IMG/VR virus record: IMGVR_UViG_3300022752_004319
Span: 1 to 64,000 of that record
Source of the DNA: a virus
Length of the DNA stretch: 64,000 nt
Reading direction: 5' to 3' (one strand)
Each line of letters opens with the position of its first letter. The first letter of the stretch is position 1. The notes below the pieces were generated by a model. The model saw only the letters and a list, made by a program, of their open reading frames with translations, was not told the DNA's origin and searched no databases. This document shows positions 1 through 64,000 of this stretch, piece by piece. Made by a program: the position numbers and the translations under genes.

Positions 1-717
1 CCTGATATGGGTGGTGAAATGCCTGATATGGGTGGTGAAATGCCTGATATTGGTGGTGAAATGCCTGATATGGGTGGTGGAAAAGAAGAAGTTTCTTTTC
101 GTACAATTCAAAAATTAACAGGAAAACTAGGTCAAAAACTAAGAATGTTGGATGACACAGTTGGTATGACATCTGAAGATGTAAAATATGTATTAAATTC
201 TATTTTATCTGCGGTTGATTTATCAAAATTAGAAGACGAAGATCGTGAAGATATTTTAGCTAAGTTCGAAGAAGATTATGATGAAGATATGATGGGATCT
301 GATGATATGGGTGATCAAATTGATGTCGACACTGAAGTTGATATTCAAGAACCTGAAATGTCAGCACCGAAAGAAGAATTTGGTGAGGAAGATGAGGATG
401 GAATGTTCCGTAAAAAAATCGGTTCAATTATGGACTCAGTTTTTGCTGAATCTGAGGTTGAAAAACTTTTATCTCAATACTATCGTGTGAATGAAAACGA
501 AAAGAAATTGAAAGATAAAAAAATAGATGAGTATAAAAAAGTAACATTAAATCAAGTAAATCAACTAGCCGAAACAAAAAAACAAAAGGATAGTGCTGAG
601 TTTATTATAAAAGAAACCAAAGGATTTAAGTTCAAAGGTAAGACTAATCTTAAAAACCTAGTTTTTGAAAATAATGGTGAAATTTTGAAAATTGATTTAG
701 ATGGACAATTTCTATGA
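1..717 (+). CDS. Acidic repeat-containing protein, 5'-truncated by the window edge
   Basis: The frame is open to base 1, so the true start lies upstream; the ATG at 7 is inside a repeat. The visible N-terminus is a tandem array of Met-Gly-Gly-Glu-Met-Pro-Asp heptads encoded by a 21-bp repeat. A strongly acidic middle (Asp/Glu runs, about residues 75-135) and a Lys/Glu-rich C-terminus follow. No family is recognised. Its stop overlaps the next gene's start (ATGA at 714), so the two are probably translationally coupled. Its place just upstream of the packaging genes suggests a virion or head-assembly role, but nothing in the sequence proves it. Confidence 0.75.
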   Translation, partial: PDMGGEMPDMGGEMPDIGGEMPDMGGGKEEVSFRTIQKLTGKLGQKLRMLDDTVGMTSEDVKYVLNSILSAVDLSKLEDEDREDILAKFEEDYDEDMMGSDDMGDQIDVDTEVDIQEPEMSAPKEEFGEEDEDGMFRKKIGSIMDSVFAESEVEKLLSQYYRVNENEKKLKDKKIDEYKKVTLNQVNQLAETKKQKDSAEFIIKETKGFKFKGKTNLKNLVFENNGEILKIDLDGQFL

Positions 718-1109
718 GCCACTTAATTTATATCAACGGACTAGGCCCGAATTATAAAGGAGATAACATTTACGAATTTATCTTTAGTGACTCTTTTGAT
801 GTGTGGGGTGATAACTGGGATTCAAAACCAGCTCACGGTCATCCATTACCACCTGAAATGAAATACATAACTAAAGTCGGTATTCTACGTAATACTGAGG
901 TGATACTAGATCTAGTTCAAAATTCTGACTATATGGGTGTTATCGATGCTATGGAAGACATAATAGCCCTCGGTTGGGAAACAGATGATAGTTGTGGTGA
1001 AAATAAAAGATTAGTATTCAAGTTTGGTGAACCCGAACAAAGTATAAAAGATAAACTTTACGAAAGAGATGTCGTATTGGAATTTGAAAAACAAATGTCT
1101 TATGTCTAA
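714..1109 (+). CDS. Conserved-looking hypothetical phage protein (131 aa)
   Basis: Starts in an ATGA overlap with the upstream gene. The protein is soluble-looking with no membrane segment. It has an aromatic, Gly/Asp-rich N-terminal half (IYEFIFSD around residue 20, then a WGDNWDSKP segment) and a charged C-terminal helix-like end. The composition resembles small conserved proteins found beside terminase genes in T4-like phages, but I cannot assign a function. It overlaps the next gene by 8 bases if that gene starts at 1102. Confidence 0.75.
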   Translation: MSHLIYINGLGPNYKGDNIYEFIFSDSFDVWGDNWDSKPAHGHPLPPEMKYITKVGILRNTEVILDLVQNSDYMGVIDAMEDIIALGWETDDSCGENKRLVFKFGEPEQSIKDKLYERDVVLEFEKQMSYV

Positions 1110-1893
1110 AATTAAAATTAATAAGTTAGTAAAAGCTGGACTAAGTAGAAATATGGTTTCGCAATTGTCCGAGAGAGCAATGGATGTTTTAATTCAAAAA
1201 TTTATTTTGGATGAGCAAACAGGTACAGTTACAGTGTCAAAAGAAACCGATCCAACCAAAATTCGTGACTTAGCTAGTAAAGGGTTAAATGTTACGGTTG
1301 CAAATGAAGTGAAAGAAGATGAAAGAACTCAAGATCCACACCAAGTTGGCCCATCAACAGATGATGGTTTTGGTGATTACGGTGATGGTATGGATGAGGG
1401 TGAAATGACTGAAAAAAAACAAAAGAAAAATCCTTGGGCTATTTGTACAGCAACTATGGGTAAAAAATTTGGTACAACTGAAAGAAGTGATTGGTCTAAA
1501 AGACAGATGAAAGAATATGAGAGATGTGTAATGGATGTCAAAAAACAAATTAAAGAAAATAAGAACCCCCTACTTCCAATCCTAGAAAATATGACTAGAA
1601 AACAGATTGAGACCAATTTGTTACCTCAAATGGATAAAGCTTCATTAATTGAGATGGTCGCTAAAAACCAATCTATTGTTAAAAGACCACTTTATAATTC
1701 ATCCGAAGATAAAACCAAAAAGATGAAAAAACCTATAGGTTCTATGTTTTCAATTACTAAAGAAAAATTTGAGAGTGACCTCAAAGAAATGGAAAAAACA
1801 GAAGGAAAAACACGTGAGTTATCACCCAATCCCGGTAAGACCAAAATTCCTGATTATTTAACCTTTGATCAACTTAATATTAAATTTAAATAG
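1102..1893 (+). CDS. Hypothetical phage protein with a Trp-Ala-Ile-Cys motif domain (263 aa)
   Basis: The open frame begins at 1069, deep inside the preceding gene. The ATG at 1102 gives a normal short overlap and a natural N-terminus (MSKIKINKLV), so I chose it. An acidic Gly-rich linker is followed by a compact motif (NPWAICTATMG, then a YERCVMDVKKQ helix, about residues 112-154) that I have seen in small proteins of T4-like phages. The function of that motif is unknown to me. The C-terminus is Lys-rich. It is probably cotranscribed with its neighbours. Confidence 0.7.
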   Translation: MSKIKINKLVKAGLSRNMVSQLSERAMDVLIQKFILDEQTGTVTVSKETDPTKIRDLASKGLNVTVANEVKEDERTQDPHQVGPSTDDGFGDYGDGMDEGEMTEKKQKKNPWAICTATMGKKFGTTERSDWSKRQMKEYERCVMDVKKQIKENKNPLLPILENMTRKQIETNLLPQMDKASLIEMVAKNQSIVKRPLYNSSEDKTKKMKKPIGSMFSITKEKFESDLKEMEKTEGKTRELSPNPGKTKIPDYLTFDQLNIKFK

Positions 1894-1895
1894 TA

Positions 1896-3146
1896 ATGTT
1901 AAAGAAAAAATTTATTAAAGAAGCACCTATCGACTATGGTGATAGACCAGAAAGAATGGATCCAGGTACACAGAGGAAAATAGAAACTGGACAAACTCCC
2001 ATTTCCAAACAACCTTTTATGCCTAAAATCACAGGAGCACAAACATTCGAAGAAGTTATTGCCTCTGAAAGATTTAAACAAGTAATTGAAAACATTCGTA
2101 GATATACTAACATACCTGGTCCTGTTGATATGCGAAACATCGGTCAATTACAGATGTTATTAATGTCAGCACTCCGAGAAATAGTAAACATTGAAAGACA
2201 ACACAAGGAATATTTAGAGAACTTATCAATTGAATTGGTCAGAAAAGAATTAGAAATAGACCCTTCTGAGATAGAGTATGAATCTAATTTGGTTAGACCT
2301 AGTGACATTTCCAACGAAGGTTTTCAAATGGAACCTGAAGAGAAATCCGCAGAAGAAATAGCAAAATTATTTCAAACTCCAGAAAAGAAAGAGGATGAAG
2401 AAGAAAACCCAGTCGAAGCTTTACTCAGAGCCTTAGAAGAGTTCAATATTGAAAGAAGTAAGAGAAGATTGATTAATATGTTCATTCAAGGTGCTGGGGC
2501 TAAAGCCCAATATATGTACCATTTGATTGAAGAAAAATTAAATGAACTAGATCCAAGGTTATTAAATTTATACGGAACATTAATGTCCGTCAATGAAATG
2601 TTATATTGGATATTGGACGAAAACATGCTAGGAGATTTGATGGGAAGTAAAGCTGGTTCGGTGGAAGTCGATACAAATCAAGATCCCCCGAAAGTTATGG
2701 CCAAAGGGGTTATTTTTCCAGTGTTACTACACGAGTTGGTGAAAGGAACGTATGAAGTTATTGGAAAATTCGGATTACCATCAAATCCTGAAAAACAAAA
2801 GATGGTTACAGGATACGAGGATACGTTACCTGCTGAGGTTTGGGATTTAAGATTTGGCCCAGTATTCTGGGAAAGATTATTAAACGTATATCCTAATAGG
2901 ATTTTTGAATCAGGACAAAGATTTATACAAAATTATTTGTTCCAAAAATTTGTTATGATGAGTGCTGAAGAATTTATTGATCTAACAAAAATGATTCTTT
3001 TGGGTAATCCAAAAGCAAATCAAATTTTGGATAGAATGGTAAAAGAAATATCGGAAAGATTAAGGGAATTGGAAAATGAAGCCAGTGAAGAAGATGACGA
3101 TGATGGGTTGGGTGATATTAACATTGACGATATCTTCAATCGATAA
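1896..3146 (+). CDS. Hypothetical protein upstream of the terminase (416 aa)
   Basis: Begins 2 bases after the previous stop and ends 10 bases before the terminase start. It looks largely alpha-helical, with charged amphipathic stretches, an acidic linker near residues 150-172 and a very acidic C-terminal tail (Glu-Asp runs, final 25 residues). No signal peptide or membrane segment is visible. No family is recognised. The position immediately before gp17-like terminase is where T4-like phages put small-terminase or neck/tail-completion functions, but the length and lack of a helix-turn-helix give no direct support for a small terminase. Confidence 0.75.
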   Translation: MLKKKFIKEAPIDYGDRPERMDPGTQRKIETGQTPISKQPFMPKITGAQTFEEVIASERFKQVIENIRRYTNIPGPVDMRNIGQLQMLLMSALREIVNIERQHKEYLENLSIELVRKELEIDPSEIEYESNLVRPSDISNEGFQMEPEEKSAEEIAKLFQTPEKKEDEEENPVEALLRALEEFNIERSKRRLINMFIQGAGAKAQYMYHLIEEKLNELDPRLLNLYGTLMSVNEMLYWILDENMLGDLMGSKAGSVEVDTNQDPPKVMAKGVIFPVLLHELVKGTYEVIGKFGLPSNPEKQKMVTGYEDTLPAEVWDLRFGPVFWERLLNVYPNRIFESGQRFIQNYLFQKFVMMSAEEFIDLTKMILLGNPKANQILDRMVKEISERLRELENEASEEDDDDGLGDINIDDIFNR

Positions 3147-3156
3147 CTAAAATGAA

Positions 3157-4926
3157 ATGGGATTTACTAAAGAACAACTTTTACTTGAATATACCAAGTG
3201 TGTTAGGAATACAGAATACGCTTTAAAAACATATTTACAAACTTACGACAATACACAGTCAAAGTATGTTCCTCTAGAACTTTTTCCAGATCAGGCAACC
3301 CTAATCAAAGATTACGAAGAGCACAACGAAAACATTGCAAAAAAATATAGACAAGCTGGTGTATCTACAGTTACCGCGGCTTGGATTAGCAAAAAACTAG
3401 CATTCGCTCTTAAAAACAAACCCGAAAAGGTTTTGTGTATTGCAAATAAGTTGGATACAGCGGTTGAATTTGCAAATAAAGTGAGGGGGTTTATTGACCA
3501 ATGGCCAAGTTGGGTGGGTATTACCTACAGTAATGAAAAAAATTCCCAAAGACATTTCAAAATTTCTAACGGGTGTGAGGTCAAAGCGGTTGCTACGTCT
3601 AAGGATGCCTTGAGGGGTTATACACCAACAATTCTTATTTTTGATGAGGCAGCGTATATTGAGGCTGATAGTGATTTCTGGGCGGCTTGTATGGCCTCCT
3701 TATCGACAGGGGGTAAAGTGATTGTTATTTCCACACCAAATGGATACGACCCGATATATTATGAGATCTATGACCAATCTTTAAGGGGGATCAATGATTT
3801 TAAAATAACCGAAATGTTTTGGTGGAGAGATCCGAGATACACCAAAGATTTACAGTTTTTAAAAGTAGATGATCTTATTCATTTTTATCTTAACAGAGAT
3901 GAATACCCAGATCTGGAAATTGTTGATTTCTCTGAAACACTACCATTCGATCGAGACTATGATGAGATCCAGAAATTATTTGAAAGTGGATACAAACCAA
4001 CGTCAAATTGGTTTGAAAAAATGGTCAAGAAATTAAAATATGATAAAAGAAAAGTTGCACAAGAATTAGAATGTAATTTTTTGGGGTCTGGTGATAATGT
4101 GTTCGACTCAAATTTGGTTCAAAAAATATTGGAAAATGATGTGAAGGATCCTGTAAACAAAATGGTGAGTGGTGGTTTGTGGTTATGGAAAGAACCAGTT
4201 TTGGGACATCGATACATTATGGGTGTTGACGTGAGTAGGGGTGATAGTGAAGACTTCTCCACTTTTCAAATTTTCGATTTTGACGATAGAGAACAGGTTG
4301 TTGAGTATTTGGGAAAACTACCGCCTGATAATTTGGCGGATATTGTTTATAAGTGGGCGACAATGTATAAAGCATTTGTTGTAGTTGATATTACTGGTGG
4401 TATGGGTGTCTCAACCGCAAGAAAACTTCAAGAACTAGGTTACAAAGATTTATATGTTGATGGTATGGATATTGCAAATAAATGGAAATTTGATCCCAAA
4501 ATGCAAGATAAAATACCGGGAATTAATTTTAACAATAAACGAGTACAAATAATTTCAGCATTAGAAGAATATTTTCGTCACGGATTGAAAATACATTCAA
4601 TTCGTCTTGTTAATGAAATGAACACATTCGTTTATATTAATGGTCGTCCTGATCATATGAAAGGACAACACGACGATCTAATTATGTCTCTTGCTATGGC
4701 GGTATATGTCGCCGATTATTCATTTACTCAGTTACAAAAAGTATCACAACAAGCAAAAGTTTTATTGGAATCTTGGGAAGTAAAAACATACGAACAACCT
4801 TCATCCCAACATTTTAATCCCGCATTACCAAACACAAATTATAAAGAAAATCCAGCGTTTAGAAATCAACCATCAAGAGCTGATTATGAACAATATTCTT
4901 GGTTGTTCGGTGGTGGTAAGCGTTGA
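3157..4926 (+). CDS. terL: Terminase large subunit, T4 gp17-like (ATPase and nuclease)
   Basis: Packaging motor: an N-terminal ATPase translocates DNA into the prohead and a C-terminal RNase H-fold nuclease cuts the concatemer. The ATPase has a P-loop region near residues 63-72 (KYRQAGVST), where the usual Lys of GKT/GKS is replaced by Val. Walker B with the catalytic Glu is at ILIFDEAA (D163, E164). Nuclease carboxylates are visible at GVDVSRGD (D358), VVDITGG (D411) and QHDDL (D506/D507). The 589-residue length fits gp17 (about 610). Portal, protease and capsid genes follow in T4 order. The unusual P-loop is seen in other phage terminases and does not imply inactivity. Confidence 0.95.
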   Translation: MGFTKEQLLLEYTKCVRNTEYALKTYLQTYDNTQSKYVPLELFPDQATLIKDYEEHNENIAKKYRQAGVSTVTAAWISKKLAFALKNKPEKVLCIANKLDTAVEFANKVRGFIDQWPSWVGITYSNEKNSQRHFKISNGCEVKAVATSKDALRGYTPTILIFDEAAYIEADSDFWAACMASLSTGGKVIVISTPNGYDPIYYEIYDQSLRGINDFKITEMFWWRDPRYTKDLQFLKVDDLIHFYLNRDEYPDLEIVDFSETLPFDRDYDEIQKLFESGYKPTSNWFEKMVKKLKYDKRKVAQELECNFLGSGDNVFDSNLVQKILENDVKDPVNKMVSGGLWLWKEPVLGHRYIMGVDVSRGDSEDFSTFQIFDFDDREQVVEYLGKLPPDNLADIVYKWATMYKAFVVVDITGGMGVSTARKLQELGYKDLYVDGMDIANKWKFDPKMQDKIPGINFNNKRVQIISALEEYFRHGLKIHSIRLVNEMNTFVYINGRPDHMKGQHDDLIMSLAMAVYVADYSFTQLQKVSQQAKVLLESWEVKTYEQPSSQHFNPALPNTNYKENPAFRNQPSRADYEQYSWLFGGGKR

Positions 4927-4956
4927 TTTATAAATTGAAGTATTTACCATTAAAAG

Positions 4957-7758
4957 ATGGAAGATAAAAATTTAACAATATGGCAGAGACTTTCCCAAAG
5001 TTTTGGGCCTAACTCACTTCTAGGTCAGGATTTACCTACATATAAATTTGATAAGAAAGAATTACTCAGAACACAGAGTAAAGATGAATATGAAAAACAA
5101 AAACTTCAAGCACAACAAACTTACTATCTTGTAAGTCAATGGGCTAAAGTTGAAAACAATTTATACAACCAAGCGGTATATTATGAACCAACAAGATTAG
5201 CATCATACTATGATTTCGAAAGTATGGAATATTCGTTAAGTTCTGAAACACTTATAGCAACACCTGATGGTTTTATAACAATAAAAGACCTTGCAGATAA
5301 AGGTAGAGACCACGAATTTATTGTATATGCTTACGATCATAACACCGAAAAAGTTGTACCCGCATTAGCAAGGAACGCTCATTACACACGTGATGAAATG
5401 ACTTATAAAATTACATTTGATGATGGATCACACATAATTGCAACATATGGTCACAGATTTTTGAAACGTGATGGTGTTTTCGAGGTTGTTGAAAATCTGA
5501 AACCCGGTGATTCTATGATGCCATTTTATCGTAAATCATTTTTTGATAATCAAAATTATAATTGGGTATATGTGTGTAATTCTAATGAAGGACATCACGG
5601 ATGGGTTTCTGAACACAAATTAATTGCTGAATGGTATTACGACAAAAAAGTTAGTGTTGACGAAGAAGTTCATCACAAAGATTTTAATGGTAAAAATAAT
5701 AACCCTGAAAATTTGCAAATTATGAATATTTCAGAGCACAGGGCTTATCACAGAAAATTGAATAATGAAAAACTTTGGGCCAATCCAGAATTCAGAGAAA
5801 AAATGTCAATTGTTGCCAAAAGAAAAGGAAAACTAAGTTGGAATGGGAGAAGAGTGGGTGTTAAGAACCCGTCTTATTTTCACATACCATACGATTTAAT
5901 AGTTCAAAAAGCTACTGAGTATAAAACTTTAATGGGTACAGCGTCAGCACTTAATATTTCATACAAAAAATTACAAAGAGAAATAACATATGCTGGTTAT
6001 AAAGATTGGAGTACTTTTTGTTTTGCTTATGGTATTGAAAAATCGAAATATTCAACCGCTAAGGTTAAAGGTGATAGTTATGTTTTTAACCATAAAATTG
6101 TAAGTATTGAACCGCACGGAGTTGTACCAGTGTATGACTTGAGTGTACCTGGATATAAAAACTTTGCAACTGACACCATATTTTCCCATAACACACCAGA
6201 AATCGCGTCAGCATTGGATACATATGCTGAAGAGTCAACCACCGTTGATGAAAATGGTTTTATGTTACAGATTTATTCTGATTCGCCCAGAATAAAATCT
6301 ATTCTAGCGGATTTATTTAATAACGCTCTTGACATCAACACAAACTTACCGATGTGGACACGTAATACCGCCAAATATGGTGATAATTTTGTGTTTTTGA
6401 AATTAGATCCTGAAAAGGGTGTTGTGGGTTGTTTACAACTACCTAACATTGAAATAGAAAGAATTGAGGTAGGAATGAAAGGTAGAGCAACCTCAGGATT
6501 TGGGGCCGCACAAGCATCCAACGCCGATACAAAAAGTTTAACATTTACTTGGAAAAACAAACAACTGGATTTTAATAGTTGGGAAATTGCCCACTTCCGA
6601 TTGTTAGGTGATGATCGTAAACTACCTTACGGAACAGCGATGACCGAAAAAGCAAGAAGGATTTGGAAACAATTGGTATTAGCTGAGGATGCGATGCTTG
6701 TTTATCGAACATCTAGAGCCCCTGAAAGAAGAGTATTTAAAGTTTATGTTGGTAATATGGACGACGCGGATGTTTATCCATATGTCCAAAGATTTGCACA
6801 ACAATTTAAAAAAGATCAGATTGCAGACCCTAAAACTGGTAATGTTGACATGAGATTCAATCAGATGGCGGTAGACCAAGACTTTTTTATTCCTGTAAGA
6901 GATCCTGCTGCACCTACACCAATTGATACGTTAGCTGGCGCTCAAAACCTATCAGAAATTGCAGATATCGAGTACATTCAGAAAAAACTCTTGACGGCAC
7001 TTAGAATTCCAAAAGCATTTTTAGGATTTGAGGAACCTGTTGGAGATGGTAAAAATTTATCTTTACAAGACATTCGTTTTGCAAGAACAATCAATAGAAT
7101 TCAAAAGTGTATGATTTCGGAGTTGAATAAAATTGCTATCATTCACTTGTTTTTACTTGGTTTCGAAGATGAACTTGGTTCATTTCAATTATCACTGACT
7201 AATCCATCTAAACAAGCGGATTTACTTGCAGTAGAAGTTTGGAAAGAAAAAATGTTATTGTATAGAGATGCTGTCACTAAAATTGAAGGTATTGCGCCAG
7301 TATCTCAGGCTTGGGCTAAAAAACACGTTCTTGGATTTTCAGATGATGAAATCAAACTTGATTTACAACAACAAAGAATGGAAATGGCGGTATCTGCAGA
7401 ACTCACAAATACACCTAATGTTATTAACAGAACAGGTCTCTTTGACAATATCGATAAGTTGTACGGAAAACAAGTTATGAGTGGAGAAACATCAACCACA
7501 GGTACAGCACCTATGGGTGGTGCGGAACCATTACCTCCTGCTGGCGGTGGATTAGGTGGAGAAATAGGTGGCGGTGAAATACCAGCACCAGCTCCTGAGG
7601 AACCTACATTAGCACCAGAAAGTAGGAAAAAAACACCAAACATAATCTTAGAAAGGATGGGAATAGAAAATAGAGAAGAAATAGATTTTGATAAAGGTGA
7701 AAAAATATTATCATCAATTCAAAATGAGTTGGACAAATTATCGGATGAAACTATTTAA
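4957..7758 (+). CDS. 20: Portal protein (gp20-like) precursor containing an intein
   Basis: The 933-residue precursor consists of a portal protein split by an in-frame 320-residue intein (residues 93-412). Removing it gives a 613-residue extein whose join reads YDFESMEY then TPEIASALD, the conserved portal segment. Further portal features include TMAEKA-like and IPKAFLGFEEP segments in the C-terminal half and a flexible Gly/Pro-rich tail (about residues 845-890). The portal forms the ring at the capsid vertex through which DNA enters and to which the tail joins. It follows terminase by 30 bases and precedes the protease, matching T4 order. Unless splicing occurs, the portal would be disrupted, so the intein is presumably active. 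Confidence 0.92.
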   Translation: MEDKNLTIWQRLSQSFGPNSLLGQDLPTYKFDKKELLRTQSKDEYEKQKLQAQQTYYLVSQWAKVENNLYNQAVYYEPTRLASYYDFESMEYSLSSETLIATPDGFITIKDLADKGRDHEFIVYAYDHNTEKVVPALARNAHYTRDEMTYKITFDDGSHIIATYGHRFLKRDGVFEVVENLKPGDSMMPFYRKSFFDNQNYNWVYVCNSNEGHHGWVSEHKLIAEWYYDKKVSVDEEVHHKDFNGKNNNPENLQIMNISEHRAYHRKLNNEKLWANPEFREKMSIVAKRKGKLSWNGRRVGVKNPSYFHIPYDLIVQKATEYKTLMGTASALNISYKKLQREITYAGYKDWSTFCFAYGIEKSKYSTAKVKGDSYVFNHKIVSIEPHGVVPVYDLSVPGYKNFATDTIFSHNTPEIASALDTYAEESTTVDENGFMLQIYSDSPRIKSILADLFNNALDINTNLPMWTRNTAKYGDNFVFLKLDPEKGVVGCLQLPNIEIERIEVGMKGRATSGFGAAQASNADTKSLTFTWKNKQLDFNSWEIAHFRLLGDDRKLPYGTAMTEKARRIWKQLVLAEDAMLVYRTSRAPERRVFKVYVGNMDDADVYPYVQRFAQQFKKDQIADPKTGNVDMRFNQMAVDQDFFIPVRDPAAPTPIDTLAGAQNLSEIADIEYIQKKLLTALRIPKAFLGFEEPVGDGKNLSLQDIRFARTINRIQKCMISELNKIAIIHLFLLGFEDELGSFQLSLTNPSKQADLLAVEVWKEKMLLYRDAVTKIEGIAPVSQAWAKKHVLGFSDDEIKLDLQQQRMEMAVSAELTNTPNVINRTGLFDNIDKLYGKQVMSGETSTTGTAPMGGAEPLPPAGGGLGGEIGGGEIPAPAPEEPTLAPESRKKTPNIILERMGIENREEIDFDKGEKILSSIQNELDKLSDETI
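5233..6192 (+). other. Intein with HNH homing endonuclease inside the portal gene
   Basis: The boundaries follow intein splice motifs. Block A starts at Ser93 (SLSSETLIATPDG), block B is TYGH (T163-H166), block F is VYDLSVPGYKNFAT, and block G ends in SHN (N412) with Thr413 as the +1 nucleophile. All residues needed for protein splicing by the standard pathway are present. Between blocks B and F lies an HNH-type domain (HHKDFNGKNNNPENLQ starting at H239, then SEHRAYH). A NUMOD-like and helix-turn-helix-like stretch follows. No LAGLIDADG motif is seen. Established knowledge: such endonucleases cut intein-free alleles and spread the element. Confidence 0.93.
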
Positions 7759-7771
7759 CAAATAAAAGACT

Positions 7772-8473
7772 ATGAAATTCGGAGAATTATTTTCAGCAAT
7801 CGAAAGCCATTTGCTATCCTCTTACGAGAAAGGAATTTTTGAATCACAAATAAATGGTTTCAACAATTTGGTACTTAGAAATAAAGAATTATCATCAATA
7901 TTCTATCTTTACAATCAATTAGACGAAACCAAGTCTTTAGATCGAGAGTCTGCTGAATTATTAATTCAAGAAACGGTCAGACAAATTGAAAATATCAAAC
8001 CTGATGTAAAAAAGAAATTAGTAGAACTATGGGTAAAAGATGTTACAACTGAGAATGTCTACGAAGACATTGATAATTTGATTTACACAGATATTACAAA
8101 TTTAATAGAAACAGTACAGTCCAAAAAGAAATTGATTTCAGCTCTCACAGAAACGGTTCAACCAAAAGAAAAAGTTAATATACCAATAACAACTCTTTTC
8201 AAAATCGCAAATAGAACAACATCAGAATATGTCCAAAATTTGGATGAGGACACAAAAAAAGAATTGGTAAATATCCTTACTGAAGATATTGAGGTGTTAG
8301 AAAACAAATATACTGAACTCAAAAAAGACACAATAGAAAAATTAAGACAAAAATTGTCCGAGAATTCTGGTGAAGTTTTTAATAAAATTGAAGAAGTTCT
8401 TTATCAGATCGACAGAGAATCGTTTGACAGGATTAATTACGTGAGGTTAAAGTCCTTATCGGACAATTTGTAA
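7772..8473 (+). CDS. Hypothetical helical protein between portal and protease genes (233 aa)
   Basis: Starts 13 bases after the portal stop. It is predicted almost entirely helical from its Lys/Glu/Leu/Ile pattern, with likely coiled-coil segments (about residues 165-215). There is no signal peptide, membrane segment or recognised motif. Position within the head operon suggests a head-assembly or prohead core component; T4 has small core proteins (gp67, gp68) at the equivalent place, but this protein is longer and similarity is not evident by eye. It is convergent with the bS21-like gene, only 2 bases apart. Confidence 0.75.
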   Translation: MKFGELFSAIESHLLSSYEKGIFESQINGFNNLVLRNKELSSIFYLYNQLDETKSLDRESAELLIQETVRQIENIKPDVKKKLVELWVKDVTTENVYEDIDNLIYTDITNLIETVQSKKKLISALTETVQPKEKVNIPITTLFKIANRTTSEYVQNLDEDTKKELVNILTEDIEVLENKYTELKKDTIEKLRQKLSENSGEVFNKIEEVLYQIDRESFDRINYVRLKSLSDNL

Positions 8474-8475
8474 TC

Positions 8476-8667
8476 TCAGTTCTCCGCGTCACGTTTTCTT
8501 TGAATGAACTGAGCCTTCAAAACTTCTTTTCTTCTTTTTTCAGCCTTACTCTCGAAAGAAAGTCTTGACAATAATCCTTCATTTTGTTTTGTTTTGATAA
8601 TTTTTCCTTTTAATAATTTCAAGGATTTATCAAGACTAGATGTTCCGTTTACTTTAATTTTAATCAT
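8476..8667 (-). CDS. rpsU: bS21-like small ribosomal subunit protein
   Basis: The 63-residue protein has the bS21 layout. It has an N-terminal beta-like IKIKV, then SLDKSLKLLKGKI matching the family's (D)xALrxfKr helix. A Lys-Gly-Leu turn follows, then a basic arm (FESKAEKRRKEVLKAQ...RKR) corresponding to the ExPxxxRKRxKxxA region. Length fits Bacteroidota bS21 (about 60-65). bS21 sits on the 30S platform near the anti-Shine-Dalgarno end of 16S rRNA, so a phage copy could alter which mRNAs are translated. It is alone on the minus strand between + strand head genes, and no Shine-Dalgarno precedes it. Phage bS21 homologues are known in large phages. Identification is by motif only. Confidence 0.78.
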   Translation of the reverse strand: MIKIKVNGTSSLDKSLKLLKGKIIKTKQNEGLLSRLSFESKAEKRRKEVLKAQFIQRKRDAEN

Positions 8668-8672
8668 GTGCT

Positions 8673-8679
8673 ATAAATA
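8673..8679 (-). promoter_or_regulatory. Candidate promoter element TATTTAT ahead of the bS21-like gene (minus strand)
   Basis: Minus-strand TATTTATA lies 5 bases before the bS21-like start codon. On the + strand the same bases read TATAAATA, 83 bases before the 8763 gene, so either gene could use it. Confidence 0.3.
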
Positions 8680-8762
8680 ATACAAAAGTTAAAAAAAATT
8701 TGATTTGTATCAATAATTGTGTTATTTTTTTGTCAAAATAAACGAGTATAGAATATGGATAA

Positions 8763-9212
8763 ATGAAAAAAGGCAAAACCTGTAAATTGAACGGATTTAC
8801 AAGATTAAAAAGTACGTATGGAACAGTAGATTCCAAAACATTTAAATCTTTGTATTTGAACATACAAAGTTGGGTGACACCTCAAAAAAGTGTCGAAAAT
8901 TGGTCAAGAGTGGTAAACATTCTAAATAGAGAAATAAAAGAGACCATAAACGAAATTTTAGATCTTACATTATTACAACCAAAATTTATTTTAGACCTCG
9001 ACCTTAGAACCAGTGGATTAGTTGTCGGGAAAAAAAGTTTTATGAATTTGGAAATAACATTCTTCGTGGCGAAAAATATAGAATTCAAATCAACATTACT
9101 AAAAACACATCTTCAAAATCTGACATCACTTATAAATTCACACAATTTTACCAAAAACACTTACTTTAAATTTGAAAAAACAAAGAAACTGAAAACAATT
9201 GATATTATCTAA
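8763..9212 (+). CDS. Hypothetical protein (149 aa)
   Basis: Divergent from the bS21-like gene across a 95-base gap. It is basic at both ends, with an amphipathic centre and hydrophobic beta-like strands (about residues 75-105, ILDLDLRTSG and FMNLEITFFV). No recognised domain, signal or membrane segment. The start ATG follows an A-rich stretch without Shine-Dalgarno. It sits between portal and prohead protease genes, so a head-related role is possible but unproven. Confidence 0.7.
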   Translation: MKKGKTCKLNGFTRLKSTYGTVDSKTFKSLYLNIQSWVTPQKSVENWSRVVNILNREIKETINEILDLTLLQPKFILDLDLRTSGLVVGKKSFMNLEITFFVAKNIEFKSTLLKTHLQNLTSLINSHNFTKNTYFKFEKTKKLKTIDII

Positions 9213-9219
9213 TATTTAT
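9213..9219 (+). promoter_or_regulatory. Candidate late promoter element TATTTAT before the protease gene
   Basis: ATATTTATC lies 14 bases before the protease start, within a 21-base gap. Confidence 0.4.
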
Positions 9220-9233
9220 CAATAAATTTTTTT

Positions 9234-9965
9234 ATGAAAATATTAGGGCCAAACGAAGTAGGTAGAGGAATTTTAATTGAAATGGATGCTGGATATATTT
9301 CGGCAACTGATGAAAGAAATTTAAAAGTAATTCAAGAACAGAAAACTCAATTAGATCATTCTAAACCTTTTGAATTTTATGCTGTACTTCAAAAGTACAA
9401 CACACCAAACAGAAATGGTAGAGTATATCCTGAAGAAATTCTCAAAAGAGAAGCTGAGAATTATAGAAAATTAATCAAAAAAGGAGTGGCTCTTTCAGAA
9501 CTTAATCACCCAGAATCTTCACTTATAGATTTAGATCGAGTATGTCACATTATTACTGATTTATGGTGGGAAAACCAAATGCTTTTAGGAAAGTTAAAAC
9601 TATTGACATCACCGGGTTTTCACGAGAGAGGTATCGTTTCAACAAAAGGAGACCAAGCGGCTAACTTACTTAGACAAGGAGTTACTTTAGGTATATCCTC
9701 AAGAGGTGTAGGATCCTTGAAAAAGGTAGGTGAACAAAATGAAGTACAGAAAGATTTTGAATTAATTTGTTTTGATTTGGTATCATCACCCTCAACACCT
9801 GGAGCGTATCTATTTTCAAATATTGATGATAGACATTCATTTGATGAAAATATTGAAGAAGAAAAAAGAATGAGACAAATATCCACAGAATCATCAAATA
9901 ACGGTAATCCTATGAATCGCTCTATTGACTTAATGAATAAATTGAATAACTTTTTAAGAAAATAA
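9234..9965 (+). CDS. 21: Prohead core protease, T4 gp21-like (peptidase S77)
   Basis: Processes scaffold and capsid proteins during head maturation and then degrades itself. The family pattern is clear: NRNGRVYP (about residues 59-66), catalytic His in SELNHPES (H92), catalytic Ser in LGISSRGVGS (S155/S156) and the downstream FDLVSSPSTPGA segment (about 180-191). Length (243) is near T4 gp21 (212). It lies upstream of scaffold and capsid as expected. The major capsid protein in this window has a matching Ile-x-Glu cleavage site. A TATTTAT candidate promoter lies 14 bases before the start. Confidence 0.93.
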   Translation: MKILGPNEVGRGILIEMDAGYISATDERNLKVIQEQKTQLDHSKPFEFYAVLQKYNTPNRNGRVYPEEILKREAENYRKLIKKGVALSELNHPESSLIDLDRVCHIITDLWWENQMLLGKLKLLTSPGFHERGIVSTKGDQAANLLRQGVTLGISSRGVGSLKKVGEQNEVQKDFELICFDLVSSPSTPGAYLFSNIDDRHSFDENIEEEKRMRQISTESSNNGNPMNRSIDLMNKLNNFLRK

Positions 9966-9968
9966 TTT

Positions 9969-10181
9969 ATGGAAGAATCAAAGTATTTTGTATCAAAAGT
10001 ACAATACGATCTACCTGATGAAAATTCAGGTAAGGTCAAAAAGATCACTGAAATGAAACTTGTACGAGCAATTTCAGTTACAGATGTTGAAGCCAAGGTG
10101 ACTGAAAAGTACCAAGGTTTCCAACACGATTGGCGAATAACTTCGGTAATCGAAAGTAAAATCGACGAAGTGATCGAGTAA
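9969..10181 (+). CDS. DUF4494-like small protein
   Basis: The 70-residue protein follows the DUF4494 pattern. It has an opening Y/W-x-V-S-K-V-x-Y strand, a Gly-x-x-K-K-I-T-E turn, then LVRAISVTDVEAKVTE (family: YLVDALSFTEAEA...), an aromatic-rich segment, and a closing IT-S-VI strand. DUF4494 is typical of Bacteroidota and their phages; its function is unknown to me. It starts 3 bases after the protease stop and is closed by a strong terminator, so it ends that transcription unit. Confidence 0.6.
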   Translation: MEESKYFVSKVQYDLPDENSGKVKKITEMKLVRAISVTDVEAKVTEKYQGFQHDWRITSVIESKIDEVIE

Positions 10182-10187
10182 AAATTA

Positions 10188-10217
10188 ACCCCACCAATGA
10201 GTGGGGTTTTTTTTGGA
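10188..10217 (+). terminator. Rho-independent terminator after the protease operon
   Basis: An 8-bp perfect stem (AACCCCAC / GTGGGGTT) with loop CAATGA is followed by a run of T. It lies immediately after the DUF4494-like gene and before the scaffold gene, separating two transcription units. Confidence 0.85.
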
Positions 10218-10270
10218 AAATTTTTTTACAACAAAAATTGTAAAAATCAATATTTTTTACGCTATGGATA

Positions 10271-10278
10271 TATTTATA
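10271..10278 (+). promoter_or_regulatory. Candidate late promoter element TATTTATA before the scaffold gene
   Basis: TATTTATA lies between the upstream terminator and the scaffold gene. If it is a -10 element, transcription would begin a few bases downstream, favouring the start codon at 10299 over the ATG at 10278. The same 7-mer TATTTAT recurs before several other transcription units in this window. Confidence 0.4.
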
Positions 10279-10298
10279 TGGAAAAATTTAATATTTCT

Positions 10299-11909
10299 AT
10301 GGCAGACAAAAAGTCATTAGTAGAGGAAGCACTTCTTCAGATGAAAAATCTTGAAGATGTTGTTACTGAAAACGCAAAAGGAATACTTGCTTCGACTATG
10401 AAGGAAGAAATCTCTGAGTTGGTAAAAGAGTCTTTGAAAAACAAGGCTAAAAATAAATTGAAAGAACAAGACGAACCAGATACTGATCCTGATGACGTGG
10501 ATATGGATCCTGATGACGTGGATATGGATCCTGATGATGACGTGGATATGGATCCTGATGATGACGTGGATATGGATCCTGATGATGACGTGGATATGGA
10601 TCCTGATGATGACGTGGATATGGATCCTGAGGTCAATATTGACATTGAAGACGATGTGGTGGAAATCCCAGACGACGCTTCAATGGAAGATGTTCTTAGT
10701 GTATTCAAAAAAATGGGGCCGTCAGATAGAATAATCGTTAAAAAAGAAGGTGATAAAATTCACCTTGACGACGAAGATGAAGATGTTGAATATATCATCT
10801 CAACTAACGAATCAATTTCAGAAGCAGACACTATGTCTGATACGGATTTAGATCAACTTATGAATGATATTTTCTCGGAAGAAATGGACGAAGAAATGGA
10901 CGAAGAAATGGATGAGGAAATGGACGAAGTTGTATATGAAATTTCGATGGACGAGGAAATGGATGAAGAAATGGATGAAGAAATGGATGAAGAAATGGAT
11001 GAAGAAATGGATGAAGAAATGGATGAAGAAATGGATGAAGAAGTAGAGGAAACTATGCATGAGTCTAAGTTTGGTATGAAACCTATTATGTTTTCTAACT
11101 GGAAATCAGGTAAAAAATTGGGTTCTAAAGCAGAAACTAAAGAATCTACTACAACAAAACCTAAAGAAAAAGAAAAGGTTAAAACTGATAAGGAAAAATC
11201 AAAAAGTCCTTTCCATAGACCAGGTGAAAAAACAGCACCTAAAGCTGAAACTAAAGCTAAAAAAACCGAAACTAAAGAAGGTATGGGTAAAATCCAACCA
11301 ACAGGTAAAGCTAAGGGTACTGGAATGAATCTTTCTCCGAAGAAATTTGAATACAAAGAAGGAAAGAAACATGACATATCAGCGGTTGAAAAAAGAATTG
11401 CTGGAGCATTCTCCAAAGGTGAAACTAAAGAGGCGGCTAGAACTCTAGGTAATGGAACAAGAAACTTTGCTCCAAGAAAAGGTCTACCAAAAATGAAAGT
11501 AATTCCTAATTCTGCAATTAAAGAAGAAGTTGAATCTTTGAGACAAAAAAATGTTGAGTATCAAAAAGCATTGAATGTTTTCAGAGAAAAACTTAATGAA
11601 GTTGCTGTTTTCAATTCAAATTTGGCTTATGCCACAAGGTTATTCACAGAACATCCTACGTCCAAACAAGAAAAGATTAACATCTTAAGAAGATTTGATG
11701 AAGTTGAGACAATTAAAGAATCTAAAAATTTGTACAACGCAGTCAAAAATGAATTAACAAATTCAAATAAAAATGTGGTTACTGAATCAATGGAAAAAAT
11801 CGAAAAAACACATTCTTCAGGATCATCACAAAATTTAATTGAATCAAAAACTTATGAAAATCCTCAGTTTATGCGAATGAAGGATATCATGCAAAAAATA
11901 AACAAATAA
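10299..11909 (+). CDS. Prohead scaffold/core protein, gp22-like, with acidic repeats
   Basis: The frame is open from 10197, but that start falls inside the terminator. ATGs at 10278 (MEKFNIS) and 10299 (MADKKS) are both possible; I prefer 10299 because of the adjacent TATTTATA element. Domains: a helical N-terminus; an acidic array of DPDDVDM/DPDDDVDM repeats; a second acidic region with many EEMD units; a Lys-rich middle (about residues 270-400); and a helical C-terminal domain. Glu/Asp-rich helical scaffold proteins encoded between gp21 and gp23 are the T4 gp22 pattern. The assignment rests on gene order and composition rather than on a sequence motif. Confidence 0.75.
   Translation: MADKKSLVEEALLQMKNLEDVVTENAKGILASTMKEEISELVKESLKNKAKNKLKEQDEPDTDPDDVDMDPDDVDMDPDDDVDMDPDDDVDMDPDDDVDMDPDDDVDMDPEVNIDIEDDVVEIPDDASMEDVLSVFKKMGPSDRIIVKKEGDKIHLDDEDEDVEYIISTNESISEADTMSDTDLDQLMNDIFSEEMDEEMDEEMDEEMDEVVYEISMDEEMDEEMDEEMDEEMDEEMDEEMDEEMDEEVEETMHESKFGMKPIMFSNWKSGKKLGSKAETKESTTTKPKEKEKVKTDKEKSKSPFHRPGEKTAPKAETKAKKTETKEGMGKIQPTGKAKGTGMNLSPKKFEYKEGKKHDISAVEKRIAGAFSKGETKEAARTLGNGTRNFAPRKGLPKMKVIPNSAIKEEVESLRQKNVEYQKALNVFREKLNEVAVFNSNLAYATRLFTEHPTSKQEKINILRRFDEVETIKESKNLYNAVKNELTNSNKNVVTESMEKIEKTHSSGSSQNLIESKTYENPQFMRMKDIMQKINK
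10491..10631 (+). repeat. Tandem 21/24-bp repeats encoding DPDD(D)VDM in the scaffold gene
   Basis: Two copies of a 21-bp unit are followed by four copies of a 24-bp unit that differs by one extra GAT codon. The copies are nearly identical at DNA level, indicating recent expansion by slippage or unequal exchange. Confidence 0.9.
10879..11042 (+). repeat. 12-bp tandem repeats encoding EEMD in the scaffold gene
   Basis: Units of GA(A/G)GAAATGGA(T/C) encode Glu-Glu-Met-Asp, broken once by a non-repeat VVYEIS segment near 10926-10947. The uninterrupted second block has about eight near-identical units. Confidence 0.9.
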
Positions 11910-11930
11910 ACAAAACTAAATAAAACTAAA

Positions 11931-13793
11931 ATGGGTGCATTATTAGAAAGTGGTCTAGTTGGTAATATCGGGTTGAAACACCTTAAAGTTATCAAAGAAG
12001 ACACAATTAACAAGTGGGACAAACTTGGGTTCTTAGAAGGACTTAAAGGCCATATGAAAGAAAACGTTGCTCAATTGTATGAGAACCAAGCGTCTTTCTT
12101 GATAAACGAAGCTTCATCAACTTCAGACAGTGGTTCATTTGAAACTGTTGTATTTCCTATCGTAAGAAGGGTTTTCTCCAAACTTTTGGCGAACGATATC
12201 GTATCGGTTCAAGCTATGAACTTACCTATTGGTAAATTGTTCTACTTTGTTCCAAAGATCCAAGGTTATTCTGGTGGTACTTCACCAAACGACTTAGGTT
12301 GGTTAGGACAGAGTGGTGACCACTATGCTCCGATCGGTTCACCAGGAAACTATCCAGGTAACCAAAATGCAGGTTATACTGCTGGTGATAGTACAGGTAC
12401 TTACAATCCATACTATAAAAAAGATCTTTACGATTTATTCTATGAAGGTGATGAGGCAACTCTTAACCCTCCAGGTCTTTTTGACTATTCCAAAGGTAAA
12501 TGGACAGCAACAACAGCCACGACTTTCACAGTTGCTTGGGATGCTGGTGGATCATTAGTTGTATCAGGTTATGGTCAAAGTGATTATCGTAAAGTATTAA
12601 TCATTATGAGTGGGTTCTCGAACGCTGGTGCTGGTAAATTAATCGGACCAAATGGTAACACTATGGACACTGAAGAATTCCTTTCTGGATTAAATATCTT
12701 TGGCGCGTATACTAACCCAACTACATCAAGTCAAGCTCCGGGTGCTGGTAACCCATACCTTTTCAGAGTTGTAACTCAGAAATATGGTAAAGGTATCGTT
12801 CAATACGGATCACAAACAAACACAACATGGCCAATCGGTAATAACTCTGGTGGTGCATACAATAATGTATGTGACGCTAACGGTTTCATTTACTTAGAAA
12901 TTGATTTACAACAACCAGTTTGTATTTCATGTGGACAAAGTACTCCTGATGGGTATACAGGTTCAACTTTTGCGTCAACAGGTAGTAGTAACAATGCTTT
13001 CATTGCTATTTACAGAGTGTACAAAGAACTTGAATTTGAAGATCAGATCGGTGAGGTTTCTTTCGATTTGGAATCTGTTACAGTTTCTGTTACAGAAAGA
13101 AAATTGAGAGCACAATGGTCTCCTGAACTTGCTCAAGACGTTTCAGCATTCCACAACATCGATGCAGAAGCTGAGTTAACAGCTCTTCTTTCTGAACAAG
13201 TTGCGGCTGAAATCGACAGAGAAATTTTGAGAGATTTGAGAAAAGGTGCTGCATGGAACTTGAGATGGGATTACAACGGTTGGAAGAGATTAGCTTCTAC
13301 TGGTACAACTCCTTACACTCAAAAGGACTGGAATCAAACACTTATCACTGCTATCAATCAGTTGTCGGCACAAATTCACAAGTCGACATTAAGAGGTGGT
13401 GCTAACTGGATTGTTTGTTCTTCGGAAATTTCAGCGATCTTCGATGATTTGGAATATTTCCACGTATCAAACGCGGCTCCTGAACAAGATCAATACAATA
13501 TGGGTATTGAGAGAATTGGTACACTATCTGGTAGATATCAGGTTTATAGGGATCCTTACTTCCCACCGAACCAACTTATCATCGGACACAAAGGTACGTC
13601 ATTGTTAGATACAGGTTACATTTACGCTCCGTATGTACCTCTACAATTGACACCTACAATGTACAATCCATTCAACTTTACACCTATCAAAGGTATAATG
13701 ACAAGATACGCTAAGAAAATGGTTAACAACCGTTTCTACGGACGTGTCACATGTGATGGTATTCGTACTTTCGATTTGAGAGAATTGCGTTAA
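11931..13793 (+). CDS. 23: Major capsid protein, T4 gp23-like
   Basis: Forms the hexameric capsid lattice. The N-terminal prohead segment contains NKWDKLGFLEGLKG and ENQASFLINEA. INE60|A61 matches the (I/L)-x-E cleavage rule of the gp21 protease, so the mature protein should start near residue 61. The following VVFPIVRRVF...DIVSVQAMNLPIGKLFY segment matches gp23's VRRAIPNLIAFDICGVQPMNSPTGQVF. The C-terminal half (about residues 370-620) carries further capsid-like sequence, including FDLESVTVSVTERKLRAQWS. A Gly/Ser/Asn-rich insertion around residues 110-350 makes it longer (620) than T4 gp23 (521). It is followed by a strong terminator. Confidence 0.95.
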   Translation: MGALLESGLVGNIGLKHLKVIKEDTINKWDKLGFLEGLKGHMKENVAQLYENQASFLINEASSTSDSGSFETVVFPIVRRVFSKLLANDIVSVQAMNLPIGKLFYFVPKIQGYSGGTSPNDLGWLGQSGDHYAPIGSPGNYPGNQNAGYTAGDSTGTYNPYYKKDLYDLFYEGDEATLNPPGLFDYSKGKWTATTATTFTVAWDAGGSLVVSGYGQSDYRKVLIIMSGFSNAGAGKLIGPNGNTMDTEEFLSGLNIFGAYTNPTTSSQAPGAGNPYLFRVVTQKYGKGIVQYGSQTNTTWPIGNNSGGAYNNVCDANGFIYLEIDLQQPVCISCGQSTPDGYTGSTFASTGSSNNAFIAIYRVYKELEFEDQIGEVSFDLESVTVSVTERKLRAQWSPELAQDVSAFHNIDAEAELTALLSEQVAAEIDREILRDLRKGAAWNLRWDYNGWKRLASTGTTPYTQKDWNQTLITAINQLSAQIHKSTLRGGANWIVCSSEISAIFDDLEYFHVSNAAPEQDQYNMGIERIGTLSGRYQVYRDPYFPPNQLIIGHKGTSLLDTGYIYAPYVPLQLTPTMYNPFNFTPIKGIMTRYAKKMVNNRFYGRVTCDGIRTFDLRELR

Positions 13794-13811
13794 TTTTCTC
13801 AATGGTAATTG

Positions 13812-13844
13812 AAAAAAGGGACAAGTAATTGTCCCTTTTTTTTT
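13812..13844. terminator. Bidirectional terminator between capsid gene and a convergent gene
   Basis: A 7-bp perfect stem GGGACAA / TTGTCCC (13818-13824 and 13829-13835) with loop GTAA has six A before it and nine T after it. It can therefore act on both strands, and it lies between two convergent genes. Confidence 0.9.
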
Positions 13845-13849
13845 GTATA

Positions 13850-14080
13850 TTATTTTGGAGAGGATAGGATTAAAATCCTCAATGATTTTGAAATTACTTC
13901 ACTTTCTCTGAGTGAAAAAACACCATTCATATGAGCATAATTTAATGCTTGTTGAATACAATACGCCGCTTGAGCTGAATTAATATCATCAATGAACTTT
14001 GAGAGATTTTCTTCAGAATCATAATTTATTACCCCAAATAAAGTTCCCAAAATTTTAAGTTTTTCCTGTTCATTTTCCAT
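13850..14080 (-). CDS. Small hypothetical protein (76 aa)
   Basis: Short, mostly helical protein (segment AQAAYCIQQALNYAHMNG around residues 36-53) without recognised motif, signal or membrane segment. It ends at the bidirectional terminator downstream of the capsid gene and is divergent from the gene at 14115. Coding is supported by a full-length frame that fills the gap between well-supported genes. Confidence 0.6.
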   Translation of the reverse strand: MENEQEKLKILGTLFGVINYDSEENLSKFIDDINSAQAAYCIQQALNYAHMNGVFSLRESEVISKSLRILILSSPK

Positions 14081-14114
14081 ATTGAATGTATTTACATTAA
14101 GGTAGTAAAAAAAA

Positions 14115-14693
14115 ATGAATAATCAACTTAAGGAAGATTTAGCCGTTTGGTTTGGAACCAAAAAAAAGAAGAAAGGTAGTAAAGAACCACAAGGGCCTTG
14201 GGTTAACATTTGCCGTAAAAAAGATGGTGGTGGACATCCACCATGTGGGAGAGGTGACACGGATAAAGGTGCATATCCGAAATGTAGGGCTAAGAGTGTT
14301 GCATCAAGGATGACAGACGCACAAAAGAAAGCGGCTTGTCAACAAAAAAGAACTGCAGAAAAAAAAGACACACAATCAGGTAAAGGTCAAAAACCTGTGT
14401 ATACATCATATAAACCTAAAAAAACCAAAAAAAACGAGGCTATGAGAGCCATTATTAAAAATCTTCTGCAGGAAACAATTAATCGAAAACAAATGCTCGA
14501 ACTAGGGACATTAGTAGAATTGGAACACACTAAAAATCCAAAAAGGGCAAAAGAAATTGCCAAGGATCATTTAGAACAAAATTCCAAATACTATTGTCTA
14601 ATGTTCAGAATAGGACTAATTGATGAAAAAGATGCCAAAAAAATGGCAAAAGAGATTTGTCCTACGATTCGAGAAAATGAAGAATACCTCTAA
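14115..14693 (+). CDS. Two-part protein: DUF5872-like N-terminus and DUF5661-like C-terminus
   Basis: The N-terminal part (about residues 20-80) carries WVNICRKKDGGGHPPCGRG and KGAYPKCRA, a Cys/His/Gly-rich motif region resembling DUF5872. The C-terminal part (about 120-190) has LGTLVELEHTKNP...AKEIAKDHLEQNSKYY, resembling DUF5661 (pattern ELEHT...A..IA.DHL.E...YY). Both are of unknown function and recur in large phages. A basic Lys-rich linker joins them. The stop overlaps a convergent minus-strand gene by about 32 bases. The domain names come from recalled patterns, not a search. Confidence 0.7.
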   Translation: MNNQLKEDLAVWFGTKKKKKGSKEPQGPWVNICRKKDGGGHPPCGRGDTDKGAYPKCRAKSVASRMTDAQKKAACQQKRTAEKKDTQSGKGQKPVYTSYKPKKTKKNEAMRAIIKNLLQETINRKQMLELGTLVELEHTKNPKRAKEIAKDHLEQNSKYYCLMFRIGLIDEKDAKKMAKEICPTIRENEEYL

Positions 14694-15084
14694 GGGAATA
14701 TTTAATATTCTGGGTAATCTTTTTTTCCATCAGAGATCTTTTTAATTCAATTTTTTGGTTGAATTTTTCAATTAATTTTTGGTGGAGAAATTCATTTAAG
14801 TAAACGTTGTAAGCACAATGGTCATTTACAATGTTTACATTGACTGAGTCAATTGTAATAAACAAGTTTTTATCATCATTTTTGATGTACCGTTTGTTTG
14901 TAATTGGTGCCATTAAAAGCTCACTTGTATCATCTTCAATTAAATTTATACAAATTTTAAATGCAATCATCTCATATCTTGATTGCATTTTTGGTCTCAA
15001 GTACCTAAGAGTTTCGATGTACTTTTTTTTGAAAAATCGTTTGACTTCTAAATAGATTTTTTTCATGGTCTCAGTTTGTGTCAC
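14662..15084 (-). CDS. Hypothetical protein (140 aa)
   Basis: Convergent with and slightly overlapping the 14115 gene. A second in-frame ATG six codons in (MKKIYLEVKRFF) is an equally plausible start. The protein is basic, with helix-rich ends and a central beta-like region (LFITIDSVNVNIVNDHCAYNVY). No family is recognised and there is no signal peptide. It is followed 31 bases upstream by the end of the 15116 gene, so it may be the last gene of that minus-strand unit. Confidence 0.65.
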   Translation of the reverse strand: MTQTETMKKIYLEVKRFFKKKYIETLRYLRPKMQSRYEMIAFKICINLIEDDTSELLMAPITNKRYIKNDDKNLFITIDSVNVNIVNDHCAYNVYLNEFLHQKLIEKFNQKIELKRSLMEKKITQNIKYSLRGILHFLES

Positions 15085-15115
15085 AAATATAAAGTGAATA
15101 TTTCAAAAAACCAAA

Positions 15116-15745
15116 TCAACAATAAGGTGGTGAACATCTTTTTTTACCATCCAATCCTTTAATTTTTCCTTTACAAACTTGAACACCGTAACCCGAACTA
15201 TAAGCACTAGGGTAGACATCAAATTTTGCTTTAGCAGCTGCTTTACCACGAGCACATAATTTAGTTCCAGTTTTTTTACGACCCTCTTGAACCTGAAGTT
15301 GGTTTGATTTAGATTTATTTTCCAAATATTTGATATACATCTCTAAGTCATTCATTCCAAAATAATCAACATCATTTTCACTGAACCAAGCTAATACATC
15401 TTTCCAATTAATTTTTTGGTTTATATTTTTCAAACATTCAACTTCACCCCCCATATTAGAAAAAGTCGATTGTTCTTGCATCATATTAGTTTGATCATTC
15501 AAATTATTTTTCATAAAATCATAAACTTGATCAATTGACTCGGTTGATGATGCAATATGATCTTGAGCCCAATCATGACCATTATCCAATAATTGTTCAA
15601 CTTGATTTTTATCATATTTCAATAATTCACTTGCTTGGTCTCTAATTTGTTCCAAGTTAGAGAAAAACATATATCTATCCTCTTGTTCAGATAGAATTTT
15701 AGATAGTTTTTCGTATTGTTCTTTAGTTAAAATAAGTTTTTTCAT
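15116..15745 (-). CDS. Phage protein with C-terminal LCARGKAAAK motif domain (209 aa)
   Basis: The N-terminal two thirds are helical and acidic. The C-terminal 55 residues carry KLCARGKAAAKAKFDVYPSA, then YGVQVCKGKIKG and a Cys-rich end (CSPPYC). I recognise this Cys/Lys-rich motif as a small conserved domain common in proteins of T4-like marine and freshwater phages; its function is unknown to me. Its start overlaps the end of the 15742 gene by 4 bases (ATGA), so the two are translationally coupled. Confidence 0.7.
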   Translation of the reverse strand: MKKLILTKEQYEKLSKILSEQEDRYMFFSNLEQIRDQASELLKYDKNQVEQLLDNGHDWAQDHIASSTESIDQVYDFMKNNLNDQTNMMQEQSTFSNMGGEVECLKNINQKINWKDVLAWFSENDVDYFGMNDLEMYIKYLENKSKSNQLQVQEGRKKTGTKLCARGKAAAKAKFDVYPSAYSSGYGVQVCKGKIKGLDGKKRCSPPYC

Positions 15746-17223
15746 TTTTCATTGACGATTTGAAAAGTTAATTGTCTTTTATAAGTATCTTTTTGTCCAC
15801 TAGTATTCACTTTAATATCTACATAATATTCATTAGGAATTTTATCTCTAGTATCAAAAATAAAATAGTATTCATTTGGTGTTCTGTTAATTGGTGTCCA
15901 TCCCTGAACTTCAACTTCCGTTTGGCCTTCCCTCACATATACTCTGTATTGAGCCTCAATGTTTTGTAAAACAAACGCACTTGTGTAAGCTTGTTTTATC
16001 ACAACCATTACTTTACGAATGTCTGTGTTTACGATTTTTTCATTTTGTTTTATACCACTAAAATCAAAACCATATAAAAGTGGGTCTTTTGAAACACTTC
16101 CGATTTGATAAAAAGCTGAAGAAGGTTGTAGTACAAATTGATTTTCAATGTCATCAAGATTATTTCCTTGAGCGATAATATTTGTCCACTTGTCGGTAAA
16201 TTGACACGGTGTATTATATCCTGATAATGGTGGTATTGTGACTTCATAAACCCCCCTACTAATAAGACAAGTTGTAAGACCTGTGTAACCCGATATTGGT
16301 TCATCATCTGGATCTAAGATATCCACGATTGGGTTTTGATCTAAGTTTAGATAATCACCATTTGCAAAAATGTAGAGATACAATTTATTGGTTCTACCTT
16401 GTACAAAGGTAACTCTATTATCTTGAATTAAATCATCAAATGTTGTTTGTAGAAATGGTTGATAGAAAGTTTGCGTGTGTCTTGTGAAAAATCCCACAGA
16501 ATACGTTACGGTGAGCCCTGTGATGTTTTCTATTTGGGGGACATACGCAATACCCCATCCTGTAGAACCTGTCGTAGAACCCGTTAAAATCGAATTTATT
16601 TCGTGGGTCATATCAAAGTTTATATCTTCATTTCCAAATTCAAAATGTTGTGTATCAACGATTGTAAGTGCTGAGTAGTTAAGTCCAGTATTTCCACTGC
16701 TTGTGTTATTATTACTGTATATTCCCGGATATGACCAATTTGTAATTGTTGTTGTTTGATACCAGTTTGATGGTCTTGTAGAGAAGGCTTTATTAAAACC
16801 CCAACTATCCAGTGCAGGTGTATCAACGTAATCATATCCAACACCTTCGTCCCAAGTTTGTGAATTACCTGTGGAGCCCAATGTTTTTGGAATACGGAAT
16901 AATATTAAATCAAAAGATGTTGCTCGAATTGATCCATCCGAAGCTTCGGTATTAATAAGATCTATATCAAAACTTGAAGTGTTTGTCATCTTGAGTGTGT
17001 GTGTCATTGCTGACGTACACCCAGTTGATATGGTACCAGATGCAATATTTTCTATTAAGGGTGTTAGATCTAGATCAAAAATAAATCGTGTGAAACCGTT
17101 TGGTGCCGTTGTTTGCAGACTTGTACCATAAAATAATTGCATTACAGGATTACGACCCGTATTTACAAAACTATTTTTTTGTATGGTGTTATTTTTTGAA
17201 AAGTAGGAACGAAAAATTGACAT
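15742..17223 (-). CDS. Putative virion structural protein (493 aa)
   Basis: Low-charge, Thr/Ser/Asn/Gly-rich beta protein of the kind found in tails or baseplates. The first 260 residues include a segment FDLILFRIPKTLGS and the Trp-rich TWDEGVGYDYVD. This resembles beta-sandwich domains of the DNRLRE type, though only loosely. The second half has Ig-like beta patterns (about residues 270-490, ending with VDIKVNTSGQKDTYKRQLTF). It lies directly downstream of the baseplate hub-like gene. I infer tail or baseplate location; no catalytic motif is seen. Confidence 0.7.
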   Translation of the reverse strand: MSIFRSYFSKNNTIQKNSFVNTGRNPVMQLFYGTSLQTTAPNGFTRFIFDLDLTPLIENIASGTISTGCTSAMTHTLKMTNTSSFDIDLINTEASDGSIRATSFDLILFRIPKTLGSTGNSQTWDEGVGYDYVDTPALDSWGFNKAFSTRPSNWYQTTTITNWSYPGIYSNNNTSSGNTGLNYSALTIVDTQHFEFGNEDINFDMTHEINSILTGSTTGSTGWGIAYVPQIENITGLTVTYSVGFFTRHTQTFYQPFLQTTFDDLIQDNRVTFVQGRTNKLYLYIFANGDYLNLDQNPIVDILDPDDEPISGYTGLTTCLISRGVYEVTIPPLSGYNTPCQFTDKWTNIIAQGNNLDDIENQFVLQPSSAFYQIGSVSKDPLLYGFDFSGIKQNEKIVNTDIRKVMVVIKQAYTSAFVLQNIEAQYRVYVREGQTEVEVQGWTPINRTPNEYYFIFDTRDKIPNEYYVDIKVNTSGQKDTYKRQLTFQIVNEK

Positions 17224-17237
17224 TCATAAATTTTATT

Positions 17238-17244
17238 ATAAATA
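17238..17244 (-). promoter_or_regulatory. Candidate late promoter element TATTTAT (minus strand)
   Basis: On the minus strand TATTTATA occurs 14 bases before the start at 17223. It lies at the edge of the short gap between the hub-like gene and the next gene. The spacing matches that at the protease gene. Confidence 0.35.
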
Positions 17245-18741
17245 TCAATTTATTCGGATATTTTCATTTAGAGCTCTAAATCTCCAAGGAAAAGAAAATA
17301 AATCTGATTTTTTATCTCCAGCCCATGTAAGTGAAGATGGGGGTAAATTAGCGTGTGGATGTACGTGGTTTTGTAAAAAACTTGATATTTTTTCCAAATA
17401 ATCAAACAATATGTCCCCTCTAATCATAGCATATGTGTTTGGTATCACATTTTCTTCGAGTTGTTGTTGTGAAATACCCATCATTGTATTTGGGTTTGGA
17501 GATAATTTGGGGTCAAATGTAATATTTCCTGTTTTGTGTGACATCATAACTAACGTGTCTGCTGCACTCATCATAAATGTCCCAAAAGCACTTTCGACTT
17601 GTTTTGGTGTGATAGTCTCAACTTGTACTTCACTAGGTTTACCAATTGTACCATTAGAACTAACTAAACCAAAATTATAACTATTGGGCCCAGTACCAGC
17701 ATTTAAAGTGATACCTCCAATAAATTTAGCTGCGTTGGAAAAGATAACAGGATCCCCAATATCTGGATTTCCTGGTTGAAGTAATTCACGGATAGTTTGA
17801 CTTGGTCTGTAAACAAACGGAAATCTTTCATTCCCCAAGGTGGCTCCGTTTGGAAAAAAACCACCGTTGATTCTATTTATAAATACATTTATAAATTGAA
17901 TAGCATTTTCGATTGTAAGTGCTTGAAATGGTTGATTAAAAACCAAAAACCTCAAATCTGTTAAATCACTATTATAACTTATTTTATCTGTAGTAGTAGC
18001 TTCGTTTTGTTTTAATTTATACAAAATAACGTCACCAGTAAAAGAATTTTGTGTATTTTCTAAATTATAAACATTCCATTCTATTAAATAATTAACTTGT
18101 TTGTTTAGTGTATTAAACGTTAACAAATCTTGAGATTTACCAGGAACAATTCTACTATCAAAACTAGAAACCTGAATAAAAGCTTTTTTCTCATTTGCAA
18201 CAGGAAATTTATTCACCTTTAAATCAAATGTTTTTCCAGCTCTTATCAGAACACTTTTTTCTTTTACAATAATATCGGAAGTTCCACGACCCAAAACAGA
18301 TACGTCATCTAATTCAGGAAAAACTCCAAATGTAGTTGTTGGTTTTTTTAATTGTCCGTTATTATTTTTTAGTGCTAAATTTTGTTTTATACGGTATCCT
18401 AAGGATGTATCTTTGTTTGCTGCTTGCGCATTCTCAAATGGAAAGGTCATTGGACTAGAATAAGCTCCCTGAACATAATATGCGTCCTGGTACCGTCTAT
18501 CACTATTTTGTAAAATGACTGAAACTCTTTCATTCACTAGAGGTACTTGTGATAAAAACATCGGTAAAAGAGGTAAAACAACAAAAGGATCTTTTTCAGT
18601 AAATTCGTCCTTACCTTCTTGAAAGTTATAACCTTTCAAAACAGATTCTATATTTTGATCAAGTGGATATGCTCTTATCCTACCAAGCATCATAGGATCC
18701 TCGTTATTTACTACGGTTGCTGGAAATAATAATTTACTCAT
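17245..18741 (-). CDS. Baseplate hub-like protein with N-terminal OB fold (gp5/VgrG-like)
   Basis: The N-terminus (PATVVNNEDPMMLGRIRAYP, residues 7-26) matches the OB-fold domain of gp5/VgrG-type spike proteins, in which a short segment followed by LGR-x-R/K marks the barrel. The segment near residue 480 (FLQNHVHPHANLPPS) is the His/Pro-rich stretch often following the OB domain in such baseplate proteins. The 498-residue protein is beta-rich with no obvious lysozyme domain. It probably sits at the centre of the baseplate. It overlaps the upstream 73-residue gene by 8 bases. Confidence 0.65.
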   Translation of the reverse strand: MSKLLFPATVVNNEDPMMLGRIRAYPLDQNIESVLKGYNFQEGKDEFTEKDPFVVLPLLPMFLSQVPLVNERVSVILQNSDRRYQDAYYVQGAYSSPMTFPFENAQAANKDTSLGYRIKQNLALKNNNGQLKKPTTTFGVFPELDDVSVLGRGTSDIIVKEKSVLIRAGKTFDLKVNKFPVANEKKAFIQVSSFDSRIVPGKSQDLLTFNTLNKQVNYLIEWNVYNLENTQNSFTGDVILYKLKQNEATTTDKISYNSDLTDLRFLVFNQPFQALTIENAIQFINVFINRINGGFFPNGATLGNERFPFVYRPSQTIRELLQPGNPDIGDPVIFSNAAKFIGGITLNAGTGPNSYNFGLVSSNGTIGKPSEVQVETITPKQVESAFGTFMMSAADTLVMMSHKTGNITFDPKLSPNPNTMMGISQQQLEENVIPNTYAMIRGDILFDYLEKISSFLQNHVHPHANLPPSSLTWAGDKKSDLFSFPWRFRALNENIRIN

Positions 18742-18955
18742 AGTTATTTCTCAAATTATACTCATTTAAAACCTTATTATAAAGATTTTCTACATTATCC
18801 AAATGTTGAGATAAATTAATAATCATTTGTTTTGTCTCCTCAAAATCCTCAGATAGGAAGTCTAGTGCTTGAATTAATTCTTGATTACCACTAGATTTTA
18901 TTTCAGTGATAATACTATTTAATTTCTCAATATCTATCTTCGATGATTTTATCAT
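18734..18955 (-). CDS. Small coiled-coil protein (73 aa)
   Basis: Almost wholly helical with heptad-like spacing of Ile/Leu (KLNSIITEI...ALDFLSEDFEETKQMIINLSQHLDNVENLYNK). The start lies 1 base past the stop of the upstream 716-residue gene, and its end overlaps the hub-like gene. Function unknown; the position in the baseplate region suggests a small assembly factor or structural subunit. Confidence 0.7.
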   Translation of the reverse strand: MIKSSKIDIEKLNSIITEIKSSGNQELIQALDFLSEDFEETKQMIINLSQHLDNVENLYNKVLNEYNLRNNYE

Positions 18956-18956
18956 A

Positions 18957-21107
18957 TTATAAATTTAAACCATAAGATGTATAAGGTGGTGTTCCGTTTA
19001 CAATAAGTCCAACAGATGGTGGTGAAATATTAAATATTTTAGTATACGAATTAGTATATCTTTCTTTTTCTATTCCTTGATTTGCACTGAAAAACGATTG
19101 TAATGTGAGATTCGGTTGTCCGTCAGGCATCGGACCTGTTGGAATTCCAAACCTTTGAAATTCTTTAATTATATTTAAATTAGCTCTAGTTTCAGAAAAC
19201 CCTGTTCTAAATCTTGCTAATGGTAACAAAATTGATGGAATATCCAATTTTGAACCAGTTAATGCTACATTTATAATGTCTCTAATCTCATCTAAAATAC
19301 TCTGACATCTTCGGTAATCACCAATAAGTTTTATAATTAAACCACTAATTGTTAATAACTGTAGAATTATAGCAATTTTTTTTGTTTGTACATTTTTCTT
19401 TAACTGCAAAATTATTGTTCTCAATAATAAAATTATTTCTTTTTTTACTTCATCTACAAGTATTTTGATAAATTTTGCCATTACCCTTGATGAAAAATTA
19501 ATAAATAATTTTCTGAAAAAAATTGAAAAATCCAAACTATTTTTCAAATTGTATAATATATCCCTATACTTACTTGTAGTAGCGGCAAACATAATATAAA
19601 AACCAATTAAAATTTTTGGAGAAAGAATAGAGGCAAACATTGCTTTTGGAATTGCTTTGAGTAATTCTGTATCAACTGCTAATTTTAATTGTAGAGATGG
19701 TATTAATATATTTGGTGACAAATTTGATTTTAAGTTACTTACAAAAGTACTTTGAATTTCTTGGAATACTTGTAGTATTTCGTCAGATGTTGTAGCACTC
19801 AAAACATTTGATATTTGTGATATAATTTGTTCGTTGTTGACAGGTAATTTTATATTGTCACAATCTTCAAATTCGACAACACCATTACCAATATTATCGA
19901 TAATATTGTCAATATTACGTAAATCTATTTCAGTAAATTCATAAAAAGAAGTGTCAACATCTTGAGTAGGAGAAACTTTAGATACACCAGATACATCAAT
20001 TTCTTGTCGATTATCAAAACAAAGACCAAGAACTCTTTCAATCAGTAATTGAAATTTGGTTTTAACTTCCAATTGTTTAGATGATAGATTTGCTTGTACA
20101 CTTACTGCACCACAAAGTAAATCAAAAATTTGTCCGAATAAATTTTGAAGATTTACAATTTCTAAAGTTCCATAGTAGTCGGTTAAAAATTGTGAGACTA
20201 TGTTTTTATTATCTAGTCTATTTACCAAATCAACTTTGTAGAATTCACCAACATTTCCTCGATCATCTGATAAAACAAATTCAATATTAAATAATGATTG
20301 GTTTGATACTCCACGATATACGTTTCCTTTTTTTGTTGAGTAAGGCACACCAACATCTTGGGTTAATGAATGTAATTCTTTATTAAATGGAATTGTCCCG
20401 TTAGCTTGAATGTTCCAAGTCGTACCAGTTTCGTAAAAAATTTTACCGATATTAGTACTAGGACTTGTTTGTAAGATATTATAAAAATCTAACGATTGTA
20501 TAGGAATATAAATTGAACCAGTTCTTGATCCTGTTGGGTTTGTTATAGAAGGTAGGACATTTTGAAGGTCATTAGCTAAATAAGTTTGTTCTTGAGAACA
20601 ACCCAATTGGTTAATTGTTTCTTCAACTAACAATTCAGGTAATTCTGATCTTATTCGATTGAATGCTTTTACAAAAATAATAATAAGGTACTGTAATTTA
20701 CTATCTACATTTGGAGCGTTTCCGAGTTTTTGATTAATGGCTGAATTAATTCTAGTAATGTTAGAATTAATCAGTGTAGTTCCAGAGCCAATTAAATCAT
20801 TTGTTTTAGTCACTAAGTCTGGAATTGGGATATTTTCAATAGCCGCAAAATTTGGTTTAACTTTTGGTGGTAACTTTGTTAAAAGTTCTATTAGTTGTTC
20901 TAAATTATTTTTAACTTTTCTTTGGTATTCTTTTTTTTGATCTTGGAATTTTTTAATCTGTTGTACAAGTTTTTTTGCACTGACTTCGGTGTTAACTTCC
21001 CTTTTTTTTATAATTTCTTTTTGTTTTTCCTGAACTTCATTAAATTCAGTAATAGCCTCAACTTCACCGTTAAGTTCTGACCATTGTTCATCATAAGGAC
21101 CACCCAT
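18957..21107 (-). CDS. Large baseplate-region protein with hydrophobic segments (716 aa)
   Basis: The N-terminal 100 residues form a charged coiled coil (KKLVQQIKKFQDQKKEYQRK). A mixed domain follows. Around residues 475-505 (ILSPKILIGFYIMFAA) and 560-595 (IAIILQLLTISGLIIKLIG) there are strongly hydrophobic stretches that could be membrane-inserting helices. A Pro/Gly-rich tail ends the protein. The family is not recognised. Tail proteins that contact or enter the host membrane (tape-measure or hub partners) have such segments, so that is one possible role. It lies in one unit with the hub-like gene. Confidence 0.65.
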   Translation of the reverse strand: MGGPYDEQWSELNGEVEAITEFNEVQEKQKEIIKKREVNTEVSAKKLVQQIKKFQDQKKEYQRKVKNNLEQLIELLTKLPPKVKPNFAAIENIPIPDLVTKTNDLIGSGTTLINSNITRINSAINQKLGNAPNVDSKLQYLIIIFVKAFNRIRSELPELLVEETINQLGCSQEQTYLANDLQNVLPSITNPTGSRTGSIYIPIQSLDFYNILQTSPSTNIGKIFYETGTTWNIQANGTIPFNKELHSLTQDVGVPYSTKKGNVYRGVSNQSLFNIEFVLSDDRGNVGEFYKVDLVNRLDNKNIVSQFLTDYYGTLEIVNLQNLFGQIFDLLCGAVSVQANLSSKQLEVKTKFQLLIERVLGLCFDNRQEIDVSGVSKVSPTQDVDTSFYEFTEIDLRNIDNIIDNIGNGVVEFEDCDNIKLPVNNEQIISQISNVLSATTSDEILQVFQEIQSTFVSNLKSNLSPNILIPSLQLKLAVDTELLKAIPKAMFASILSPKILIGFYIMFAATTSKYRDILYNLKNSLDFSIFFRKLFINFSSRVMAKFIKILVDEVKKEIILLLRTIILQLKKNVQTKKIAIILQLLTISGLIIKLIGDYRRCQSILDEIRDIINVALTGSKLDIPSILLPLARFRTGFSETRANLNIIKEFQRFGIPTGPMPDGQPNLTLQSFFSANQGIEKERYTNSYTKIFNISPPSVGLIVNGTPPYTSYGLNL

Positions 21108-21108
21108 A

Positions 21109-21480
21109 TTATTTACTCATTTTGTACTTGTTGTCATCTAAAGTTTCAACATCTTTCATAATTAATGATTGTAACATATCCTCATCGATGTCCGTTAAAG
21201 ACATATCAGATTGATGATTTTGAGATTTTTCCCAAATTGTAGATTGGAGTTTGGCCAACGTAAGTTTTTTTTCAACAACGTCATTTATGATTTTTTGTTG
21301 TTTTTCCAACACAGGGCCGATATTCTGCATATCATCAGGCTCTTTTAAAAAAGACAACATTTTATTTTGAACTCTTATTGCTGTAGTTCTTTGTTCTACT
21401 AACTCGTTGTATATTTCTTGCATTAAAGCAAGAATTGAGTCCTTGGATAAATTGATTTCTTTTCTTCTAGGTGTTGCCAT
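21109..21480 (-). CDS. Hypothetical coiled-coil protein (123 aa)
   Basis: Basic N-terminus (MATPRRKEINL) followed by long helical stretches with heptad patterns (about residues 12-80) and an acidic C-terminus. It ends 1 base before the 716-residue gene. A TATTTAT element is 4 bases before its start, so it may open the baseplate transcription unit. Function unknown. Confidence 0.7.
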   Translation of the reverse strand: MATPRRKEINLSKDSILALMQEIYNELVEQRTTAIRVQNKMLSFLKEPDDMQNIGPVLEKQQKIINDVVEKKLTLAKLQSTIWEKSQNHQSDMSLTDIDEDMLQSLIMKDVETLDDNKYKMSK

Positions 21481-21484
21481 ATCA

Positions 21485-21491
21485 ATAAATA
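21485..21491 (-). promoter_or_regulatory. Candidate late promoter element TATTTAT (minus strand)
   Basis: Minus-strand TATTTATTG in the 26-base gap between the sigma-like gene and the 123-residue gene. It is only 4 bases before the annotated start codon. A true -10 element there would give a leaderless or near-leaderless message, so either the start or the interpretation may need changing. Confidence 0.3.
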
Positions 21492-21506
21492 GTTAAAATA
21501 CGATAA

Positions 21507-22232
21507 TTATTCGATAAGTTTATTCAAAACACTTACATACAATTTTTTAAATTTTTTCATAGATGATCTTATTTCTTTGGTATTCAAATTTGTCATCTCT
21601 CTTATTGAAAGTAATATGATATTTTTATTGTACTTATTATTTTCTGTACCTTCGAAATTCGTTTTATAATTTTCAAATAATTCCAAAAGGGAGATACCCA
21701 GTTTTATTTCGTTATCAGATAAATTTTGTTCCTCTAAATATATTTTAAGATCAGAAATAAAAACTTGAATTATATCATCGGCTTCGGTTTTTTCATTTTC
21801 CAAGTAATAGACCATATCAGGTCGATTTTCTAAAGTAGATGATATATCTTCATATGAAATGTTTCGATTTGTATCTTTTTGGTCTTTGATAATTTGACCC
21901 ATAAGATAATTTTTACAAATCGTACCGAAATAGGAGTAGGCTTTTTTGTTTTTGGCTGGTTTAAATTTTTCTACTTTTGTCATCAAAAACCCATGAGTAT
22001 CATGATGAATTTCGTGGAAATCCATATCTTTACGATACAACTTATACCTCCTAATAATAGAAGATATCATTTTATCTAAAGGAGCTTTTAAATAGGTATT
22101 ATAGATTTCATTTCTTTCTTCAGCAGAATCAGTTGCAAGAAATCTTAAAACCGCATCTTCTTCTCTTTGATCAAAATAGTTTTCTTTGGATACCTTTTTT
22201 CTTTCCTTTTTTTGTTCGTTTTCGATGGACAT
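21507..22232 (-). CDS. 55: Late-transcription sigma factor, T4 gp55-like
   Basis: The central region has a sigma region 2-like pattern: LDKMISSIIRRYKLYRKD (helix), a short loop with DFHEIHHDTHGFLMTKVEKF, then the signature KNKKAYSYFGTICKNYLMGQ (about residues 92-113). In gp55 and related sigma factors the equivalent is the F-D-x-x-K-x-x-x-A-x-x-Y motif followed by a -10-binding helix. Length (241) slightly exceeds T4 gp55 (185). A C-terminal helical part may bind the clamp or coactivator. The ATG overlaps the upstream TAA by one base. This factor would direct host RNA polymerase to late promoters. Confidence 0.75.
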   Translation of the reverse strand: MSIENEQKKERKKVSKENYFDQREEDAVLRFLATDSAEERNEIYNTYLKAPLDKMISSIIRRYKLYRKDMDFHEIHHDTHGFLMTKVEKFKPAKNKKAYSYFGTICKNYLMGQIIKDQKDTNRNISYEDISSTLENRPDMVYYLENEKTEADDIIQVFISDLKIYLEEQNLSDNEIKLGISLLELFENYKTNFEGTENNKYNKNIILLSIREMTNLNTKEIRSSMKKFKKLYVSVLNKLIE

Positions 22233-23047
22233 TAAACCATTTGTGGCTCAAATTTTATGTTTCTGTCATCTTTAAAGTAAAACTCTTTCTTTGCACAACC
22301 GATCCAAAATTTAATTTCATCTTCAGTCATTATAGAGGATCCATTCTTGTAGTTCCAAAATATGGAACCTTCCCTCATCGTTGTGTGTTTGTAACCAATT
22401 CTAGGAATAGTCATTATTTTGGCTGTGTTATATGTCATCCTTAACAAGAACTCATAAACAAATGTCAATCTCATAGATGGTTTGAACCCTCCGTACTCTA
22501 GAATACTCGACTTTTTAACTACACACCCAGACGTTTGAAAATTTTGGTATTGTAATAAAGTTTCATTTGATAAATACCCAATTTCTTGAGAGAAATTTGC
22601 TGCAAAAGTCGCCTCATTTGTAAAACCAAGAAATACACCCTTATCATCAACATCAACTACGATGGGTAAAAACACATCTACCTCAGGGTAAAAATTAATA
22701 TATTTCTGAACGTTTCTGAACCATACATTAGAATATTCATCATCGAATTCAAAAAAACTTACATAAGTTGATTGTGCATTTTCAACGCCATAATTAAGTT
22801 GGGATTGAAAATTTGGCTCCTTAGTGTACGGTAACAATTTGACATTCAAATTTTCAAAATTGTAATTTTTTAATTTTTCAACCAAAGTTTCTTCTTCAGT
22901 ATGAACAATAATTATTTCATTGAGGGTTACGTCTTGAATTTGGAGGGATTTGATTGCCTTATCAAAGTATTCGTCAAAATCTCTAACTATTCCTGATTTT
23001 ATCGGTAATATTATAGTTATGTCTAAACTTTCCATTTTAGTTTTCAT
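22232..23047 (-). CDS. Glycosyltransferase family 2-like protein
   Basis: The N-terminus (ITIILPIKSG) and the alternating strand-helix pattern fit a GT-A fold. FFEFDDEY (about residues 98-105) occupies the DxD-like metal/nucleotide-sugar site. The acceptor-domain motif VKKSSILEYGGFKPS is typical of GT2 enzymes. ATG at 23035 (MESLDITII) is an alternative start that avoids the 11-base overlap with the preceding gene. It is the last gene of the glycan operon and touches the gp55-like gene. Donor and acceptor cannot be read from sequence. Confidence 0.8.
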   Translation of the reverse strand: MKTKMESLDITIILPIKSGIVRDFDEYFDKAIKSLQIQDVTLNEIIIVHTEEETLVEKLKNYNFENLNVKLLPYTKEPNFQSQLNYGVENAQSTYVSFFEFDDEYSNVWFRNVQKYINFYPEVDVFLPIVVDVDDKGVFLGFTNEATFAANFSQEIGYLSNETLLQYQNFQTSGCVVKKSSILEYGGFKPSMRLTFVYEFLLRMTYNTAKIMTIPRIGYKHTTMREGSIFWNYKNGSSIMTEDEIKFWIGCAKKEFYFKDDRNIKFEPQMV

Positions 23048-24092
23048 TTAATTGGTTTAATTGTTGAAAGAAAAATTCCTTTCTTTTAAGTTGAAATTCG
23101 TTGAAAATTTTACTTACTTCTGTATCAAAACTTTCTGTCATTCTATAATTGTTAGCGGTAACTTCTCCTTCACTGTATAATGTTGGGAGTACGCTATCCT
23201 CTAACCATGTTTGAGCAAAGTCAGCAATCACATCAACAATTTGTAATGTATTTTCTACCCAGACACCATTATTTTCATTCATCCACTCAGGTTTTAAACT
23301 TGGAATTTTACCAATTACAGGTATCCCAGACGCCATACACTCAATAGGGAAAGTACCAAATGATGATGTTGGATCTAACCAAACACCTAAGAAAGCATCT
23401 TTCATTGCATTTGAAAATTCTTCTTCACTCAATCCTCTGAGATCTCTGAAAGTAAAAAACCTGAATTGTGGATATTTGAGGTAAAAACTTTTGATTAAAT
23501 TGAGACCATCACGCTGTTCTCTAGAGTGAACCAATATGATCGGTTTTGGTGGATGAGTTTGTTTAACAAAACAGTCTGAAATTGTCGGTCTCAGAATATC
23601 AAAAGATGTATTTCTCATAATTTTGGAAATCTCATCTCTTTGTGTTTCTGAAGTCGCAATACACTTATAAAAACCGTATTGTTGCCAAGTAGCTCCAGGA
23701 GTCAATGTTTCTAGAACATGGTCATATGCTTGACAGAGTACAATCTTACCACAAGGTAAATTTTTTACTTGTTCCATAACAAACCCAAAAATTTCAGGTA
23801 TAACTAAAATATCCTCAGGAGCAATTTGTAAATTTGTACCTTCAATAACTTGAAATTCTAAACCTTCGTATTTTCTGAATGACCAACTATCGATCGGTGT
23901 GTAGTCAGATTTTTCATACAACATAACTACCTTATAACCCTCTTTGGTTAGAGAATTGGCAATGTCGTAAATGAATCTGATGGATGCCTTAGCATTTCCT
24001 TTTGTGTCTTGGACAAAAAAATATATTTTGTTCGACTTGGTGTCTATATTGTAAAGAGACCTTTGTAGATTTTGTTTTAAATCTTCACTCAT
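23037..24092 (-). CDS. Glycosyltransferase family 4-like (group 1)
   Basis: GT-B fold layout: an N-terminal Rossmann-like domain with NIDTKSNKIYFFVQDTKG...ASIRFIYDIANSL, and a C-terminal domain with the nucleotide-sugar site SSFGTFPIECMASGIPVIG (about residues 264-282), the usual E-x7-E-like GT4 pattern. Length 351 is normal. It lies 2 bases after the small 88-residue gene and overlaps the next gene, consistent with one long message. Probably transfers a sugar in a nucleotide-sugar-dependent step. Confidence 0.82.
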   Translation of the reverse strand: MSEDLKQNLQRSLYNIDTKSNKIYFFVQDTKGNAKASIRFIYDIANSLTKEGYKVVMLYEKSDYTPIDSWSFRKYEGLEFQVIEGTNLQIAPEDILVIPEIFGFVMEQVKNLPCGKIVLCQAYDHVLETLTPGATWQQYGFYKCIATSETQRDEISKIMRNTSFDILRPTISDCFVKQTHPPKPIILVHSREQRDGLNLIKSFYLKYPQFRFFTFRDLRGLSEEEFSNAMKDAFLGVWLDPTSSFGTFPIECMASGIPVIGKIPSLKPEWMNENNGVWVENTLQIVDVIADFAQTWLEDSVLPTLYSEGEVTANNYRMTESFDTEVSKIFNEFQLKRKEFFFQQLNQLNEN

Positions 24093-24094
24093 TT

Positions 24095-24361
24095 TTAAAG
24101 TTTTTGTATAAATTTATTGAATAACATTGTGTTCCAAGCTAATCGAAATGAAACACTTAAATCTTGTGATTTACTGACCATTTTTTCATCGATTGGTTGC
24201 ATTTCAGAAAAAACAACTTCAGTTAATGTTTTTATAACTTCGTATTTTATAACCGAAATATGTTGACTTTCACCAGTTCCTGAAAACTCAGGGCGATCGA
24301 CGAAAGAATCAATCGCATTAATGTTTAAATAGTATTTTTCACCTAAAACGTCTAACATCAT
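24095..24361 (-). CDS. Small hypothetical protein in the glycan operon (88 aa)
   Basis: Overlaps the upstream HAD-like gene by 4 bases and lies 2 bases from the GT4-like gene. Mixed beta-alpha composition (KYYLNINAIDSFVDRPEFSG, then VIKYEVIKTLTEVVFSE). No family recognised; no signal or membrane segment. The tight spacing suggests it belongs functionally to the operon, but its role cannot be inferred. Confidence 0.65.
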   Translation of the reverse strand: MMLDVLGEKYYLNINAIDSFVDRPEFSGTGESQHISVIKYEVIKTLTEVVFSEMQPIDEKMVSKSQDLSVSFRLAWNTMLFNKFIQKL

Positions 24362-24954
24362 ATTAAATTTTTAATGTAATCATTTAATTCACCAATAGAA
24401 TTTATAGTAATATTGGTTTTTATTTCTGAATTATAGGGTTTTTCGAATTTAATTAAAGTTTTATTTTTATTTATTTGTAATAATTCAGGTTCTGCCGTAA
24501 CTAAAATATCAAATTCTTTCCAGATTTTTCTTTTATTCTTATGATTATAGAAAATTATTTTTTCAATTTCACATCCAAACTTGGATATAAAAAACAGAGT
24601 TGCTGGTTTACTTTTACCAACCTGTTTGGAAATTAATAAAAACTCAACTTCACCAAAATACTCCCTGTAAATTTCGTTTAAAATATGAAAAGTGCTCATC
24701 TCTGTCGATGGTGCATGTCCAAAAATTTGCATAGCAAATTCGTTATACATAAAGTTGTAATACTCTTCATCATTCTTAAAATTGAAATGATTTTTATAGT
24801 TAGATGTATTGTATGGCTTATAGATTTCAAATTTAAAATCTTCGTCAACTAGTTCTAATTCATCTATAAAAAATTTCTGATAAATCTGTTCTATCTTTTC
24901 AAAAGTATCCCTCAGAACACCTTCAATATCAATTGCTATTCGAAATTTTGGCAT
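24358..24954 (-). CDS. HAD-superfamily phosphatase-like protein (198 aa)
   Basis: The frame is open from 25041, but the ATG at 24954 gives the natural HAD start MPKFRIAIDIEGVLRDTF. The first motif D-x-E-G-x-L-R lines up with the HAD motif I hhhhDxDGhh, with Glu in place of the second Asp. Later segments VEFLLISKQVG (motif II-like) and FDILVTAEPELL fit 5'-nucleotidase or sugar-phosphatase relatives. The replacement may alter or abolish phosphatase activity. It overlaps the end of the epimerase gene by 26 bases. Confidence 0.65.
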   Translation of the reverse strand: MPKFRIAIDIEGVLRDTFEKIEQIYQKFFIDELELVDEDFKFEIYKPYNTSNYKNHFNFKNDEEYYNFMYNEFAMQIFGHAPSTEMSTFHILNEIYREYFGEVEFLLISKQVGKSKPATLFFISKFGCEIEKIIFYNHKNKRKIWKEFDILVTAEPELLQINKNKTLIKFEKPYNSEIKTNITINSIGELNDYIKNLI

Positions 24955-26065
24955 ATGTTTTTTTTTGTTGAACCATTTTGTTAATCCATTCGTATGTTTT
25001 TTCCATACCTTCTTTGAGTGACATTGTACTTTCCCACCCAACTTTTTCTTTGTATAGTTTATTGTCGGAGTTTCTACCTCTGACCCCAGTTGGGCATTTG
25101 AATCCGTATTTATTTATAAACTCATCACCATCAATATTAGTAATTTTGATATTCTTACCAGATATATTGATTGCAAGTTGCGCCAATTCATTGATTGAAA
25201 TCATTTCCTCCGATCCAATGTTCACTGGCCCTGTAAAATCACTTTCCATTAATCTTAAAACTGCCTCAACACATTCCTCAACATACATAAATGATCGTGT
25301 TTGTTTACCATCACCCCAAACTTCGATTTCATAATCAGGTCTTGATTGTCCTTCGATTTTGATTACATCATCGATTTCTGCTACTTTTCTACACATTGCT
25401 GCTGGTGATTTTTCTTTACCACCAATCCAAGTGCCTTGTGGGCCAAAAATGTTATGAAATCTTGCAATTCTAACATTGAGGCCATAGTTTCGAGAAAATG
25501 CTAGATATAAACGTTCAGAAAAAAGTTTTTCCCAACCATAATCCGAATCTGGATTTGCTGGATATGCTGACGATTCTTCACAGTTTGGGTTATCTGGATC
25601 TAGTTGATTGTGTTCAGGATACATACAAGCTGAAGAAGAGTAAAATACTTTACCTACCTTTGTTTTGACAGCTTCATGAGCAACATTAAGATTTATTGTT
25701 GCAGAATTGTGCATTACGTCTGCATCGTGATTACCTGTAAAAATGTATCCAGCACCACCCATATCTGCAGCAAGTTGGTAGACCTCATCAAAACCTTGAG
25801 TTCTTGATAAAAGTTGTTTGATGTATTTGAACGGTTGAGGATAACCACCGTTATTGACTTCTAACCTCATTATTGCTTCTACATTGTGAGGATCTCTCAA
25901 ATCATAAGTTAGAAATTCATCACATATTTCATTCTCAGGAAAGTATTCGTGACGTTTCAAATCAACCACTCGTACATAATGTCCTTCCGACTTTAATCTT
26001 TTTGCTAGATGTCCTCCGATGAAACCTCCTCCACCAAGAACTAAAATGTTTTTAAATTTTTTCAT
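24929..26065 (-). CDS. GDP-mannose 3,5-epimerase-like short-chain dehydrogenase
   Basis: Extended SDR with Rossmann motif GGGGFIGGHL (residues 11-20) and catalytic YGWEK (Y176, K180). Several GME hallmarks are present: LAADMGGAGYI, SSACMYPE with Cys147 (equivalent to the catalytic Cys of plant GME), GTWIGGKEKSPAAMCRK with Lys219, and GVRGRNSDN. GME converts GDP-D-mannose to GDP-L-galactose and GDP-L-gulose. The length (378) is close to the family's. The match of all catalytic residues makes this one of the firmer enzyme calls in the operon; substrate is inferred from family. It overlaps the next gene by 26 bases. Confidence 0.85.
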   Translation of the reverse strand: MKKFKNILVLGGGGFIGGHLAKRLKSEGHYVRVVDLKRHEYFPENEICDEFLTYDLRDPHNVEAIMRLEVNNGGYPQPFKYIKQLLSRTQGFDEVYQLAADMGGAGYIFTGNHDADVMHNSATINLNVAHEAVKTKVGKVFYSSSACMYPEHNQLDPDNPNCEESSAYPANPDSDYGWEKLFSERLYLAFSRNYGLNVRIARFHNIFGPQGTWIGGKEKSPAAMCRKVAEIDDVIKIEGQSRPDYEIEVWGDGKQTRSFMYVEECVEAVLRLMESDFTGPVNIGSEEMISINELAQLAINISGKNIKITNIDGDEFINKYGFKCPTGVRGRNSDNKLYKEKVGWESTMSLKEGMEKTYEWINKMVQQKKTYAKISNSN

Positions 26066-27143
26066 GTGTTGTTATTTCGTTCAAAATCATTTCATTTATT
26101 AAATCGTATAATTTTATTGTAATACCTGGCCATTCAGGATAATCATTTTTAAACTTACTAAAATTTGTAACATAGTAAATGTGATCCCCTATTCTATTAT
26201 CAGAAATCAATTCATATTTATCCCAAATTTTCCAATTTTTCAATTTTTTTGAACATATTTCATTTACAAGGTTTATTGTTTCCAGAATTGAGATGGAGTT
26301 TTCTGAACCACCACCAGCGTTATAAACTTGACCTACTTTGGGGTTAAGATGAAAATACCAAAACATATTTACCAAATCATAGGAATGAATGTTATCTCTG
26401 ACTTGTTTTCCTTTATAACCGTATATTCTATATTCTTTGTTATTTACAATACATTTTATTAAATAAGACAAGAACCCATGTAATTCCGTACTTGCGTGGT
26501 TTGGGCCAGTTAGACACCCCCCTCTAAAACAAACAGTATTGATACCAAAATATTTACCATATTCTTGAACCAATAAGTCTGCAGACAACTTTGAGACTCC
26601 GAAAAGTGAATGAAGACAAGTATCTACTGATAAGGTTTCATCAATACTATTCCCATACAAAGGATCTTGAAGTGTGTATCTTGTTTCGGTTTCGATTATA
26701 TTCAATTTGTTGGGATTATCACCATATACTTTGTTTGTTGATGTAAATATGAAAGATGATTTTGGACAATAAAGTCTAGTAAGTTCTAGTAAATTGAGTG
26801 TACCTAGAGCATTCACTTCAAAGTCGGTGATTGGTTCTTTTGCCGCCCAGTCATGTGATGGTTGTGCTGCAGTGTGAATTATTATTTCTATTTGTGAGTT
26901 AAATTTTTCGAAAATAGTTCTCAAACTTTCATAATTTCGTATATCAATATCGTTAAAAAAAAAGTTATCAGGATAAAGATTTTTTAGAACCTCAGTGGTC
27001 AATTCGGTTGTTGCCTCAGTTCCAAAAAAATAAGATCTCATATGGTTATCAATACCAACTACAAAATAACCTTTATTTATAAAAAATTTAGTTGCTTCAG
27101 ATCCTATCAAACCTGAACATCCTGTAATCAATGTAATTTTCAT
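26052..27143 (-). CDS. CDP-paratose 2-epimerase-like (RfbE-type) SDR enzyme
   Basis: Extended SDR with the nucleotide-binding motif TGCSGLIG (residues 7-14) and the RfbE-type segment HSLFGVSKLSADLLVQEYGKYFG in place of the usual YxxxK. RfbE hallmarks are clear: GGCLTGPNHASTELHGFLSYL, YGYKGKQVRDNIHSYDLV and VYNAGGGSENSIS. These enzymes epimerise C2 of CDP-paratose to CDP-tyvelose. No CDP-3,6-dideoxyhexose pathway is otherwise visible here, so the true substrate may differ. It overlaps the preceding gene by 4 bases and the next by 14. Confidence 0.8.
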   Translation of the reverse strand: MKITLITGCSGLIGSEATKFFINKGYFVVGIDNHMRSYFFGTEATTELTTEVLKNLYPDNFFFNDIDIRNYESLRTIFEKFNSQIEIIIHTAAQPSHDWAAKEPITDFEVNALGTLNLLELTRLYCPKSSFIFTSTNKVYGDNPNKLNIIETETRYTLQDPLYGNSIDETLSVDTCLHSLFGVSKLSADLLVQEYGKYFGINTVCFRGGCLTGPNHASTELHGFLSYLIKCIVNNKEYRIYGYKGKQVRDNIHSYDLVNMFWYFHLNPKVGQVYNAGGGSENSISILETINLVNEICSKKLKNWKIWDKYELISDNRIGDHIYYVTNFSKFKNDYPEWPGITIKLYDLINEMILNEITTHEKI

Positions 27144-27748
27144 TTTTTATTTTTTTTAAAGAAAAAATCTATACCTATGTTACTATGAAAATGATATCCT
27201 TTGGTTAAAAAAAACTCTTCGAATTTATATTCAAAAAAATTGTTTTCAACACAAATTAATTCAATATCATAATTTTCAAAATTAATTTGTTTCAAAATCT
27301 GTAATTCCGATCCTTCGGTATCTATTGACATAAAATCAATTTTTTTATTCATCACTATCGATTCAAATTTTAATGCGTCAATTTCTATAATTTCTGAAGT
27401 ACCACCATCTCGACGTAGTTCAAACTGAATTCTTTGATAATGTTTTGGATCGTATGATTCTTGAATACCACTCAACATTTCTGTAGGCCCTGTTAACGCC
27501 AAAAATTTTACTTTTGTGTTATGATCCCAGACAGCACAATTTACCGTTTTACAAGTCCTATTCTGTACTAATCTTTGAAAGACTTTGGGGTGTGGTTCAA
27601 TGCATATTCCATCCCATCCTAAATCCTCTAGCATTTTGGTATTGTTTATTGAAATTCCATCGTGAGCTCCGATATCAACAAAAAAACCATCAGTTTTATT
27701 GTTGAAAATATCTTTTAATTTTTGTTCAATTTGTTCTAAATGTGTCAT
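27140..27748 (-). CDS. FkbM-type SAM-dependent methyltransferase
   Basis: Class I methyltransferase with SAM motif FFVDIGAHDGISINNT (about residues 22-37), acidic loop GICIEPHPKVF and the FkbM signature IDFMSIDTEGSELQIL. FkbM enzymes methylate hydroxyls, often of sugars. It overlaps the next gene by 4 bases (ATGA). It is clearly related to the enzyme at 48869 (shared MLSGI-type segment, same order of motifs). Probably caps or modifies the glycan made by this operon. Confidence 0.85.
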   Translation of the reverse strand: MTHLEQIEQKLKDIFNNKTDGFFVDIGAHDGISINNTKMLEDLGWDGICIEPHPKVFQRLVQNRTCKTVNCAVWDHNTKVKFLALTGPTEMLSGIQESYDPKHYQRIQFELRRDGGTSEIIEIDALKFESIVMNKKIDFMSIDTEGSELQILKQINFENYDIELICVENNFFEYKFEEFFLTKGYHFHSNIGIDFFFKKNKK

Positions 27749-27753
27749 TTGAA

Positions 27754-28587
27754 TTAATTTACCATTGTATCTAAAATTGCATTAACTCTATCAGAATAAA
27801 ATGCATATCTTGTATTTGTTATATTATAATTTTCAATTACAGCTTCCAATCTTTTGAAATAATCATCCTCACTTAAATTATTAAGAATATGGTCTAATTC
27901 TTCTTTTGTCTCAAAAAATATAATTCCATCTGTATTGAAATAATCCCCAATATTTGGACAACCCCAGTAAATTGGAATTGTGTAAGACATAAAACAATCT
28001 ATAATTTTTTCACTTATGTAGTTTACATTTTTGGTGTTTTCGATTGCAATGTGAAACATTGAATTTTCGAATAGTTGATATTTTTTTTCCATTTCAATCG
28101 AAGGTGGAAAATAAAGTTCAAATCTTCTTGGTTTATTTATTATATCTCTAGTTTGATGTCTAAGTTGGTGTCCAAGTAAGTAGTTTTTGTTACTCATAAC
28201 ATGACTGAGTAAAAATTTCTTTTCAGTGGAAAAAATATTATGATATTCAGTTCTGTGGTTTGCTCTAGTTTTATCTTGTCTAGTTAATATCCAACAAGAT
28301 GCGTATAAAAATAATTCTGCGTTTTGACATTGAGATAAAACTTCTGGATATGATGTCAGTATTTTATCAAATTGATGGTGATGTCTGATTACTTCATCAC
28401 TTATGTTATTAATCTCTTTAGGTTCCATACCTTGAATCAATACCAATAAATCATATGATTTTCGATCGTTTGGTAGAACATATGTAAAATATTGAGGATT
28501 AGGGTCAATAATTAATTTAATTTTTTTGTTTGTGTCGCAAAAGAAAAAATCTCCGGGACATCCATGTGGTGAGTAAACAGGTAACAT
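27754..28587 (-). CDS. GT10-like fucosyltransferase
   Basis: The C-terminal half carries the GT10 motif: FHIAIENTKNVNYISEKIID, then CFMSYTIPIYWGCPNIGDYF. It corresponds to the family's F-x-x-x-E-N-S-x-x-x-D-Y-x-T-E-K and P-V-Y-x-G pattern that binds GDP-fucose. The N-terminal half is a degenerate GT-B domain. Length 277 is near the shorter bacterial GT10 enzymes. Donor is expected to be GDP-L-fucose or a close analogue. It is adjacent to a FkbM gene, an arrangement repeated at 48869-50304. Confidence 0.82.
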   Translation of the reverse strand: MLPVYSPHGCPGDFFFCDTNKKIKLIIDPNPQYFTYVLPNDRKSYDLLVLIQGMEPKEINNISDEVIRHHHQFDKILTSYPEVLSQCQNAELFLYASCWILTRQDKTRANHRTEYHNIFSTEKKFLLSHVMSNKNYLLGHQLRHQTRDIINKPRRFELYFPPSIEMEKKYQLFENSMFHIAIENTKNVNYISEKIIDCFMSYTIPIYWGCPNIGDYFNTDGIIFFETKEELDHILNNLSEDDYFKRLEAVIENYNITNTRYAFYSDRVNAILDTMVN

Positions 28588-28590
28588 ATC

Positions 28591-29304
28591 TTAAGTTGTT
28601 AATTTTATCCATTTAGATAATGGTGGGTGCCAAAATGGTAGATAATAAATTGAGTTCAAGTTCAATAATGCCGCAGTATAGCTGAATGAACCTTTAGACA
28701 TTATAAAATGATCAGAAAAAACCATATTTGAAAATGTTTCCTCAATCGGTTCGTTTAGGTGAAATTCTGTAAAATTATGATCAAAATTTTTGAAATCTGA
28801 AATGTCACCTTGTGAAAATATTTTGATTTTTTCAATATCTTTATTTCTATTCAAAACTAATTCAATACTTTTTAAGTAATAGTCGTCTTGTTCGTAGCCA
28901 TAACTACCTATATCAAATTTATTCGGTCTTCTAATATGAACCGTTAAAACATTATCATGTGTTTTATTTTTGTTTTCATAAAACAAGTCTTGTATTTTTC
29001 TGAATGAATTTGTTGTTACTAATAAATCTAATCTCTGTTCAACTTCCTTATAAATTTGTTGCAATGGTATAGTCAATATTTTTTTAGGATCAACCTCATT
29101 GATGTTTTTATAGTTGTTAATTATGTTGATGAATTTTTCTTTTTTTTGTAAAAAAGATTCATCATTATCATAATTGTGAGCCATAGTAGAAAATGGTCTA
29201 TAGACAAATTCTAAATTATAAAGTTCAGCATACAATATTGTAAACATAATTGTTTGATATTGAGCGCCAAAACCATCATCCCTTATTATATTAGTGATAT
29301 ACAT
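28591..29304 (-). CDS. Fucosyltransferase-like protein (GT11/GT23 superfamily)
   Basis: Contains VHIRRPN (about residues 126-132), IKIFSQGD and MVFSDHFIMSKGSFSYTAALLN, which follow the HxRRxD, nucleotide-binding loop and (S)-FS-(W) pattern of alpha-1,2/1,6-fucosyltransferases. The Arg pair binds GDP-sugar beta-phosphate. At 237 residues it is short for GT11, so some peripheral elements may be missing. It sits 4 bases from the FkbM-like gene and 3 from the GT10 gene. Confidence 0.7.
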   Translation of the reverse strand: MYITNIIRDDGFGAQYQTIMFTILYAELYNLEFVYRPFSTMAHNYDNDESFLQKKEKFINIINNYKNINEVDPKKILTIPLQQIYKEVEQRLDLLVTTNSFRKIQDLFYENKNKTHDNVLTVHIRRPNKFDIGSYGYEQDDYYLKSIELVLNRNKDIEKIKIFSQGDISDFKNFDHNFTEFHLNEPIEETFSNMVFSDHFIMSKGSFSYTAALLNLNSIYYLPFWHPPLSKWIKLTT

Positions 29305-29307
29305 AGT

Positions 29308-30030
29308 TTATTCTCCTAAAATTATGTGTTTTATGGAGTTTTTTAAATGATTAAAATTTTTATTGAAAAAAGTAGCATTCATTCCCCACTTTATACATTC
29401 AAAATCTTGACTTTCCAAATAGGACTTGATATTGTTTGGTGTTTCAATATTTGAATATTGACCATTGGTTGAAGTTTCGACATCGATGTAAATTACTTTA
29501 TCTTTAAGATAATTTCCAGCACCAAGTAATACATTGAAATCTGAAGATTGTGCATCAACTTTTAAATGCTCAATACAATCAAATCGGTGCCAAGGAATAC
29601 GGTCAAAAAAAGATTTCAAAGTGATCACAGGTATTTGAATAACTTTTTTCACCCCAAAAAAATTTGGTTTGAATAAACTTGAAGTCCCAGAATCACCTTC
29701 AGTACAATAAAAATCTTCATTTTCAGACAGATAATTTGAAACAGCACAATTCAAATAAAAAAAAGACTTACCAATTTTATTCGGATTCAAATGATATTCC
29801 CAGATTTTTTCTCCAGAATGAAGATGCTCAATATTAAAAATGTTTGGTTCAAAACCGAAAACACACACTTCAGGATCGTCATTAATCCAAACCTCTGAGT
29901 TTGGTGCGTTTATAGAAAGTCCAACGTCCAATTTAATTTTGGTTGCCCATTCTGGAACATAAATAAATTCATCTTTTAATAACGGATGAAGAATATTTTT
30001 TATTTTGTTTTCTATTTCATTGTGTTCCAC
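29308..30030 (-). CDS. Divergent FkbM-like methyltransferase
   Basis: Weak SAM-fold pattern: KIKLDVGLSINAPNSEVWI, VFGFEPN, and LKVDAQSSDFNVLLGAG, the last replacing the FkbM signature DxEG with DAQSSD. The nucleotide-binding Gly motif is eroded, so catalytic competence is uncertain. It overlaps the sugar dehydrogenase gene by 19 bases. Its relation to FkbM rests on the order of elements and gene context. It may be an FkbM relative acting on a sugar hydroxyl. Confidence 0.6.
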   Translation of the reverse strand: MEHNEIENKIKNILHPLLKDEFIYVPEWATKIKLDVGLSINAPNSEVWINDDPEVCVFGFEPNIFNIEHLHSGEKIWEYHLNPNKIGKSFFYLNCAVSNYLSENEDFYCTEGDSGTSSLFKPNFFGVKKVIQIPVITLKSFFDRIPWHRFDCIEHLKVDAQSSDFNVLLGAGNYLKDKVIYIDVETSTNGQYSNIETPNNIKSYLESQDFECIKWGMNATFFNKNFNHLKNSIKHIILGE

Positions 30031-31235
30031 GGGTCTATTATTATTTTGGAATTTAATTGTTCTTTATATTTTTGAAACAATGTAGTATTTGTGTGTGCAA
30101 GAACAATCACATCACATTGATTTAAAAATTCATCAAACTGTTCGGTTGTAAAATCTGTATCAACTAAGTCATCACAACCTAAAATTTGGTAATTATTTGA
30201 TTTTAGATGTTCATATAAAATATAGGATGCGGACTCTGTAGTAACAGAAGTTTTTGGTTTGAATGACAATCCAAAAATACCAATAACTTTGTCAGTATAT
30301 TGACTAACTTTTTCGATTAAGAGTTTATTTTGATTTTCATTTATTTTTTGAGTAGCGATTATATGATCCGCATTTAAACCCAACTTTTCTGATAAATTAA
30401 TAAATGCCCAAGTATCTCTTGGAAAACAAGTGCCACCAAAAGACAAACCACTATTCAAGTAGTGAGGTGAAATACGTTTGTCATAACCTAATGCTTTGGT
30501 AATATTTTTGGGATTACAGTCTAACTTTTCCGCAACATTACCCAAAAAATTAGCAAAACTAATTTTCATTGTAATATAAGCATTCAAACTCACTTTACTA
30601 ATTTCAGCCTCCATTAATGACATTTTTACAATTGGTGCATTATTCTTCAAAATTTTTTGATAAATAGTTTCACCTAATTGACCGTATTTCTCATTTGATT
30701 GACCCATTATTAATACGTCTGGATTTTCAAAATCGTAAATCACATTACCCAAAGCGACAAGATCTGGTATGTATAATAAACCAAAACCATTATTTAAGGA
30801 TCTTGATGAATTTTTTTCAATAATTTCAATTATTTTTTTATGTGTTTCGGGCATAACAGTAGAACTAATAATAAATAAAAAATCCTCACTATCACACTCT
30901 TTGAGTGATTTGGCAATTGTTTCAACAGATTGAAACACATAATCATTGGAAAAGGTACCATCAGATTTTGAGGGGGTGTTGACTAGTATAATTGCAACAT
31001 CTGTCTCAGAAACTAAACGACTAGTGTCGCTTTCTACGGTTATATTATCAATATACCTATTATAGAATAGTTCCAAATCTGGTTCAAAAAAAGGAATTGA
31101 ATTTTTTTTCAACAAATCAATTTTATTTTTATCAATGTCAAACCCAATAATCTTTTGTCCATTTTTTGCAAATGTTACAAGTAAGGGTAATCCTAATTTA
31201 CCTAAACCAACTATACTTATTTTTTCAATCCTCAT
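30012..31235 (-). CDS. UDP-glucose/GDP-mannose dehydrogenase-family enzyme
   Basis: N-terminal Rossmann domain with GLGKLGLP (residues 10-17); central domain with ISKVSLNAYITMKISFANFLGN; catalytic SGLSFGGTCFPRD with nucleophile Cys270. This is the standard C-x-P-R-D site for four-electron oxidation of UDP- or GDP-sugars to the uronic acid. Length 407 is normal. The product would be a sugar acid (uronate) for the glycan. A 4-base overlap with the PLP enzyme gene points to a shared pathway. Confidence 0.88.
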   Translation of the reverse strand: MRIEKISIVGLGKLGLPLLVTFAKNGQKIIGFDIDKNKIDLLKKNSIPFFEPDLELFYNRYIDNITVESDTSRLVSETDVAIILVNTPSKSDGTFSNDYVFQSVETIAKSLKECDSEDFLFIISSTVMPETHKKIIEIIEKNSSRSLNNGFGLLYIPDLVALGNVIYDFENPDVLIMGQSNEKYGQLGETIYQKILKNNAPIVKMSLMEAEISKVSLNAYITMKISFANFLGNVAEKLDCNPKNITKALGYDKRISPHYLNSGLSFGGTCFPRDTWAFINLSEKLGLNADHIIATQKINENQNKLLIEKVSQYTDKVIGIFGLSFKPKTSVTTESASYILYEHLKSNNYQILGCDDLVDTDFTTEQFDEFLNQCDVIVLAHTNTTLFQKYKEQLNSKIIIDPWNTMK

Positions 31236-32338
31236 AATTTGTCATTTATTTCTTTTAATGCGTTGTAAACGGATTCATTATCTTCTTCAGTACCACAAGC
31301 TATTCTTAAAAATGAATCATCCAAATCTAACTTATCATTTAGAATTCTAGTATAAATTTTTTTATCAAATAATAAATAAGAAAATACTTTATTCACGTTT
31401 TCAAAACAGTCAACAATAAAAAAGTTAGCGTAAGATTTATAGACTTTGAATTTGTCCAATTTAAGTAAATTTGTGTAAAATTTTTCTCGGTTATCCAAGT
31501 ATCTTTCTCTTGCCTTTTGATAATCTTCTTTGAAGATTGGATCATTCATCAATTCTAAAAATATTTGAGCAAGTCCATTGATATTCCAACACAATCCATA
31601 CTTAGAAAAAATTTTGTTACTTATTTTAGGATCACAAACTGAATAACCTAAACGAAGACCTGCGATTCCAAAATCTTTGGATAGACTCCTAATTACAATT
31701 AAGTTTCTATTTGTATAAACATCAGTCTCCACACTATGTGATTTATCGAAAAAATCTATAAAACTTTCGTCGACTACGACTGAAACTTTTTTTAACTCTC
31801 TGATGATGTATTTGATGTCGTTCTTTTTCATAATTGTTCCAGTGGGGTTATTTGGATTAACTATGATGAGAACTTCTACTTGGTTACTAAGACAAAACTC
31901 GACTAAACTTTTTTTATCAACATAAAAGTTGTTTTCTTTGTAAGTTTTAAAAAAAACTATATTATCAATATCGTATTCATAGTAGGTTGAAAAGGTTGGA
32001 GTTATTATACATTTCTTTTTCCCTTCGAACTCTCTCATAATGAGTTCTATAAGTTGAATTGCTCCATTTCCAATTAATAAATATTCAGGATTTATATCAA
32101 TGTTTTTTGATAATAAATTGGATAAGATTTTATTTTGAGGGGGGTAGTATTTGATATAATCAGTAAGATCTATTTTTTTGAAATTATCCATAAATAATTC
32201 AAATGCGTACGGATTACATAAAAAACACGCATCAACTGAAACGTCTATTTTCAAATCGTTTTTTAATTCATATACCGAAGGTGAATGAAGACCTGAGTCA
32301 GATTTAAGTTTTAAAAATTTTTCATAACTATCATTCAT
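31232..32338 (-). CDS. Class I/II PLP aminotransferase (HisC/CobD-like)
   Basis: Fold type I PLP enzyme: IVNPNNPTGT (about 159-168), VVVDESFIDF with Asp190, and the PLP-binding Lys in RSLSKDFGIAGLRLG (K221). The overall pattern is closest to histidinol-phosphate aminotransferase and threonine-phosphate decarboxylase. In a glycan cluster it may supply an amino compound (for example an amino-alcohol phosphate) used as a decoration. The DegT family that usually aminates sugars is a different one, so this need not act on a sugar. It overlaps both neighbours by 4 bases. Confidence 0.85.
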   Translation of the reverse strand: MNDSYEKFLKLKSDSGLHSPSVYELKNDLKIDVSVDACFLCNPYAFELFMDNFKKIDLTDYIKYYPPQNKILSNLLSKNIDINPEYLLIGNGAIQLIELIMREFEGKKKCIITPTFSTYYEYDIDNIVFFKTYKENNFYVDKKSLVEFCLSNQVEVLIIVNPNNPTGTIMKKNDIKYIIRELKKVSVVVDESFIDFFDKSHSVETDVYTNRNLIVIRSLSKDFGIAGLRLGYSVCDPKISNKIFSKYGLCWNINGLAQIFLELMNDPIFKEDYQKARERYLDNREKFYTNLLKLDKFKVYKSYANFFIVDCFENVNKVFSYLLFDKKIYTRILNDKLDLDDSFLRIACGTEEDNESVYNALKEINDKL

Positions 32339-33669
32339 ATAAGAGACACGGTTTTAAATTTATTTGAACTTGGATCTCTATCTAAGTGATTTTTTTTATG
32401 AATAGTAATTTGTATGTCACCCAATCTGTTTTTCATTTCTTGTAACAATTTATTTTCCAGATCCTGGGTATAATTATAATTAGGCACTAGATAAAAATCT
32501 ACATCTTTAGTTTCTCTTTTTTGAATTATTTGAAATAAATCAACACAATCGTATTTTGACATAAAGGAATAAAAATTTACAGCAGGGACAAGTGAATTTT
32601 TTTCTGTAACTAACATATCCCCATTTCGACCTAGTATTCTTTTGATTGTTTTGGGAAATGCACCATCTAAAATTGGATTTTCAAGTCTTTCAACTATATC
32701 GTTAGTTTTATATCTGATCAAAGGCATAACTTTGTTATAAAAACCTGATCCTAAAATCGTATTATTATCATCGTATTCTGTGAATGAATATATCAAATTT
32801 TCCTTGTAATAATCATTCTGATTGTCTTGGTGAGCAAATGCAACTTTTTCTACTTGACCATAGTGCATTCTAATTTTTATTCCAAAAGTATCGTAAATTA
32901 CTTCTTCCCATTGAGGTAGACACATTTCAGAAGCTGCATGAATAAATTTTAAATATCGAAGTTTCAAATTGTACTTTCGACATAACAAGGCAAAATAATA
33001 TATTGTTGATGGGTATGATACCAATATTTTTGATTTTTGTTTGTTAAAATATTCGACATACGAAAAAATTGTTTCATCATTCAAATGGAATGCCGACATA
33101 TAACTTCGATTTAATTCGTAATCAATAAAAAAAATCGGATCACCTTCATTTGGTGAATATCTTCTAATCCATATAGAATGGTCTTGATATAATTTAGCGC
33201 CGTGATCCAAATACGCATTTTCTATAATTGCACATTCTATCTTGAACAAATCATCTGAACCTAATACAACTAATCTTTTACCAGTCGTTCCAGAAGTATT
33301 CATTTTATATTGTTTTCCTTTGTATTCTGTGGATATTAAATCATCATAATTTTCAATTATTAAATCTTTGGTTAATTCTGGTAAAATTTTTAAGTCATCA
33401 AAATCTTTAATATTTGGATCAAAACCATATTGACGAAATACTTTTTGGTAATAAGGAACTGATGAATTACAATATTTTAAAACATTTTTTAATGTATTTA
33501 ATTGATAATTTTTTGTCTCATCATATGTCCATTTTTTTGATTGGTTAATCAAAAACCAAAATTCATTATAGGTTTTCCCATAACGATGTTTAAATGGTAT
33601 TATTTTGTAAACAATTTTTTTTACAAAATTTGGTTGTTTTTCTATTAAAAATTTTAAACTACTAGCCAT
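32335..33669 (-). CDS. CapK/PaaK-like adenylate-forming enzyme
   Basis: Contains the AMP-binding P-loop motif MNTSGTTGKRL (residues 123-133), the PaaK/CapK-type HYGQVEKVAF acid-contact segment and IRYKTNDIVERL near the C-terminal domain. Such proteins activate a carboxylic acid as an acyl-adenylate; CapK relatives occur in capsule and O-antigen clusters. Next to a sugar dehydrogenase and a PLP enzyme, it may help form an amide between a uronic acid and an amino compound. That pathway is inference. It overlaps both neighbours. Confidence 0.8.
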   Translation of the reverse strand: MASSLKFLIEKQPNFVKKIVYKIIPFKHRYGKTYNEFWFLINQSKKWTYDETKNYQLNTLKNVLKYCNSSVPYYQKVFRQYGFDPNIKDFDDLKILPELTKDLIIENYDDLISTEYKGKQYKMNTSGTTGKRLVVLGSDDLFKIECAIIENAYLDHGAKLYQDHSIWIRRYSPNEGDPIFFIDYELNRSYMSAFHLNDETIFSYVEYFNKQKSKILVSYPSTIYYFALLCRKYNLKLRYLKFIHAASEMCLPQWEEVIYDTFGIKIRMHYGQVEKVAFAHQDNQNDYYKENLIYSFTEYDDNNTILGSGFYNKVMPLIRYKTNDIVERLENPILDGAFPKTIKRILGRNGDMLVTEKNSLVPAVNFYSFMSKYDCVDLFQIIQKRETKDVDFYLVPNYNYTQDLENKLLQEMKNRLGDIQITIHKKNHLDRDPSSNKFKTVSLI

Positions 33670-34309
33670 TTTTCCTTTTGAAGAAATAATTTTCAGTATC
33701 TAATACCAAGAAATTTTCATAATTAATTTTATTCATAAAGTCAAAAATATCTTCTGATTTATATCCTCTTGTTGTAAGTGCATGATTAATTTCCACACAA
33801 ATAGTGATGTTATTATTTAGTAACAAATTTATCCCACCTAACAAAATTTCGTAGTCATAACCATCCGCGTCTATTTTTATAAAATCTGGTATAACTTGAT
33901 TTACTTTTACGTACTCATCCAAAGTCATAAAATTGTAAATTTCTTCAAATGGATCTTGACCCCAAATTTTGTATATTTTTTCGGTGAAATAACCAACCTT
34001 ACTTCCAAATCCAAGTTTTTCTGTTTTTACAGACTCTATGTTATTTTTTTGTAAATTTGGTAACAAATAGTTTTCGTATGTGTCTGTGGGCTCAAAGGAA
34101 TACACAGTTGAACATTTCTGACTAAATAAGATGCTATACAAACCTACGTGAGCTCCAATGTCAAAAATTATGTTTTCTTTTCTCAAATTTTTTAAAAACC
34201 AGTCTCGTGTTTCTGGTTCTACATACCGACCATTATTTGAGTAGTAGGACTCAAATACTGGATAAAAATCAAGATAAAAAGATTTCTCTTCAATCGGAAA
34301 TAGTATCAT
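33662..34309 (-). CDS. FkbM-type SAM-dependent methyltransferase
   Basis: SAM motif IIFDIGAHVGLYSILFSQ (about 49-66), the adenine-binding YSFEPTDTY, and the FkbM signature FIKIDADGYDYEILLGG. The central region EIYNFMTLDEYVKVN matches the conserved LD motif before it. All elements of an active class I methyltransferase are present. It overlaps the next gene by 20 bases and the CapK gene by 8. Likely methylates a sugar hydroxyl in the glycan. Confidence 0.85.
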   Translation of the reverse strand: MILFPIEEKSFYLDFYPVFESYYSNNGRYVEPETRDWFLKNLRKENIIFDIGAHVGLYSILFSQKCSTVYSFEPTDTYENYLLPNLQKNNIESVKTEKLGFGSKVGYFTEKIYKIWGQDPFEEIYNFMTLDEYVKVNQVIPDFIKIDADGYDYEILLGGINLLLNNNITICVEINHALTTRGYKSEDIFDFMNKINYENFLVLDTENYFFKRKNG

Positions 34310-36026
34310 TGATAATTTGTTTTGGATAAATGAAAATTACACCTGAATTTACACAATCAATTTCTTGATTATAATAAAATTCATACGAACCATAAATTTT
34401 ATTCAATTGTGTGTGTATGAATTCCAAACAAAGAGTTTGATCCCCGTACTTATCATACCCGAATTTAGCTTTTCCGTTCTCATCTGGTACAAAAAAATCG
34501 TGTATTATTATAACAGGTTTAATTCCTTTTTTATGTATAGCTTCTAATTCTTCAAGTAGTGGTAATGGTTCAGGATCCCAATGTGAGTCTATAAAAAACA
34601 AATAATTTTCATTTTCTTGGACTTCCATATTATTTAAAAAATCTATACTACTAGAATTGTGTAACCTCAAATTTTCATAATGTAAATTTGATTTTGCATA
34701 ATTAAAAAATTCAGTATTAATTTCTACAGATTCAACTGGGACACCAAATGTACACATAATTTTTGTTGACCATCCCAAGTAAGTTCCTGTTTCAATAATT
34801 TTATTTATATTGAAAGTTTTTATTAAATTAGAAAATTCTTCGTATAATTTTTTATCTTCTAGTGCTCCTTTTTCCATTTTGTTTGATAGTTTAAATAAAA
34901 TTTCTTCCCAATCTTGATATGGTGAATTTAAGTATTCTGTCTCATCATAGTTTTTAAGTAATTTATGATCTAACTGAACCACATCATCGTGAAGAATCAT
35001 CCGTCCTTCCTTACTTACCGCAGTTTCTGGTTTTCTGACAAAATCATGATGATAAATAGTATATTTTTGTGCCCAATTAAATACTTTTTTATATTTTTTA
35101 CCCAAAATAAGAAACATAAAATTATCACAAGTTGGTGCACTACCAACAGGTATTGTGAACGGAAAGTCATCTTCAGTTATATGTAGTGGGGTTTTGAAAC
35201 ACCAAGCGTCGGCAAATTCCCCACGTTCCCAGGCTCGTTCATCTCTGAATTGTAGTACATCATTAATATATTCTGTACGAGATAAAGCCAAACAAACTTG
35301 ATTGTCAAGTCTATTAAAAAAATTTTGTTTGACTGTTTTCCATTCATCTGTGACTGGAATAAAAATATCTAAATTCATTACCACAACAACTTTATCAATG
35401 GCAACTAAATTTTGTGTGTATTTAATAAAGTTATTAAAAGTGAACCTAGTCGAATTTTCAAGTATAACTGAAATTTTCGAAGAATTATTTAATCTAGTTT
35501 GTATAAAATGTTGAAAGTATTCTAAGTTGTTACTATAAACCAAATTATTACAAACCAAAAATATTTTCTCTACTGAAGGGTTTTCGATATTTTTTTTAAT
35601 ACAAAATAAATATTCTTCTAATCTTAGTTCGTTTTTTTCGACAAAAATTTCACAAAAAACAATAATTTTATTGTTGTCAATTATTTCATACACATGGTCG
35701 TCTTTTTTTTCAAAAAAAACTTCAGAATTAATACCTTTATCATCTATGAACAAATCTCCGTTAAATTTCACACCAGTTCGTAATTCGTGAAACTTTAAAC
35801 CATAACCAACCAACTGATTGTATGTTGGTTCATACCAATTTTTTTTGGACACACAACCTCTAGCTGTTTCTACAATAATATAATGTCCTTCATCATAAAG
35901 ATCATTGACAATATTAATACGTTCGGTTATAGGTTTTGCGTTCAAATAATCCCAATCACCTTGATTATTTTTTAACGTGAGACAAAGAGTATTATCTAGA
36001 TCAAAAACATATCTCATATTATTCAT
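34290..36026 (-). CDS. Three-part fusion: HAD-like, glycosyltransferase-like and methyltransferase domains
   Basis: The frame opens at 36068, but the ATG at 36026 (or 36017) gives a short overlap with the upstream gene and the natural HAD start MRYVFDLDNTLC. Part one (about residues 1-115) is HAD-like: DLDNTLC motif I, VETARG, and FIDDKG motif III-like. Part two (about 120-360) has GT-like elements, including VVVMNLDIFIP and YHHDFVRKPE. Part three (about 400-565) is a class I methyltransferase: KIIETGTYLGWSTKIMC, VESVEINTEFFN and FFIDSHWDPE, with metal-type HDFF. Domain identities are by motif; the middle part is the least certain. Confidence 0.65.
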   Translation of the reverse strand: MNNMRYVFDLDNTLCLTLKNNQGDWDYLNAKPITERINIVNDLYDEGHYIIVETARGCVSKKNWYEPTYNQLVGYGLKFHELRTGVKFNGDLFIDDKGINSEVFFEKKDDHVYEIIDNNKIIVFCEIFVEKNELRLEEYLFCIKKNIENPSVEKIFLVCNNLVYSNNLEYFQHFIQTRLNNSSKISVILENSTRFTFNNFIKYTQNLVAIDKVVVVMNLDIFIPVTDEWKTVKQNFFNRLDNQVCLALSRTEYINDVLQFRDERAWERGEFADAWCFKTPLHITEDDFPFTIPVGSAPTCDNFMFLILGKKYKKVFNWAQKYTIYHHDFVRKPETAVSKEGRMILHDDVVQLDHKLLKNYDETEYLNSPYQDWEEILFKLSNKMEKGALEDKKLYEEFSNLIKTFNINKIIETGTYLGWSTKIMCTFGVPVESVEINTEFFNYAKSNLHYENLRLHNSSSIDFLNNMEVQENENYLFFIDSHWDPEPLPLLEELEAIHKKGIKPVIIIHDFFVPDENGKAKFGYDKYGDQTLCLEFIHTQLNKIYGSYEFYYNQEIDCVNSGVIFIYPKQIINDTISD

Positions 36027-36897
36027 TTTCATACTTAATCCAGTGATCGTAACGATAGACATCTTCACTATTGTGTTGTAGAGACGATCCCCACCATTTT
36101 TTTGGCATAAAAACTTTTTTATCTACATTCAATGGATTGAGCCAAGCAGCCCACCAAGAAAAAGTACTAACACCAATAATATTTACATCACAAACTGACA
36201 TTAAAGAAAAATCTTTCAAATGTGATAATACTGAATTTGTATTATTAACAAACATAATATTTGTACCGTAAAATTTATTTTTACACCACTCAATATCGTC
36301 AGAAAAAATTAAAATACCATCATTTTCATTTGTATTTTCGTTCAGAATACGTTTGTAATAGTTGTTGATTGACAAGTTTGCATTAAATGCATGATTGTCA
36401 AGTGTTAAATCTCCTCTTCTGATATGAACAGAAACTATCTTGTCATAATTTTTTTTTAATTGTTCAAGATAACTTGATGAGTAATCAAATAATTCATTAG
36501 TAAATCTCAACTCGGTTTTTAGTTCATTTTTGTAAGCATCAACATACTCCTTAGCTTGAAAGTAACCATGAAGACAAGTACCATTTGGTAATTCCCAAAA
36601 TTCTGGGTAATATTTTACAATATTATTTTCGTTGTAATAATTTTTTATTTTACTTCGTATTAAATAAGTAGGTTTTTTTTGACCAAATTTTAAATCAAAC
36701 AATCTAAACATATCATTATTGTAAACATCTAATTTACCGATTGTCGGATTAAATCTTCCATTTGTGTTACAATTATCATTTTCAGAGGGTATCCAAAGTT
36801 CTGTATTCAATTTTTTTGCTAAACTAAAGGCGGCAGCATACTGAAACAATTGATTACCTAAACGACCATATTTACCTATTGTTAAATTAGTAATCAT
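36019..36897 (-). CDS. GT11 alpha-1,2-fucosyltransferase-like
   Basis: Strong family match: GRLGNQLFQYAAAFSLAKKL near the N-terminus (residues 11-30), VSVHIRRGD (donor phosphate site, about 160-168), IFSDDIEWCKN, and the C-terminal STFSWWAAWLN. These are the three conserved GT11 motifs. It should transfer L-fucose or a fucose-like GDP-sugar to the 2-OH of galactose. It overlaps the GT2-like gene by 4 bases and the fusion gene by 8. Confidence 0.92.
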   Translation of the reverse strand: MITNLTIGKYGRLGNQLFQYAAAFSLAKKLNTELWIPSENDNCNTNGRFNPTIGKLDVYNNDMFRLFDLKFGQKKPTYLIRSKIKNYYNENNIVKYYPEFWELPNGTCLHGYFQAKEYVDAYKNELKTELRFTNELFDYSSSYLEQLKKNYDKIVSVHIRRGDLTLDNHAFNANLSINNYYKRILNENTNENDGILIFSDDIEWCKNKFYGTNIMFVNNTNSVLSHLKDFSLMSVCDVNIIGVSTFSWWAAWLNPLNVDKKVFMPKKWWGSSLQHNSEDVYRYDHWIKYENE

Positions 36898-37619
36898 CTA
36901 GTTAATTGATTTAATTTATTTTTATTTCGTACTTCAGATGCGGTTTTTGATTGTTCGAACAATCCACCAGCTGGACTATTATTTTTATGATCGTTGTAAG
37001 GTGAATTTTCATTATACACATATAAAGTTTTATCCAAAAATTTATAATGTTTTTTACCACAAAGTTCTAATAATGGAAATGAGTATGCAACGTCAGCACC
37101 AGATTTATAATATTCATTATTTTCATCTAAAAAGTTTTCTTTCGGTATATTTTTCCATAAGAATGACTTCCAAGTTCTTAAATGTGAAAATCTAAAAGCA
37201 TCCTTCCTGATCGTATCAGGATTACATTCTTGAGAAAATCCGGGATTTCCATTACTGTACATAAAAGACCCGTTGGTTAACCAAATATTTTTGTCAGAAT
37301 AGGTTTTATTAATAAATGATAATACATCATTACCTAGAAGAAAATCATCAGCATCCACTTCAACTACAATATCTTCATCATCAAATTGAGATATTAATTC
37401 GTCCATATTTTTTAACTTGAACTTTTTTTCATCGTTCTTGATTAAAGTGAACCGATCATCCCCCTCTATAAGTTCTTGTGCAAATTCATATCCACCGTCA
37501 GTAGATAAATCATCAATCATGTAAACGTGGAAGTCATTCAAAGTTTGTATCTTCAAACTTTTTACGTATGTCGAAAGATAATTTTTTGCACTCCAAAAAC
37601 ACGATACTACTTTGATCAT
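36894..37619 (-). CDS. Glycosyltransferase family 2-like
   Basis: Typical GT2 start (VSCFWSAKNYLSTYVKSLKIQT), the DDLSTDGGYEFA segment, and a DxD-like DADDFLLG (about 113-120). An HLRTWKSFLWKN segment forms part of the acceptor domain. Length 241 is normal for a compact soluble GT-A enzyme. It shares a 4-base overlap with GT11 and ends 2 bases after the next gene's stop. Sugar specificity cannot be read. Confidence 0.85.
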   Translation of the reverse strand: MIKVVSCFWSAKNYLSTYVKSLKIQTLNDFHVYMIDDLSTDGGYEFAQELIEGDDRFTLIKNDEKKFKLKNMDELISQFDDEDIVVEVDADDFLLGNDVLSFINKTYSDKNIWLTNGSFMYSNGNPGFSQECNPDTIRKDAFRFSHLRTWKSFLWKNIPKENFLDENNEYYKSGADVAYSFPLLELCGKKHYKFLDKTLYVYNENSPYNDHKNNSPAGGLFEQSKTASEVRNKNKLNQLTR

Positions 37620-37620
37620 A

Positions 37621-39264
37621 TTATATTTCTTGATTAATTACTTGATAGTATTTGTTCTCAATTAATTGACCAACAACATCACTATTAAATTTATTTAACT
37701 CGTCACTAGATGGTGGTGTGGTCAAAGTTTTTTCTATAATATTTCCAGATGAATCAACTTTATAAATCCACGCTGGTTTTCCGCAAAACCAACTTTCGAT
37801 TGTCGTGCGACCAAGTAATATACCTGCAGTTTCACTAACTCTCTTAATGTAATCTTCAGTTCTCCATGTTGAGTTAAAGTATTTGACATGGGAATTTTGT
37901 AGTAAAGTTTCTAGATAATTTGATTTGTCATCACCGACAAGCCACAATTCTTTTCCATTTTCTTTTGTATAAGAAACTAAATCCTTGATTGTGTTTTCTC
38001 TTAAGTAATCAATACTACCAACAAATAAGACCGCATTCTCGACTTGAGTATTTTTTTGAGAAAACCGTTCATTATCAACAGGATTATAAATTACAGAAGT
38101 TCTTTCTCTAGGTATTTCATAAACGTCAATAATATGTTCTTGAATTTCTGGACGAATACAAATATATTCACGAATTGTTTCATTAATTACTGGTTTTTCC
38201 AAACGTATTACTTCTGAATGAATAGTTGAAATTTTTGGAATATTCGGATAAAGTTGACAAATATAATTTGTTGTTGGTTCGTGTTGAACATGTATAATAT
38301 CAAAATTTACTTCAGATACTTTATACATCGTATTAGGTATAGATAAAACCATTCCATCTGGTGTTTTTTGACCCCATTTACCATCACCCAATTTGAACCC
38401 AGGTGGTTCTTTTAATGAGTACGTTTTGATTCCTAGTTTTTTTGCCATGTCTTCTAAAGGTCGTCCAATATCAGAAAGTACCGAGACATCATGACCTAAT
38501 TTTACAAGTGTTTTGGCTAATTCGTACACATAAACTTCGGAACCTGTAAACGTTTTAAAAAAAAGACAAGACAACAAAATTTTTAGTTTCTCTTCTTTTT
38601 TCTTGGGCAGAATTTTTGGAAGTTCATTTGAATATCTTTCAATAAATTTAACTCTATTTTCTTCCCACTTTTCGTTTGTCATACCAATAGACTTATGTGT
38701 GACACGTATGTCGAACATAACTCCGATTTGTACTCCTTCCAAAAAGTTTTGAAATGAAAAATTAACATCGTAAAAATGAAAACCCTCAACAGTTTCATCA
38801 AATCTAGTTTTAATTCTGGATTTACTTAAACAAATAAATAATCCATCAACCATAACAACGTCTTTTAGTTTATCACCTAAACTAGAACTATATTTTGATT
38901 CCCATTTTTTACCATCACTTTCATGATTGACAATACCAAACATTTTACTTCTATCTTCCCACCACATTCCACTTTTTGGTACAGACGTTGTTCCAGCTAA
39001 ACCAATTATTCCATGTGGATTTTTTTCGAAATGCCTTGTCAGTTTTTTTGCCCAATTTTTGGTGTCAAAGTAAATGTCATCGTGACATAAAACAACTATA
39101 TCATTTGAGGCTTCATTCAAAATTTCATTATAAACTTCTGTTAATGAACGACCGTTTGGATTTACTTTTTCGATAATCTCGACTTTTGGTAAACCACTTG
39201 ATTTACGAAGTAACTCTTTGAATTCTTCTGAAGAATTTCTTGTACTATATCCTATTGTAATCAT
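37621..39264 (-). CDS. GT2-GT4 fusion glycosyltransferase
   Basis: The frame is open from 39372 but would overlap the dUTPase; the ATG at 39264 gives a normal start 3 bases after the dUTPase stop. The N-terminal half (about 1-240) is GT2-like: IGYSTRN, VVLCHDDIYFD, and MVDGLFICLSKSRI. The C-terminal half (about 245-545) is GT4-like: LSCLFFKTFTGSEVYVYELAKTL and the donor site YNPVDNERFSQ with TAGILLGRTTIESWFCGKPAWIY. This gives 547 residues. Fusion suggests that the two transfers are sequential. Confidence 0.82.
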   Translation of the reverse strand: MITIGYSTRNSSEEFKELLRKSSGLPKVEIIEKVNPNGRSLTEVYNEILNEASNDIVVLCHDDIYFDTKNWAKKLTRHFEKNPHGIIGLAGTTSVPKSGMWWEDRSKMFGIVNHESDGKKWESKYSSSLGDKLKDVVMVDGLFICLSKSRIKTRFDETVEGFHFYDVNFSFQNFLEGVQIGVMFDIRVTHKSIGMTNEKWEENRVKFIERYSNELPKILPKKKEEKLKILLSCLFFKTFTGSEVYVYELAKTLVKLGHDVSVLSDIGRPLEDMAKKLGIKTYSLKEPPGFKLGDGKWGQKTPDGMVLSIPNTMYKVSEVNFDIIHVQHEPTTNYICQLYPNIPKISTIHSEVIRLEKPVINETIREYICIRPEIQEHIIDVYEIPRERTSVIYNPVDNERFSQKNTQVENAVLFVGSIDYLRENTIKDLVSYTKENGKELWLVGDDKSNYLETLLQNSHVKYFNSTWRTEDYIKRVSETAGILLGRTTIESWFCGKPAWIYKVDSSGNIIEKTLTTPPSSDELNKFNSDVVGQLIENKYYQVINQEI

Positions 39265-39266
39265 AA

Positions 39267-39959
39267 TTAAATTCCTGTTGAGCCGAACCCATTTTCCCCT
39301 CGTTCTTTTTGTTGTAAAATCTGTTTTTCTTGTAGTTTTACAACAGCACCTGAATATACTGGACATAAACAAGCTTGTGCTATTTTTTGTCCGACTTTTA
39401 TTAATATTTTTTCTGAACTAGTGTTGTATAAAATTACTTTGATCTCACCAATATAACCTGAGTCAACAGTTCCAGGACTATTAAGCACTATTAACCCTTG
39501 ATTAATTGCTAATCCACTTTTGGTTCTAATTTGTAATTCGGTGTAATCTGGAATATTGAATTTCAAACCTGTGGGAATAAGAGCTCTTTGATTTGGGAAT
39601 AATTCGTAGTCAACTATTGAATAAAGATCAAAACAAGAATCACCAGAGTAGTTATAAAATGGATCTACGGCTTTTTCATGTATTTTAGTATAAGATAATT
39701 CTAAATTAGTGTTTATTTCGGAATCTTCTTGTGCTATCAAATTGTTGATCATTGAACTATTTTCATGTGAATTTAAGTTATTAATAAATGACTCAATATC
39801 CATTCCTAACTTTTCAGATAAGTCAGATAAATCAATGTTTTCATCATTATCGCCGCCTAAAGAAATCATCTTCAATTGATTTTTTAATTCTTCCAAAGAT
39901 TGGTTAAACTCCTCATCCAAATTATCTTCAAATTGGTCTAAATTATTTGTATTTTCCAT
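39267..39959 (-). CDS. dut: dUTPase (deoxyuridine triphosphatase) with N-terminal extension
   Basis: All five trimeric dUTPase motifs are visible in the C-terminal 140 residues: GDSCFDLY (about 106-113), TKSGLA (146-151), GLIVLNSPGTVDSGYIGEIK (155-174), KVGQKIAQ (188-195) and RGENGFGSTG (220-229). The enzyme hydrolyses dUTP to dUMP, keeping uracil out of phage DNA. About 90 acidic helical residues precede the domain; they resemble no known part of the enzyme. It is in a glycan operon, between a GT2-GT4 gene and an exonuclease gene. Confidence 0.92.
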   Translation of the reverse strand: MENTNNLDQFEDNLDEEFNQSLEELKNQLKMISLGGDNDENIDLSDLSEKLGMDIESFINNLNSHENSSMINNLIAQEDSEINTNLELSYTKIHEKAVDPFYNYSGDSCFDLYSIVDYELFPNQRALIPTGLKFNIPDYTELQIRTKSGLAINQGLIVLNSPGTVDSGYIGEIKVILYNTSSEKILIKVGQKIAQACLCPVYSGAVVKLQEKQILQQKERGENGFGSTGI

Positions 39960-40660
39960 TATTTTAATTCTTTGAGTTTTTTTATTAAATCAACTAATAC
40001 CAAAACATCCCTTTCACAATACTCAACAATCAAATTTAGTTGATTGTGTTCCCAGTATGCTTCGTGAACCCTGTTACCTGTAATTTCACCTTCTTTAGAT
40101 GATGGTACACCCATAGCAGCGCACATCAACTCTAAGGACGATAAACCAAAAGGATTACCAAATTTCCAAACATCCATAGTATCTATTGCTCTAATTTCCC
40201 AAGGTTTTGTTTCATAACTTGGTAGTAGAGTTGAAGGTCTAATTCCGTTTATTACCATCCTTTTAAGTAAGTGAGGAATATCAAAATTTTTGACATTGTG
40301 ACCACACAACCAAAAATCCGATTTTTGAACCTTATTGAATAACTGATTAATTTCAAATAAAGTTTGTTTTTCATCATCACCTGAGATGGTTTGTTTGTGA
40401 ACTTTTCCATCAGGTGTTACGAAAGCAAAACTGGCACAGACTATTTTTGAAAACTCGGGAACAAGCGCTGCTCTGTTTATAAAAACTTGTTCTTTTGGTA
40501 ATTCTTTATCTTCAGGAAATCTTTTCAAAAACCAGTCGAAATAGTTGTGAAATTGTTTCAACAACATTTCATTGTTCTTTTCAAGTTCCTCATAGTTTCT
40601 GAATAAACCTACAGTTTCAATGTCAAAAAAAAGGATTTTATTTATTGGTTGTGTAATCAT
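39959..40660 (-). CDS. DEDDy 3'-5' exonuclease (DnaQ-like, PolB-associated type)
   Basis: Contains FFDIET (D13, E15), HNVKNFDIP (D127) and YCERDVLVL (Y214, D218), the four acidic residues and the Tyr of the DEDDy class. Length 233 suits a stand-alone exonuclease like those named predicted PolB-like 3'-5' exonuclease. It overlaps the dUTPase by one base. Role: proofreading, repair or nucleotide salvage in phage DNA metabolism; not clearly tied to the glycan genes. Confidence 0.85.
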   Translation of the reverse strand: MITQPINKILFFDIETVGLFRNYEELEKNNEMLLKQFHNYFDWFLKRFPEDKELPKEQVFINRAALVPEFSKIVCASFAFVTPDGKVHKQTISGDDEKQTLFEINQLFNKVQKSDFWLCGHNVKNFDIPHLLKRMVINGIRPSTLLPSYETKPWEIRAIDTMDVWKFGNPFGLSSLELMCAAMGVPSSKEGEITGNRVHEAYWEHNQLNLIVEYCERDVLVLVDLIKKLKELK

Positions 40661-41874
40661 AATATGGATCTGTAAAATTCTGCTCTATCTTTTGTAACTT
40701 TTTCTAAACTATATTTTTCGTGGACAGTTTCATACAATCGTTCACCCAAGTCTTTGGCAAAGTTTGGATTTTGAATAAGTTTTTTAACATACTTAAACCA
40801 ATCACTGTGATTTCTGTTTTCATCCACTAATAATGCGTTTCCGTTGGTAAATATACCATTATCTAAGGCATGAGTCAAATCGATAGTATAGGGCCCGAGA
40901 TTAGATGCAATCAAAGCTTTCTTGTAAAAACCAGCCTCAATTACTTTCAATTGAGATTTCATTCTATTGAAAATGTGATTCTTGATAGGCGCCAAAGATA
41001 CATCAAATTTTGTATAATTTTTTGCGTATTGTTGAATCGGTCTTGTCCAAATTCTTTTATAGAATTCGTGAGAAAATTGTTTATCATCCTCCTCTTTGAA
41101 TCTCATTAAGAAATTATGATATTCAGGTGATATTAATTTATAATTGTCTGTAAATACTTGTTCATATTTGTACCATACAGTTTCATGTGGTTTAATATCT
41201 CGTTTTTTCTGTTCTCCAGTTTGTTGATTGATTTCAGTCACTGTACCTCGGATATCAAACCCACAAAGATAAACTTCTGTTGTGTCTTTGAACTCGTGCA
41301 TTCGAGAGAAAATTGATTCAAGTATAGTAATGTCGTGTAAGTGAGAGGAGCCACCTAACCATCCAAATCTTAACTTATCTGAAGGTTCTGTAACCGCATT
41401 AAATTGAGTCTCAGTTTTACTAATTGCATTTGGAAATACAACAGCGTTTTTATTATACTTTGACATTTCCTGAGCAAAAATACTCGTTGTTGTCATCACA
41501 TAATCACTAACTTTAAGATTTTCTACTATCTTTTCGTGAATTTTATTTGTTACAACTAAATCGTGAATCGGATGATCTTTTGTTGGTAACCAGTAGTCAT
41601 CCAAGTCCATAACTGTCTTTATACCTAATTGACCAACCATTTTAATCAAATTGGCTGAAGTATCATAGTTTTGACCAATAGTTCTGTGGAAATGAACTAT
41701 ATCATATTTTCGCCAAAAATTGATGTCGTTTATTTGAGGTTGATAATCTATATCAATATGAAACTCATCACCATACATATTTTGTAACATAATGTGTGGA
41801 TCTAATGAGCGAAACTTACCAACACCAGTTGTATCTGATGGTAATACTAAAATATTAATTTTTGACTTTTGCAT
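40657..41874 (-). CDS. Glycosyltransferase family 4-like
   Basis: GT-B layout: VLPSDTTGVGKFRSLDPHIM near the N-terminus, DIVHFHRTIG and VMDLDDYW in the first domain, and RFGWLGGSSHLHD followed by LKVIEAGFYKKALIAS in the second (donor E-x7-E-like region). Length 405 is normal. It is the first gene of the minus-strand glycan operon; a TATTTAT element lies 43 bases upstream, giving a plausible 5' leader. Confidence 0.82.
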   Translation of the reverse strand: MQKSKINILVLPSDTTGVGKFRSLDPHIMLQNMYGDEFHIDIDYQPQINDINFWRKYDIVHFHRTIGQNYDTSANLIKMVGQLGIKTVMDLDDYWLPTKDHPIHDLVVTNKIHEKIVENLKVSDYVMTTTSIFAQEMSKYNKNAVVFPNAISKTETQFNAVTEPSDKLRFGWLGGSSHLHDITILESIFSRMHEFKDTTEVYLCGFDIRGTVTEINQQTGEQKKRDIKPHETVWYKYEQVFTDNYKLISPEYHNFLMRFKEEDDKQFSHEFYKRIWTRPIQQYAKNYTKFDVSLAPIKNHIFNRMKSQLKVIEAGFYKKALIASNLGPYTIDLTHALDNGIFTNGNALLVDENRNHSDWFKYVKKLIQNPNFAKDLGERLYETVHEKYSLEKVTKDRAEFYRSIL

Positions 41875-41917
41875 TGTGATTTTTTAGATACTAAAATCTA
41901 ATTAATCACAAAACAAA

Positions 41918-41924
41918 ATAAATA
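41918..41924 (-). promoter_or_regulatory. Candidate promoter TATTTAT ahead of the glycan operon (minus strand)
   Basis: Minus-strand ATATTTATTTTG lies in the 62-base gap between the 186-residue gene and the first GT gene. Its distance (43 bases) from the start codon would leave a short untranslated leader. It is the only clear gap near the head of a 20 kb operon. Confidence 0.4.
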
Positions 41925-41936
41925 TTGAATTTTTTT

Positions 41937-42497
41937 TTACTTAATTTTTTTGATTTTTGTTACAACACCTTCAAATACGTGACTTCCAACTCTGAAGGTT
42001 AGTGGTTGTTTTGTCGAAGAACTTTCTTCGTACAATAATCCTTTTTCCGATAATACTTCTTCTATTGTTTCTTTCAACATAGATTTTAAAATATTGTAAT
42101 CAAAATTAGATTGAACCTTTTTAGGTTCTGCTTTTACATTTCCAGCTGGATCTGTTTTCATTAATCTAGTTGCCGCTTCGACTAATTCATTTGATAAAAC
42201 AGATTGACTTTGTGATTGAGGTTGTTCTATCGGATGTTCCAACATCAATCTTTTTATTTCATCAGGTAGTTTAGAATTTTGAATTCTCTGTGACATCGGA
42301 ACATTCGAGTTTTGTTGTGGTGCCTGTCTTTGTTCTTGTAAAAATTCTTGTGGAATGTTATAGTTTGCACTTACTGGTTCGAAAGACTGAACGCTAGGTG
42401 ATGAAATACTCATAGGTGAATTACCTCTTGGCATTTCAGTTTGTTTATCCATAATTTTTTTAGCTACTGCTAATTTTTGTAATAAATCTTGATTCAT
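41937..42497 (-). CDS. Gln/Ser-rich hypothetical protein (186 aa)
   Basis: A Gln/Pro/Ser-rich, disordered-looking first two thirds (QQNSNVPMSQRIQNSK, QPQSQSQSV) precedes an ordered C-terminal part (MLKETIEEVLSEKGLL and LTFRVGSHVFEGVVTKIKK). The last 25 residues look like a small beta structure. No family recognised. It ends 62 bases before the glycan operon and starts 2 bases from the WYL-like gene stop. Role unknown. Confidence 0.7.
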   Translation of the reverse strand: MNQDLLQKLAVAKKIMDKQTEMPRGNSPMSISSPSVQSFEPVSANYNIPQEFLQEQRQAPQQNSNVPMSQRIQNSKLPDEIKRLMLEHPIEQPQSQSQSVLSNELVEAATRLMKTDPAGNVKAEPKKVQSNFDYNILKSMLKETIEEVLSEKGLLYEESSSTKQPLTFRVGSHVFEGVVTKIKKIK

Positions 42498-42499
42498 AA

Positions 42500-42895
42500 T
42501 TATACAGTTTGAGTGTTGAACTTTGCATTAATTATAACTCTACTCATACTTTTGTCACCATTAAAATTATAATTTGGTCGAGGTTCATTAAAATTTGAAC
42601 GCAAAGGTTTATACATAGTAATTTTATCAACTCTAAATAATCTCCATCCCGGAAGTGGTTGAGTTCCTAAGTAACCCGTATGTGATGCTCCAGTTCTGTC
42701 CCAAGCTCTTAATACCAAATTATTTGACTTGGAGTAACCTAAACAGACAGGTTCAATTTCTCTTAATCCACGACCACCTGGTTCATCTCCAGTGTAATAA
42801 ATTGTACATACTTGTTTCTTCTCTATCGATTTTTTAATGTCATTGATAGACGCAGCCTCTAGTATAAGGCTAGATAGAGATTCAAGTAGTTTCAT
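42500..42895 (-). CDS. Single WYL-like domain protein (131 aa)
   Basis: After an N-terminal helix the protein has VCTIYYTGDEPGGRGLREIEPVCLGYSK, then LVLRAWDRTG and WRLFRVDKIT. This follows the WYL pattern hxYx...R-x-h-x-P...LxAw...xxFRhDRI, an SH3/Sm-like beta-barrel that binds ligands or nucleic acid in transcription and defence regulators. Here it stands alone without a helix-turn-helix. Pattern-based identification only. It overlaps the 96-residue gene by one base. Confidence 0.6.
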   Translation of the reverse strand: MKLLESLSSLILEAASINDIKKSIEKKQVCTIYYTGDEPGGRGLREIEPVCLGYSKSNNLVLRAWDRTGASHTGYLGTQPLPGWRLFRVDKITMYKPLRSNFNEPRPNYNFNGDKSMSRVIINAKFNTQTV

Positions 42896-43185
42896 TATTG
42901 TTCTACTTTATATGGTTTGTTTGGTTGATACAAATTAAATTTAACGTTCAATTTTCTCTCAAGAATATCAACAGATGTGCCTGCAGCTTCGTTGTATACA
43001 TCCAAGAAAGATCCTGTACCCCTTCCTATTTCATCACCATCTCCAACGGCTGCGGGATTTGTTGATGAATATTCATTTCCTTGTTGTTTGAAGTCATTTT
43101 TGACTAAATTCTTTTTTCTTTCGATATCAGCAATTGCGCTTAATCTGTTTTCTGGTTGAGAAAAATCTAGTGGTTCTAGTGCCAT
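42895..43185 (-). CDS. Small hypothetical protein (96 aa)
   Basis: Charged N-terminal helix, a Gly/Asp/Ser-rich turn (AVGDGDEIGRGTGSFLDVYN, residues 46-65) and a C-terminal Lys-rich strand. No family recognised, no signal. It is coupled to the WYL-like gene and lies 5 bases downstream of the 155-residue gene. Position within a small-protein module upstream of the glycan operon gives no functional hint. Confidence 0.65.
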   Translation of the reverse strand: MALEPLDFSQPENRLSAIADIERKKNLVKNDFKQQGNEYSSTNPAAVGDGDEIGRGTGSFLDVYNEAAGTSVDILERKLNVKFNLYQPNKPYKVEQ

Positions 43186-43190
43186 AATTT

Positions 43191-43658
43191 TTAAATTTTA
43201 CTAAAAATTTCGTTTATTCTTCTAAGGTTTTCCATAACCTTAAGATCGTATTGTTGTATATTTGTTTTTTTGGGAGTAGTATTAGCAATATTAAGATTGA
43301 TATCAGCTGTCGGTGTTTGAATGTACTCGTTATCCATTCCAGTAGTCCGTTTTATTTTTTCAGATCCTTGAACAACTTGTCTTGATGTTGAAAGACATGT
43401 GTTAACAAAATCTTTCATTTTATTTTCACCATTCAAAATAAAAGGTGCGTCTACATTTCTTCCTTGGAAGTTATCGAAAAAGTTTTTGATTCTTTTTAAT
43501 TCAGGATATGATAGTTGTTGTGTATTTTGTAAACGGACATTCCGATTATAACCCTCAGTATTTTGATCGGCACCTTTTACTTTTGCAAAACAAATTTTCA
43601 TATGATTTCTCATATATTCTGGAAAGTTCCAAGTTCTATGATACAATTGACTATTCAT
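43191..43658 (-). CDS. Hypothetical protein (155 aa)
   Basis: Has YHRTWNFPEYMRNHMKICFAK at the start, a motif-like aromatic/basic segment, then a Lys/Asn-rich region with NFFDNFQGRNVDAPFILNGENKM. No domain recognised. It overlaps the following 270-residue gene by 8 bases. Small proteins of this kind occur in virion or regulatory neighbourhoods of large phages, but assignment is not possible. Confidence 0.65.
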   Translation of the reverse strand: MNSQLYHRTWNFPEYMRNHMKICFAKVKGADQNTEGYNRNVRLQNTQQLSYPELKRIKNFFDNFQGRNVDAPFILNGENKMKDFVNTCLSTSRQVVQGSEKIKRTTGMDNEYIQTPTADINLNIANTTPKKTNIQQYDLKVMENLRRINEIFSKI

Positions 43659-44463
43659 TTTCCGAGTTTTTTACCATTTTGATAATATCTGACATTTCCA
43701 AATTTTCTTTCTTGGCCATTTTAACTAAAGATTTAATATTTTTTTTCAAAACCTCAGATACTTCGATTTCCTTAATTTTGATATCACCATCCGAATGCCT
43801 TTTAGCTAAAATATCTTCGACAACATCTTTCATTTTATTTTTTCTTTCTTTCACGATCATTCGAATATCCGAACCACGAAGTTTCTTTTTGTTTACCTTA
43901 GTAACTTTACCGAACTCTTTAGCCCTTTCTTCAGCATTTTCAACACCCATATCTTCAAGTGTGTCTATTGTTTTTTCTGGTGATAAGTCCTTGGTCTCCT
44001 CCCATCCAAAAGCTTTGGACAAATCCTCTTCTCTTTGAACGCTTTCACCCCAATATACTCTGTATCCCCTCATCACAGGGTTTCCTGGTTGTGCTACTGA
44101 GAATACGGTTTGATCCATAGTTTTACGTGGTGACATTTTTGGGTCGTGTATTGGTATTTTAGAATTACTCAAACTACCATCAAAATCAACCAATTCATCT
44201 ATTTCACCATTCTTATCTGTTTTAATTTTTGACAAAATTTTTTGAATTTGTTTCTTTGAAAATCTTTTTTTAGATTTTTGAAATTTTTCGAATATTAAAT
44301 TAAGTAATTTTTCTGATGACTTGGGTATTGACATAATGTCTTCATTAAGTCTAGACTCAGACAAATTTTTTCCAACCGAATAATAAACATCAATATCGTT
44401 GATGTTTTTCTTCAGAAAGAAGTACATATTGTTAAAAAAATATTCTTCCCCGTATTGAATCAT
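43651..44463 (-). CDS. Lys-rich hypothetical protein (270 aa)
   Basis: Basic, helical protein with many Lys/Glu alternations (KKRFSKKQIQKILSKIK) and a Pro/Gly-containing middle (NPVMRGYRVYWGESVQREEDLSKAFGW). No family recognised. It is the first gene of the minus-strand unit that runs toward the glycan operon. It is divergent from the large fibre gene at 44506, with overlapping promoter-like elements in a 42-base gap. Confidence 0.7.
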   Translation of the reverse strand: MIQYGEEYFFNNMYFFLKKNINDIDVYYSVGKNLSESRLNEDIMSIPKSSEKLLNLIFEKFQKSKKRFSKKQIQKILSKIKTDKNGEIDELVDFDGSLSNSKIPIHDPKMSPRKTMDQTVFSVAQPGNPVMRGYRVYWGESVQREEDLSKAFGWEETKDLSPEKTIDTLEDMGVENAEERAKEFGKVTKVNKKKLRGSDIRMIVKERKNKMKDVVEDILAKRHSDGDIKIKEIEVSEVLKKNIKSLVKMAKKENLEMSDIIKMVKNSENE

Positions 44464-44475
44464 AATTTTTTTTAA

Positions 44476-44501
44476 TATAAATACTTTCTAAATGTATTTA
44501 T
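44476..44501. promoter_or_regulatory. Divergent promoter region with TATAAATA/TATTTATA and TATTTAT
   Basis: In the 42-base gap between divergent genes, TATAAATA (44476-44483) reads TATTTATA toward the minus gene, 12 bases before its start. On the + strand it is the T4 late promoter consensus, 22 bases before the fibre start. A second TATTTAT (44495-44501) lies 4 bases before that start. Confidence 0.45.
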
Positions 44502-44505
44502 TACT

Positions 44506-47484
44506 ATGGCTTATCAAAACATTAATCAGTATGTCAAATCAAAATTGTATTTACAACCTGTTTTACAAATTTCTGATATTTCGTTGGCTGCTGATGAGAG
44601 AGAATACAATGAAGAAGTTGTGTTTTCACCACTTATAATTGGCGCAAATGATGGTGATGTTTTACCTGTCAAAATTGATTTAAATTTTTCTGGATCCTCT
44701 CAAAAAATCAATTTGACTTTTGGTGATTACAAAAGAGAAAACGTAATCATTTCTGAAAATTATTATAATCCATACGATTATATTTTAGATTGTTTTTCTG
44801 GAAAAAGTATTTGTGATATCGGCTTGACTGGTACGGATAATGGTTTGGTTACAGGAATGACGGGACAGAGCATTTCTTACACCGAAGGACTATTACCAGA
44901 TAATACAAAATTTGATCGATTGAAATTTGATCGTAGATTGAAATTATTTCAAGTTACAGGATATACGAGCCATCCAAATCATAGATTTTCAGGAATAACG
45001 GCTGAGACCTCGTATGAAATGGTTTCTTATACCGCAAACACCATAGGAACTTACAACGAATTGTATGGAGGATTTTACCAAGGGTTTTATGAACTATTTG
45101 GATATGGATACAAGATACTACCTGAAAGATACACCAAAGGTTGGACTGTAGAGATGACATTGAAACCTAGGATATACAATCAATATACAACCCCGTCTGG
45201 TAAGACAACATTAAATTCATATTACCCCAATAATTCGGGAATATTTTTTTATATGGGAACTCGTGCCGAAAACAAATATTGGCATTTTGCACAAGGTACA
45301 AACCCAACAGATCCAAATTACGATAGAGTAACTAAAAGACTTTTAGATTTAAGTACTTGTGATTGCAAAACACTTAATCCTGGTTACTCCACAAATTCAA
45401 CGTCTCAATTTGATTTGGGTGTTTCAGGAGCAACAATACAAGTAGGTCAAGATTTATTATGGACATCAGGCGACACTTGTGTTGTTTATCATAACGAAAT
45501 TGCATTCCTAACTGGGAATGTTATTGGGTATACAGCATCGACTAATTCATTACAATTTGTTACGACTTATCGTGTGGGTAAAGGAGATTTCAAATATTGG
45601 GTTGTAGATAAATTAAATTTCTTGGAATACAATAATTCCGATTGTTATTTTGTTTATCCCCCAACAGGTGTTACTGATTATCACTACACGGAAAGTCCTT
45701 GTTGTCCAGATGAACCCCAAGTACCTGTCCCTGAACAGGATGCTGCTTACAATGGAATGTCTAATGCTTTAGCTATAAGATTTAGTGGCGACCCAACTAA
45801 CCCAAAAATTTGTATACGTACATTAACAATGACAGGTGATTGCATCACAAGTGGAAGTTGTGAAACTACTGGATATGAATCGCAAACAGGTTACTCAATA
45901 AATAACTATTGTACAACTAGGAGAATATACGATGATTGTAGTGGAACAACTTATTCTTTGGGTGAAAATTGGGTTTTAGTCGACGTTAGCTTTGAAAGGA
46001 ACACCGCACTTGATGAATGTGATTTGGTCTATCTTGGTGGATTAGGTGTAATATCGAATATGGTATTCACAGCATCTACGGATAGTAATTCAGTATCACT
46101 TATCTCTCCACCAATAACTCATTACCAACTAAACCCAGAAACAGAAGAACTTGTACAACTAAACAATGATTGGCTTCTTGAAAAGGGATTTCGGAAAGGT
46201 AAATTGAGAATTTTTGTTAATGGTAAGTTATTTGAAACTTTCGATAATGTTGAAGAAATAATACCTAGAGGTTTGTATGGACACAAAGAAACTCAAGTGG
46301 GTGTACCATTCAATATTTCTTGGGGTGGTGGTACTCAAGGATTGCATGAAAACCTAGTATTCAGTGCTATACCAACAACCGATTTGAACTATTACATACA
46401 AGATCCCGAATTGTTTCCACCAAATATTTTGAGTGGAACAAGTCTCAGTGCTTTAACAACAAATATTCTTATTGAACAAAACTTTGCTGGCACTTTTGAT
46501 GGGGGTATATCATCATTTTCTATGTATGCAAAACCTCTGACTATTCCTGAGGTTCAACATAATGCGAGAATACTTAAACCAAAATATAATTTTTTAAATC
46601 CTTTTTGTCTGAATTGTATTGATTCAACCCCAACACCTACACCTACAATAACTCCAACATTAACTAAAACACCAACAAATACTCTAACACCAACCAACAG
46701 TCAAACACCAACCAACACTCCGTCAAACACAGTTTCTGGAACATTAACTCCAACACCAACCAATAGTCAAACACCAACCAATAGTCAAACACCAACCAAC
46801 ACTCCGTCAAACACAGTTTCTGGAACATTAACTCCAACACCAACTAACACTCCGTCAAACACAGTTTCTGGAACATTAACTCCAACACCAACCAACACTC
46901 CGTCAAACACAGTTTCTGGAACATTAACTCCAACACCAACCAATAGTCAAACACCAACCAACACTCCGTCAAACACAGTTTCTGGAACATTAACTCCAAC
47001 ACCAACCAATAGTCAAACACCAACCAACACTCCGTCAAACACAGTTTCTGGAACATTAACTCCAACACCAACTAACACTCCGTCAAACACAGTTTCTGGA
47101 ACATTAACTCCAACACCAACCAACACTCCGTCAAACACAGTTTCTGGAACATTAACTCCAACACCAACCAATAGTCAAACACCAACCAACACTCCGTCAA
47201 ACACAGTTTCTGGAACATTAACTCCAACACCAACAGTTACTTGTGGTGGTGTTTTATATCCAAATTTAGGTATCGATAATGACCAAACAACAGCTTGTTC
47301 CTCTTCGGGTAATAATTTATATGGTATTAGAGCAAGTTTTGATGATCTGGTAAACGGTGATTTTTTATATTATGATGTTTGTCTTTCGAATATTTACAAT
47401 TCTGGTGGATATATTTCAAATGGAAATACATATGTTTTTAATTTGAGTCCCGGTGGTCAAAACCTAACTCTTGGTTCATGTTAG
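44506..47484 (+). CDS. Large Thr/Pro-repeat virion protein with LamG-like domain (fibre 1)
   Basis: The 992-residue protein has a beta-rich N-terminal region and a concanavalin/LamG-like segment near residues 500-700 (WVLVDVSFERN, LRIFVNGKLFETFDN, GGISSFSMYAKPLTIPEVQHNAR). A mucin-like Thr/Pro linker of tandem repeats follows (about residues 706-911), then a small C-terminal beta module with ACSSSGNNLYGIR (about 912-992). No signal peptide is present, consistent with a virion part rather than a secreted protein. The C-terminal module also ends the 1356-residue protein at 54778. A glycosyltransferase cassette follows at once, so the Thr-rich region may be a glycan carrier. Confidence 0.82.
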   Translation: MAYQNINQYVKSKLYLQPVLQISDISLAADEREYNEEVVFSPLIIGANDGDVLPVKIDLNFSGSSQKINLTFGDYKRENVIISENYYNPYDYILDCFSGKSICDIGLTGTDNGLVTGMTGQSISYTEGLLPDNTKFDRLKFDRRLKLFQVTGYTSHPNHRFSGITAETSYEMVSYTANTIGTYNELYGGFYQGFYELFGYGYKILPERYTKGWTVEMTLKPRIYNQYTTPSGKTTLNSYYPNNSGIFFYMGTRAENKYWHFAQGTNPTDPNYDRVTKRLLDLSTCDCKTLNPGYSTNSTSQFDLGVSGATIQVGQDLLWTSGDTCVVYHNEIAFLTGNVIGYTASTNSLQFVTTYRVGKGDFKYWVVDKLNFLEYNNSDCYFVYPPTGVTDYHYTESPCCPDEPQVPVPEQDAAYNGMSNALAIRFSGDPTNPKICIRTLTMTGDCITSGSCETTGYESQTGYSINNYCTTRRIYDDCSGTTYSLGENWVLVDVSFERNTALDECDLVYLGGLGVISNMVFTASTDSNSVSLISPPITHYQLNPETEELVQLNNDWLLEKGFRKGKLRIFVNGKLFETFDNVEEIIPRGLYGHKETQVGVPFNISWGGGTQGLHENLVFSAIPTTDLNYYIQDPELFPPNILSGTSLSALTTNILIEQNFAGTFDGGISSFSMYAKPLTIPEVQHNARILKPKYNFLNPFCLNCIDSTPTPTPTITPTLTKTPTNTLTPTNSQTPTNTPSNTVSGTLTPTPTNSQTPTNSQTPTNTPSNTVSGTLTPTPTNTPSNTVSGTLTPTPTNTPSNTVSGTLTPTPTNSQTPTNTPSNTVSGTLTPTPTNSQTPTNTPSNTVSGTLTPTPTNTPSNTVSGTLTPTPTNTPSNTVSGTLTPTPTNSQTPTNTPSNTVSGTLTPTPTVTCGGVLYPNLGIDNDQTTACSSSGNNLYGIRASFDDLVNGDFLYYDVCLSNIYNSGGYISNGNTYVFNLSPGGQNLTLGSC
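46690..47235 (+). repeat. Coding tandem repeat array, TPSNTVSGTL units (9 copies)
   Basis: Nine copies of a unit encoding TPSNTVSGTL are separated by Thr-Pro linkers. Successive spacings are 84, 48, 48, 66, 66, 48, 48 and 66 bp. Units are near-identical in DNA, differing mainly by a silent C/T in AAC(C/T)AAC. The order 48(T)-48(C)-66 occurs twice, showing a block duplication. Confidence 0.93.
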
Positions 47485-47551
47485 TATTCTAAAATTCAAA
47501 AAACAACATTAACTAAAAGTCCTGAATAATTTTCAAAAAAATTATAAATGT

Positions 47552-47558
47552 TATTTAT
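47552..47558 (+). promoter_or_regulatory. Candidate promoter TATTTAT ahead of the second glycosyltransferase cassette
   Basis: TATTTAT lies 44 bases before the start of the GlcNAc-transferase-like gene, in a 118-base gap that otherwise holds AT-rich sequence with no clear terminator. Confidence 0.35.
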
Positions 47559-47602
47559 TTTAAAATTTAGAAAGTTATTTTTCAGTTAAAATTTACTTTT
47601 AT

Positions 47603-48856
47603 ATGAAAATATTCGTTCAAATTGCCGCATATCGAGATCCAGAATTGATTAAAACAATCAAAAGTTGTATTGAAAATGCAGAAAATCCAAAAAACTTAAC
47701 TTTCGGTATTGCTAGACAATTCCATCCAGATGATAAATTTGATGATCTTTCTGAGTATATGTTAGATGAAAGATTTAGAATTTTGAACATTCCCCACGCA
47801 GAATCCAAGGGTGTATGTTGGGCTAGAAATCAAGTACAACAACTTTACAATAAGGAACAATATACACTTCAAATTGATTCACATATGAGGTTTGCTCCCA
47901 ACTGGGACAAAGAAATGATTCAAATGATCAAACAACTACAGAAAAAAGGACACAAAAAACCTTTATTAACTGGATATGTATCATCATTTGATCCTGATAA
48001 TGATCCTGGGGCTCGAGTACAAGAGCCTTGGAGGATGGTTTTCGACAGGTTTATTCCAGAGGGCGCTGTATTTTTTCTTCCTGAAACAATACCAAATTGG
48101 CAAAGTATGACTGAACCAGTACCTGCAAGATTTTACTCAGCACACTATGCATTTACTTTGGGTAAATTCTCAACAGAAGTTCAACATAATCCCGAATATT
48201 ATTTTCATGGTGAAGAAATTTCTATAGCAGCAAGAGCATATACTTGGGGATATGATTTATTTCACCCTCATAAAGTTCTTATTTGGCATGAATACACAAG
48301 AAAAGGTAGAACCAAGCAGTGGGACGATGATAAAAATTGGGTGGAAAAAAATAATGTATCTCACTTGACAAACAGAAAGTTATTTGGGATGGATGGTTTA
48401 GAACAAGAAGGTCATACTGGAAAGTATGGATTTGGAAAAATTAGATCCCTAAAAGATTATGAAAAGTTTTCAGGATTACTTTTTGAAAAGAGAGCTGTAC
48501 AACAATATACCTTAGATAAAAACTATCCACCAAATCCTTACAATTATTCTTCTGAAGAAGAGTGGAAAGCTGATTTTGCTTTAATATTTAAACATTGTAT
48601 CGATATTGGATACTCTCAAGTTCCTGAACAAGATTACGATTTTTGGGTTGTTGCATTCCACGATGAAAATGATGAGACTATTTTTAGAAAAGACGCGGAT
48701 AAATCAGAAATTTCAAGAATGATGAACGATCCTGACGGGTATTGTAAAGTATGGAGAGAATTCCAAACAATACATAAACCAAAATACTGGGTAGTTTGGC
48801 CACACTCCGAGTCTAAAGGATGGTGTGAAAGAATTAGCGGAAATTTACCATTTTAA
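47603..48856 (+). CDS. Polypeptide GlcNAc-transferase-like glycosyltransferase (GT60/PF11397 type)
   Basis: N-terminus IFVQIAAYRDPELIKTIKSC is typical of PF11397. The signature YTLQIDSHMRFAPNWD (about residues 91-106) places the D-x-H metal site. ARVQEPWRMVF, PARFYSAHYAFTLGKF and YYFHGEEISIAARAYTWGYD complete the expected order. Family members transfer GlcNAc to hydroxyls of Ser, Thr or hydroxyproline in polypeptides, including mucin-like Thr/Pro sequences. It follows the Thr/Pro-repeat fibre gene. It extends about 110 residues beyond the core, ending in WVVWPHSESKGWCERISGN, whose function is unknown. Confidence 0.8.
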   Translation: MKIFVQIAAYRDPELIKTIKSCIENAENPKNLTFGIARQFHPDDKFDDLSEYMLDERFRILNIPHAESKGVCWARNQVQQLYNKEQYTLQIDSHMRFAPNWDKEMIQMIKQLQKKGHKKPLLTGYVSSFDPDNDPGARVQEPWRMVFDRFIPEGAVFFLPETIPNWQSMTEPVPARFYSAHYAFTLGKFSTEVQHNPEYYFHGEEISIAARAYTWGYDLFHPHKVLIWHEYTRKGRTKQWDDDKNWVEKNNVSHLTNRKLFGMDGLEQEGHTGKYGFGKIRSLKDYEKFSGLLFEKRAVQQYTLDKNYPPNPYNYSSEEEWKADFALIFKHCIDIGYSQVPEQDYDFWVVAFHDENDETIFRKDADKSEISRMMNDPDGYCKVWREFQTIHKPKYWVVWPHSESKGWCERISGNLPF

Positions 48857-48868
48857 ATTTAACACAGA

Positions 48869-49486
48869 ATGTATATTTCCCAATTAGGTCAAGATAAATT
48901 TATTGACGAATTTTTTGAAAAAAAAGAAAATCTCACATTTCTGGACGTTGGAGCTCATGATGGTGTTACCATATCAAACACTTTTTTTTTAGAAAAGACT
49001 AGAAATTGGAATGGGATATGTATTGAGGCTCAACCTACGATATTTGAAAAATTAAGAGTTAATAGAAATTGTATATGTGTAAATGTTGCTGTTTCAAACT
49101 TTGAAGGTGAAACTGATTTCACATATGTTGAGGGATATGCAAATATGTTGTCAGGTATTTCAGATGAATACAATAAAACACATATAGATCGTATTAAGGG
49201 TGAGGTTAATCATTATGGGGGTGAAATAAATACAATTAAAGTTCCTGTAAAAAAATTACAAACAATATTGGATGAACATAATATGGTTGATATAGATTTC
49301 TGTACTATAGATACCGAAGGTTCCGAATTTAACATTGTTCAATCTATAGATTTTGACAGAACCAATATAAAAGTATTCATAATAGAAAATAACTATAAAG
49401 AAACAAATATCCAAGAATACTTGGAAATAAAGGGTTATCAACTCTATAAAAAATTAGAGTGGGATGATATTTTTATTAAAAAATAA
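48869..49486 (+). CDS. FkbM-type SAM-dependent methyltransferase
   Basis: SAM motif FLDVGAHDGVTISNT (about residues 25-39), acidic loop GICIEAQPTIF and signature IDFCTIDTEGSEFNIV. It is closely similar in motif order and length (205) to the enzyme at 27140 (202), including a MLSGI segment; the two are probably paralogues. It is followed after 5 bases by a GT10-like gene, as in the other cluster. Likely methylates a glycan hydroxyl. Confidence 0.88.
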   Translation: MYISQLGQDKFIDEFFEKKENLTFLDVGAHDGVTISNTFFLEKTRNWNGICIEAQPTIFEKLRVNRNCICVNVAVSNFEGETDFTYVEGYANMLSGISDEYNKTHIDRIKGEVNHYGGEINTIKVPVKKLQTILDEHNMVDIDFCTIDTEGSEFNIVQSIDFDRTNIKVFIIENNYKETNIQEYLEIKGYQLYKKLEWDDIFIKK

Positions 49487-49491
49487 TTGAA

Positions 49492-50304
49492 ATGAAAAAA
49501 ATAAATTTTTTTGACGAAAATTTGTTAGGTCAACCAGGTCTATCTAGATATCTATCACCAAATTTAGATTGGTGCCGAGAAACTAATGATTACGATATCG
49601 CAATTTATACTGATAAAATGTGTTTTTCACAAAAATTAGATAATTCAAAAATAAATTGTGCTTGGATTATAGAGCCACCAATCATTAACGTTGAAAATTA
49701 TCGTGACATTGTGATTAGTCAAGATAATTTTAAATACGTTTTTACACACAATAAAAATACATTATCCAATTTAAGAAACGGAGTATATGTACCTCACGGA
49801 GGTACATGGTTAAGAGAAGAAGATATTAACGTTCATCACAAAACTAAAAATTGTAGTTTTATTTTTTCAAACAAGGATTGGAATTCATACCATAGACTAA
49901 GACACAGAATTGCGGTTAGATTTGAAAATGACGATAGGGTTGATTTTTTTGGAAGTGGATCAAAAAACCCAGTAGAATTTAAAATTGAGGCTTTGAAGGA
50001 CTATATGTTTTCAATTGTTGTAGAAAATTCAATTGAATCAGATTACTTCACTGAAAAAATTTTAGATTGTTTTCTATCAGGAACTATTCCAATATATTTG
50101 GGTAGTAAAACAACTTCTAACTATTTTGACAGTGAGGGGATTATTTATTTTGATGGGGATGAAGATTTACCAAATATTTTGGAAACATTAAATACTACGT
50201 TATACGAATCAAAAATTGATTCAGTTAGAAAAAATTTTGAGTTCGCTAAAAAATATGTTTTCCCTGAAAAAATAATTCAAGAATATCTAGATCAAAATGT
50301 TTGA
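49492..50304 (+). CDS. GT10-like fucosyltransferase
   Basis: GT10 donor motif FSIVVENSIESDYFTEKILD followed by CFLSGTIPIYLGSKTTSNYF (about residues 163-202). The N-terminal GT-B part includes FTHNKNTLSNLRNGVYVPHGG. It lies 5 bases after the FkbM gene, the same pairing as at 27140-28587. Length 270. Expected to use GDP-L-fucose or an analogue. It overlaps the next gene by 8 bases. Confidence 0.87.
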   Translation: MKKINFFDENLLGQPGLSRYLSPNLDWCRETNDYDIAIYTDKMCFSQKLDNSKINCAWIIEPPIINVENYRDIVISQDNFKYVFTHNKNTLSNLRNGVYVPHGGTWLREEDINVHHKTKNCSFIFSNKDWNSYHRLRHRIAVRFENDDRVDFFGSGSKNPVEFKIEALKDYMFSIVVENSIESDYFTEKILDCFLSGTIPIYLGSKTTSNYFDSEGIIYFDGDEDLPNILETLNTTLYESKIDSVRKNFEFAKKYVFPEKIIQEYLDQNV

Positions 50305-51061
50305 CAACATTGTAATTACTGGAGCAAATAATATTTACTACGAATCACTATTGACTTTAATTAGTAGTATTCATAAGTATGCTATCAATCAAGTTGATAA
50401 AGTACTTGTTTATGATTTTGGGTTAGACCCAACTGAAATCGAACATTTGAAAAAACTGAAACTTGTGGAAATAATCACAATTACCGAGGTTTTTCCTGTT
50501 TGTGAAAAAATTACATCAAAAAAAATCAAATCTCATTTTTGGAAGATGTATGCTTTACAAAATTCAAAAAAATTTGGTAAAAACATTTTATGGTTAGATG
50601 CTGGATGTTGTTTAATAGACAATATGTCATCTATTTATGAAAAATTAATAAATGATCAAATTTTTGTGGTTGGGGATTATTCTCATCCAAATTATAACTT
50701 TACACATAGTTTGTGTAAAACAATTATGAATGTTTCTGAAAAAGAAATTAATGATTATCAGATTTCATCTGGTATTTTTGGTTTCGTGTCAGATGGTAAA
50801 TACGATGAATTAATAAATAAAAGTTGGGACTATACTTTGATAGATGGGTGTATTGATGGATTTTATGAAAACCATAGACATGACCAAAGTATTCTTTCAA
50901 TATTGATTTCTAGATATGACTGCCCACGTCAAGACATTGACATCTATGGTTACTGGACAGATATAAATCGAGATTTAGAAAGTGCAAAAAATAAAGGGGC
51001 AGTTATTTTTGTTCATAGACGAGGTTACTGTGATAAAACAAATCTATTATATGAAAATTAA
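50297..51061 (+). CDS. DUF1647/GT8-like putative glycosyltransferase
   Basis: The start FDNIVITGANNIYYESLLTLISSIHKY and VDKVLVYDFGLDPTEIEHL fit the DUF1647 pattern (T-x-A-x-x-x-Y...L-x-x-S-hHk, VYDhGL). ILWLDAGCCL occupies the DxD-like site of GT8-type folds, and HRHDQSILSIL matches the family's terminal His-x-x-x-Gln-x-hh motif. Acceptor is unknown. It overlaps its upstream and downstream genes by 8 and 11 bases. Confidence 0.72.
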   Translation: MFDNIVITGANNIYYESLLTLISSIHKYAINQVDKVLVYDFGLDPTEIEHLKKLKLVEIITITEVFPVCEKITSKKIKSHFWKMYALQNSKKFGKNILWLDAGCCLIDNMSSIYEKLINDQIFVVGDYSHPNYNFTHSLCKTIMNVSEKEINDYQISSGIFGFVSDGKYDELINKSWDYTLIDGCIDGFYENHRHDQSILSILISRYDCPRQDIDIYGYWTDINRDLESAKNKGAVIFVHRRGYCDKTNLLYEN

Positions 51062-51773
51062 TTTTAATGAAATTCCTAAATTTGTTATAAATTTAGAAAG
51101 AAGATCCGATAGATTAGATTTGGTAACTAAAGAATTTGAGTATATGGGTTGGGAATTTGAAAGATTCAATGCTGTTGATACGAACAGTTATTTAGGTTGT
51201 GCTTATTCCCATCAACAAATAGCTCAAATAATACTAGATAGAGGGTACAAATTTGCTATGGTTTTTGAAGATGACATTTTTTTTATGCCTTATACAAAAA
51301 AAATGATCCCAATTATAGAAGATGAATTGAATAACACTGATTGGGAATTTTTCCATTTTGCACCATCAATACATCGTCCTCTTTTGAAGTGGTCAGATAA
51401 TTTGGTTGATTTAACCAATCCACCACCAAAAAAAGAAAATCATAGAGAAATTTTTGGCACGTCTGGATTTATTTTGACACCATCAGTATGTGATATGATT
51501 ACTAAATGGAACACAAATGAGATAATTGAAAACAGCCATATGCAAAAACCAATAGATGAATTTTTAGCTTTAGCTGTATATCCACGATTACAATCTTTTT
51601 CAGGAAAATATCCACTTGTAACACAGAGGGCAGACTTCTCAGACATAAATCGTACATTTGATAGTAATCATTATGTTATGACTTATCAATGGAATGTTTA
51701 TTATCCAGATAAATTAGATAATCAATACTTGGATTTTGATTATTGCTTAAACTTAAGAAACAATGAAAATTAA
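51051..51773 (+). CDS. GT25-like (LPS-type) glycosyltransferase
   Basis: The open frame begins at 50982 inside the previous gene; the ATG at 51051 gives the GT25 N-terminus MKINFNEIPKFVINLERRSDRL. The family's FAMVFEDDIFFM (DxD-like, about residues 67-78) and the C-terminal GTSGFILTPSVCDMI plus PLVTQRADFSDI are present. Length 240 is normal. The 11-base overlap with the 50297 gene supports coupled translation. Confidence 0.85.
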   Translation: MKINFNEIPKFVINLERRSDRLDLVTKEFEYMGWEFERFNAVDTNSYLGCAYSHQQIAQIILDRGYKFAMVFEDDIFFMPYTKKMIPIIEDELNNTDWEFFHFAPSIHRPLLKWSDNLVDLTNPPPKKENHREIFGTSGFILTPSVCDMITKWNTNEIIENSHMQKPIDEFLALAVYPRLQSFSGKYPLVTQRADFSDINRTFDSNHYVMTYQWNVYYPDKLDNQYLDFDYCLNLRNNEN

Positions 51774-52644
51774 ATTTATAACTTCTATCTATTCCGATTT
51801 GTATGGTACTGATTTTGGCGGTAGGTCAAACAGACGTGATCACTATCGATACAGTTTACTTTCATTGTTAAAAATGTCAGATGCTGACTTTTTGTGTTAT
51901 ACCTCAGATAGAGAAATTCACGATTTAGAAAATTTTTTTTACGAATTAAATTTTATACCACGTGAAAAATTGGAATTTAGGATACAAGATTTATCAAATA
52001 TTAAGACAACAAATTTATTGAATAGATATAAAAATTATAATGATGCAAAAGTATCTGACAGATGTATTGAAATACAATATTCAAAATTTCATTGGTGGTG
52101 GAACGAAGATAGAAGTTATGATTATTATTATTGGATAGATGCGGGTCTCTCTCATTGTGGATTAATTCCTTTGAAATATTTGACTAGTACTCATATTTTA
52201 GCGCAATACTACGAATCACCATTGTTCAATAATACTTTTCTTCACAATTTGATTAAAGATACGGAAGAAAAGTTTTTAATTTTGGGTAAAGAGAACGATA
52301 GAAACTATTGGGAAGGCACTGTGGATCCTAAATGGTATTTTGAATATGACAGATCAATACATATAATTGGTGGTCTTTTTGGAGGTCATCGAGATAGATG
52401 GGATGAAATTGTCAATTTGTTTGAAGACTATTCACAAAAAGTTACTGAGGACGCACAAAGAGTATATTTTGAAGAAAATATTATGAGTTTAATGTGGGTC
52501 AATCATAAACAATTATTTGTTAGAAAACATTTTGACATATGGTGGTGTCCTGATAGTGGTCCCAGAGATGCGTCACCAGAAATATACACACAAAATAAAA
52601 GTTTTTATAGAATTTTGGAGGAATTTAATAGAATTTATGAATAA
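51763..52644 (+). CDS. HtrL/YibB-like putative glycosyltransferase
   Basis: Contains IKFITSIYSDLYGTDFGGRSN at the start, KFHWWWNEDRSYDYYYWIDAGLSH (about residues 106-129) with the W-x-D-A-G core of the HtrL/YibB family, and HIIGGLFGGHRDRWDEI (about 199-215). The family is thought to be glycosyltransferase-like. It shares the same features as the N-terminal half of the next protein, suggesting duplication. It overlaps the next gene by 8 bases (ATGAATAA). Confidence 0.75.
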   Translation: MKIKFITSIYSDLYGTDFGGRSNRRDHYRYSLLSLLKMSDADFLCYTSDREIHDLENFFYELNFIPREKLEFRIQDLSNIKTTNLLNRYKNYNDAKVSDRCIEIQYSKFHWWWNEDRSYDYYYWIDAGLSHCGLIPLKYLTSTHILAQYYESPLFNNTFLHNLIKDTEEKFLILGKENDRNYWEGTVDPKWYFEYDRSIHIIGGLFGGHRDRWDEIVNLFEDYSQKVTEDAQRVYFEENIMSLMWVNHKQLFVRKHFDIWWCPDSGPRDASPEIYTQNKSFYRILEEFNRIYE

Positions 52645-54307
52645 TACAACATTAGTCACTGGTTTATGGAATATAAACCGCGACACATTATCTGAAGGGT
52701 GGTCAAGAAATTTCGATCATTACTTATCAAAATTAGAACAATTATTAAAAATTAACGAAAATCTTATTATTTTTGGAGATAAGGATTTAGAAAAATGGGT
52801 ATTTGAAAGAAGACAACAACATAATACTCAATTTATTGTAAGAGAATTAGATTGGTTCAAAAATGAATTCTACAAAAAAATTCAAAGAATCAGATTGGAT
52901 TCATCATGGTACTCACAATCAAGTTGGTTACCAGAATCAACACAAGCAAAATTAGAAATGTATAACCCATTAGTTATGTCGAAAGTTTTTCTTTTACACG
53001 ACGCAAAAATAATGGACAAATTTGATTCCAAAAATTTATTTTGGATTGACGCTGGGATAACTAATACTGTACACCCAGGTTATTTTACTCACGATAAAGT
53101 ATTAGATAAACTAAATAGATTAAATAATATTACATTTATTGCTTTTCCGTATGATGCTGAGAAAGAAATACATGGTTTTGATTATGAAGAAATATGTAAA
53201 ATATCAAACGCAAAAGTGGATAAAGTGTGTCGTGGCGGGTTTTTTGGAGGACCAAAAGATAAAATCAGTGAATTTAATTCTCTTTATTACCATTTAATGT
53301 CAGATACCCTATCAAGAGGTTTTATGGGTACAGAAGAATCTTTATTTACAATTTTGATTTATCAAAATTCAGAAAATTTTCAATATTACAAAATAGAACA
53401 TAATGGTTTAATTTCAAAATTTTTCGAGGATTTAAAAAATGATACTCATGTTTTGATGTCTGAGAACGTTTTTGGTGTAGACACAAACAATTCAGATGTA
53501 AATAATACAGCACTTTATGTGATCACATTTAATAGTCCAAAACAATTTGAAACTTTGATAGAATCAATGATTCAATATGACTGTAATTTTATAGACAAAC
53601 CAAAAAAGTACTTGTTAAATAATTCAAGTGATGATTCAACATTTGACAAGTATGAACAGTTGTGTGCTGAATATGAATTTGAACATATCAAAAAAGATAA
53701 TCTTGGAATTTGTGGTGGACGACAATTCATAGCTGAACATGCTGAAGCTAACGATTTTGATTATTATTTCTTTTTTGAAGATGATATGTTTTTTTATCCA
53801 AAAAAAGGAGAAACCTGTAGAAATGGGTTTAATAGATATGTAGATAATTTTTATAATAATATACTTCAAATTACTCAGAAAAATAATTTTGACTTTATAA
53901 AGTTTAATTATTCAGAGTTTTTTGGTGACAACGGTGTCCAATGGTCTTGGTATAATGTACCACAAAGTGTCAGAGAACAACATTGGCCAAATAAAAATAA
54001 ACTACCAGTACAAGGATTAGATCCAAATGCACCGCTAACAAATTACAAAAATATTAGATCTCATAATGGAATTCCTTTTATTGATGGAGAAGTATATTAT
54101 TCTAATTGGCCTCAAGTAGTATCAAAAGAAGGAAATAAAAAAATGTTTATAGAGACTACGTGGGCACACCCGTTCGAACAAACTTGGATGAGCCACATTT
54201 TTCAAGAGACTATTAAAGGACGAATAAATCCAGCTTTACTTTTGATGACACCCACAGAACATAATAGGTTCGATTTTTACGCAAAAGAATTAAGAAAAGA
54301 ATCTTAG
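52637..54307 (+). CDS. Fusion of HtrL/YibB-like and GT2-like domains
   Basis: The frame opens at 52517 inside the preceding gene, but the ATG at 52637 begins the natural YibB-like N-terminus MNNTTLVTGLWNINRDTLS. First domain (about residues 1-290): NLFWIDAGITNTVHPGYF and CRGGFFGGPKDKISEF match the HtrL family. Second domain (about 295-556) is GT2-like: ALYVITFNSPKQFETLIESM, ICGGRQFIAEH, and YYFFFEDDMFF (DxD). Length 556. Both domains may act in turn on the same acceptor. Confidence 0.75.
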   Translation: MNNTTLVTGLWNINRDTLSEGWSRNFDHYLSKLEQLLKINENLIIFGDKDLEKWVFERRQQHNTQFIVRELDWFKNEFYKKIQRIRLDSSWYSQSSWLPESTQAKLEMYNPLVMSKVFLLHDAKIMDKFDSKNLFWIDAGITNTVHPGYFTHDKVLDKLNRLNNITFIAFPYDAEKEIHGFDYEEICKISNAKVDKVCRGGFFGGPKDKISEFNSLYYHLMSDTLSRGFMGTEESLFTILIYQNSENFQYYKIEHNGLISKFFEDLKNDTHVLMSENVFGVDTNNSDVNNTALYVITFNSPKQFETLIESMIQYDCNFIDKPKKYLLNNSSDDSTFDKYEQLCAEYEFEHIKKDNLGICGGRQFIAEHAEANDFDYYFFFEDDMFFYPKKGETCRNGFNRYVDNFYNNILQITQKNNFDFIKFNYSEFFGDNGVQWSWYNVPQSVREQHWPNKNKLPVQGLDPNAPLTNYKNIRSHNGIPFIDGEVYYSNWPQVVSKEGNKKMFIETTWAHPFEQTWMSHIFQETIKGRINPALLLMTPTEHNRFDFYAKELRKES

Positions 54308-54311
54308 TAAG

Positions 54312-54318
54312 TATTTAT
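54312..54318 (+). promoter_or_regulatory. Candidate late promoter element TATTTAT
   Basis: GTATTTATTG lies 12 bases before the start at 54331, in a 23-base gap. Confidence 0.35.
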
Positions 54319-54330
54319 TGTAAAAATCGG

Positions 54331-54711
54331 ATGAATTTTTACATAAATAAAAACGCAAACTTACCACTTCTAAAAATGCAAGTGGTGAAGGATGGTAGGA
54401 GTGAATATCAAGAATTCATGCGGCTACTAGAAACATCTTCAATCTTTTTCACAATGATCAATAGTGAATCAGGTATTCCGAAGATTGTTTCAAAACCAGC
54501 GTACATTGTCGAGTTGACTAACGTTGACGACAATGCTCAAGTCGAATATTATGTTTATTTCAGGTTTACAAAAAAAGATACAAATAAGGTAGGAACCTAC
54601 AAAGGTCAGTTTTTAATTAAATCAACAGAAGGTGATCTTATTTTACCTTTGAGAGATGAATTGAACATTTATATCCAAGAAAGTTTTATTATTGACAGTC
54701 CGTGTTGTTAA
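54331..54711 (+). CDS. Small virion-type protein (126 aa)
   Basis: Compact beta-rich protein with LPLLKMQVVKDGRSEYQEFMRL near the start, EYYVYFRFTKKD in the centre and a short tail. The pattern resembles the small N-terminal beta domain often found at the start of phage tail-fibre or BppU-like proteins. It lies just before the second giant fibre gene, so it may attach or chaperone fibres. Assignment is from pattern and context. Confidence 0.65.
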   Translation: MNFYINKNANLPLLKMQVVKDGRSEYQEFMRLLETSSIFFTMINSESGIPKIVSKPAYIVELTNVDDNAQVEYYVYFRFTKKDTNKVGTYKGQFLIKSTEGDLILPLRDELNIYIQESFIIDSPCC

Positions 54712-54751
54712 AAAAAAAATTACTAATTTGTTTACTTTTTTTTTTGTTTGA

Positions 54752-54758
54752 TATTTAT
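54752..54758 (+). promoter_or_regulatory. Candidate late promoter element TATTTAT before fibre 2
   Basis: ATATTTATG lies 19 bases before the start at 54778, in a 66-base gap that contains T-runs but no clear hairpin. Confidence 0.35.
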
Positions 54759-54777
54759 GTGAAACAATTATAAAAAT

Positions 54778-57700
54778 ATGTCATGTGTAATCTCCCAAAT
54801 TGAAAATTCTACTAAAGAATTAGTAACTATATCATATACCAATTGTGAAGGTACAAATATTACTAATCAGAAAATAGCACCTAGAACTATAATCTCTGTA
54901 ATTTACATTCAGGGTACATTCAGTACCGCTTTTGAGGGTGTTTACATTTTGAGTACACAACCGTATGGGGTGACACCAACACCAACTCAAACACAAGGAC
55001 CTTTGACACCTACGTCAACTCCTAGTCAAACGACAGTTCCACCAACACCAACTGCGACACCAAATGTCACCAACACCTCGACGCCATCCCAAACACCAAC
55101 ACAAACACCAACACGGACTGTTGGATTTACACCGACACAAACACAAACACCAACACGAACTTTACCATTTACAGGTAATTGTGTCAATTGTAATTATTAC
55201 AATGTACAGGGAACTGGATATTTGACATACACAGCATGTTCTAGTTCCACAAATAGTTATGGATTAATACAAAATAGTTATATTGATACCCCTACAGGTG
55301 GCTTTATTGTAATAAATGCCGCTGGAACTCCACAAGTGGTTGGTTCGATAACAATTACACAATTACAACCTAGTGGTTTAGCTTGCGGTACTCCACCATC
55401 AGCAACACCTGTAGGTCCGACACCAACAAACACACCTACAAGTTCTCCGACACCAAGTACTGGATCTGGTCAAAGAATTTCATGTCTCGAGTATAATTTG
55501 AATACATTATCACGTGGAATGGACGAAGCAAATGTTAACATTTATTATACAGATTGTACAACAGGTCAAATATTCATTCAAAGTATGACACCGGGTTTAG
55601 AAACCACAATTTGTTCTAGAAGTTTTCCATATTTTACAGCAGATACAAAAAATGTCTTGATTAACACATCAAATAACCTTTGTGGTAATTTTGTGGTAAA
55701 TCAAACACCAGAACCAACACCAACAAATACTTTAACACCAAATCTTTATACAGTATATCAAGTACAAGATTGTGGAAATGGTTATTTTTACACCGTGAAC
55801 GTACCAAAGTATTCGGGTTTGAGTATTGGTAATATAATTTCATTCAATGATCCAAGCCAAACTTGTGATATTACAGGACAACCTAATTTAAGGTGTGGTA
55901 GATTGAACGCAGTATTGACTAATTATTATGCTGAATCAGTTAGTTATACTTTATTTGATAGTTGTGAAACATGTTCACCCTCGGTCACTCCTACTATGAC
56001 CGCAACATCTACTATTACACCAACTCAAACACCAACAATGCCACTAGATCCTTTGGATTGTGTTTCTTACATCATATCGAATAGTGGTGTAACTTCAGTG
56101 ACTTGGGCATATGTGGATTGTAATAATCTACAAACTCTTTACTTAAATGTCTCTCCACTTACGTACAATCAAGGATTATTGTCATTAATACAACCTGTTT
56201 TGATTTCTGGTGATTCATCAGTTACAAGTGTCATTACGGGAGGAGCTATAGGTCTTATTGTTCCGACACCAACAAGTACAAGCACACCGCAACCAACATC
56301 TACACCAACATCAACTATAGGTCAAACACCAACTCAGACTCCAAGTGTAACAGCATCACCAACACAAACTTGTTTGAATAGTCAACCATGTCAAAGATAT
56401 TCATTGCAAGCAATTTCAACATCTGCAGGTACATTTTTTGCTGTTTATAGAATTACACAATGTAATACTTTCACTCAAGATTGGTCTGTGAATGGATCCT
56501 CACCTGTTGAAGTGTGTTCTTTAACTGTACCAGTCTTAATAAACGGTACTGGTCTATCACCTGTAGTTGTTGGAACTTGTGAAAGAGTTTGTTTACCGCC
56601 ATCACCAACACCAACATCAACTAAAACTTTTGTAACACCAACACCATTTGTAACGTCAACACCAACACCTTCAGTAACTTGTCCTGGAGTTGGTGTTGAA
56701 TGTACTCTTAGATTTCCACGTTTAAATGCACAATCTTACAATCAATTGATAGCTATTGGTCAATATCCTGTAAAAGCAAATTATACTGGTTGTACAGGTA
56801 TTGCTGGGGAAATTATAATTTCAGCTAATACAATACAAGTTCCTAATACAAATTTTTATAGTTCAAATATACCAGTTTGTGTTTCGAATACTGAAACAGT
56901 GTTTCGTAATATGAACAACGAAATCGTAAATGTATTCTCAAATTGGTCCTCAAGTGCAGGTCCTTGTGGTCAATACTGTATTCCACCAACACCAACACCG
57001 ACAATTTCATTAACACCATCAATGACACCATCGACTTCAATTGCGGCAACATCTAATGATACAATTTTCTTATACTATGCGCAATCAGGTGATACGATAT
57101 CATTACCTTATATTCAAGGTGGTGATTACGATGGTACAATCTATTGGGGTGATGGAACTTCGTCGGTAAATAGTTACGCAAACAGAACACACACATACAA
57201 TAATAATACTGGAACATTAAGAAATCCTGATTTCCCAATATGGACAGATCCGAACAATGTTAGAAGAATTGTTATTGTCGGAAAAGTGTGGGGTTTTTCT
57301 TTGAAAGATGTACCTTTAAGTGAAAAAATACGATTCAAGGGCATTCAAAATTGGGGTAATTTTAGTTTCTATAATAATGATGGTTATTATTTCAATTATT
57401 TAGATTTAGTAACCGAAACAACTACTTTATTATACGGAATTGCTTTACCAACAACTGGTTATCCACTTTTAACTTACAGTGGTGGTAATATAACTAATAT
57501 GGAATTTGCATTTGCTGGTGCAAGTCCTTATGGTTACTCAACAACAACTAATGTTCCATTTGATGCTAGTAATTTCAATGTTTCTGGAATAACAAATATG
57601 CGAGGTATGTTTAATTTTAATTGGAATACAGTAAGTGGTCTAGATTACTGGGATACTTCAAATGTAACAAATATGTCTAAAATGTTTAAAAACGGATATA

Positions 57701-58848
57701 GTGGTGATGTGACTAGGTGGAACACCTCGTCAGTTACTGATTTGTCTGAAATTTTTATGTACATTGGTAATTTTGTATCAACACCACTTTCATTAGCTTC
57801 AACAGGATCAAGTCGTTGGGATGTTAGTAATGTTACAGATTTTTCTAGAGCTTTCTATGGTAACAACAAATTTAGAGGATTAAATAGTTCGGCGTCAGAA
57901 AATGATGTAATCGCGTATTGGAATACTTGGCAATACTGGGATGTAAGTTCTGGTGAAAATTTTGATGAAATGTTCAGATTTGCTGGTGGCGCACAGGATT
58001 TCAGTGGATCAACAGGTGTTACTATAAGTTATACTGGTTGGTGTACAACAAATGCACAACAATATTATAATTTTTCTTTTGGGACTGAACTGTACAAATT
58101 AAAAATTATCCCACCAATTTGGGGTACTTGTCCAGCCCCCCTCCCAACACAAACACCATTTGCAACACCAAGTCCAACACCGACAACTAGTATAACACCA
58201 TCACCATCGGTAACAACATCGGTCACACCGTCGGTAACAATAACCAATACCCAAACTGTTTCTCCGACCCAAACACCAACAACAACTGTAACTCCAAGTA
58301 ATTCGGTAACACCGACGACTACAAACACACCAAGTGTTTCACCAACAAACACAACAACACCAACAAATACCGTATCACCCACACAATCACCATCCATTAC
58401 ACCAACTAGTACCCAGACTGGAACACCACCACCATCAGGAACAAACTTCCCAACTCCAACACCGTCAGTCACAAACACTCAAACACCAACAACAACTGTA
58501 ACTCCAAGTAACTCTGTAACACCGACGACTACAAACACACCAAGTGTTTCACCAACGAACACAACAACACCAACGGTAACTAACACACCATCATCTAGTG
58601 GTATTGTGTCTTACACTTACACCAACTTAGGTACTGGCGGAAGTGATACTGAAGCTTGCTCAGAAAGTGGAAACACATTCTATGGTGTGAGATCAACATT
58701 TGCTGGTTTACAAATTGGTGATATACTTTACACAGATTCAGGTTTGACCACTGCAGCTGTCGGATTTAGTTATGTATCGAATAGTGTTATTAATTACCCT
58801 GTTGATGGTGGAACAGGTCAAATTATAGCAATCTCAGCTCTCTGTTAA
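54778..58848 (+). CDS. Giant Thr/Pro-rich modular virion protein with BspA-like LRR (fibre 2)
   Basis: The 1356-residue protein alternates small Cys-bracketed beta modules (starting near residues 138, 236, 428, 537, 641) with Thr-Pro linkers of the PTPTQTPT type. A PKD/Ig-like segment with IYWGDGTSSV (about 785) is followed by a DUF285/BspA-like leucine-rich region (about 905-1075). This includes YWDTSNVTNMSKMFKNG and RWDVSNVTDFSRAFYGNN. A long Thr/Pro linker (about 1120-1275) and a small terminal module (YTNLGTG, ACSESGNTFYGVR) end it. No catalytic site is seen. It is likely a virion fibre or surface protein. Confidence 0.8.
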   Translation: MSCVISQIENSTKELVTISYTNCEGTNITNQKIAPRTIISVIYIQGTFSTAFEGVYILSTQPYGVTPTPTQTQGPLTPTSTPSQTTVPPTPTATPNVTNTSTPSQTPTQTPTRTVGFTPTQTQTPTRTLPFTGNCVNCNYYNVQGTGYLTYTACSSSTNSYGLIQNSYIDTPTGGFIVINAAGTPQVVGSITITQLQPSGLACGTPPSATPVGPTPTNTPTSSPTPSTGSGQRISCLEYNLNTLSRGMDEANVNIYYTDCTTGQIFIQSMTPGLETTICSRSFPYFTADTKNVLINTSNNLCGNFVVNQTPEPTPTNTLTPNLYTVYQVQDCGNGYFYTVNVPKYSGLSIGNIISFNDPSQTCDITGQPNLRCGRLNAVLTNYYAESVSYTLFDSCETCSPSVTPTMTATSTITPTQTPTMPLDPLDCVSYIISNSGVTSVTWAYVDCNNLQTLYLNVSPLTYNQGLLSLIQPVLISGDSSVTSVITGGAIGLIVPTPTSTSTPQPTSTPTSTIGQTPTQTPSVTASPTQTCLNSQPCQRYSLQAISTSAGTFFAVYRITQCNTFTQDWSVNGSSPVEVCSLTVPVLINGTGLSPVVVGTCERVCLPPSPTPTSTKTFVTPTPFVTSTPTPSVTCPGVGVECTLRFPRLNAQSYNQLIAIGQYPVKANYTGCTGIAGEIIISANTIQVPNTNFYSSNIPVCVSNTETVFRNMNNEIVNVFSNWSSSAGPCGQYCIPPTPTPTISLTPSMTPSTSIAATSNDTIFLYYAQSGDTISLPYIQGGDYDGTIYWGDGTSSVNSYANRTHTYNNNTGTLRNPDFPIWTDPNNVRRIVIVGKVWGFSLKDVPLSEKIRFKGIQNWGNFSFYNNDGYYFNYLDLVTETTTLLYGIALPTTGYPLLTYSGGNITNMEFAFAGASPYGYSTTTNVPFDASNFNVSGITNMRGMFNFNWNTVSGLDYWDTSNVTNMSKMFKNGYSGDVTRWNTSSVTDLSEIFMYIGNFVSTPLSLASTGSSRWDVSNVTDFSRAFYGNNKFRGLNSSASENDVIAYWNTWQYWDVSSGENFDEMFRFAGGAQDFSGSTGVTISYTGWCTTNAQQYYNFSFGTELYKLKIIPPIWGTCPAPLPTQTPFATPSPTPTTSITPSPSVTTSVTPSVTITNTQTVSPTQTPTTTVTPSNSVTPTTTNTPSVSPTNTTTPTNTVSPTQSPSITPTSTQTGTPPPSGTNFPTPTPSVTNTQTPTTTVTPSNSVTPTTTNTPSVSPTNTTTPTVTNTPSSSGIVSYTYTNLGTGGSDTEACSESGNTFYGVRSTFAGLQIGDILYTDSGLTTAAVGFSYVSNSVINYPVDGGTGQIIAISALC

Positions 58849-58874
58849 AATAAATAATTTACAAAAAATACAAT

Positions 58875-61800
58875 ATGAATTTTCAATATACTACTTGGAA
58901 GAATACACCCACATCAATTACTGATAGTGGACAATGGAACAGTGATAGTACCACTTGGGATCTAATTTCGATCTCTATGGGTAATAAAGACAGAACAGGG
59001 GTCTGGGCAAGAAACAATTGGATGAATTTAAGTATTCCATCAACAATTCAGATTACAATCGGGAACGATAGTGCTATTTATACAGTTCAATTTATTGATT
59101 CAACGAATTCTGAATATGTAACAATCCAACTTGCTTTAGTATCATCAACGGTTTCTTCTACAAATTATATTTTCGAAAAAACAGAAATTGTTGATTTTCA
59201 ACTAATACCTAATGAAGATTCGTGTAGTGATTGTTATACATGGTCATTAATTGGACAAACAACATTAAAATATATTAGTTGTTCATCAGGTGAAACTTAT
59301 TCAAATGTTGTATTGGGTACATTTGTTGGAACCGAGGATGTACCATATTATTTTATATCAGCGGGACAACCAGAAATTATCGGTGAATCTGATAATATTT
59401 TGTTAGAAAACACTGAAAATTTTTGGGGTAAAGTGTGTGGTAAATATAATGAACCAGTTACAGATCAAGGTATTTGTTACACATATTCTATTGTGTCGTC
59501 TGAGATTCAAGAATTTTTTGGTTCATTTAGTGTAAATTATCTAGATTGTAATAACACAGAACAAGTTTTAGAACTTGAAATACCATTTGATAGTAAAAAT
59601 AGTCCATGGTTAAGACAAATTAATTCTGTAAGATTACCTGTCATTTTGGATCCTGAGACCTCTATAGTTGCAAACATTTTTACAGATTACACTGTTGGAT
59701 TTTTACCACCTCCCGAACCATCACAAACACCTATAGTTACTCTTGGTGTTCCTTTTAAAACAGCTAAAGTAAGTATATTTGAACAATATGTGGTTTATGG
59801 TTGTCAATATTTAACATATACAGTAAATAGAAACCCATCTGTGGATCCAAGTTTACAGACTCAACTTATTACTTATGTTGATTGTAATGGGATCAGACAA
59901 ACAGTACCAAGAGATCCAGGTAGATACTCCACCTATATGAGAAGACCAGAATATCAACCAGGGATTAATTACGCTTTTGGAGTTATAGAATCACATAGTT
60001 GGTTTTATTCTTCCGTTACGGTAAATTATCCAACACCTCCACCTATAACCTTTACTAATATACAAGCTAGTCCTTTTGGATATCAAAATTTAGGACCTTC
60101 TGGTTGTACTGTATCGGTAGTTGAAATTGGTACGCGATATAATCCATTAAATAATGTGTCTGTAGGTAATACAATATCACTTAACATAATTTCTGGTTCT
60201 ACCATTGCAGGTTATTTTACCCAATCTGTGATATGTGGAATTGTTACGGATCTTGATAGTGCAATACCGTATGATAGTGTTATGATATCTGGATACAATT
60301 CTTGTAGTTCTTGTATCACGGTTCCGACACCAACACCTACCCCAACACAAACTCAAACACCGGGACCATTCGTTGTAACACCTAGAGTAACCGCAACAGT
60401 TCAATGTCCTCAGGGAATGGTTCCAACATATGTTTGGGCCGTAAGGGCTACAGGAAGATGTACATTCAATTCACCCTGTACAGCGACCCAATTATTAATT
60501 CAAGCTGATAGTGGTGGTATTGCACCATACAATGAAACAGGGATTGTATGTAATCCATTTTATTTATATTCTTTTAATGATGGAACTCCAGCGTCGTGGT
60601 GTAATGGAACAACATTAACCAATAGAAATTCTAACATAAAGTACGTTGCTTCACAACAACGCCCTCAACTAATCGGAGCCTTTAGTGGTAATAGTCAAGT
60701 AATTGATACAATTACTTGTGATTATTTATTTCAAACTTGGATTGTAGGAACAGCAAATCTAGATACAAATGGTAATTTATATTCATTTTTACCTTTCACA
60801 TCGGCTTGGCTTCCACAAATAAGTGCATGCACAGTACCATTTAATTGTAATGTGAATGTTACACCAACAAGAACTCCTCGCCCCACACCAACACCTACAT
60901 CGTGTGGTGGTACAAGTTGGGGTCAATATGTTGGAAATAGAATATTTTTCAGTAGAGCTGGATCTACAATAAATAGTGCACAATACGTAGCTTTTAGTGG
61001 TAGTCCACAATTAATTGTTGGTTCCTTAGAAGATGGAATTGTTGGCGTTTGTAATTGTCAATACCCTTATGATTGGTTAAATTGTGCGGAAAAAAATCCA
61101 GCATCAACATTAGGTTTGGAAATTATTGGAGATGGTGCTGTTACGTTTCAATTTTTGAGCCCAGTGACTAACCCCCAATTAGCAATTTATTCACTTGGTA
61201 ATAATCTAGCTTACACTGAATGTAAATTTTCAAGTTACAACGGGGTTGAGTACGTACCAGTTATGAGTGGCGGGACTTCACAAGGATTTACTTTATCATG
61301 TATAGGATCAACTTTTTGGAATGCTAGTCCTGTTTTATCAATAGGTGATGGTATTTCTGGTGCGGAAGCATATACAATAGTGCAATTTACTGGAACCTAC
61401 ACAAATATTGCACTTTCTTTATCAGGAAATACAACATATACTAGTTTTGTTTGGGGAATTCCTTGTAGTCTACCACCAACACCAACACCAACACCAAGTG
61501 TAACATCTAATTGTCAAGTTTGTCCTTGTTATACTTGGGAATTCAATCCAAACCCTGTTGGAGTTACAGGTACCACAATAGGTTCTACACAAACTATTTT
61601 TAGTTATTCGGATTGTTCAGGTATTCAAAGAACAATTTCTCTTGGTCTTGGTAATATAGGTAATACGTTCTGTATGGCTGAACCAGGTCCGACATATCTA
61701 CAGGGACTAACAGGATTTACATGGACAAGATTGGCCGCCTGTGGTACACAAAATTGTGTGGGTATATGTAATTGTTCGTCACCTAATGTCAGATGGGCTT

Positions 61801-63509
61801 CATTCCTTAGTGATAGTTATATTGATTTTAACAACGGTGTAACGGCATCAATAAGTAACACTGGACCATCTACCGCTGTAAGTGTTGGTCCTTTGGTAAG
61901 TTCTTTTTATAATCAACTTGATTGTGTAAAACCTGCAAATTCATCACAACAATTCCTGAGACTTGAGAATGATGGTTTATACAATATTAGGTTTTCATCC
62001 GCAGTATCTACACCATTGATGGTTATTATGGGACTTGGTTCAACAAATTTTGCAGGTACAATTCAAACAAATATTGGTTTTGTGCCTAATTGTTTAGACA
62101 ATTTGAATTTAAATTTAGGGACAAGAACTATAATTGGTAATAATGGATTTGGTATAGTACAATTTACAGGAACTGTTACTAATTTAACTTTCACATTTAC
62201 ACCACCTAGTGGTTCCACAGGTTCTGCGAGTGACTCGAGAGTTTGGATTTCATTTGGTATTCCATGTACTCCAGTCTCAACCCCTACACCAACACCAACA
62301 CTTACACAAACTATTACACCAACTAATACTCAAACACCACCACCATCAGGAACAAACTTCGCAACTCCAACACAAACAAACACTCCGACTATAACTCCAA
62401 CGATAAGTGTGAGTAATAGTCCTGATAGTAGTCCAACACCAACTCCAAGTTTAACAAGTACATTAACACCGACAGTGACTAATACACCGACACAAACATC
62501 TTCTAGTACTCCAGTACCTACAATAACACCAACCTGTACAGGTTCAACTCAAACATGTTCTACCTACAGGTTATTAGGTGGTGGTGGTGGATTTTCAACA
62601 TTTTACACATATTTTGATTGTAGTACTGGTGCTGCCATTTCAGTTGTAGTAACAACAACAACACGTGTTGAAGTTTGTAGTAGATTTGCTCCTGTTTGGG
62701 CTGTTGTAAATGGATCCTCAACTGGTATAGTGGTACTAGTTTCATCAGGATGTGGTACATATTGTTCAAGTTTATCCACAACTTTAACCCCAACACCAAC
62801 ATCGACTACTACACCAACCACAACTACAACACCGACTAGAACGCCACTATCAACATCCACACCAACACCCACTGTCACAAACACACCAACATTGACAGCT
62901 ACAAAAACCCAAACACCAACTCCAACTAGTAGTTTGGGTGCAACACCACAACCAACACCAACTAATACATCTTCACCGACATTAACAATGACTCCGACAC
63001 CATCACCAACAATTGCTGGTTGTACTTGTATTGAGTATTCTATTGTATCACCACCAGCTGGTGAGGCGCCTCTAGAGATTGGTTGGACAAGTTGTTTCAA
63101 TAATTCTAAATTTACATTGAGTAATCCGACCGCTTGGACACTTACATCCGATAAGCCAACCCCGGGTCCGTTTAACTTGTTTGCTTGTGAAGGTTCACTA
63201 TCACTATCGCCAGAAATTTCAAGTATTGAAGCAGTTGGAGAAAACGGTACTTGTAAATGCTTTGAATTCTTTATCAATTCAACTGAATATAATAAAGCGT
63301 GTAGAAATGATGTGTCGGTTTGGTACCAATGTTGTACAGGTGAAATTTTACAATATCAGGTCACAAGTTTGAACTTTACAATATCTGCTTTGAAAATTTA
63401 CAGTGTGATAGGCTTATCTTCTGATTGTGGAACTTATCAATATTTACCAAAATCTGTTTGGGTTGAATTAGGTGACAGTGGAGTAACTGAGTGCGGCACG
63501 GGTTGTTAA
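58875..63509 (+). CDS. Giant Thr/Pro-rich modular virion protein (fibre 3)
   Basis: The 1544-residue protein begins with MNFQYTTWKNTPTSITDSG and a beta-rich N-terminal region. A series of Cys-bracketed modules follows (starting near residues 201, 310, 884, 1227, 1384, 1462), linked by Thr/Pro stretches at about 482, 662, 865, 1133-1218 and 1303-1378. Two longer domains (about 676-864 and 950-1132) share VQFTGTYTN / VQFTGTVTN segments and look like an internal duplication. No signal peptide or catalytic motif. It is the third member of this fibre set. A strong terminator follows. Confidence 0.78.
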   Translation: MNFQYTTWKNTPTSITDSGQWNSDSTTWDLISISMGNKDRTGVWARNNWMNLSIPSTIQITIGNDSAIYTVQFIDSTNSEYVTIQLALVSSTVSSTNYIFEKTEIVDFQLIPNEDSCSDCYTWSLIGQTTLKYISCSSGETYSNVVLGTFVGTEDVPYYFISAGQPEIIGESDNILLENTENFWGKVCGKYNEPVTDQGICYTYSIVSSEIQEFFGSFSVNYLDCNNTEQVLELEIPFDSKNSPWLRQINSVRLPVILDPETSIVANIFTDYTVGFLPPPEPSQTPIVTLGVPFKTAKVSIFEQYVVYGCQYLTYTVNRNPSVDPSLQTQLITYVDCNGIRQTVPRDPGRYSTYMRRPEYQPGINYAFGVIESHSWFYSSVTVNYPTPPPITFTNIQASPFGYQNLGPSGCTVSVVEIGTRYNPLNNVSVGNTISLNIISGSTIAGYFTQSVICGIVTDLDSAIPYDSVMISGYNSCSSCITVPTPTPTPTQTQTPGPFVVTPRVTATVQCPQGMVPTYVWAVRATGRCTFNSPCTATQLLIQADSGGIAPYNETGIVCNPFYLYSFNDGTPASWCNGTTLTNRNSNIKYVASQQRPQLIGAFSGNSQVIDTITCDYLFQTWIVGTANLDTNGNLYSFLPFTSAWLPQISACTVPFNCNVNVTPTRTPRPTPTPTSCGGTSWGQYVGNRIFFSRAGSTINSAQYVAFSGSPQLIVGSLEDGIVGVCNCQYPYDWLNCAEKNPASTLGLEIIGDGAVTFQFLSPVTNPQLAIYSLGNNLAYTECKFSSYNGVEYVPVMSGGTSQGFTLSCIGSTFWNASPVLSIGDGISGAEAYTIVQFTGTYTNIALSLSGNTTYTSFVWGIPCSLPPTPTPTPSVTSNCQVCPCYTWEFNPNPVGVTGTTIGSTQTIFSYSDCSGIQRTISLGLGNIGNTFCMAEPGPTYLQGLTGFTWTRLAACGTQNCVGICNCSSPNVRWASFLSDSYIDFNNGVTASISNTGPSTAVSVGPLVSSFYNQLDCVKPANSSQQFLRLENDGLYNIRFSSAVSTPLMVIMGLGSTNFAGTIQTNIGFVPNCLDNLNLNLGTRTIIGNNGFGIVQFTGTVTNLTFTFTPPSGSTGSASDSRVWISFGIPCTPVSTPTPTPTLTQTITPTNTQTPPPSGTNFATPTQTNTPTITPTISVSNSPDSSPTPTPSLTSTLTPTVTNTPTQTSSSTPVPTITPTCTGSTQTCSTYRLLGGGGGFSTFYTYFDCSTGAAISVVVTTTTRVEVCSRFAPVWAVVNGSSTGIVVLVSSGCGTYCSSLSTTLTPTPTSTTTPTTTTTPTRTPLSTSTPTPTVTNTPTLTATKTQTPTPTSSLGATPQPTPTNTSSPTLTMTPTPSPTIAGCTCIEYSIVSPPAGEAPLEIGWTSCFNNSKFTLSNPTAWTLTSDKPTPGPFNLFACEGSLSLSPEISSIEAVGENGTCKCFEFFINSTEYNKACRNDVSVWYQCCTGEILQYQVTSLNFTISALKIYSVIGLSSDCGTYQYLPKSVWVELGDSGVTECGTGC

Positions 63510-63528
63510 TCAACCCAACTTTAAAGAA

Positions 63529-63562
63529 AATACCCGTTCTAACTAGACGGGTATTTTTTTTA
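63529..63562 (+). terminator. Rho-independent terminator after fibre 3
   Basis: AATACCCGT / ACGGGTATT, a 9-bp stem (63529-63537 and 63547-63555) with loop TCTAACTAG, followed by a T run. It ends the fibre transcription unit and separates it from the polymerase-like gene. Confidence 0.85.
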
Positions 63563-63604
63563 CTGTATTTTTTACTATATTTAACAGGACCAATATAGGT
63601 AAAA

Positions 63605-64000
63605 ATGATCACAACAGAAGAAATCAAAAGTTTTTTAGAGGGTAACGATCCCGAAGAACATATTGTCGCACTTGAGTTCGATTATGCAAGTGAGGATATC
63701 TACAAAATCAAGGAAATCCCCGGTAAAGGTAAACAAATTGTCAGGGATACTTTTATTCCGTTTTGTTGGGTTGGTGATTTACGTAAATTAAACTTTTATG
63801 GTGGATCGAAAGCTCTTCAGAAAGAGGCTATGTCCAAACATAAAATTCTCATTGAAAAACTAGAAACTCACGATAATGAAAGATTAACCCAAGGTCTTAC
63901 GTTCTTGGTGAAATCCTTAAAAGGATATAGAAATCTTATTCAGTTTTTTCGTGATGGTGGTATAGACCCTTGGGGTGATGCGGCAAAAGAACAATTTCTA
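63605..64000 (+). CDS. Probable family B DNA polymerase, N-terminal part (cut by window edge)
   Basis: A continuous frame of 132 codons runs from ATG 63605 to the end of the window. It includes EEHIVALEFDYASEDIYKIK, TFIPFCWVGDLRKLNFYGG and LIEKLETHDNERLTQGLTF, followed by NLIQFFRDGGIDPWGDA. The order (N-terminal beta domain, then K-x-Y-R-N-L-x-x-F-F-x-x-G-G) resembles the N-terminal portion of phage-type PolB enzymes, just before the exonuclease domain. No catalytic motif is within the window, so this is a moderate call. The rest of the gene lies outside. Confidence 0.55.
   Translation, partial: MITTEEIKSFLEGNDPEEHIVALEFDYASEDIYKIKEIPGKGKQIVRDTFIPFCWVGDLRKLNFYGGSKALQKEAMSKHKILIEKLETHDNERLTQGLTFLVKSLKGYRNLIQFFRDGGIDPWGDAAKEQFL

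What the first reader, a model, noticed from the sequence alone, without database searches (positions are those of the whole stretch)
44506..63509. Mucin-like virion fibres next to a phage-encoded glycosylation cassette
Seen: three giant proteins (44506, 54778, 58875) contain long Thr/Pro repeats. Between the first and second sits a seven-gene cassette: polypeptide-GlcNAc-transferase-like, FkbM, GT10, DUF1647/GT8-like, GT25, HtrL-like and HtrL-GT2 fusion. A second 20 kb operon adds nucleotide-sugar enzymes and more GTs. Known: PF11397/GT60-type enzymes modify Ser/Thr/Pro hydroxyls of polypeptides, including mucin-like sequence. Inference: the GlcNAc-transferase-like enzyme adds the first sugar to Thr-rich linkers, and the others extend and cap it. 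The result would be an O-glycosylated phage fibre, possibly to mimic host glycans or resist proteases and receptors. This is the best candidate for an undescribed system here.
Basis: partly seen in the sequence, partly recalled or inferred. Interest (0 to 1): 0.88.

Follow-up and report, generated by a model that had tools for sequence, protein, structure and literature searches.

The report
Phage mucin-type sugar-coating gene cassette
This freshwater phage carries a gene set that most likely attaches sugar chains to the threonine/proline-rich stretches of its own tail and fibre proteins, in the way animals and protists build mucins, and the same enzyme pair recurs in many other phages and in some bacteria.

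Summary
Observation confirmed: three giant proteins with Thr/Pro (TP) tracts far above shuffled expectation flank a seven-gene cassette. The first enzyme is a true PF11397 (GT60-type) enzyme with the DxH motif; its AlphaFold model is closest in the PDB to mucin-type polypeptide GalNAc-transferases. All 23 enzyme-positive records examined carry TP-repeat DNA. 12/30 randomly drawn TP-rich viral contigs carry the enzyme, against 1/40 random contigs of similar size. A TP-rich gene lies directly upstream in 30/51 non-redundant loci, against 8.5% for other genes. New here: the enzyme travels with a tandem two-domain transferase (HtrL-GT2) that closes the cassette; the two are fused into one protein in several bacteria, and bacterial chromosomes pair them with TP-rich, probably exported proteins. 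The cultured phages XacN1, RAS14 and CM1 carry both enzymes; the XacN1 paper reports at least two glycoproteins by proteomics. Best reading: a phage-encoded, cytoplasmic, mucin-type O-glycosylation system for TP-rich tail/fibre proteins. Still inferred: the sugar, the acceptor residue, virion location and biological purpose.

The parts
44506..47484 (+). TP1: giant protein, N-terminal part conserved in relatives, TP tract at residues 699-916 (DNA 46600-47253), short C-terminal domain; proposed acceptor
   Evidence: homologues of its non-repeat part in 37 of 105 enzyme-bearing loci
47603..48856 (+). PF11397 / GT60-type glycosyltransferase; invariant DSH motif (residues 92-94, DNA 47876-47884) and invariant H229 (DNA 48287-48289); proposed initiating polypeptide HexNAc-transferase
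   Evidence: Pfam E 1e-65; invariant columns; AF2 pLDDT 85; PDB top matches are mucin-type GalNAc-transferases
48869..49486 (+). FkbM-type methyltransferase (variable middle of the cassette; possible cap)
   Evidence: Pfam E 2.2e-20; only 4 of 105 loci
49492..50304 (+). GT10-type (fucosyltransferase-like) enzyme, variable middle
   Evidence: Pfam E 1.6e-11; 16 of 105 loci
50297..51061 (+).
   Evidence: Pfam DUF1647 E 0.015; 9 of 105 loci
51051..51773 (+). GT25-type glycosyltransferase, variable middle
   Evidence: Pfam E 3.4e-15; 33 of 105 loci
51763..52644 (+). Unassigned conserved cassette protein, usually directly before the HtrL-GT2 gene; also in XacN1 (ORF332, 27%)
   Evidence: 49 of 105 loci; no Pfam family
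52637..54307 (+). HtrL-GT2: tandem two-domain GT-A enzyme that closes the cassette; proposed extender of the O-glycan
   Evidence: HtrL_YibB E 1.6e-14; in 84 of 105 enzyme loci; fused to the PF11397 enzyme in bacteria; AF2 pLDDT 91; PDB matches are LH3, LARGE1, COLGALT1, chondroitin and heparosan synthases
54331..54711 (+). Small conserved ORF after HtrL-GT2; in a relative (L071) the homologous segment lies inside a 1906-aa TP/DUF285 protein
   Evidence: 59 of 105 loci
54778..58848 (+). TP2: beta-rich modules separated by five TP tracts, DUF285 (BspA-like repeat) domain; proposed acceptor
   Evidence: DUF285 E 6.7e-21; TP tracts
58875..63509 (+). TP3: repeated beta modules with three TP tracts; proposed acceptor
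   Evidence: phrog_15511
21507..39372 (-). Minus-strand operon: two NDP-sugar epimerase/dehydratase-type enzymes, NDP-sugar dehydrogenase, aminotransferase, GT2, GT4, GT10, GT11 (two) and FkbM (three) genes; possible donor and decoration supply
   Evidence: linkage to the cassette is inference

Best explanation
A phage-encoded, cytoplasmic, mucin-type O-glycosylation system. Shown: a GT60-type enzyme (47603) with the DxH metal motif and a fold closest to mucin-type polypeptide GalNAc-transferases; a partner tandem GT-A enzyme (52637) that travels with it and is fused to it in some bacteria; consistent genomic association with TP-rich proteins in unrelated phages and some bacteria. Inferred: during late infection the GT60 enzyme transfers a HexNAc from a UDP-sugar to Thr/Ser in the TP tracts of phage tail/fibre proteins (TP1-TP3 and the other TP-rich ORFs of the genome); the two domains of HtrL-GT2 add the next sugars; the exchangeable middle genes (GT10, GT25, FkbM, carbamoyltransferase in others) and the minus-strand operon diversify and cap the chain. 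The products would be stiff, protease-resistant, sugar-coated linkers on the virion surface.
For: Enzyme: PF11397 E 1e-65; D92-S93-H94 and H229 invariant in 29 diverse sequences; GT60 and GT27 share the DxH motif and polypeptide Ser/Thr O-glycosylation (PMC7185993); GT60 starts mucin-type glycans in T. cruzi and Dictyostelium (PMC8724618); AF2 model best matches GalNAc-T4/T2/T1/T7/T12 and Toxoplasma GalNAc-T3. Context: TP-rich ORF directly upstream in 30/51 non-redundant loci against 42/494 for other genes; 23/23 enzyme-positive records TP-positive; 12/30 random TP-rich contigs of 50 kb or more against 1/40 random contigs carry the enzyme, and the single positive control is itself TP-positive. 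Partner: HtrL-GT2 in 84/105 loci; fusions in one ORF, e.g. L567 with GT60 at 1-408 and HtrL-GT2 at 418-969. Bacteria: TP-rich protein with an RR-type N-terminus next to the enzyme in Saprospiraceae, Jiulongibacter, Vicinamibacterales and Acidobacteria. Cultured phages: XacN1 ORF334/ORF330 and RAS14, with at least 13 TP-rich ORFs in the XacN1 regions read, three of them in the run beside the tail sheath; at least two XacN1 glycoproteins reported by proteomics (PMC5852040).
Against: 18/30 TP-rich contigs lack the enzyme (many are fragments). 55/80 bacterial homologues have neither TP neighbour nor HtrL-GT2, so PF11397 alone does not imply a TP acceptor. In 21/51 phage loci the direct upstream gene is not TP-rich, and in L080/L081 (records G033/G034) TP signal is nearly absent. 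Main-clade loci share descent, so P values overstate independence; on the bacterial tree TP adjacency and HtrL-GT2 presence do not covary detectably. Virion location of TP1-TP3 is not shown. The XacN1 report does not assign its glycoproteins to an enzyme, and XacN1 has another glycosyltransferase (ORF328).
Confidence: 0.66

Rival explanations
1. The cassette glycosylates another virion protein (capsid or tail tube, as in mycobacteriophages); the TP tracts are plain flexible linkers and are neighbours only because both sit in the late structural region.
For: Capsid and tail-tube glycosylation by phage enzymes is the described form (PMC12363180). Many TP-rich phages lack the enzyme. TP linkers occur without the enzyme in relatives' fragments.
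Against: TP association holds in separate phage lineages of the GT60 tree, including XacN1/RAS14, which were not selected on TP, and next to bacterial chromosomal homologues with no phage structural genes in view. GT60/GT27 enzymes are known for Thr-rich acceptors.
Confidence: 0.16
2. The enzymes modify the host envelope (LPS, O-antigen or capsule) to block superinfection.
For: GT25 and HtrL families are known from LPS gene clusters (established knowledge); the minus-strand operon resembles O-antigen/capsule clusters.
Against: No GtrA-type flippase, Wzx or Wzy model was hit in the cassette or operon proteins scanned. The cassette sits among fibre-type genes and its first enzyme belongs to a polypeptide-acceptor family.
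Confidence: 0.09
3. The enzymes glycosylate hypermodified phage DNA, as in T-even phages.
For: The second domain of 52637 weakly resembles phrog_842 (beta-glucosyl-HMC-alpha-glucosyltransferase, E 4e-5) and TAGT (E 0.045, under cut-off).
Against: No PF00303 protein (the family of dCMP hydroxymethylase) in the window's record or in the 294,914-bp relative G029, though the window's record is a fragment. The model's top PDB matches are protein and glycan tandem transferases. Bacterial chromosomes carry the same pair.
Confidence: 0.04
4. Unrelated glycan enzymes clustered by chance or by shared descent in a variable region; no joint function with the TP proteins.
For: Cassette middle genes are highly variable; much of the adjacency signal is within one clade.
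Against: Fixed order (GT60 first, HtrL-GT2 last), retention of both over wide distances, fusion in bacteria, and the random-contig contrast.
Confidence: 0.05

Closest known systems
Protist mucin-type O-glycosylation by CAZy GT60 pp-alpha-GlcNAc-transferases (T. cruzi mucins, Dictyostelium surface proteins; Skp1 pathway)
   Same: Same family (PF11397), DxH motif, Thr/Pro-rich acceptors; in the Skp1 pathway the next two sugars are added by one bifunctional enzyme (PMC8724618), as proposed here for HtrL-GT2
   Different: Phage/bacterial; no Golgi; extender is HtrL-GT2 instead of GT2-GT74; donor and linkage unknown; no general prolyl hydroxylase (PF13640 in 2 of 12 records)
Animal GT27 polypeptide GalNAc-transferases (mucin initiation)
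   Same: Closest solved structures to the model; shared DxH motif
   Different: About 12% identity; no lectin domain visible; sugar donor not established
Mycobacteriophage virion glycosylation (Che8, Corndog, Myrna; Freeman 2023, cited in PMC12363180)
   Same: Phage-encoded glycosyltransferases modify their own virion proteins
   Different: Acceptors there are capsid and tail-tube proteins; here proposed acceptors are TP mucin-like tracts; no PF11397/HtrL-GT2 pair is mentioned in the passages read
Xanthomonas jumbo phage XacN1 glycoproteins (PMC5852040)
   Same: ORF334 and ORF330 are homologues of both core enzymes (48% and 39%); glycoproteins reported by proteomics
   Different: Authors did not link the enzymes to TP proteins, name the family or note the partner enzyme in the passages read; cassette middle carries a carbamoyltransferase
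Giant-virus autonomous glycosylation (review PMC4691112, listed and not read; PBCV-1 as cited by PMC5852040)
   Same: Virus-encoded glycosylation of virion proteins; PF11397-like folds also found in Megaviridae and Pandoravirus
   Different: Eukaryotic hosts; different enzyme sets and acceptors

Membership tests
PF11397 / CAZy GT60 | Profile match above curated cut-off | tested here: met
   223 bits against cut-off 21, E 1e-65
PF11397 / CAZy GT60 | DxH in place of DxD, with conserved C-terminal His | tested here: met
   D92-S93-H94 and H229 invariant in 29 sequences; motif definition from PMC7185993
PF11397 / CAZy GT60 | GT-A fold close to GT27 polypeptide transferases | tested here: met
   AF2 pLDDT 85; top PDB matches GalNAc-T4/T2, E 3.5e-10, catalytic-domain rmsd about 4-5 A over 250-290 columns in the shorter alignments
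PF11397 / CAZy GT60 | UDP-HexNAc donor, retaining transfer to Ser/Thr or hydroxyproline | not testable with these tools
   Needs biochemistry
Mucin-type O-glycosylation | Thr/Ser/Pro-rich tandem acceptor tracts linked to the enzyme | tested here: met
Mucin-type O-glycosylation | Dense O-linked HexNAc on those tracts | not testable with these tools
   Needs glycoproteomics
Phage virion glycosylation | Glycoproteins present in purified virions | tested here: inconclusive
   Not for this phage; for XacN1 (both core enzymes present) PMC5852040 reports at least two glycoproteins by proteomic analysis; the supplementary figure was not readable
Phage virion glycosylation | Acceptors are virion structural proteins | tested here: inconclusive
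   TP ORFs lie next to tail-sheath genes here (76678-79197 before the sheath at 79476) and in XacN1 (three TP-rich ORFs among ORF369-372 beside sheath ORF367), and after baseplate genes; presence in virions not shown
T-even-type DNA glucosylation | dCMP-hydroxymethylase (PF00303 family) in the phage | tested here: not met
   Absent from G000 (131.8-kb fragment) and from the 295-kb relative G029; the five PF00303 hits in other records were not subtyped
O-antigen conversion (Gtr-type) | GtrA flippase with bactoprenyl glucosyltransferase GtrB | tested here: not met
   No such Pfam model in the cassette or operon proteins scanned

The most novel reading that the evidence does not exclude
A general prokaryotic mucin-type O-glycosylation pathway: GT60 initiator plus HtrL-GT2 extender act in the cytoplasm on TP-rich proteins, which bacteria then export folded (several have RR-type N-termini) and phages assemble into tails; phages took up the initiator several times (at least four label changes forced on the tree).
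Probability: 0.45. Interest if true: 0.87.

Novelty: new variant of a known kind. Interest (0 to 1): 0.74.

Why it matters
Protein O-glycosylation of phage particles is known from a few mycobacteriophages, on capsid and tail-tube proteins. A widespread cassette that builds mucin-like glycoproteins into phage tails would make surface glycans a normal, evolvable part of very abundant freshwater phages, help explain why so many phages carry glycosyltransferases next to fibre genes, and give a bacterial counterpart to protist and animal mucin initiation with a two-enzyme core that can be tested in cultured phages (XacN1, RAS14, CM1) and in the isolate Jiulongibacter sediminis.

Tried and rejected
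1) Prolyl-hydroxylation route (Skp1-like): 2OG-Fe(II) family PF13640 in only 2 of 12 enzyme-positive records, so hydroxyproline is not a general requirement. 2) DNA glycosylation: see rivals. 3) Relatives of TP1 in the annotated phage collection: none, so virion location could not be borrowed from proteomics. 4) Solved structures by sequence: none for the GT60 enzyme, single sequence or profile. 5) Test of joint presence of a TP neighbour and HtrL-GT2 along the bacterial tree: underpowered, no signal. 6) Literature searches for mucin-like phage fibres with glycosyltransferases returned nothing; the library lacks most subscription journals.

Full report
What was checked. The window is bases 1-64,000 of a 131,753-base viral record with a T4-like head module: terminase, portal, head protease, major head protein. 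TP coverage was scored as 30-residue windows with at least 60% T+P+S, 27% T and 15% P: 218, 378 and 236 residues, against 0.8, 20 and 3.8 after shuffling each protein. Five further TP-rich ORFs lie elsewhere in the record, one just before the tail sheath gene and two after the baseplate genes. These neighbours make a tail or fibre role likely, not certain.

The first enzyme. 47603-48856 matches PF11397 at E 1e-65. In an alignment of 29 sequences down to about 37% identity, the D-S-H motif and the later His are invariant. The eLife survey of GT-A enzymes states that GT27 and GT60 replace DxD with DxH and share polypeptide Ser/Thr O-glycosylation (PMC7185993); a review states that GT60 enzymes initiate mucin-type glycans in T. 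cruzi and Dictyostelium (PMC8724618). No solved structure is found by sequence, but the AlphaFold model (pLDDT 85) finds almost only polypeptide GalNAc-transferases at the top of the PDB list. GT-A folds resemble one another broadly, so this supports the acceptor class and does not prove it.

The partner. Relatives of the enzyme were fetched from IMG/VR. Comparing the window's cassette with 105 enzyme-bearing loci (the set includes near-copies): HtrL-GT2 (52637-54307) occurs in 84, the small ORF 54331 in 59, 51763 in 49, GT25 in 33, GT10 in 16, FkbM in 4. The cassette therefore has fixed ends and an exchangeable middle. HtrL-GT2 is modelled as two tandem GT-A domains resembling LH3, LARGE1, COLGALT1, and chondroitin and heparosan synthases, i.e. 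bifunctional or tandem transferases of proteins and glycan chains. In 80 bacterial loci, 16 carry HtrL-GT2-like sequence, and in some it is one polypeptide with the GT60 enzyme: L567 (969 aa; GT60 1-408, HtrL-GT2 418-969), L558, L608, L556 (cut by the contig end) and, with the order reversed and the HtrL half only, L546. Such fusions argue for a joint pathway.

Association with TP tracts. Of 51 non-redundant loci, 30 have a TP-rich ORF as direct upstream neighbour on the same strand, against 42 of 494 for other genes in the same loci (odds ratio 15); the loci share descent, so the P value is not to be read literally. Whole-record tests: 23 of 23 enzyme-positive records contain the TPTxTPT coding pattern, against 10 of 16 enzyme-negative fragments of the same clade; the pattern read backwards gives almost nothing. 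Several of the 23 are near-copies of each other, and two (G033, G034) have only two matches. Unbiased by enzyme: of 30 contigs of 50 kb or more drawn by a TP pattern, 12 carry the enzyme, four of them at only 30-42% identity; of 40 contigs of 50 kb or more drawn by three arbitrary 14-mers, one does (Fisher 8e-5), and that one is TP-positive. On a tree of 109 enzyme sequences phage rows need at least four changes of label; the XacN1/RAS14 pair sits among proteobacterial sequences, far from the window's clade, whose nearest bacterial rows are Saprospiraceae and Bacteroidia (FastTree, long branches flagged). So the enzyme and TP-rich proteins meet in more than one lineage.

Bacteria. Next to the enzyme, Saprospiraceae (L533), Jiulongibacter sediminis (L540), Vicinamibacterales (L556) and Acidobacteria (L593) encode a TP-rich protein whose N-terminus has an RR motif followed by a hydrophobic stretch, as in twin-arginine export signals (my reading of the sequence; no predictor was run). 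Export of folded, already modified protein would fit a cytoplasmic glycosylation step. Most bacterial homologues (55 of 80) have neither TP neighbour nor HtrL-GT2, so the family as a whole has other uses.

Cultured phages. Only three of 50,697 phage records encode the enzyme: XacN1, CM1 and RAS14. The same three are the only ones with full-length HtrL-GT2. In XacN1 the order is ORF334 (GT60), 333 (carbamoyltransferase), 332, 331, 330 (HtrL-GT2). At least 13 annotated XacN1 ORFs in the three regions read have TP tracts of up to several hundred residues, including ORF369, 370 and 372 beside the sheath genes. [quoted passage not shown] Which proteins they were could not be read (supplement not available).

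Judgement. Shown by computation: real TP tracts, real GT60-type enzyme, conserved two-enzyme core, association beyond one clade, bacterial fusions. Inferred: that the acceptors are the TP tracts, that the proteins are virion parts, the sugars, the order of addition, the purpose. Two of its seven labels are unsupported, and the functional purpose stays open.

Noticed in passing
window 4957-7758: T4-like portal gene interrupted by an intein with an HNH endonuclease (Intein_splicing E 3e-14; portal match only from residue 412).
   Followed up: no
same record, 79476-82709 (L083:476-3709): Tail sheath ORF of 1077 aa whose best sheath match begins only at residue 787, suggesting a large insertion, possibly another intein.
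   Followed up: no
L567, L558, L608, L556, L546: Bacterial single-ORF fusions of the PF11397 enzyme with HtrL or HtrL-GT2.
   Followed up: partly
L533, L534, L540: Chromosomal bacterial modules: TP-rich, probably exported protein, GT60 enzyme and HtrL-GT2 side by side; L540 is from the isolate Jiulongibacter sediminis JN14-9, with a second GT60 copy and a carbamoyltransferase-like gene.
   Followed up: partly
G095:C1:88404-90932: Two tandem PF11397 enzymes (45% and 57% identical to the window's) in one 140-kb viral record drawn at random.
   Followed up: no
window 31232-33669, minus strand: A HisC/CobD-like PLP enzyme next to a PaaK/FlxY-like CoA-ligase homologue inside the nucleotide-sugar operon; role unclear.
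   Followed up: no
window 10490-11042: Arrays of 24-bp and 12-bp tandem repeats within the ORF 10197-11909 (head region), encoding an acidic repeat.
   Followed up: no
window 39267-39959 and 39959-40660: dUTPase and a 3'-5' exonuclease lie at the upstream end of the minus-strand sugar operon.
   Followed up: no
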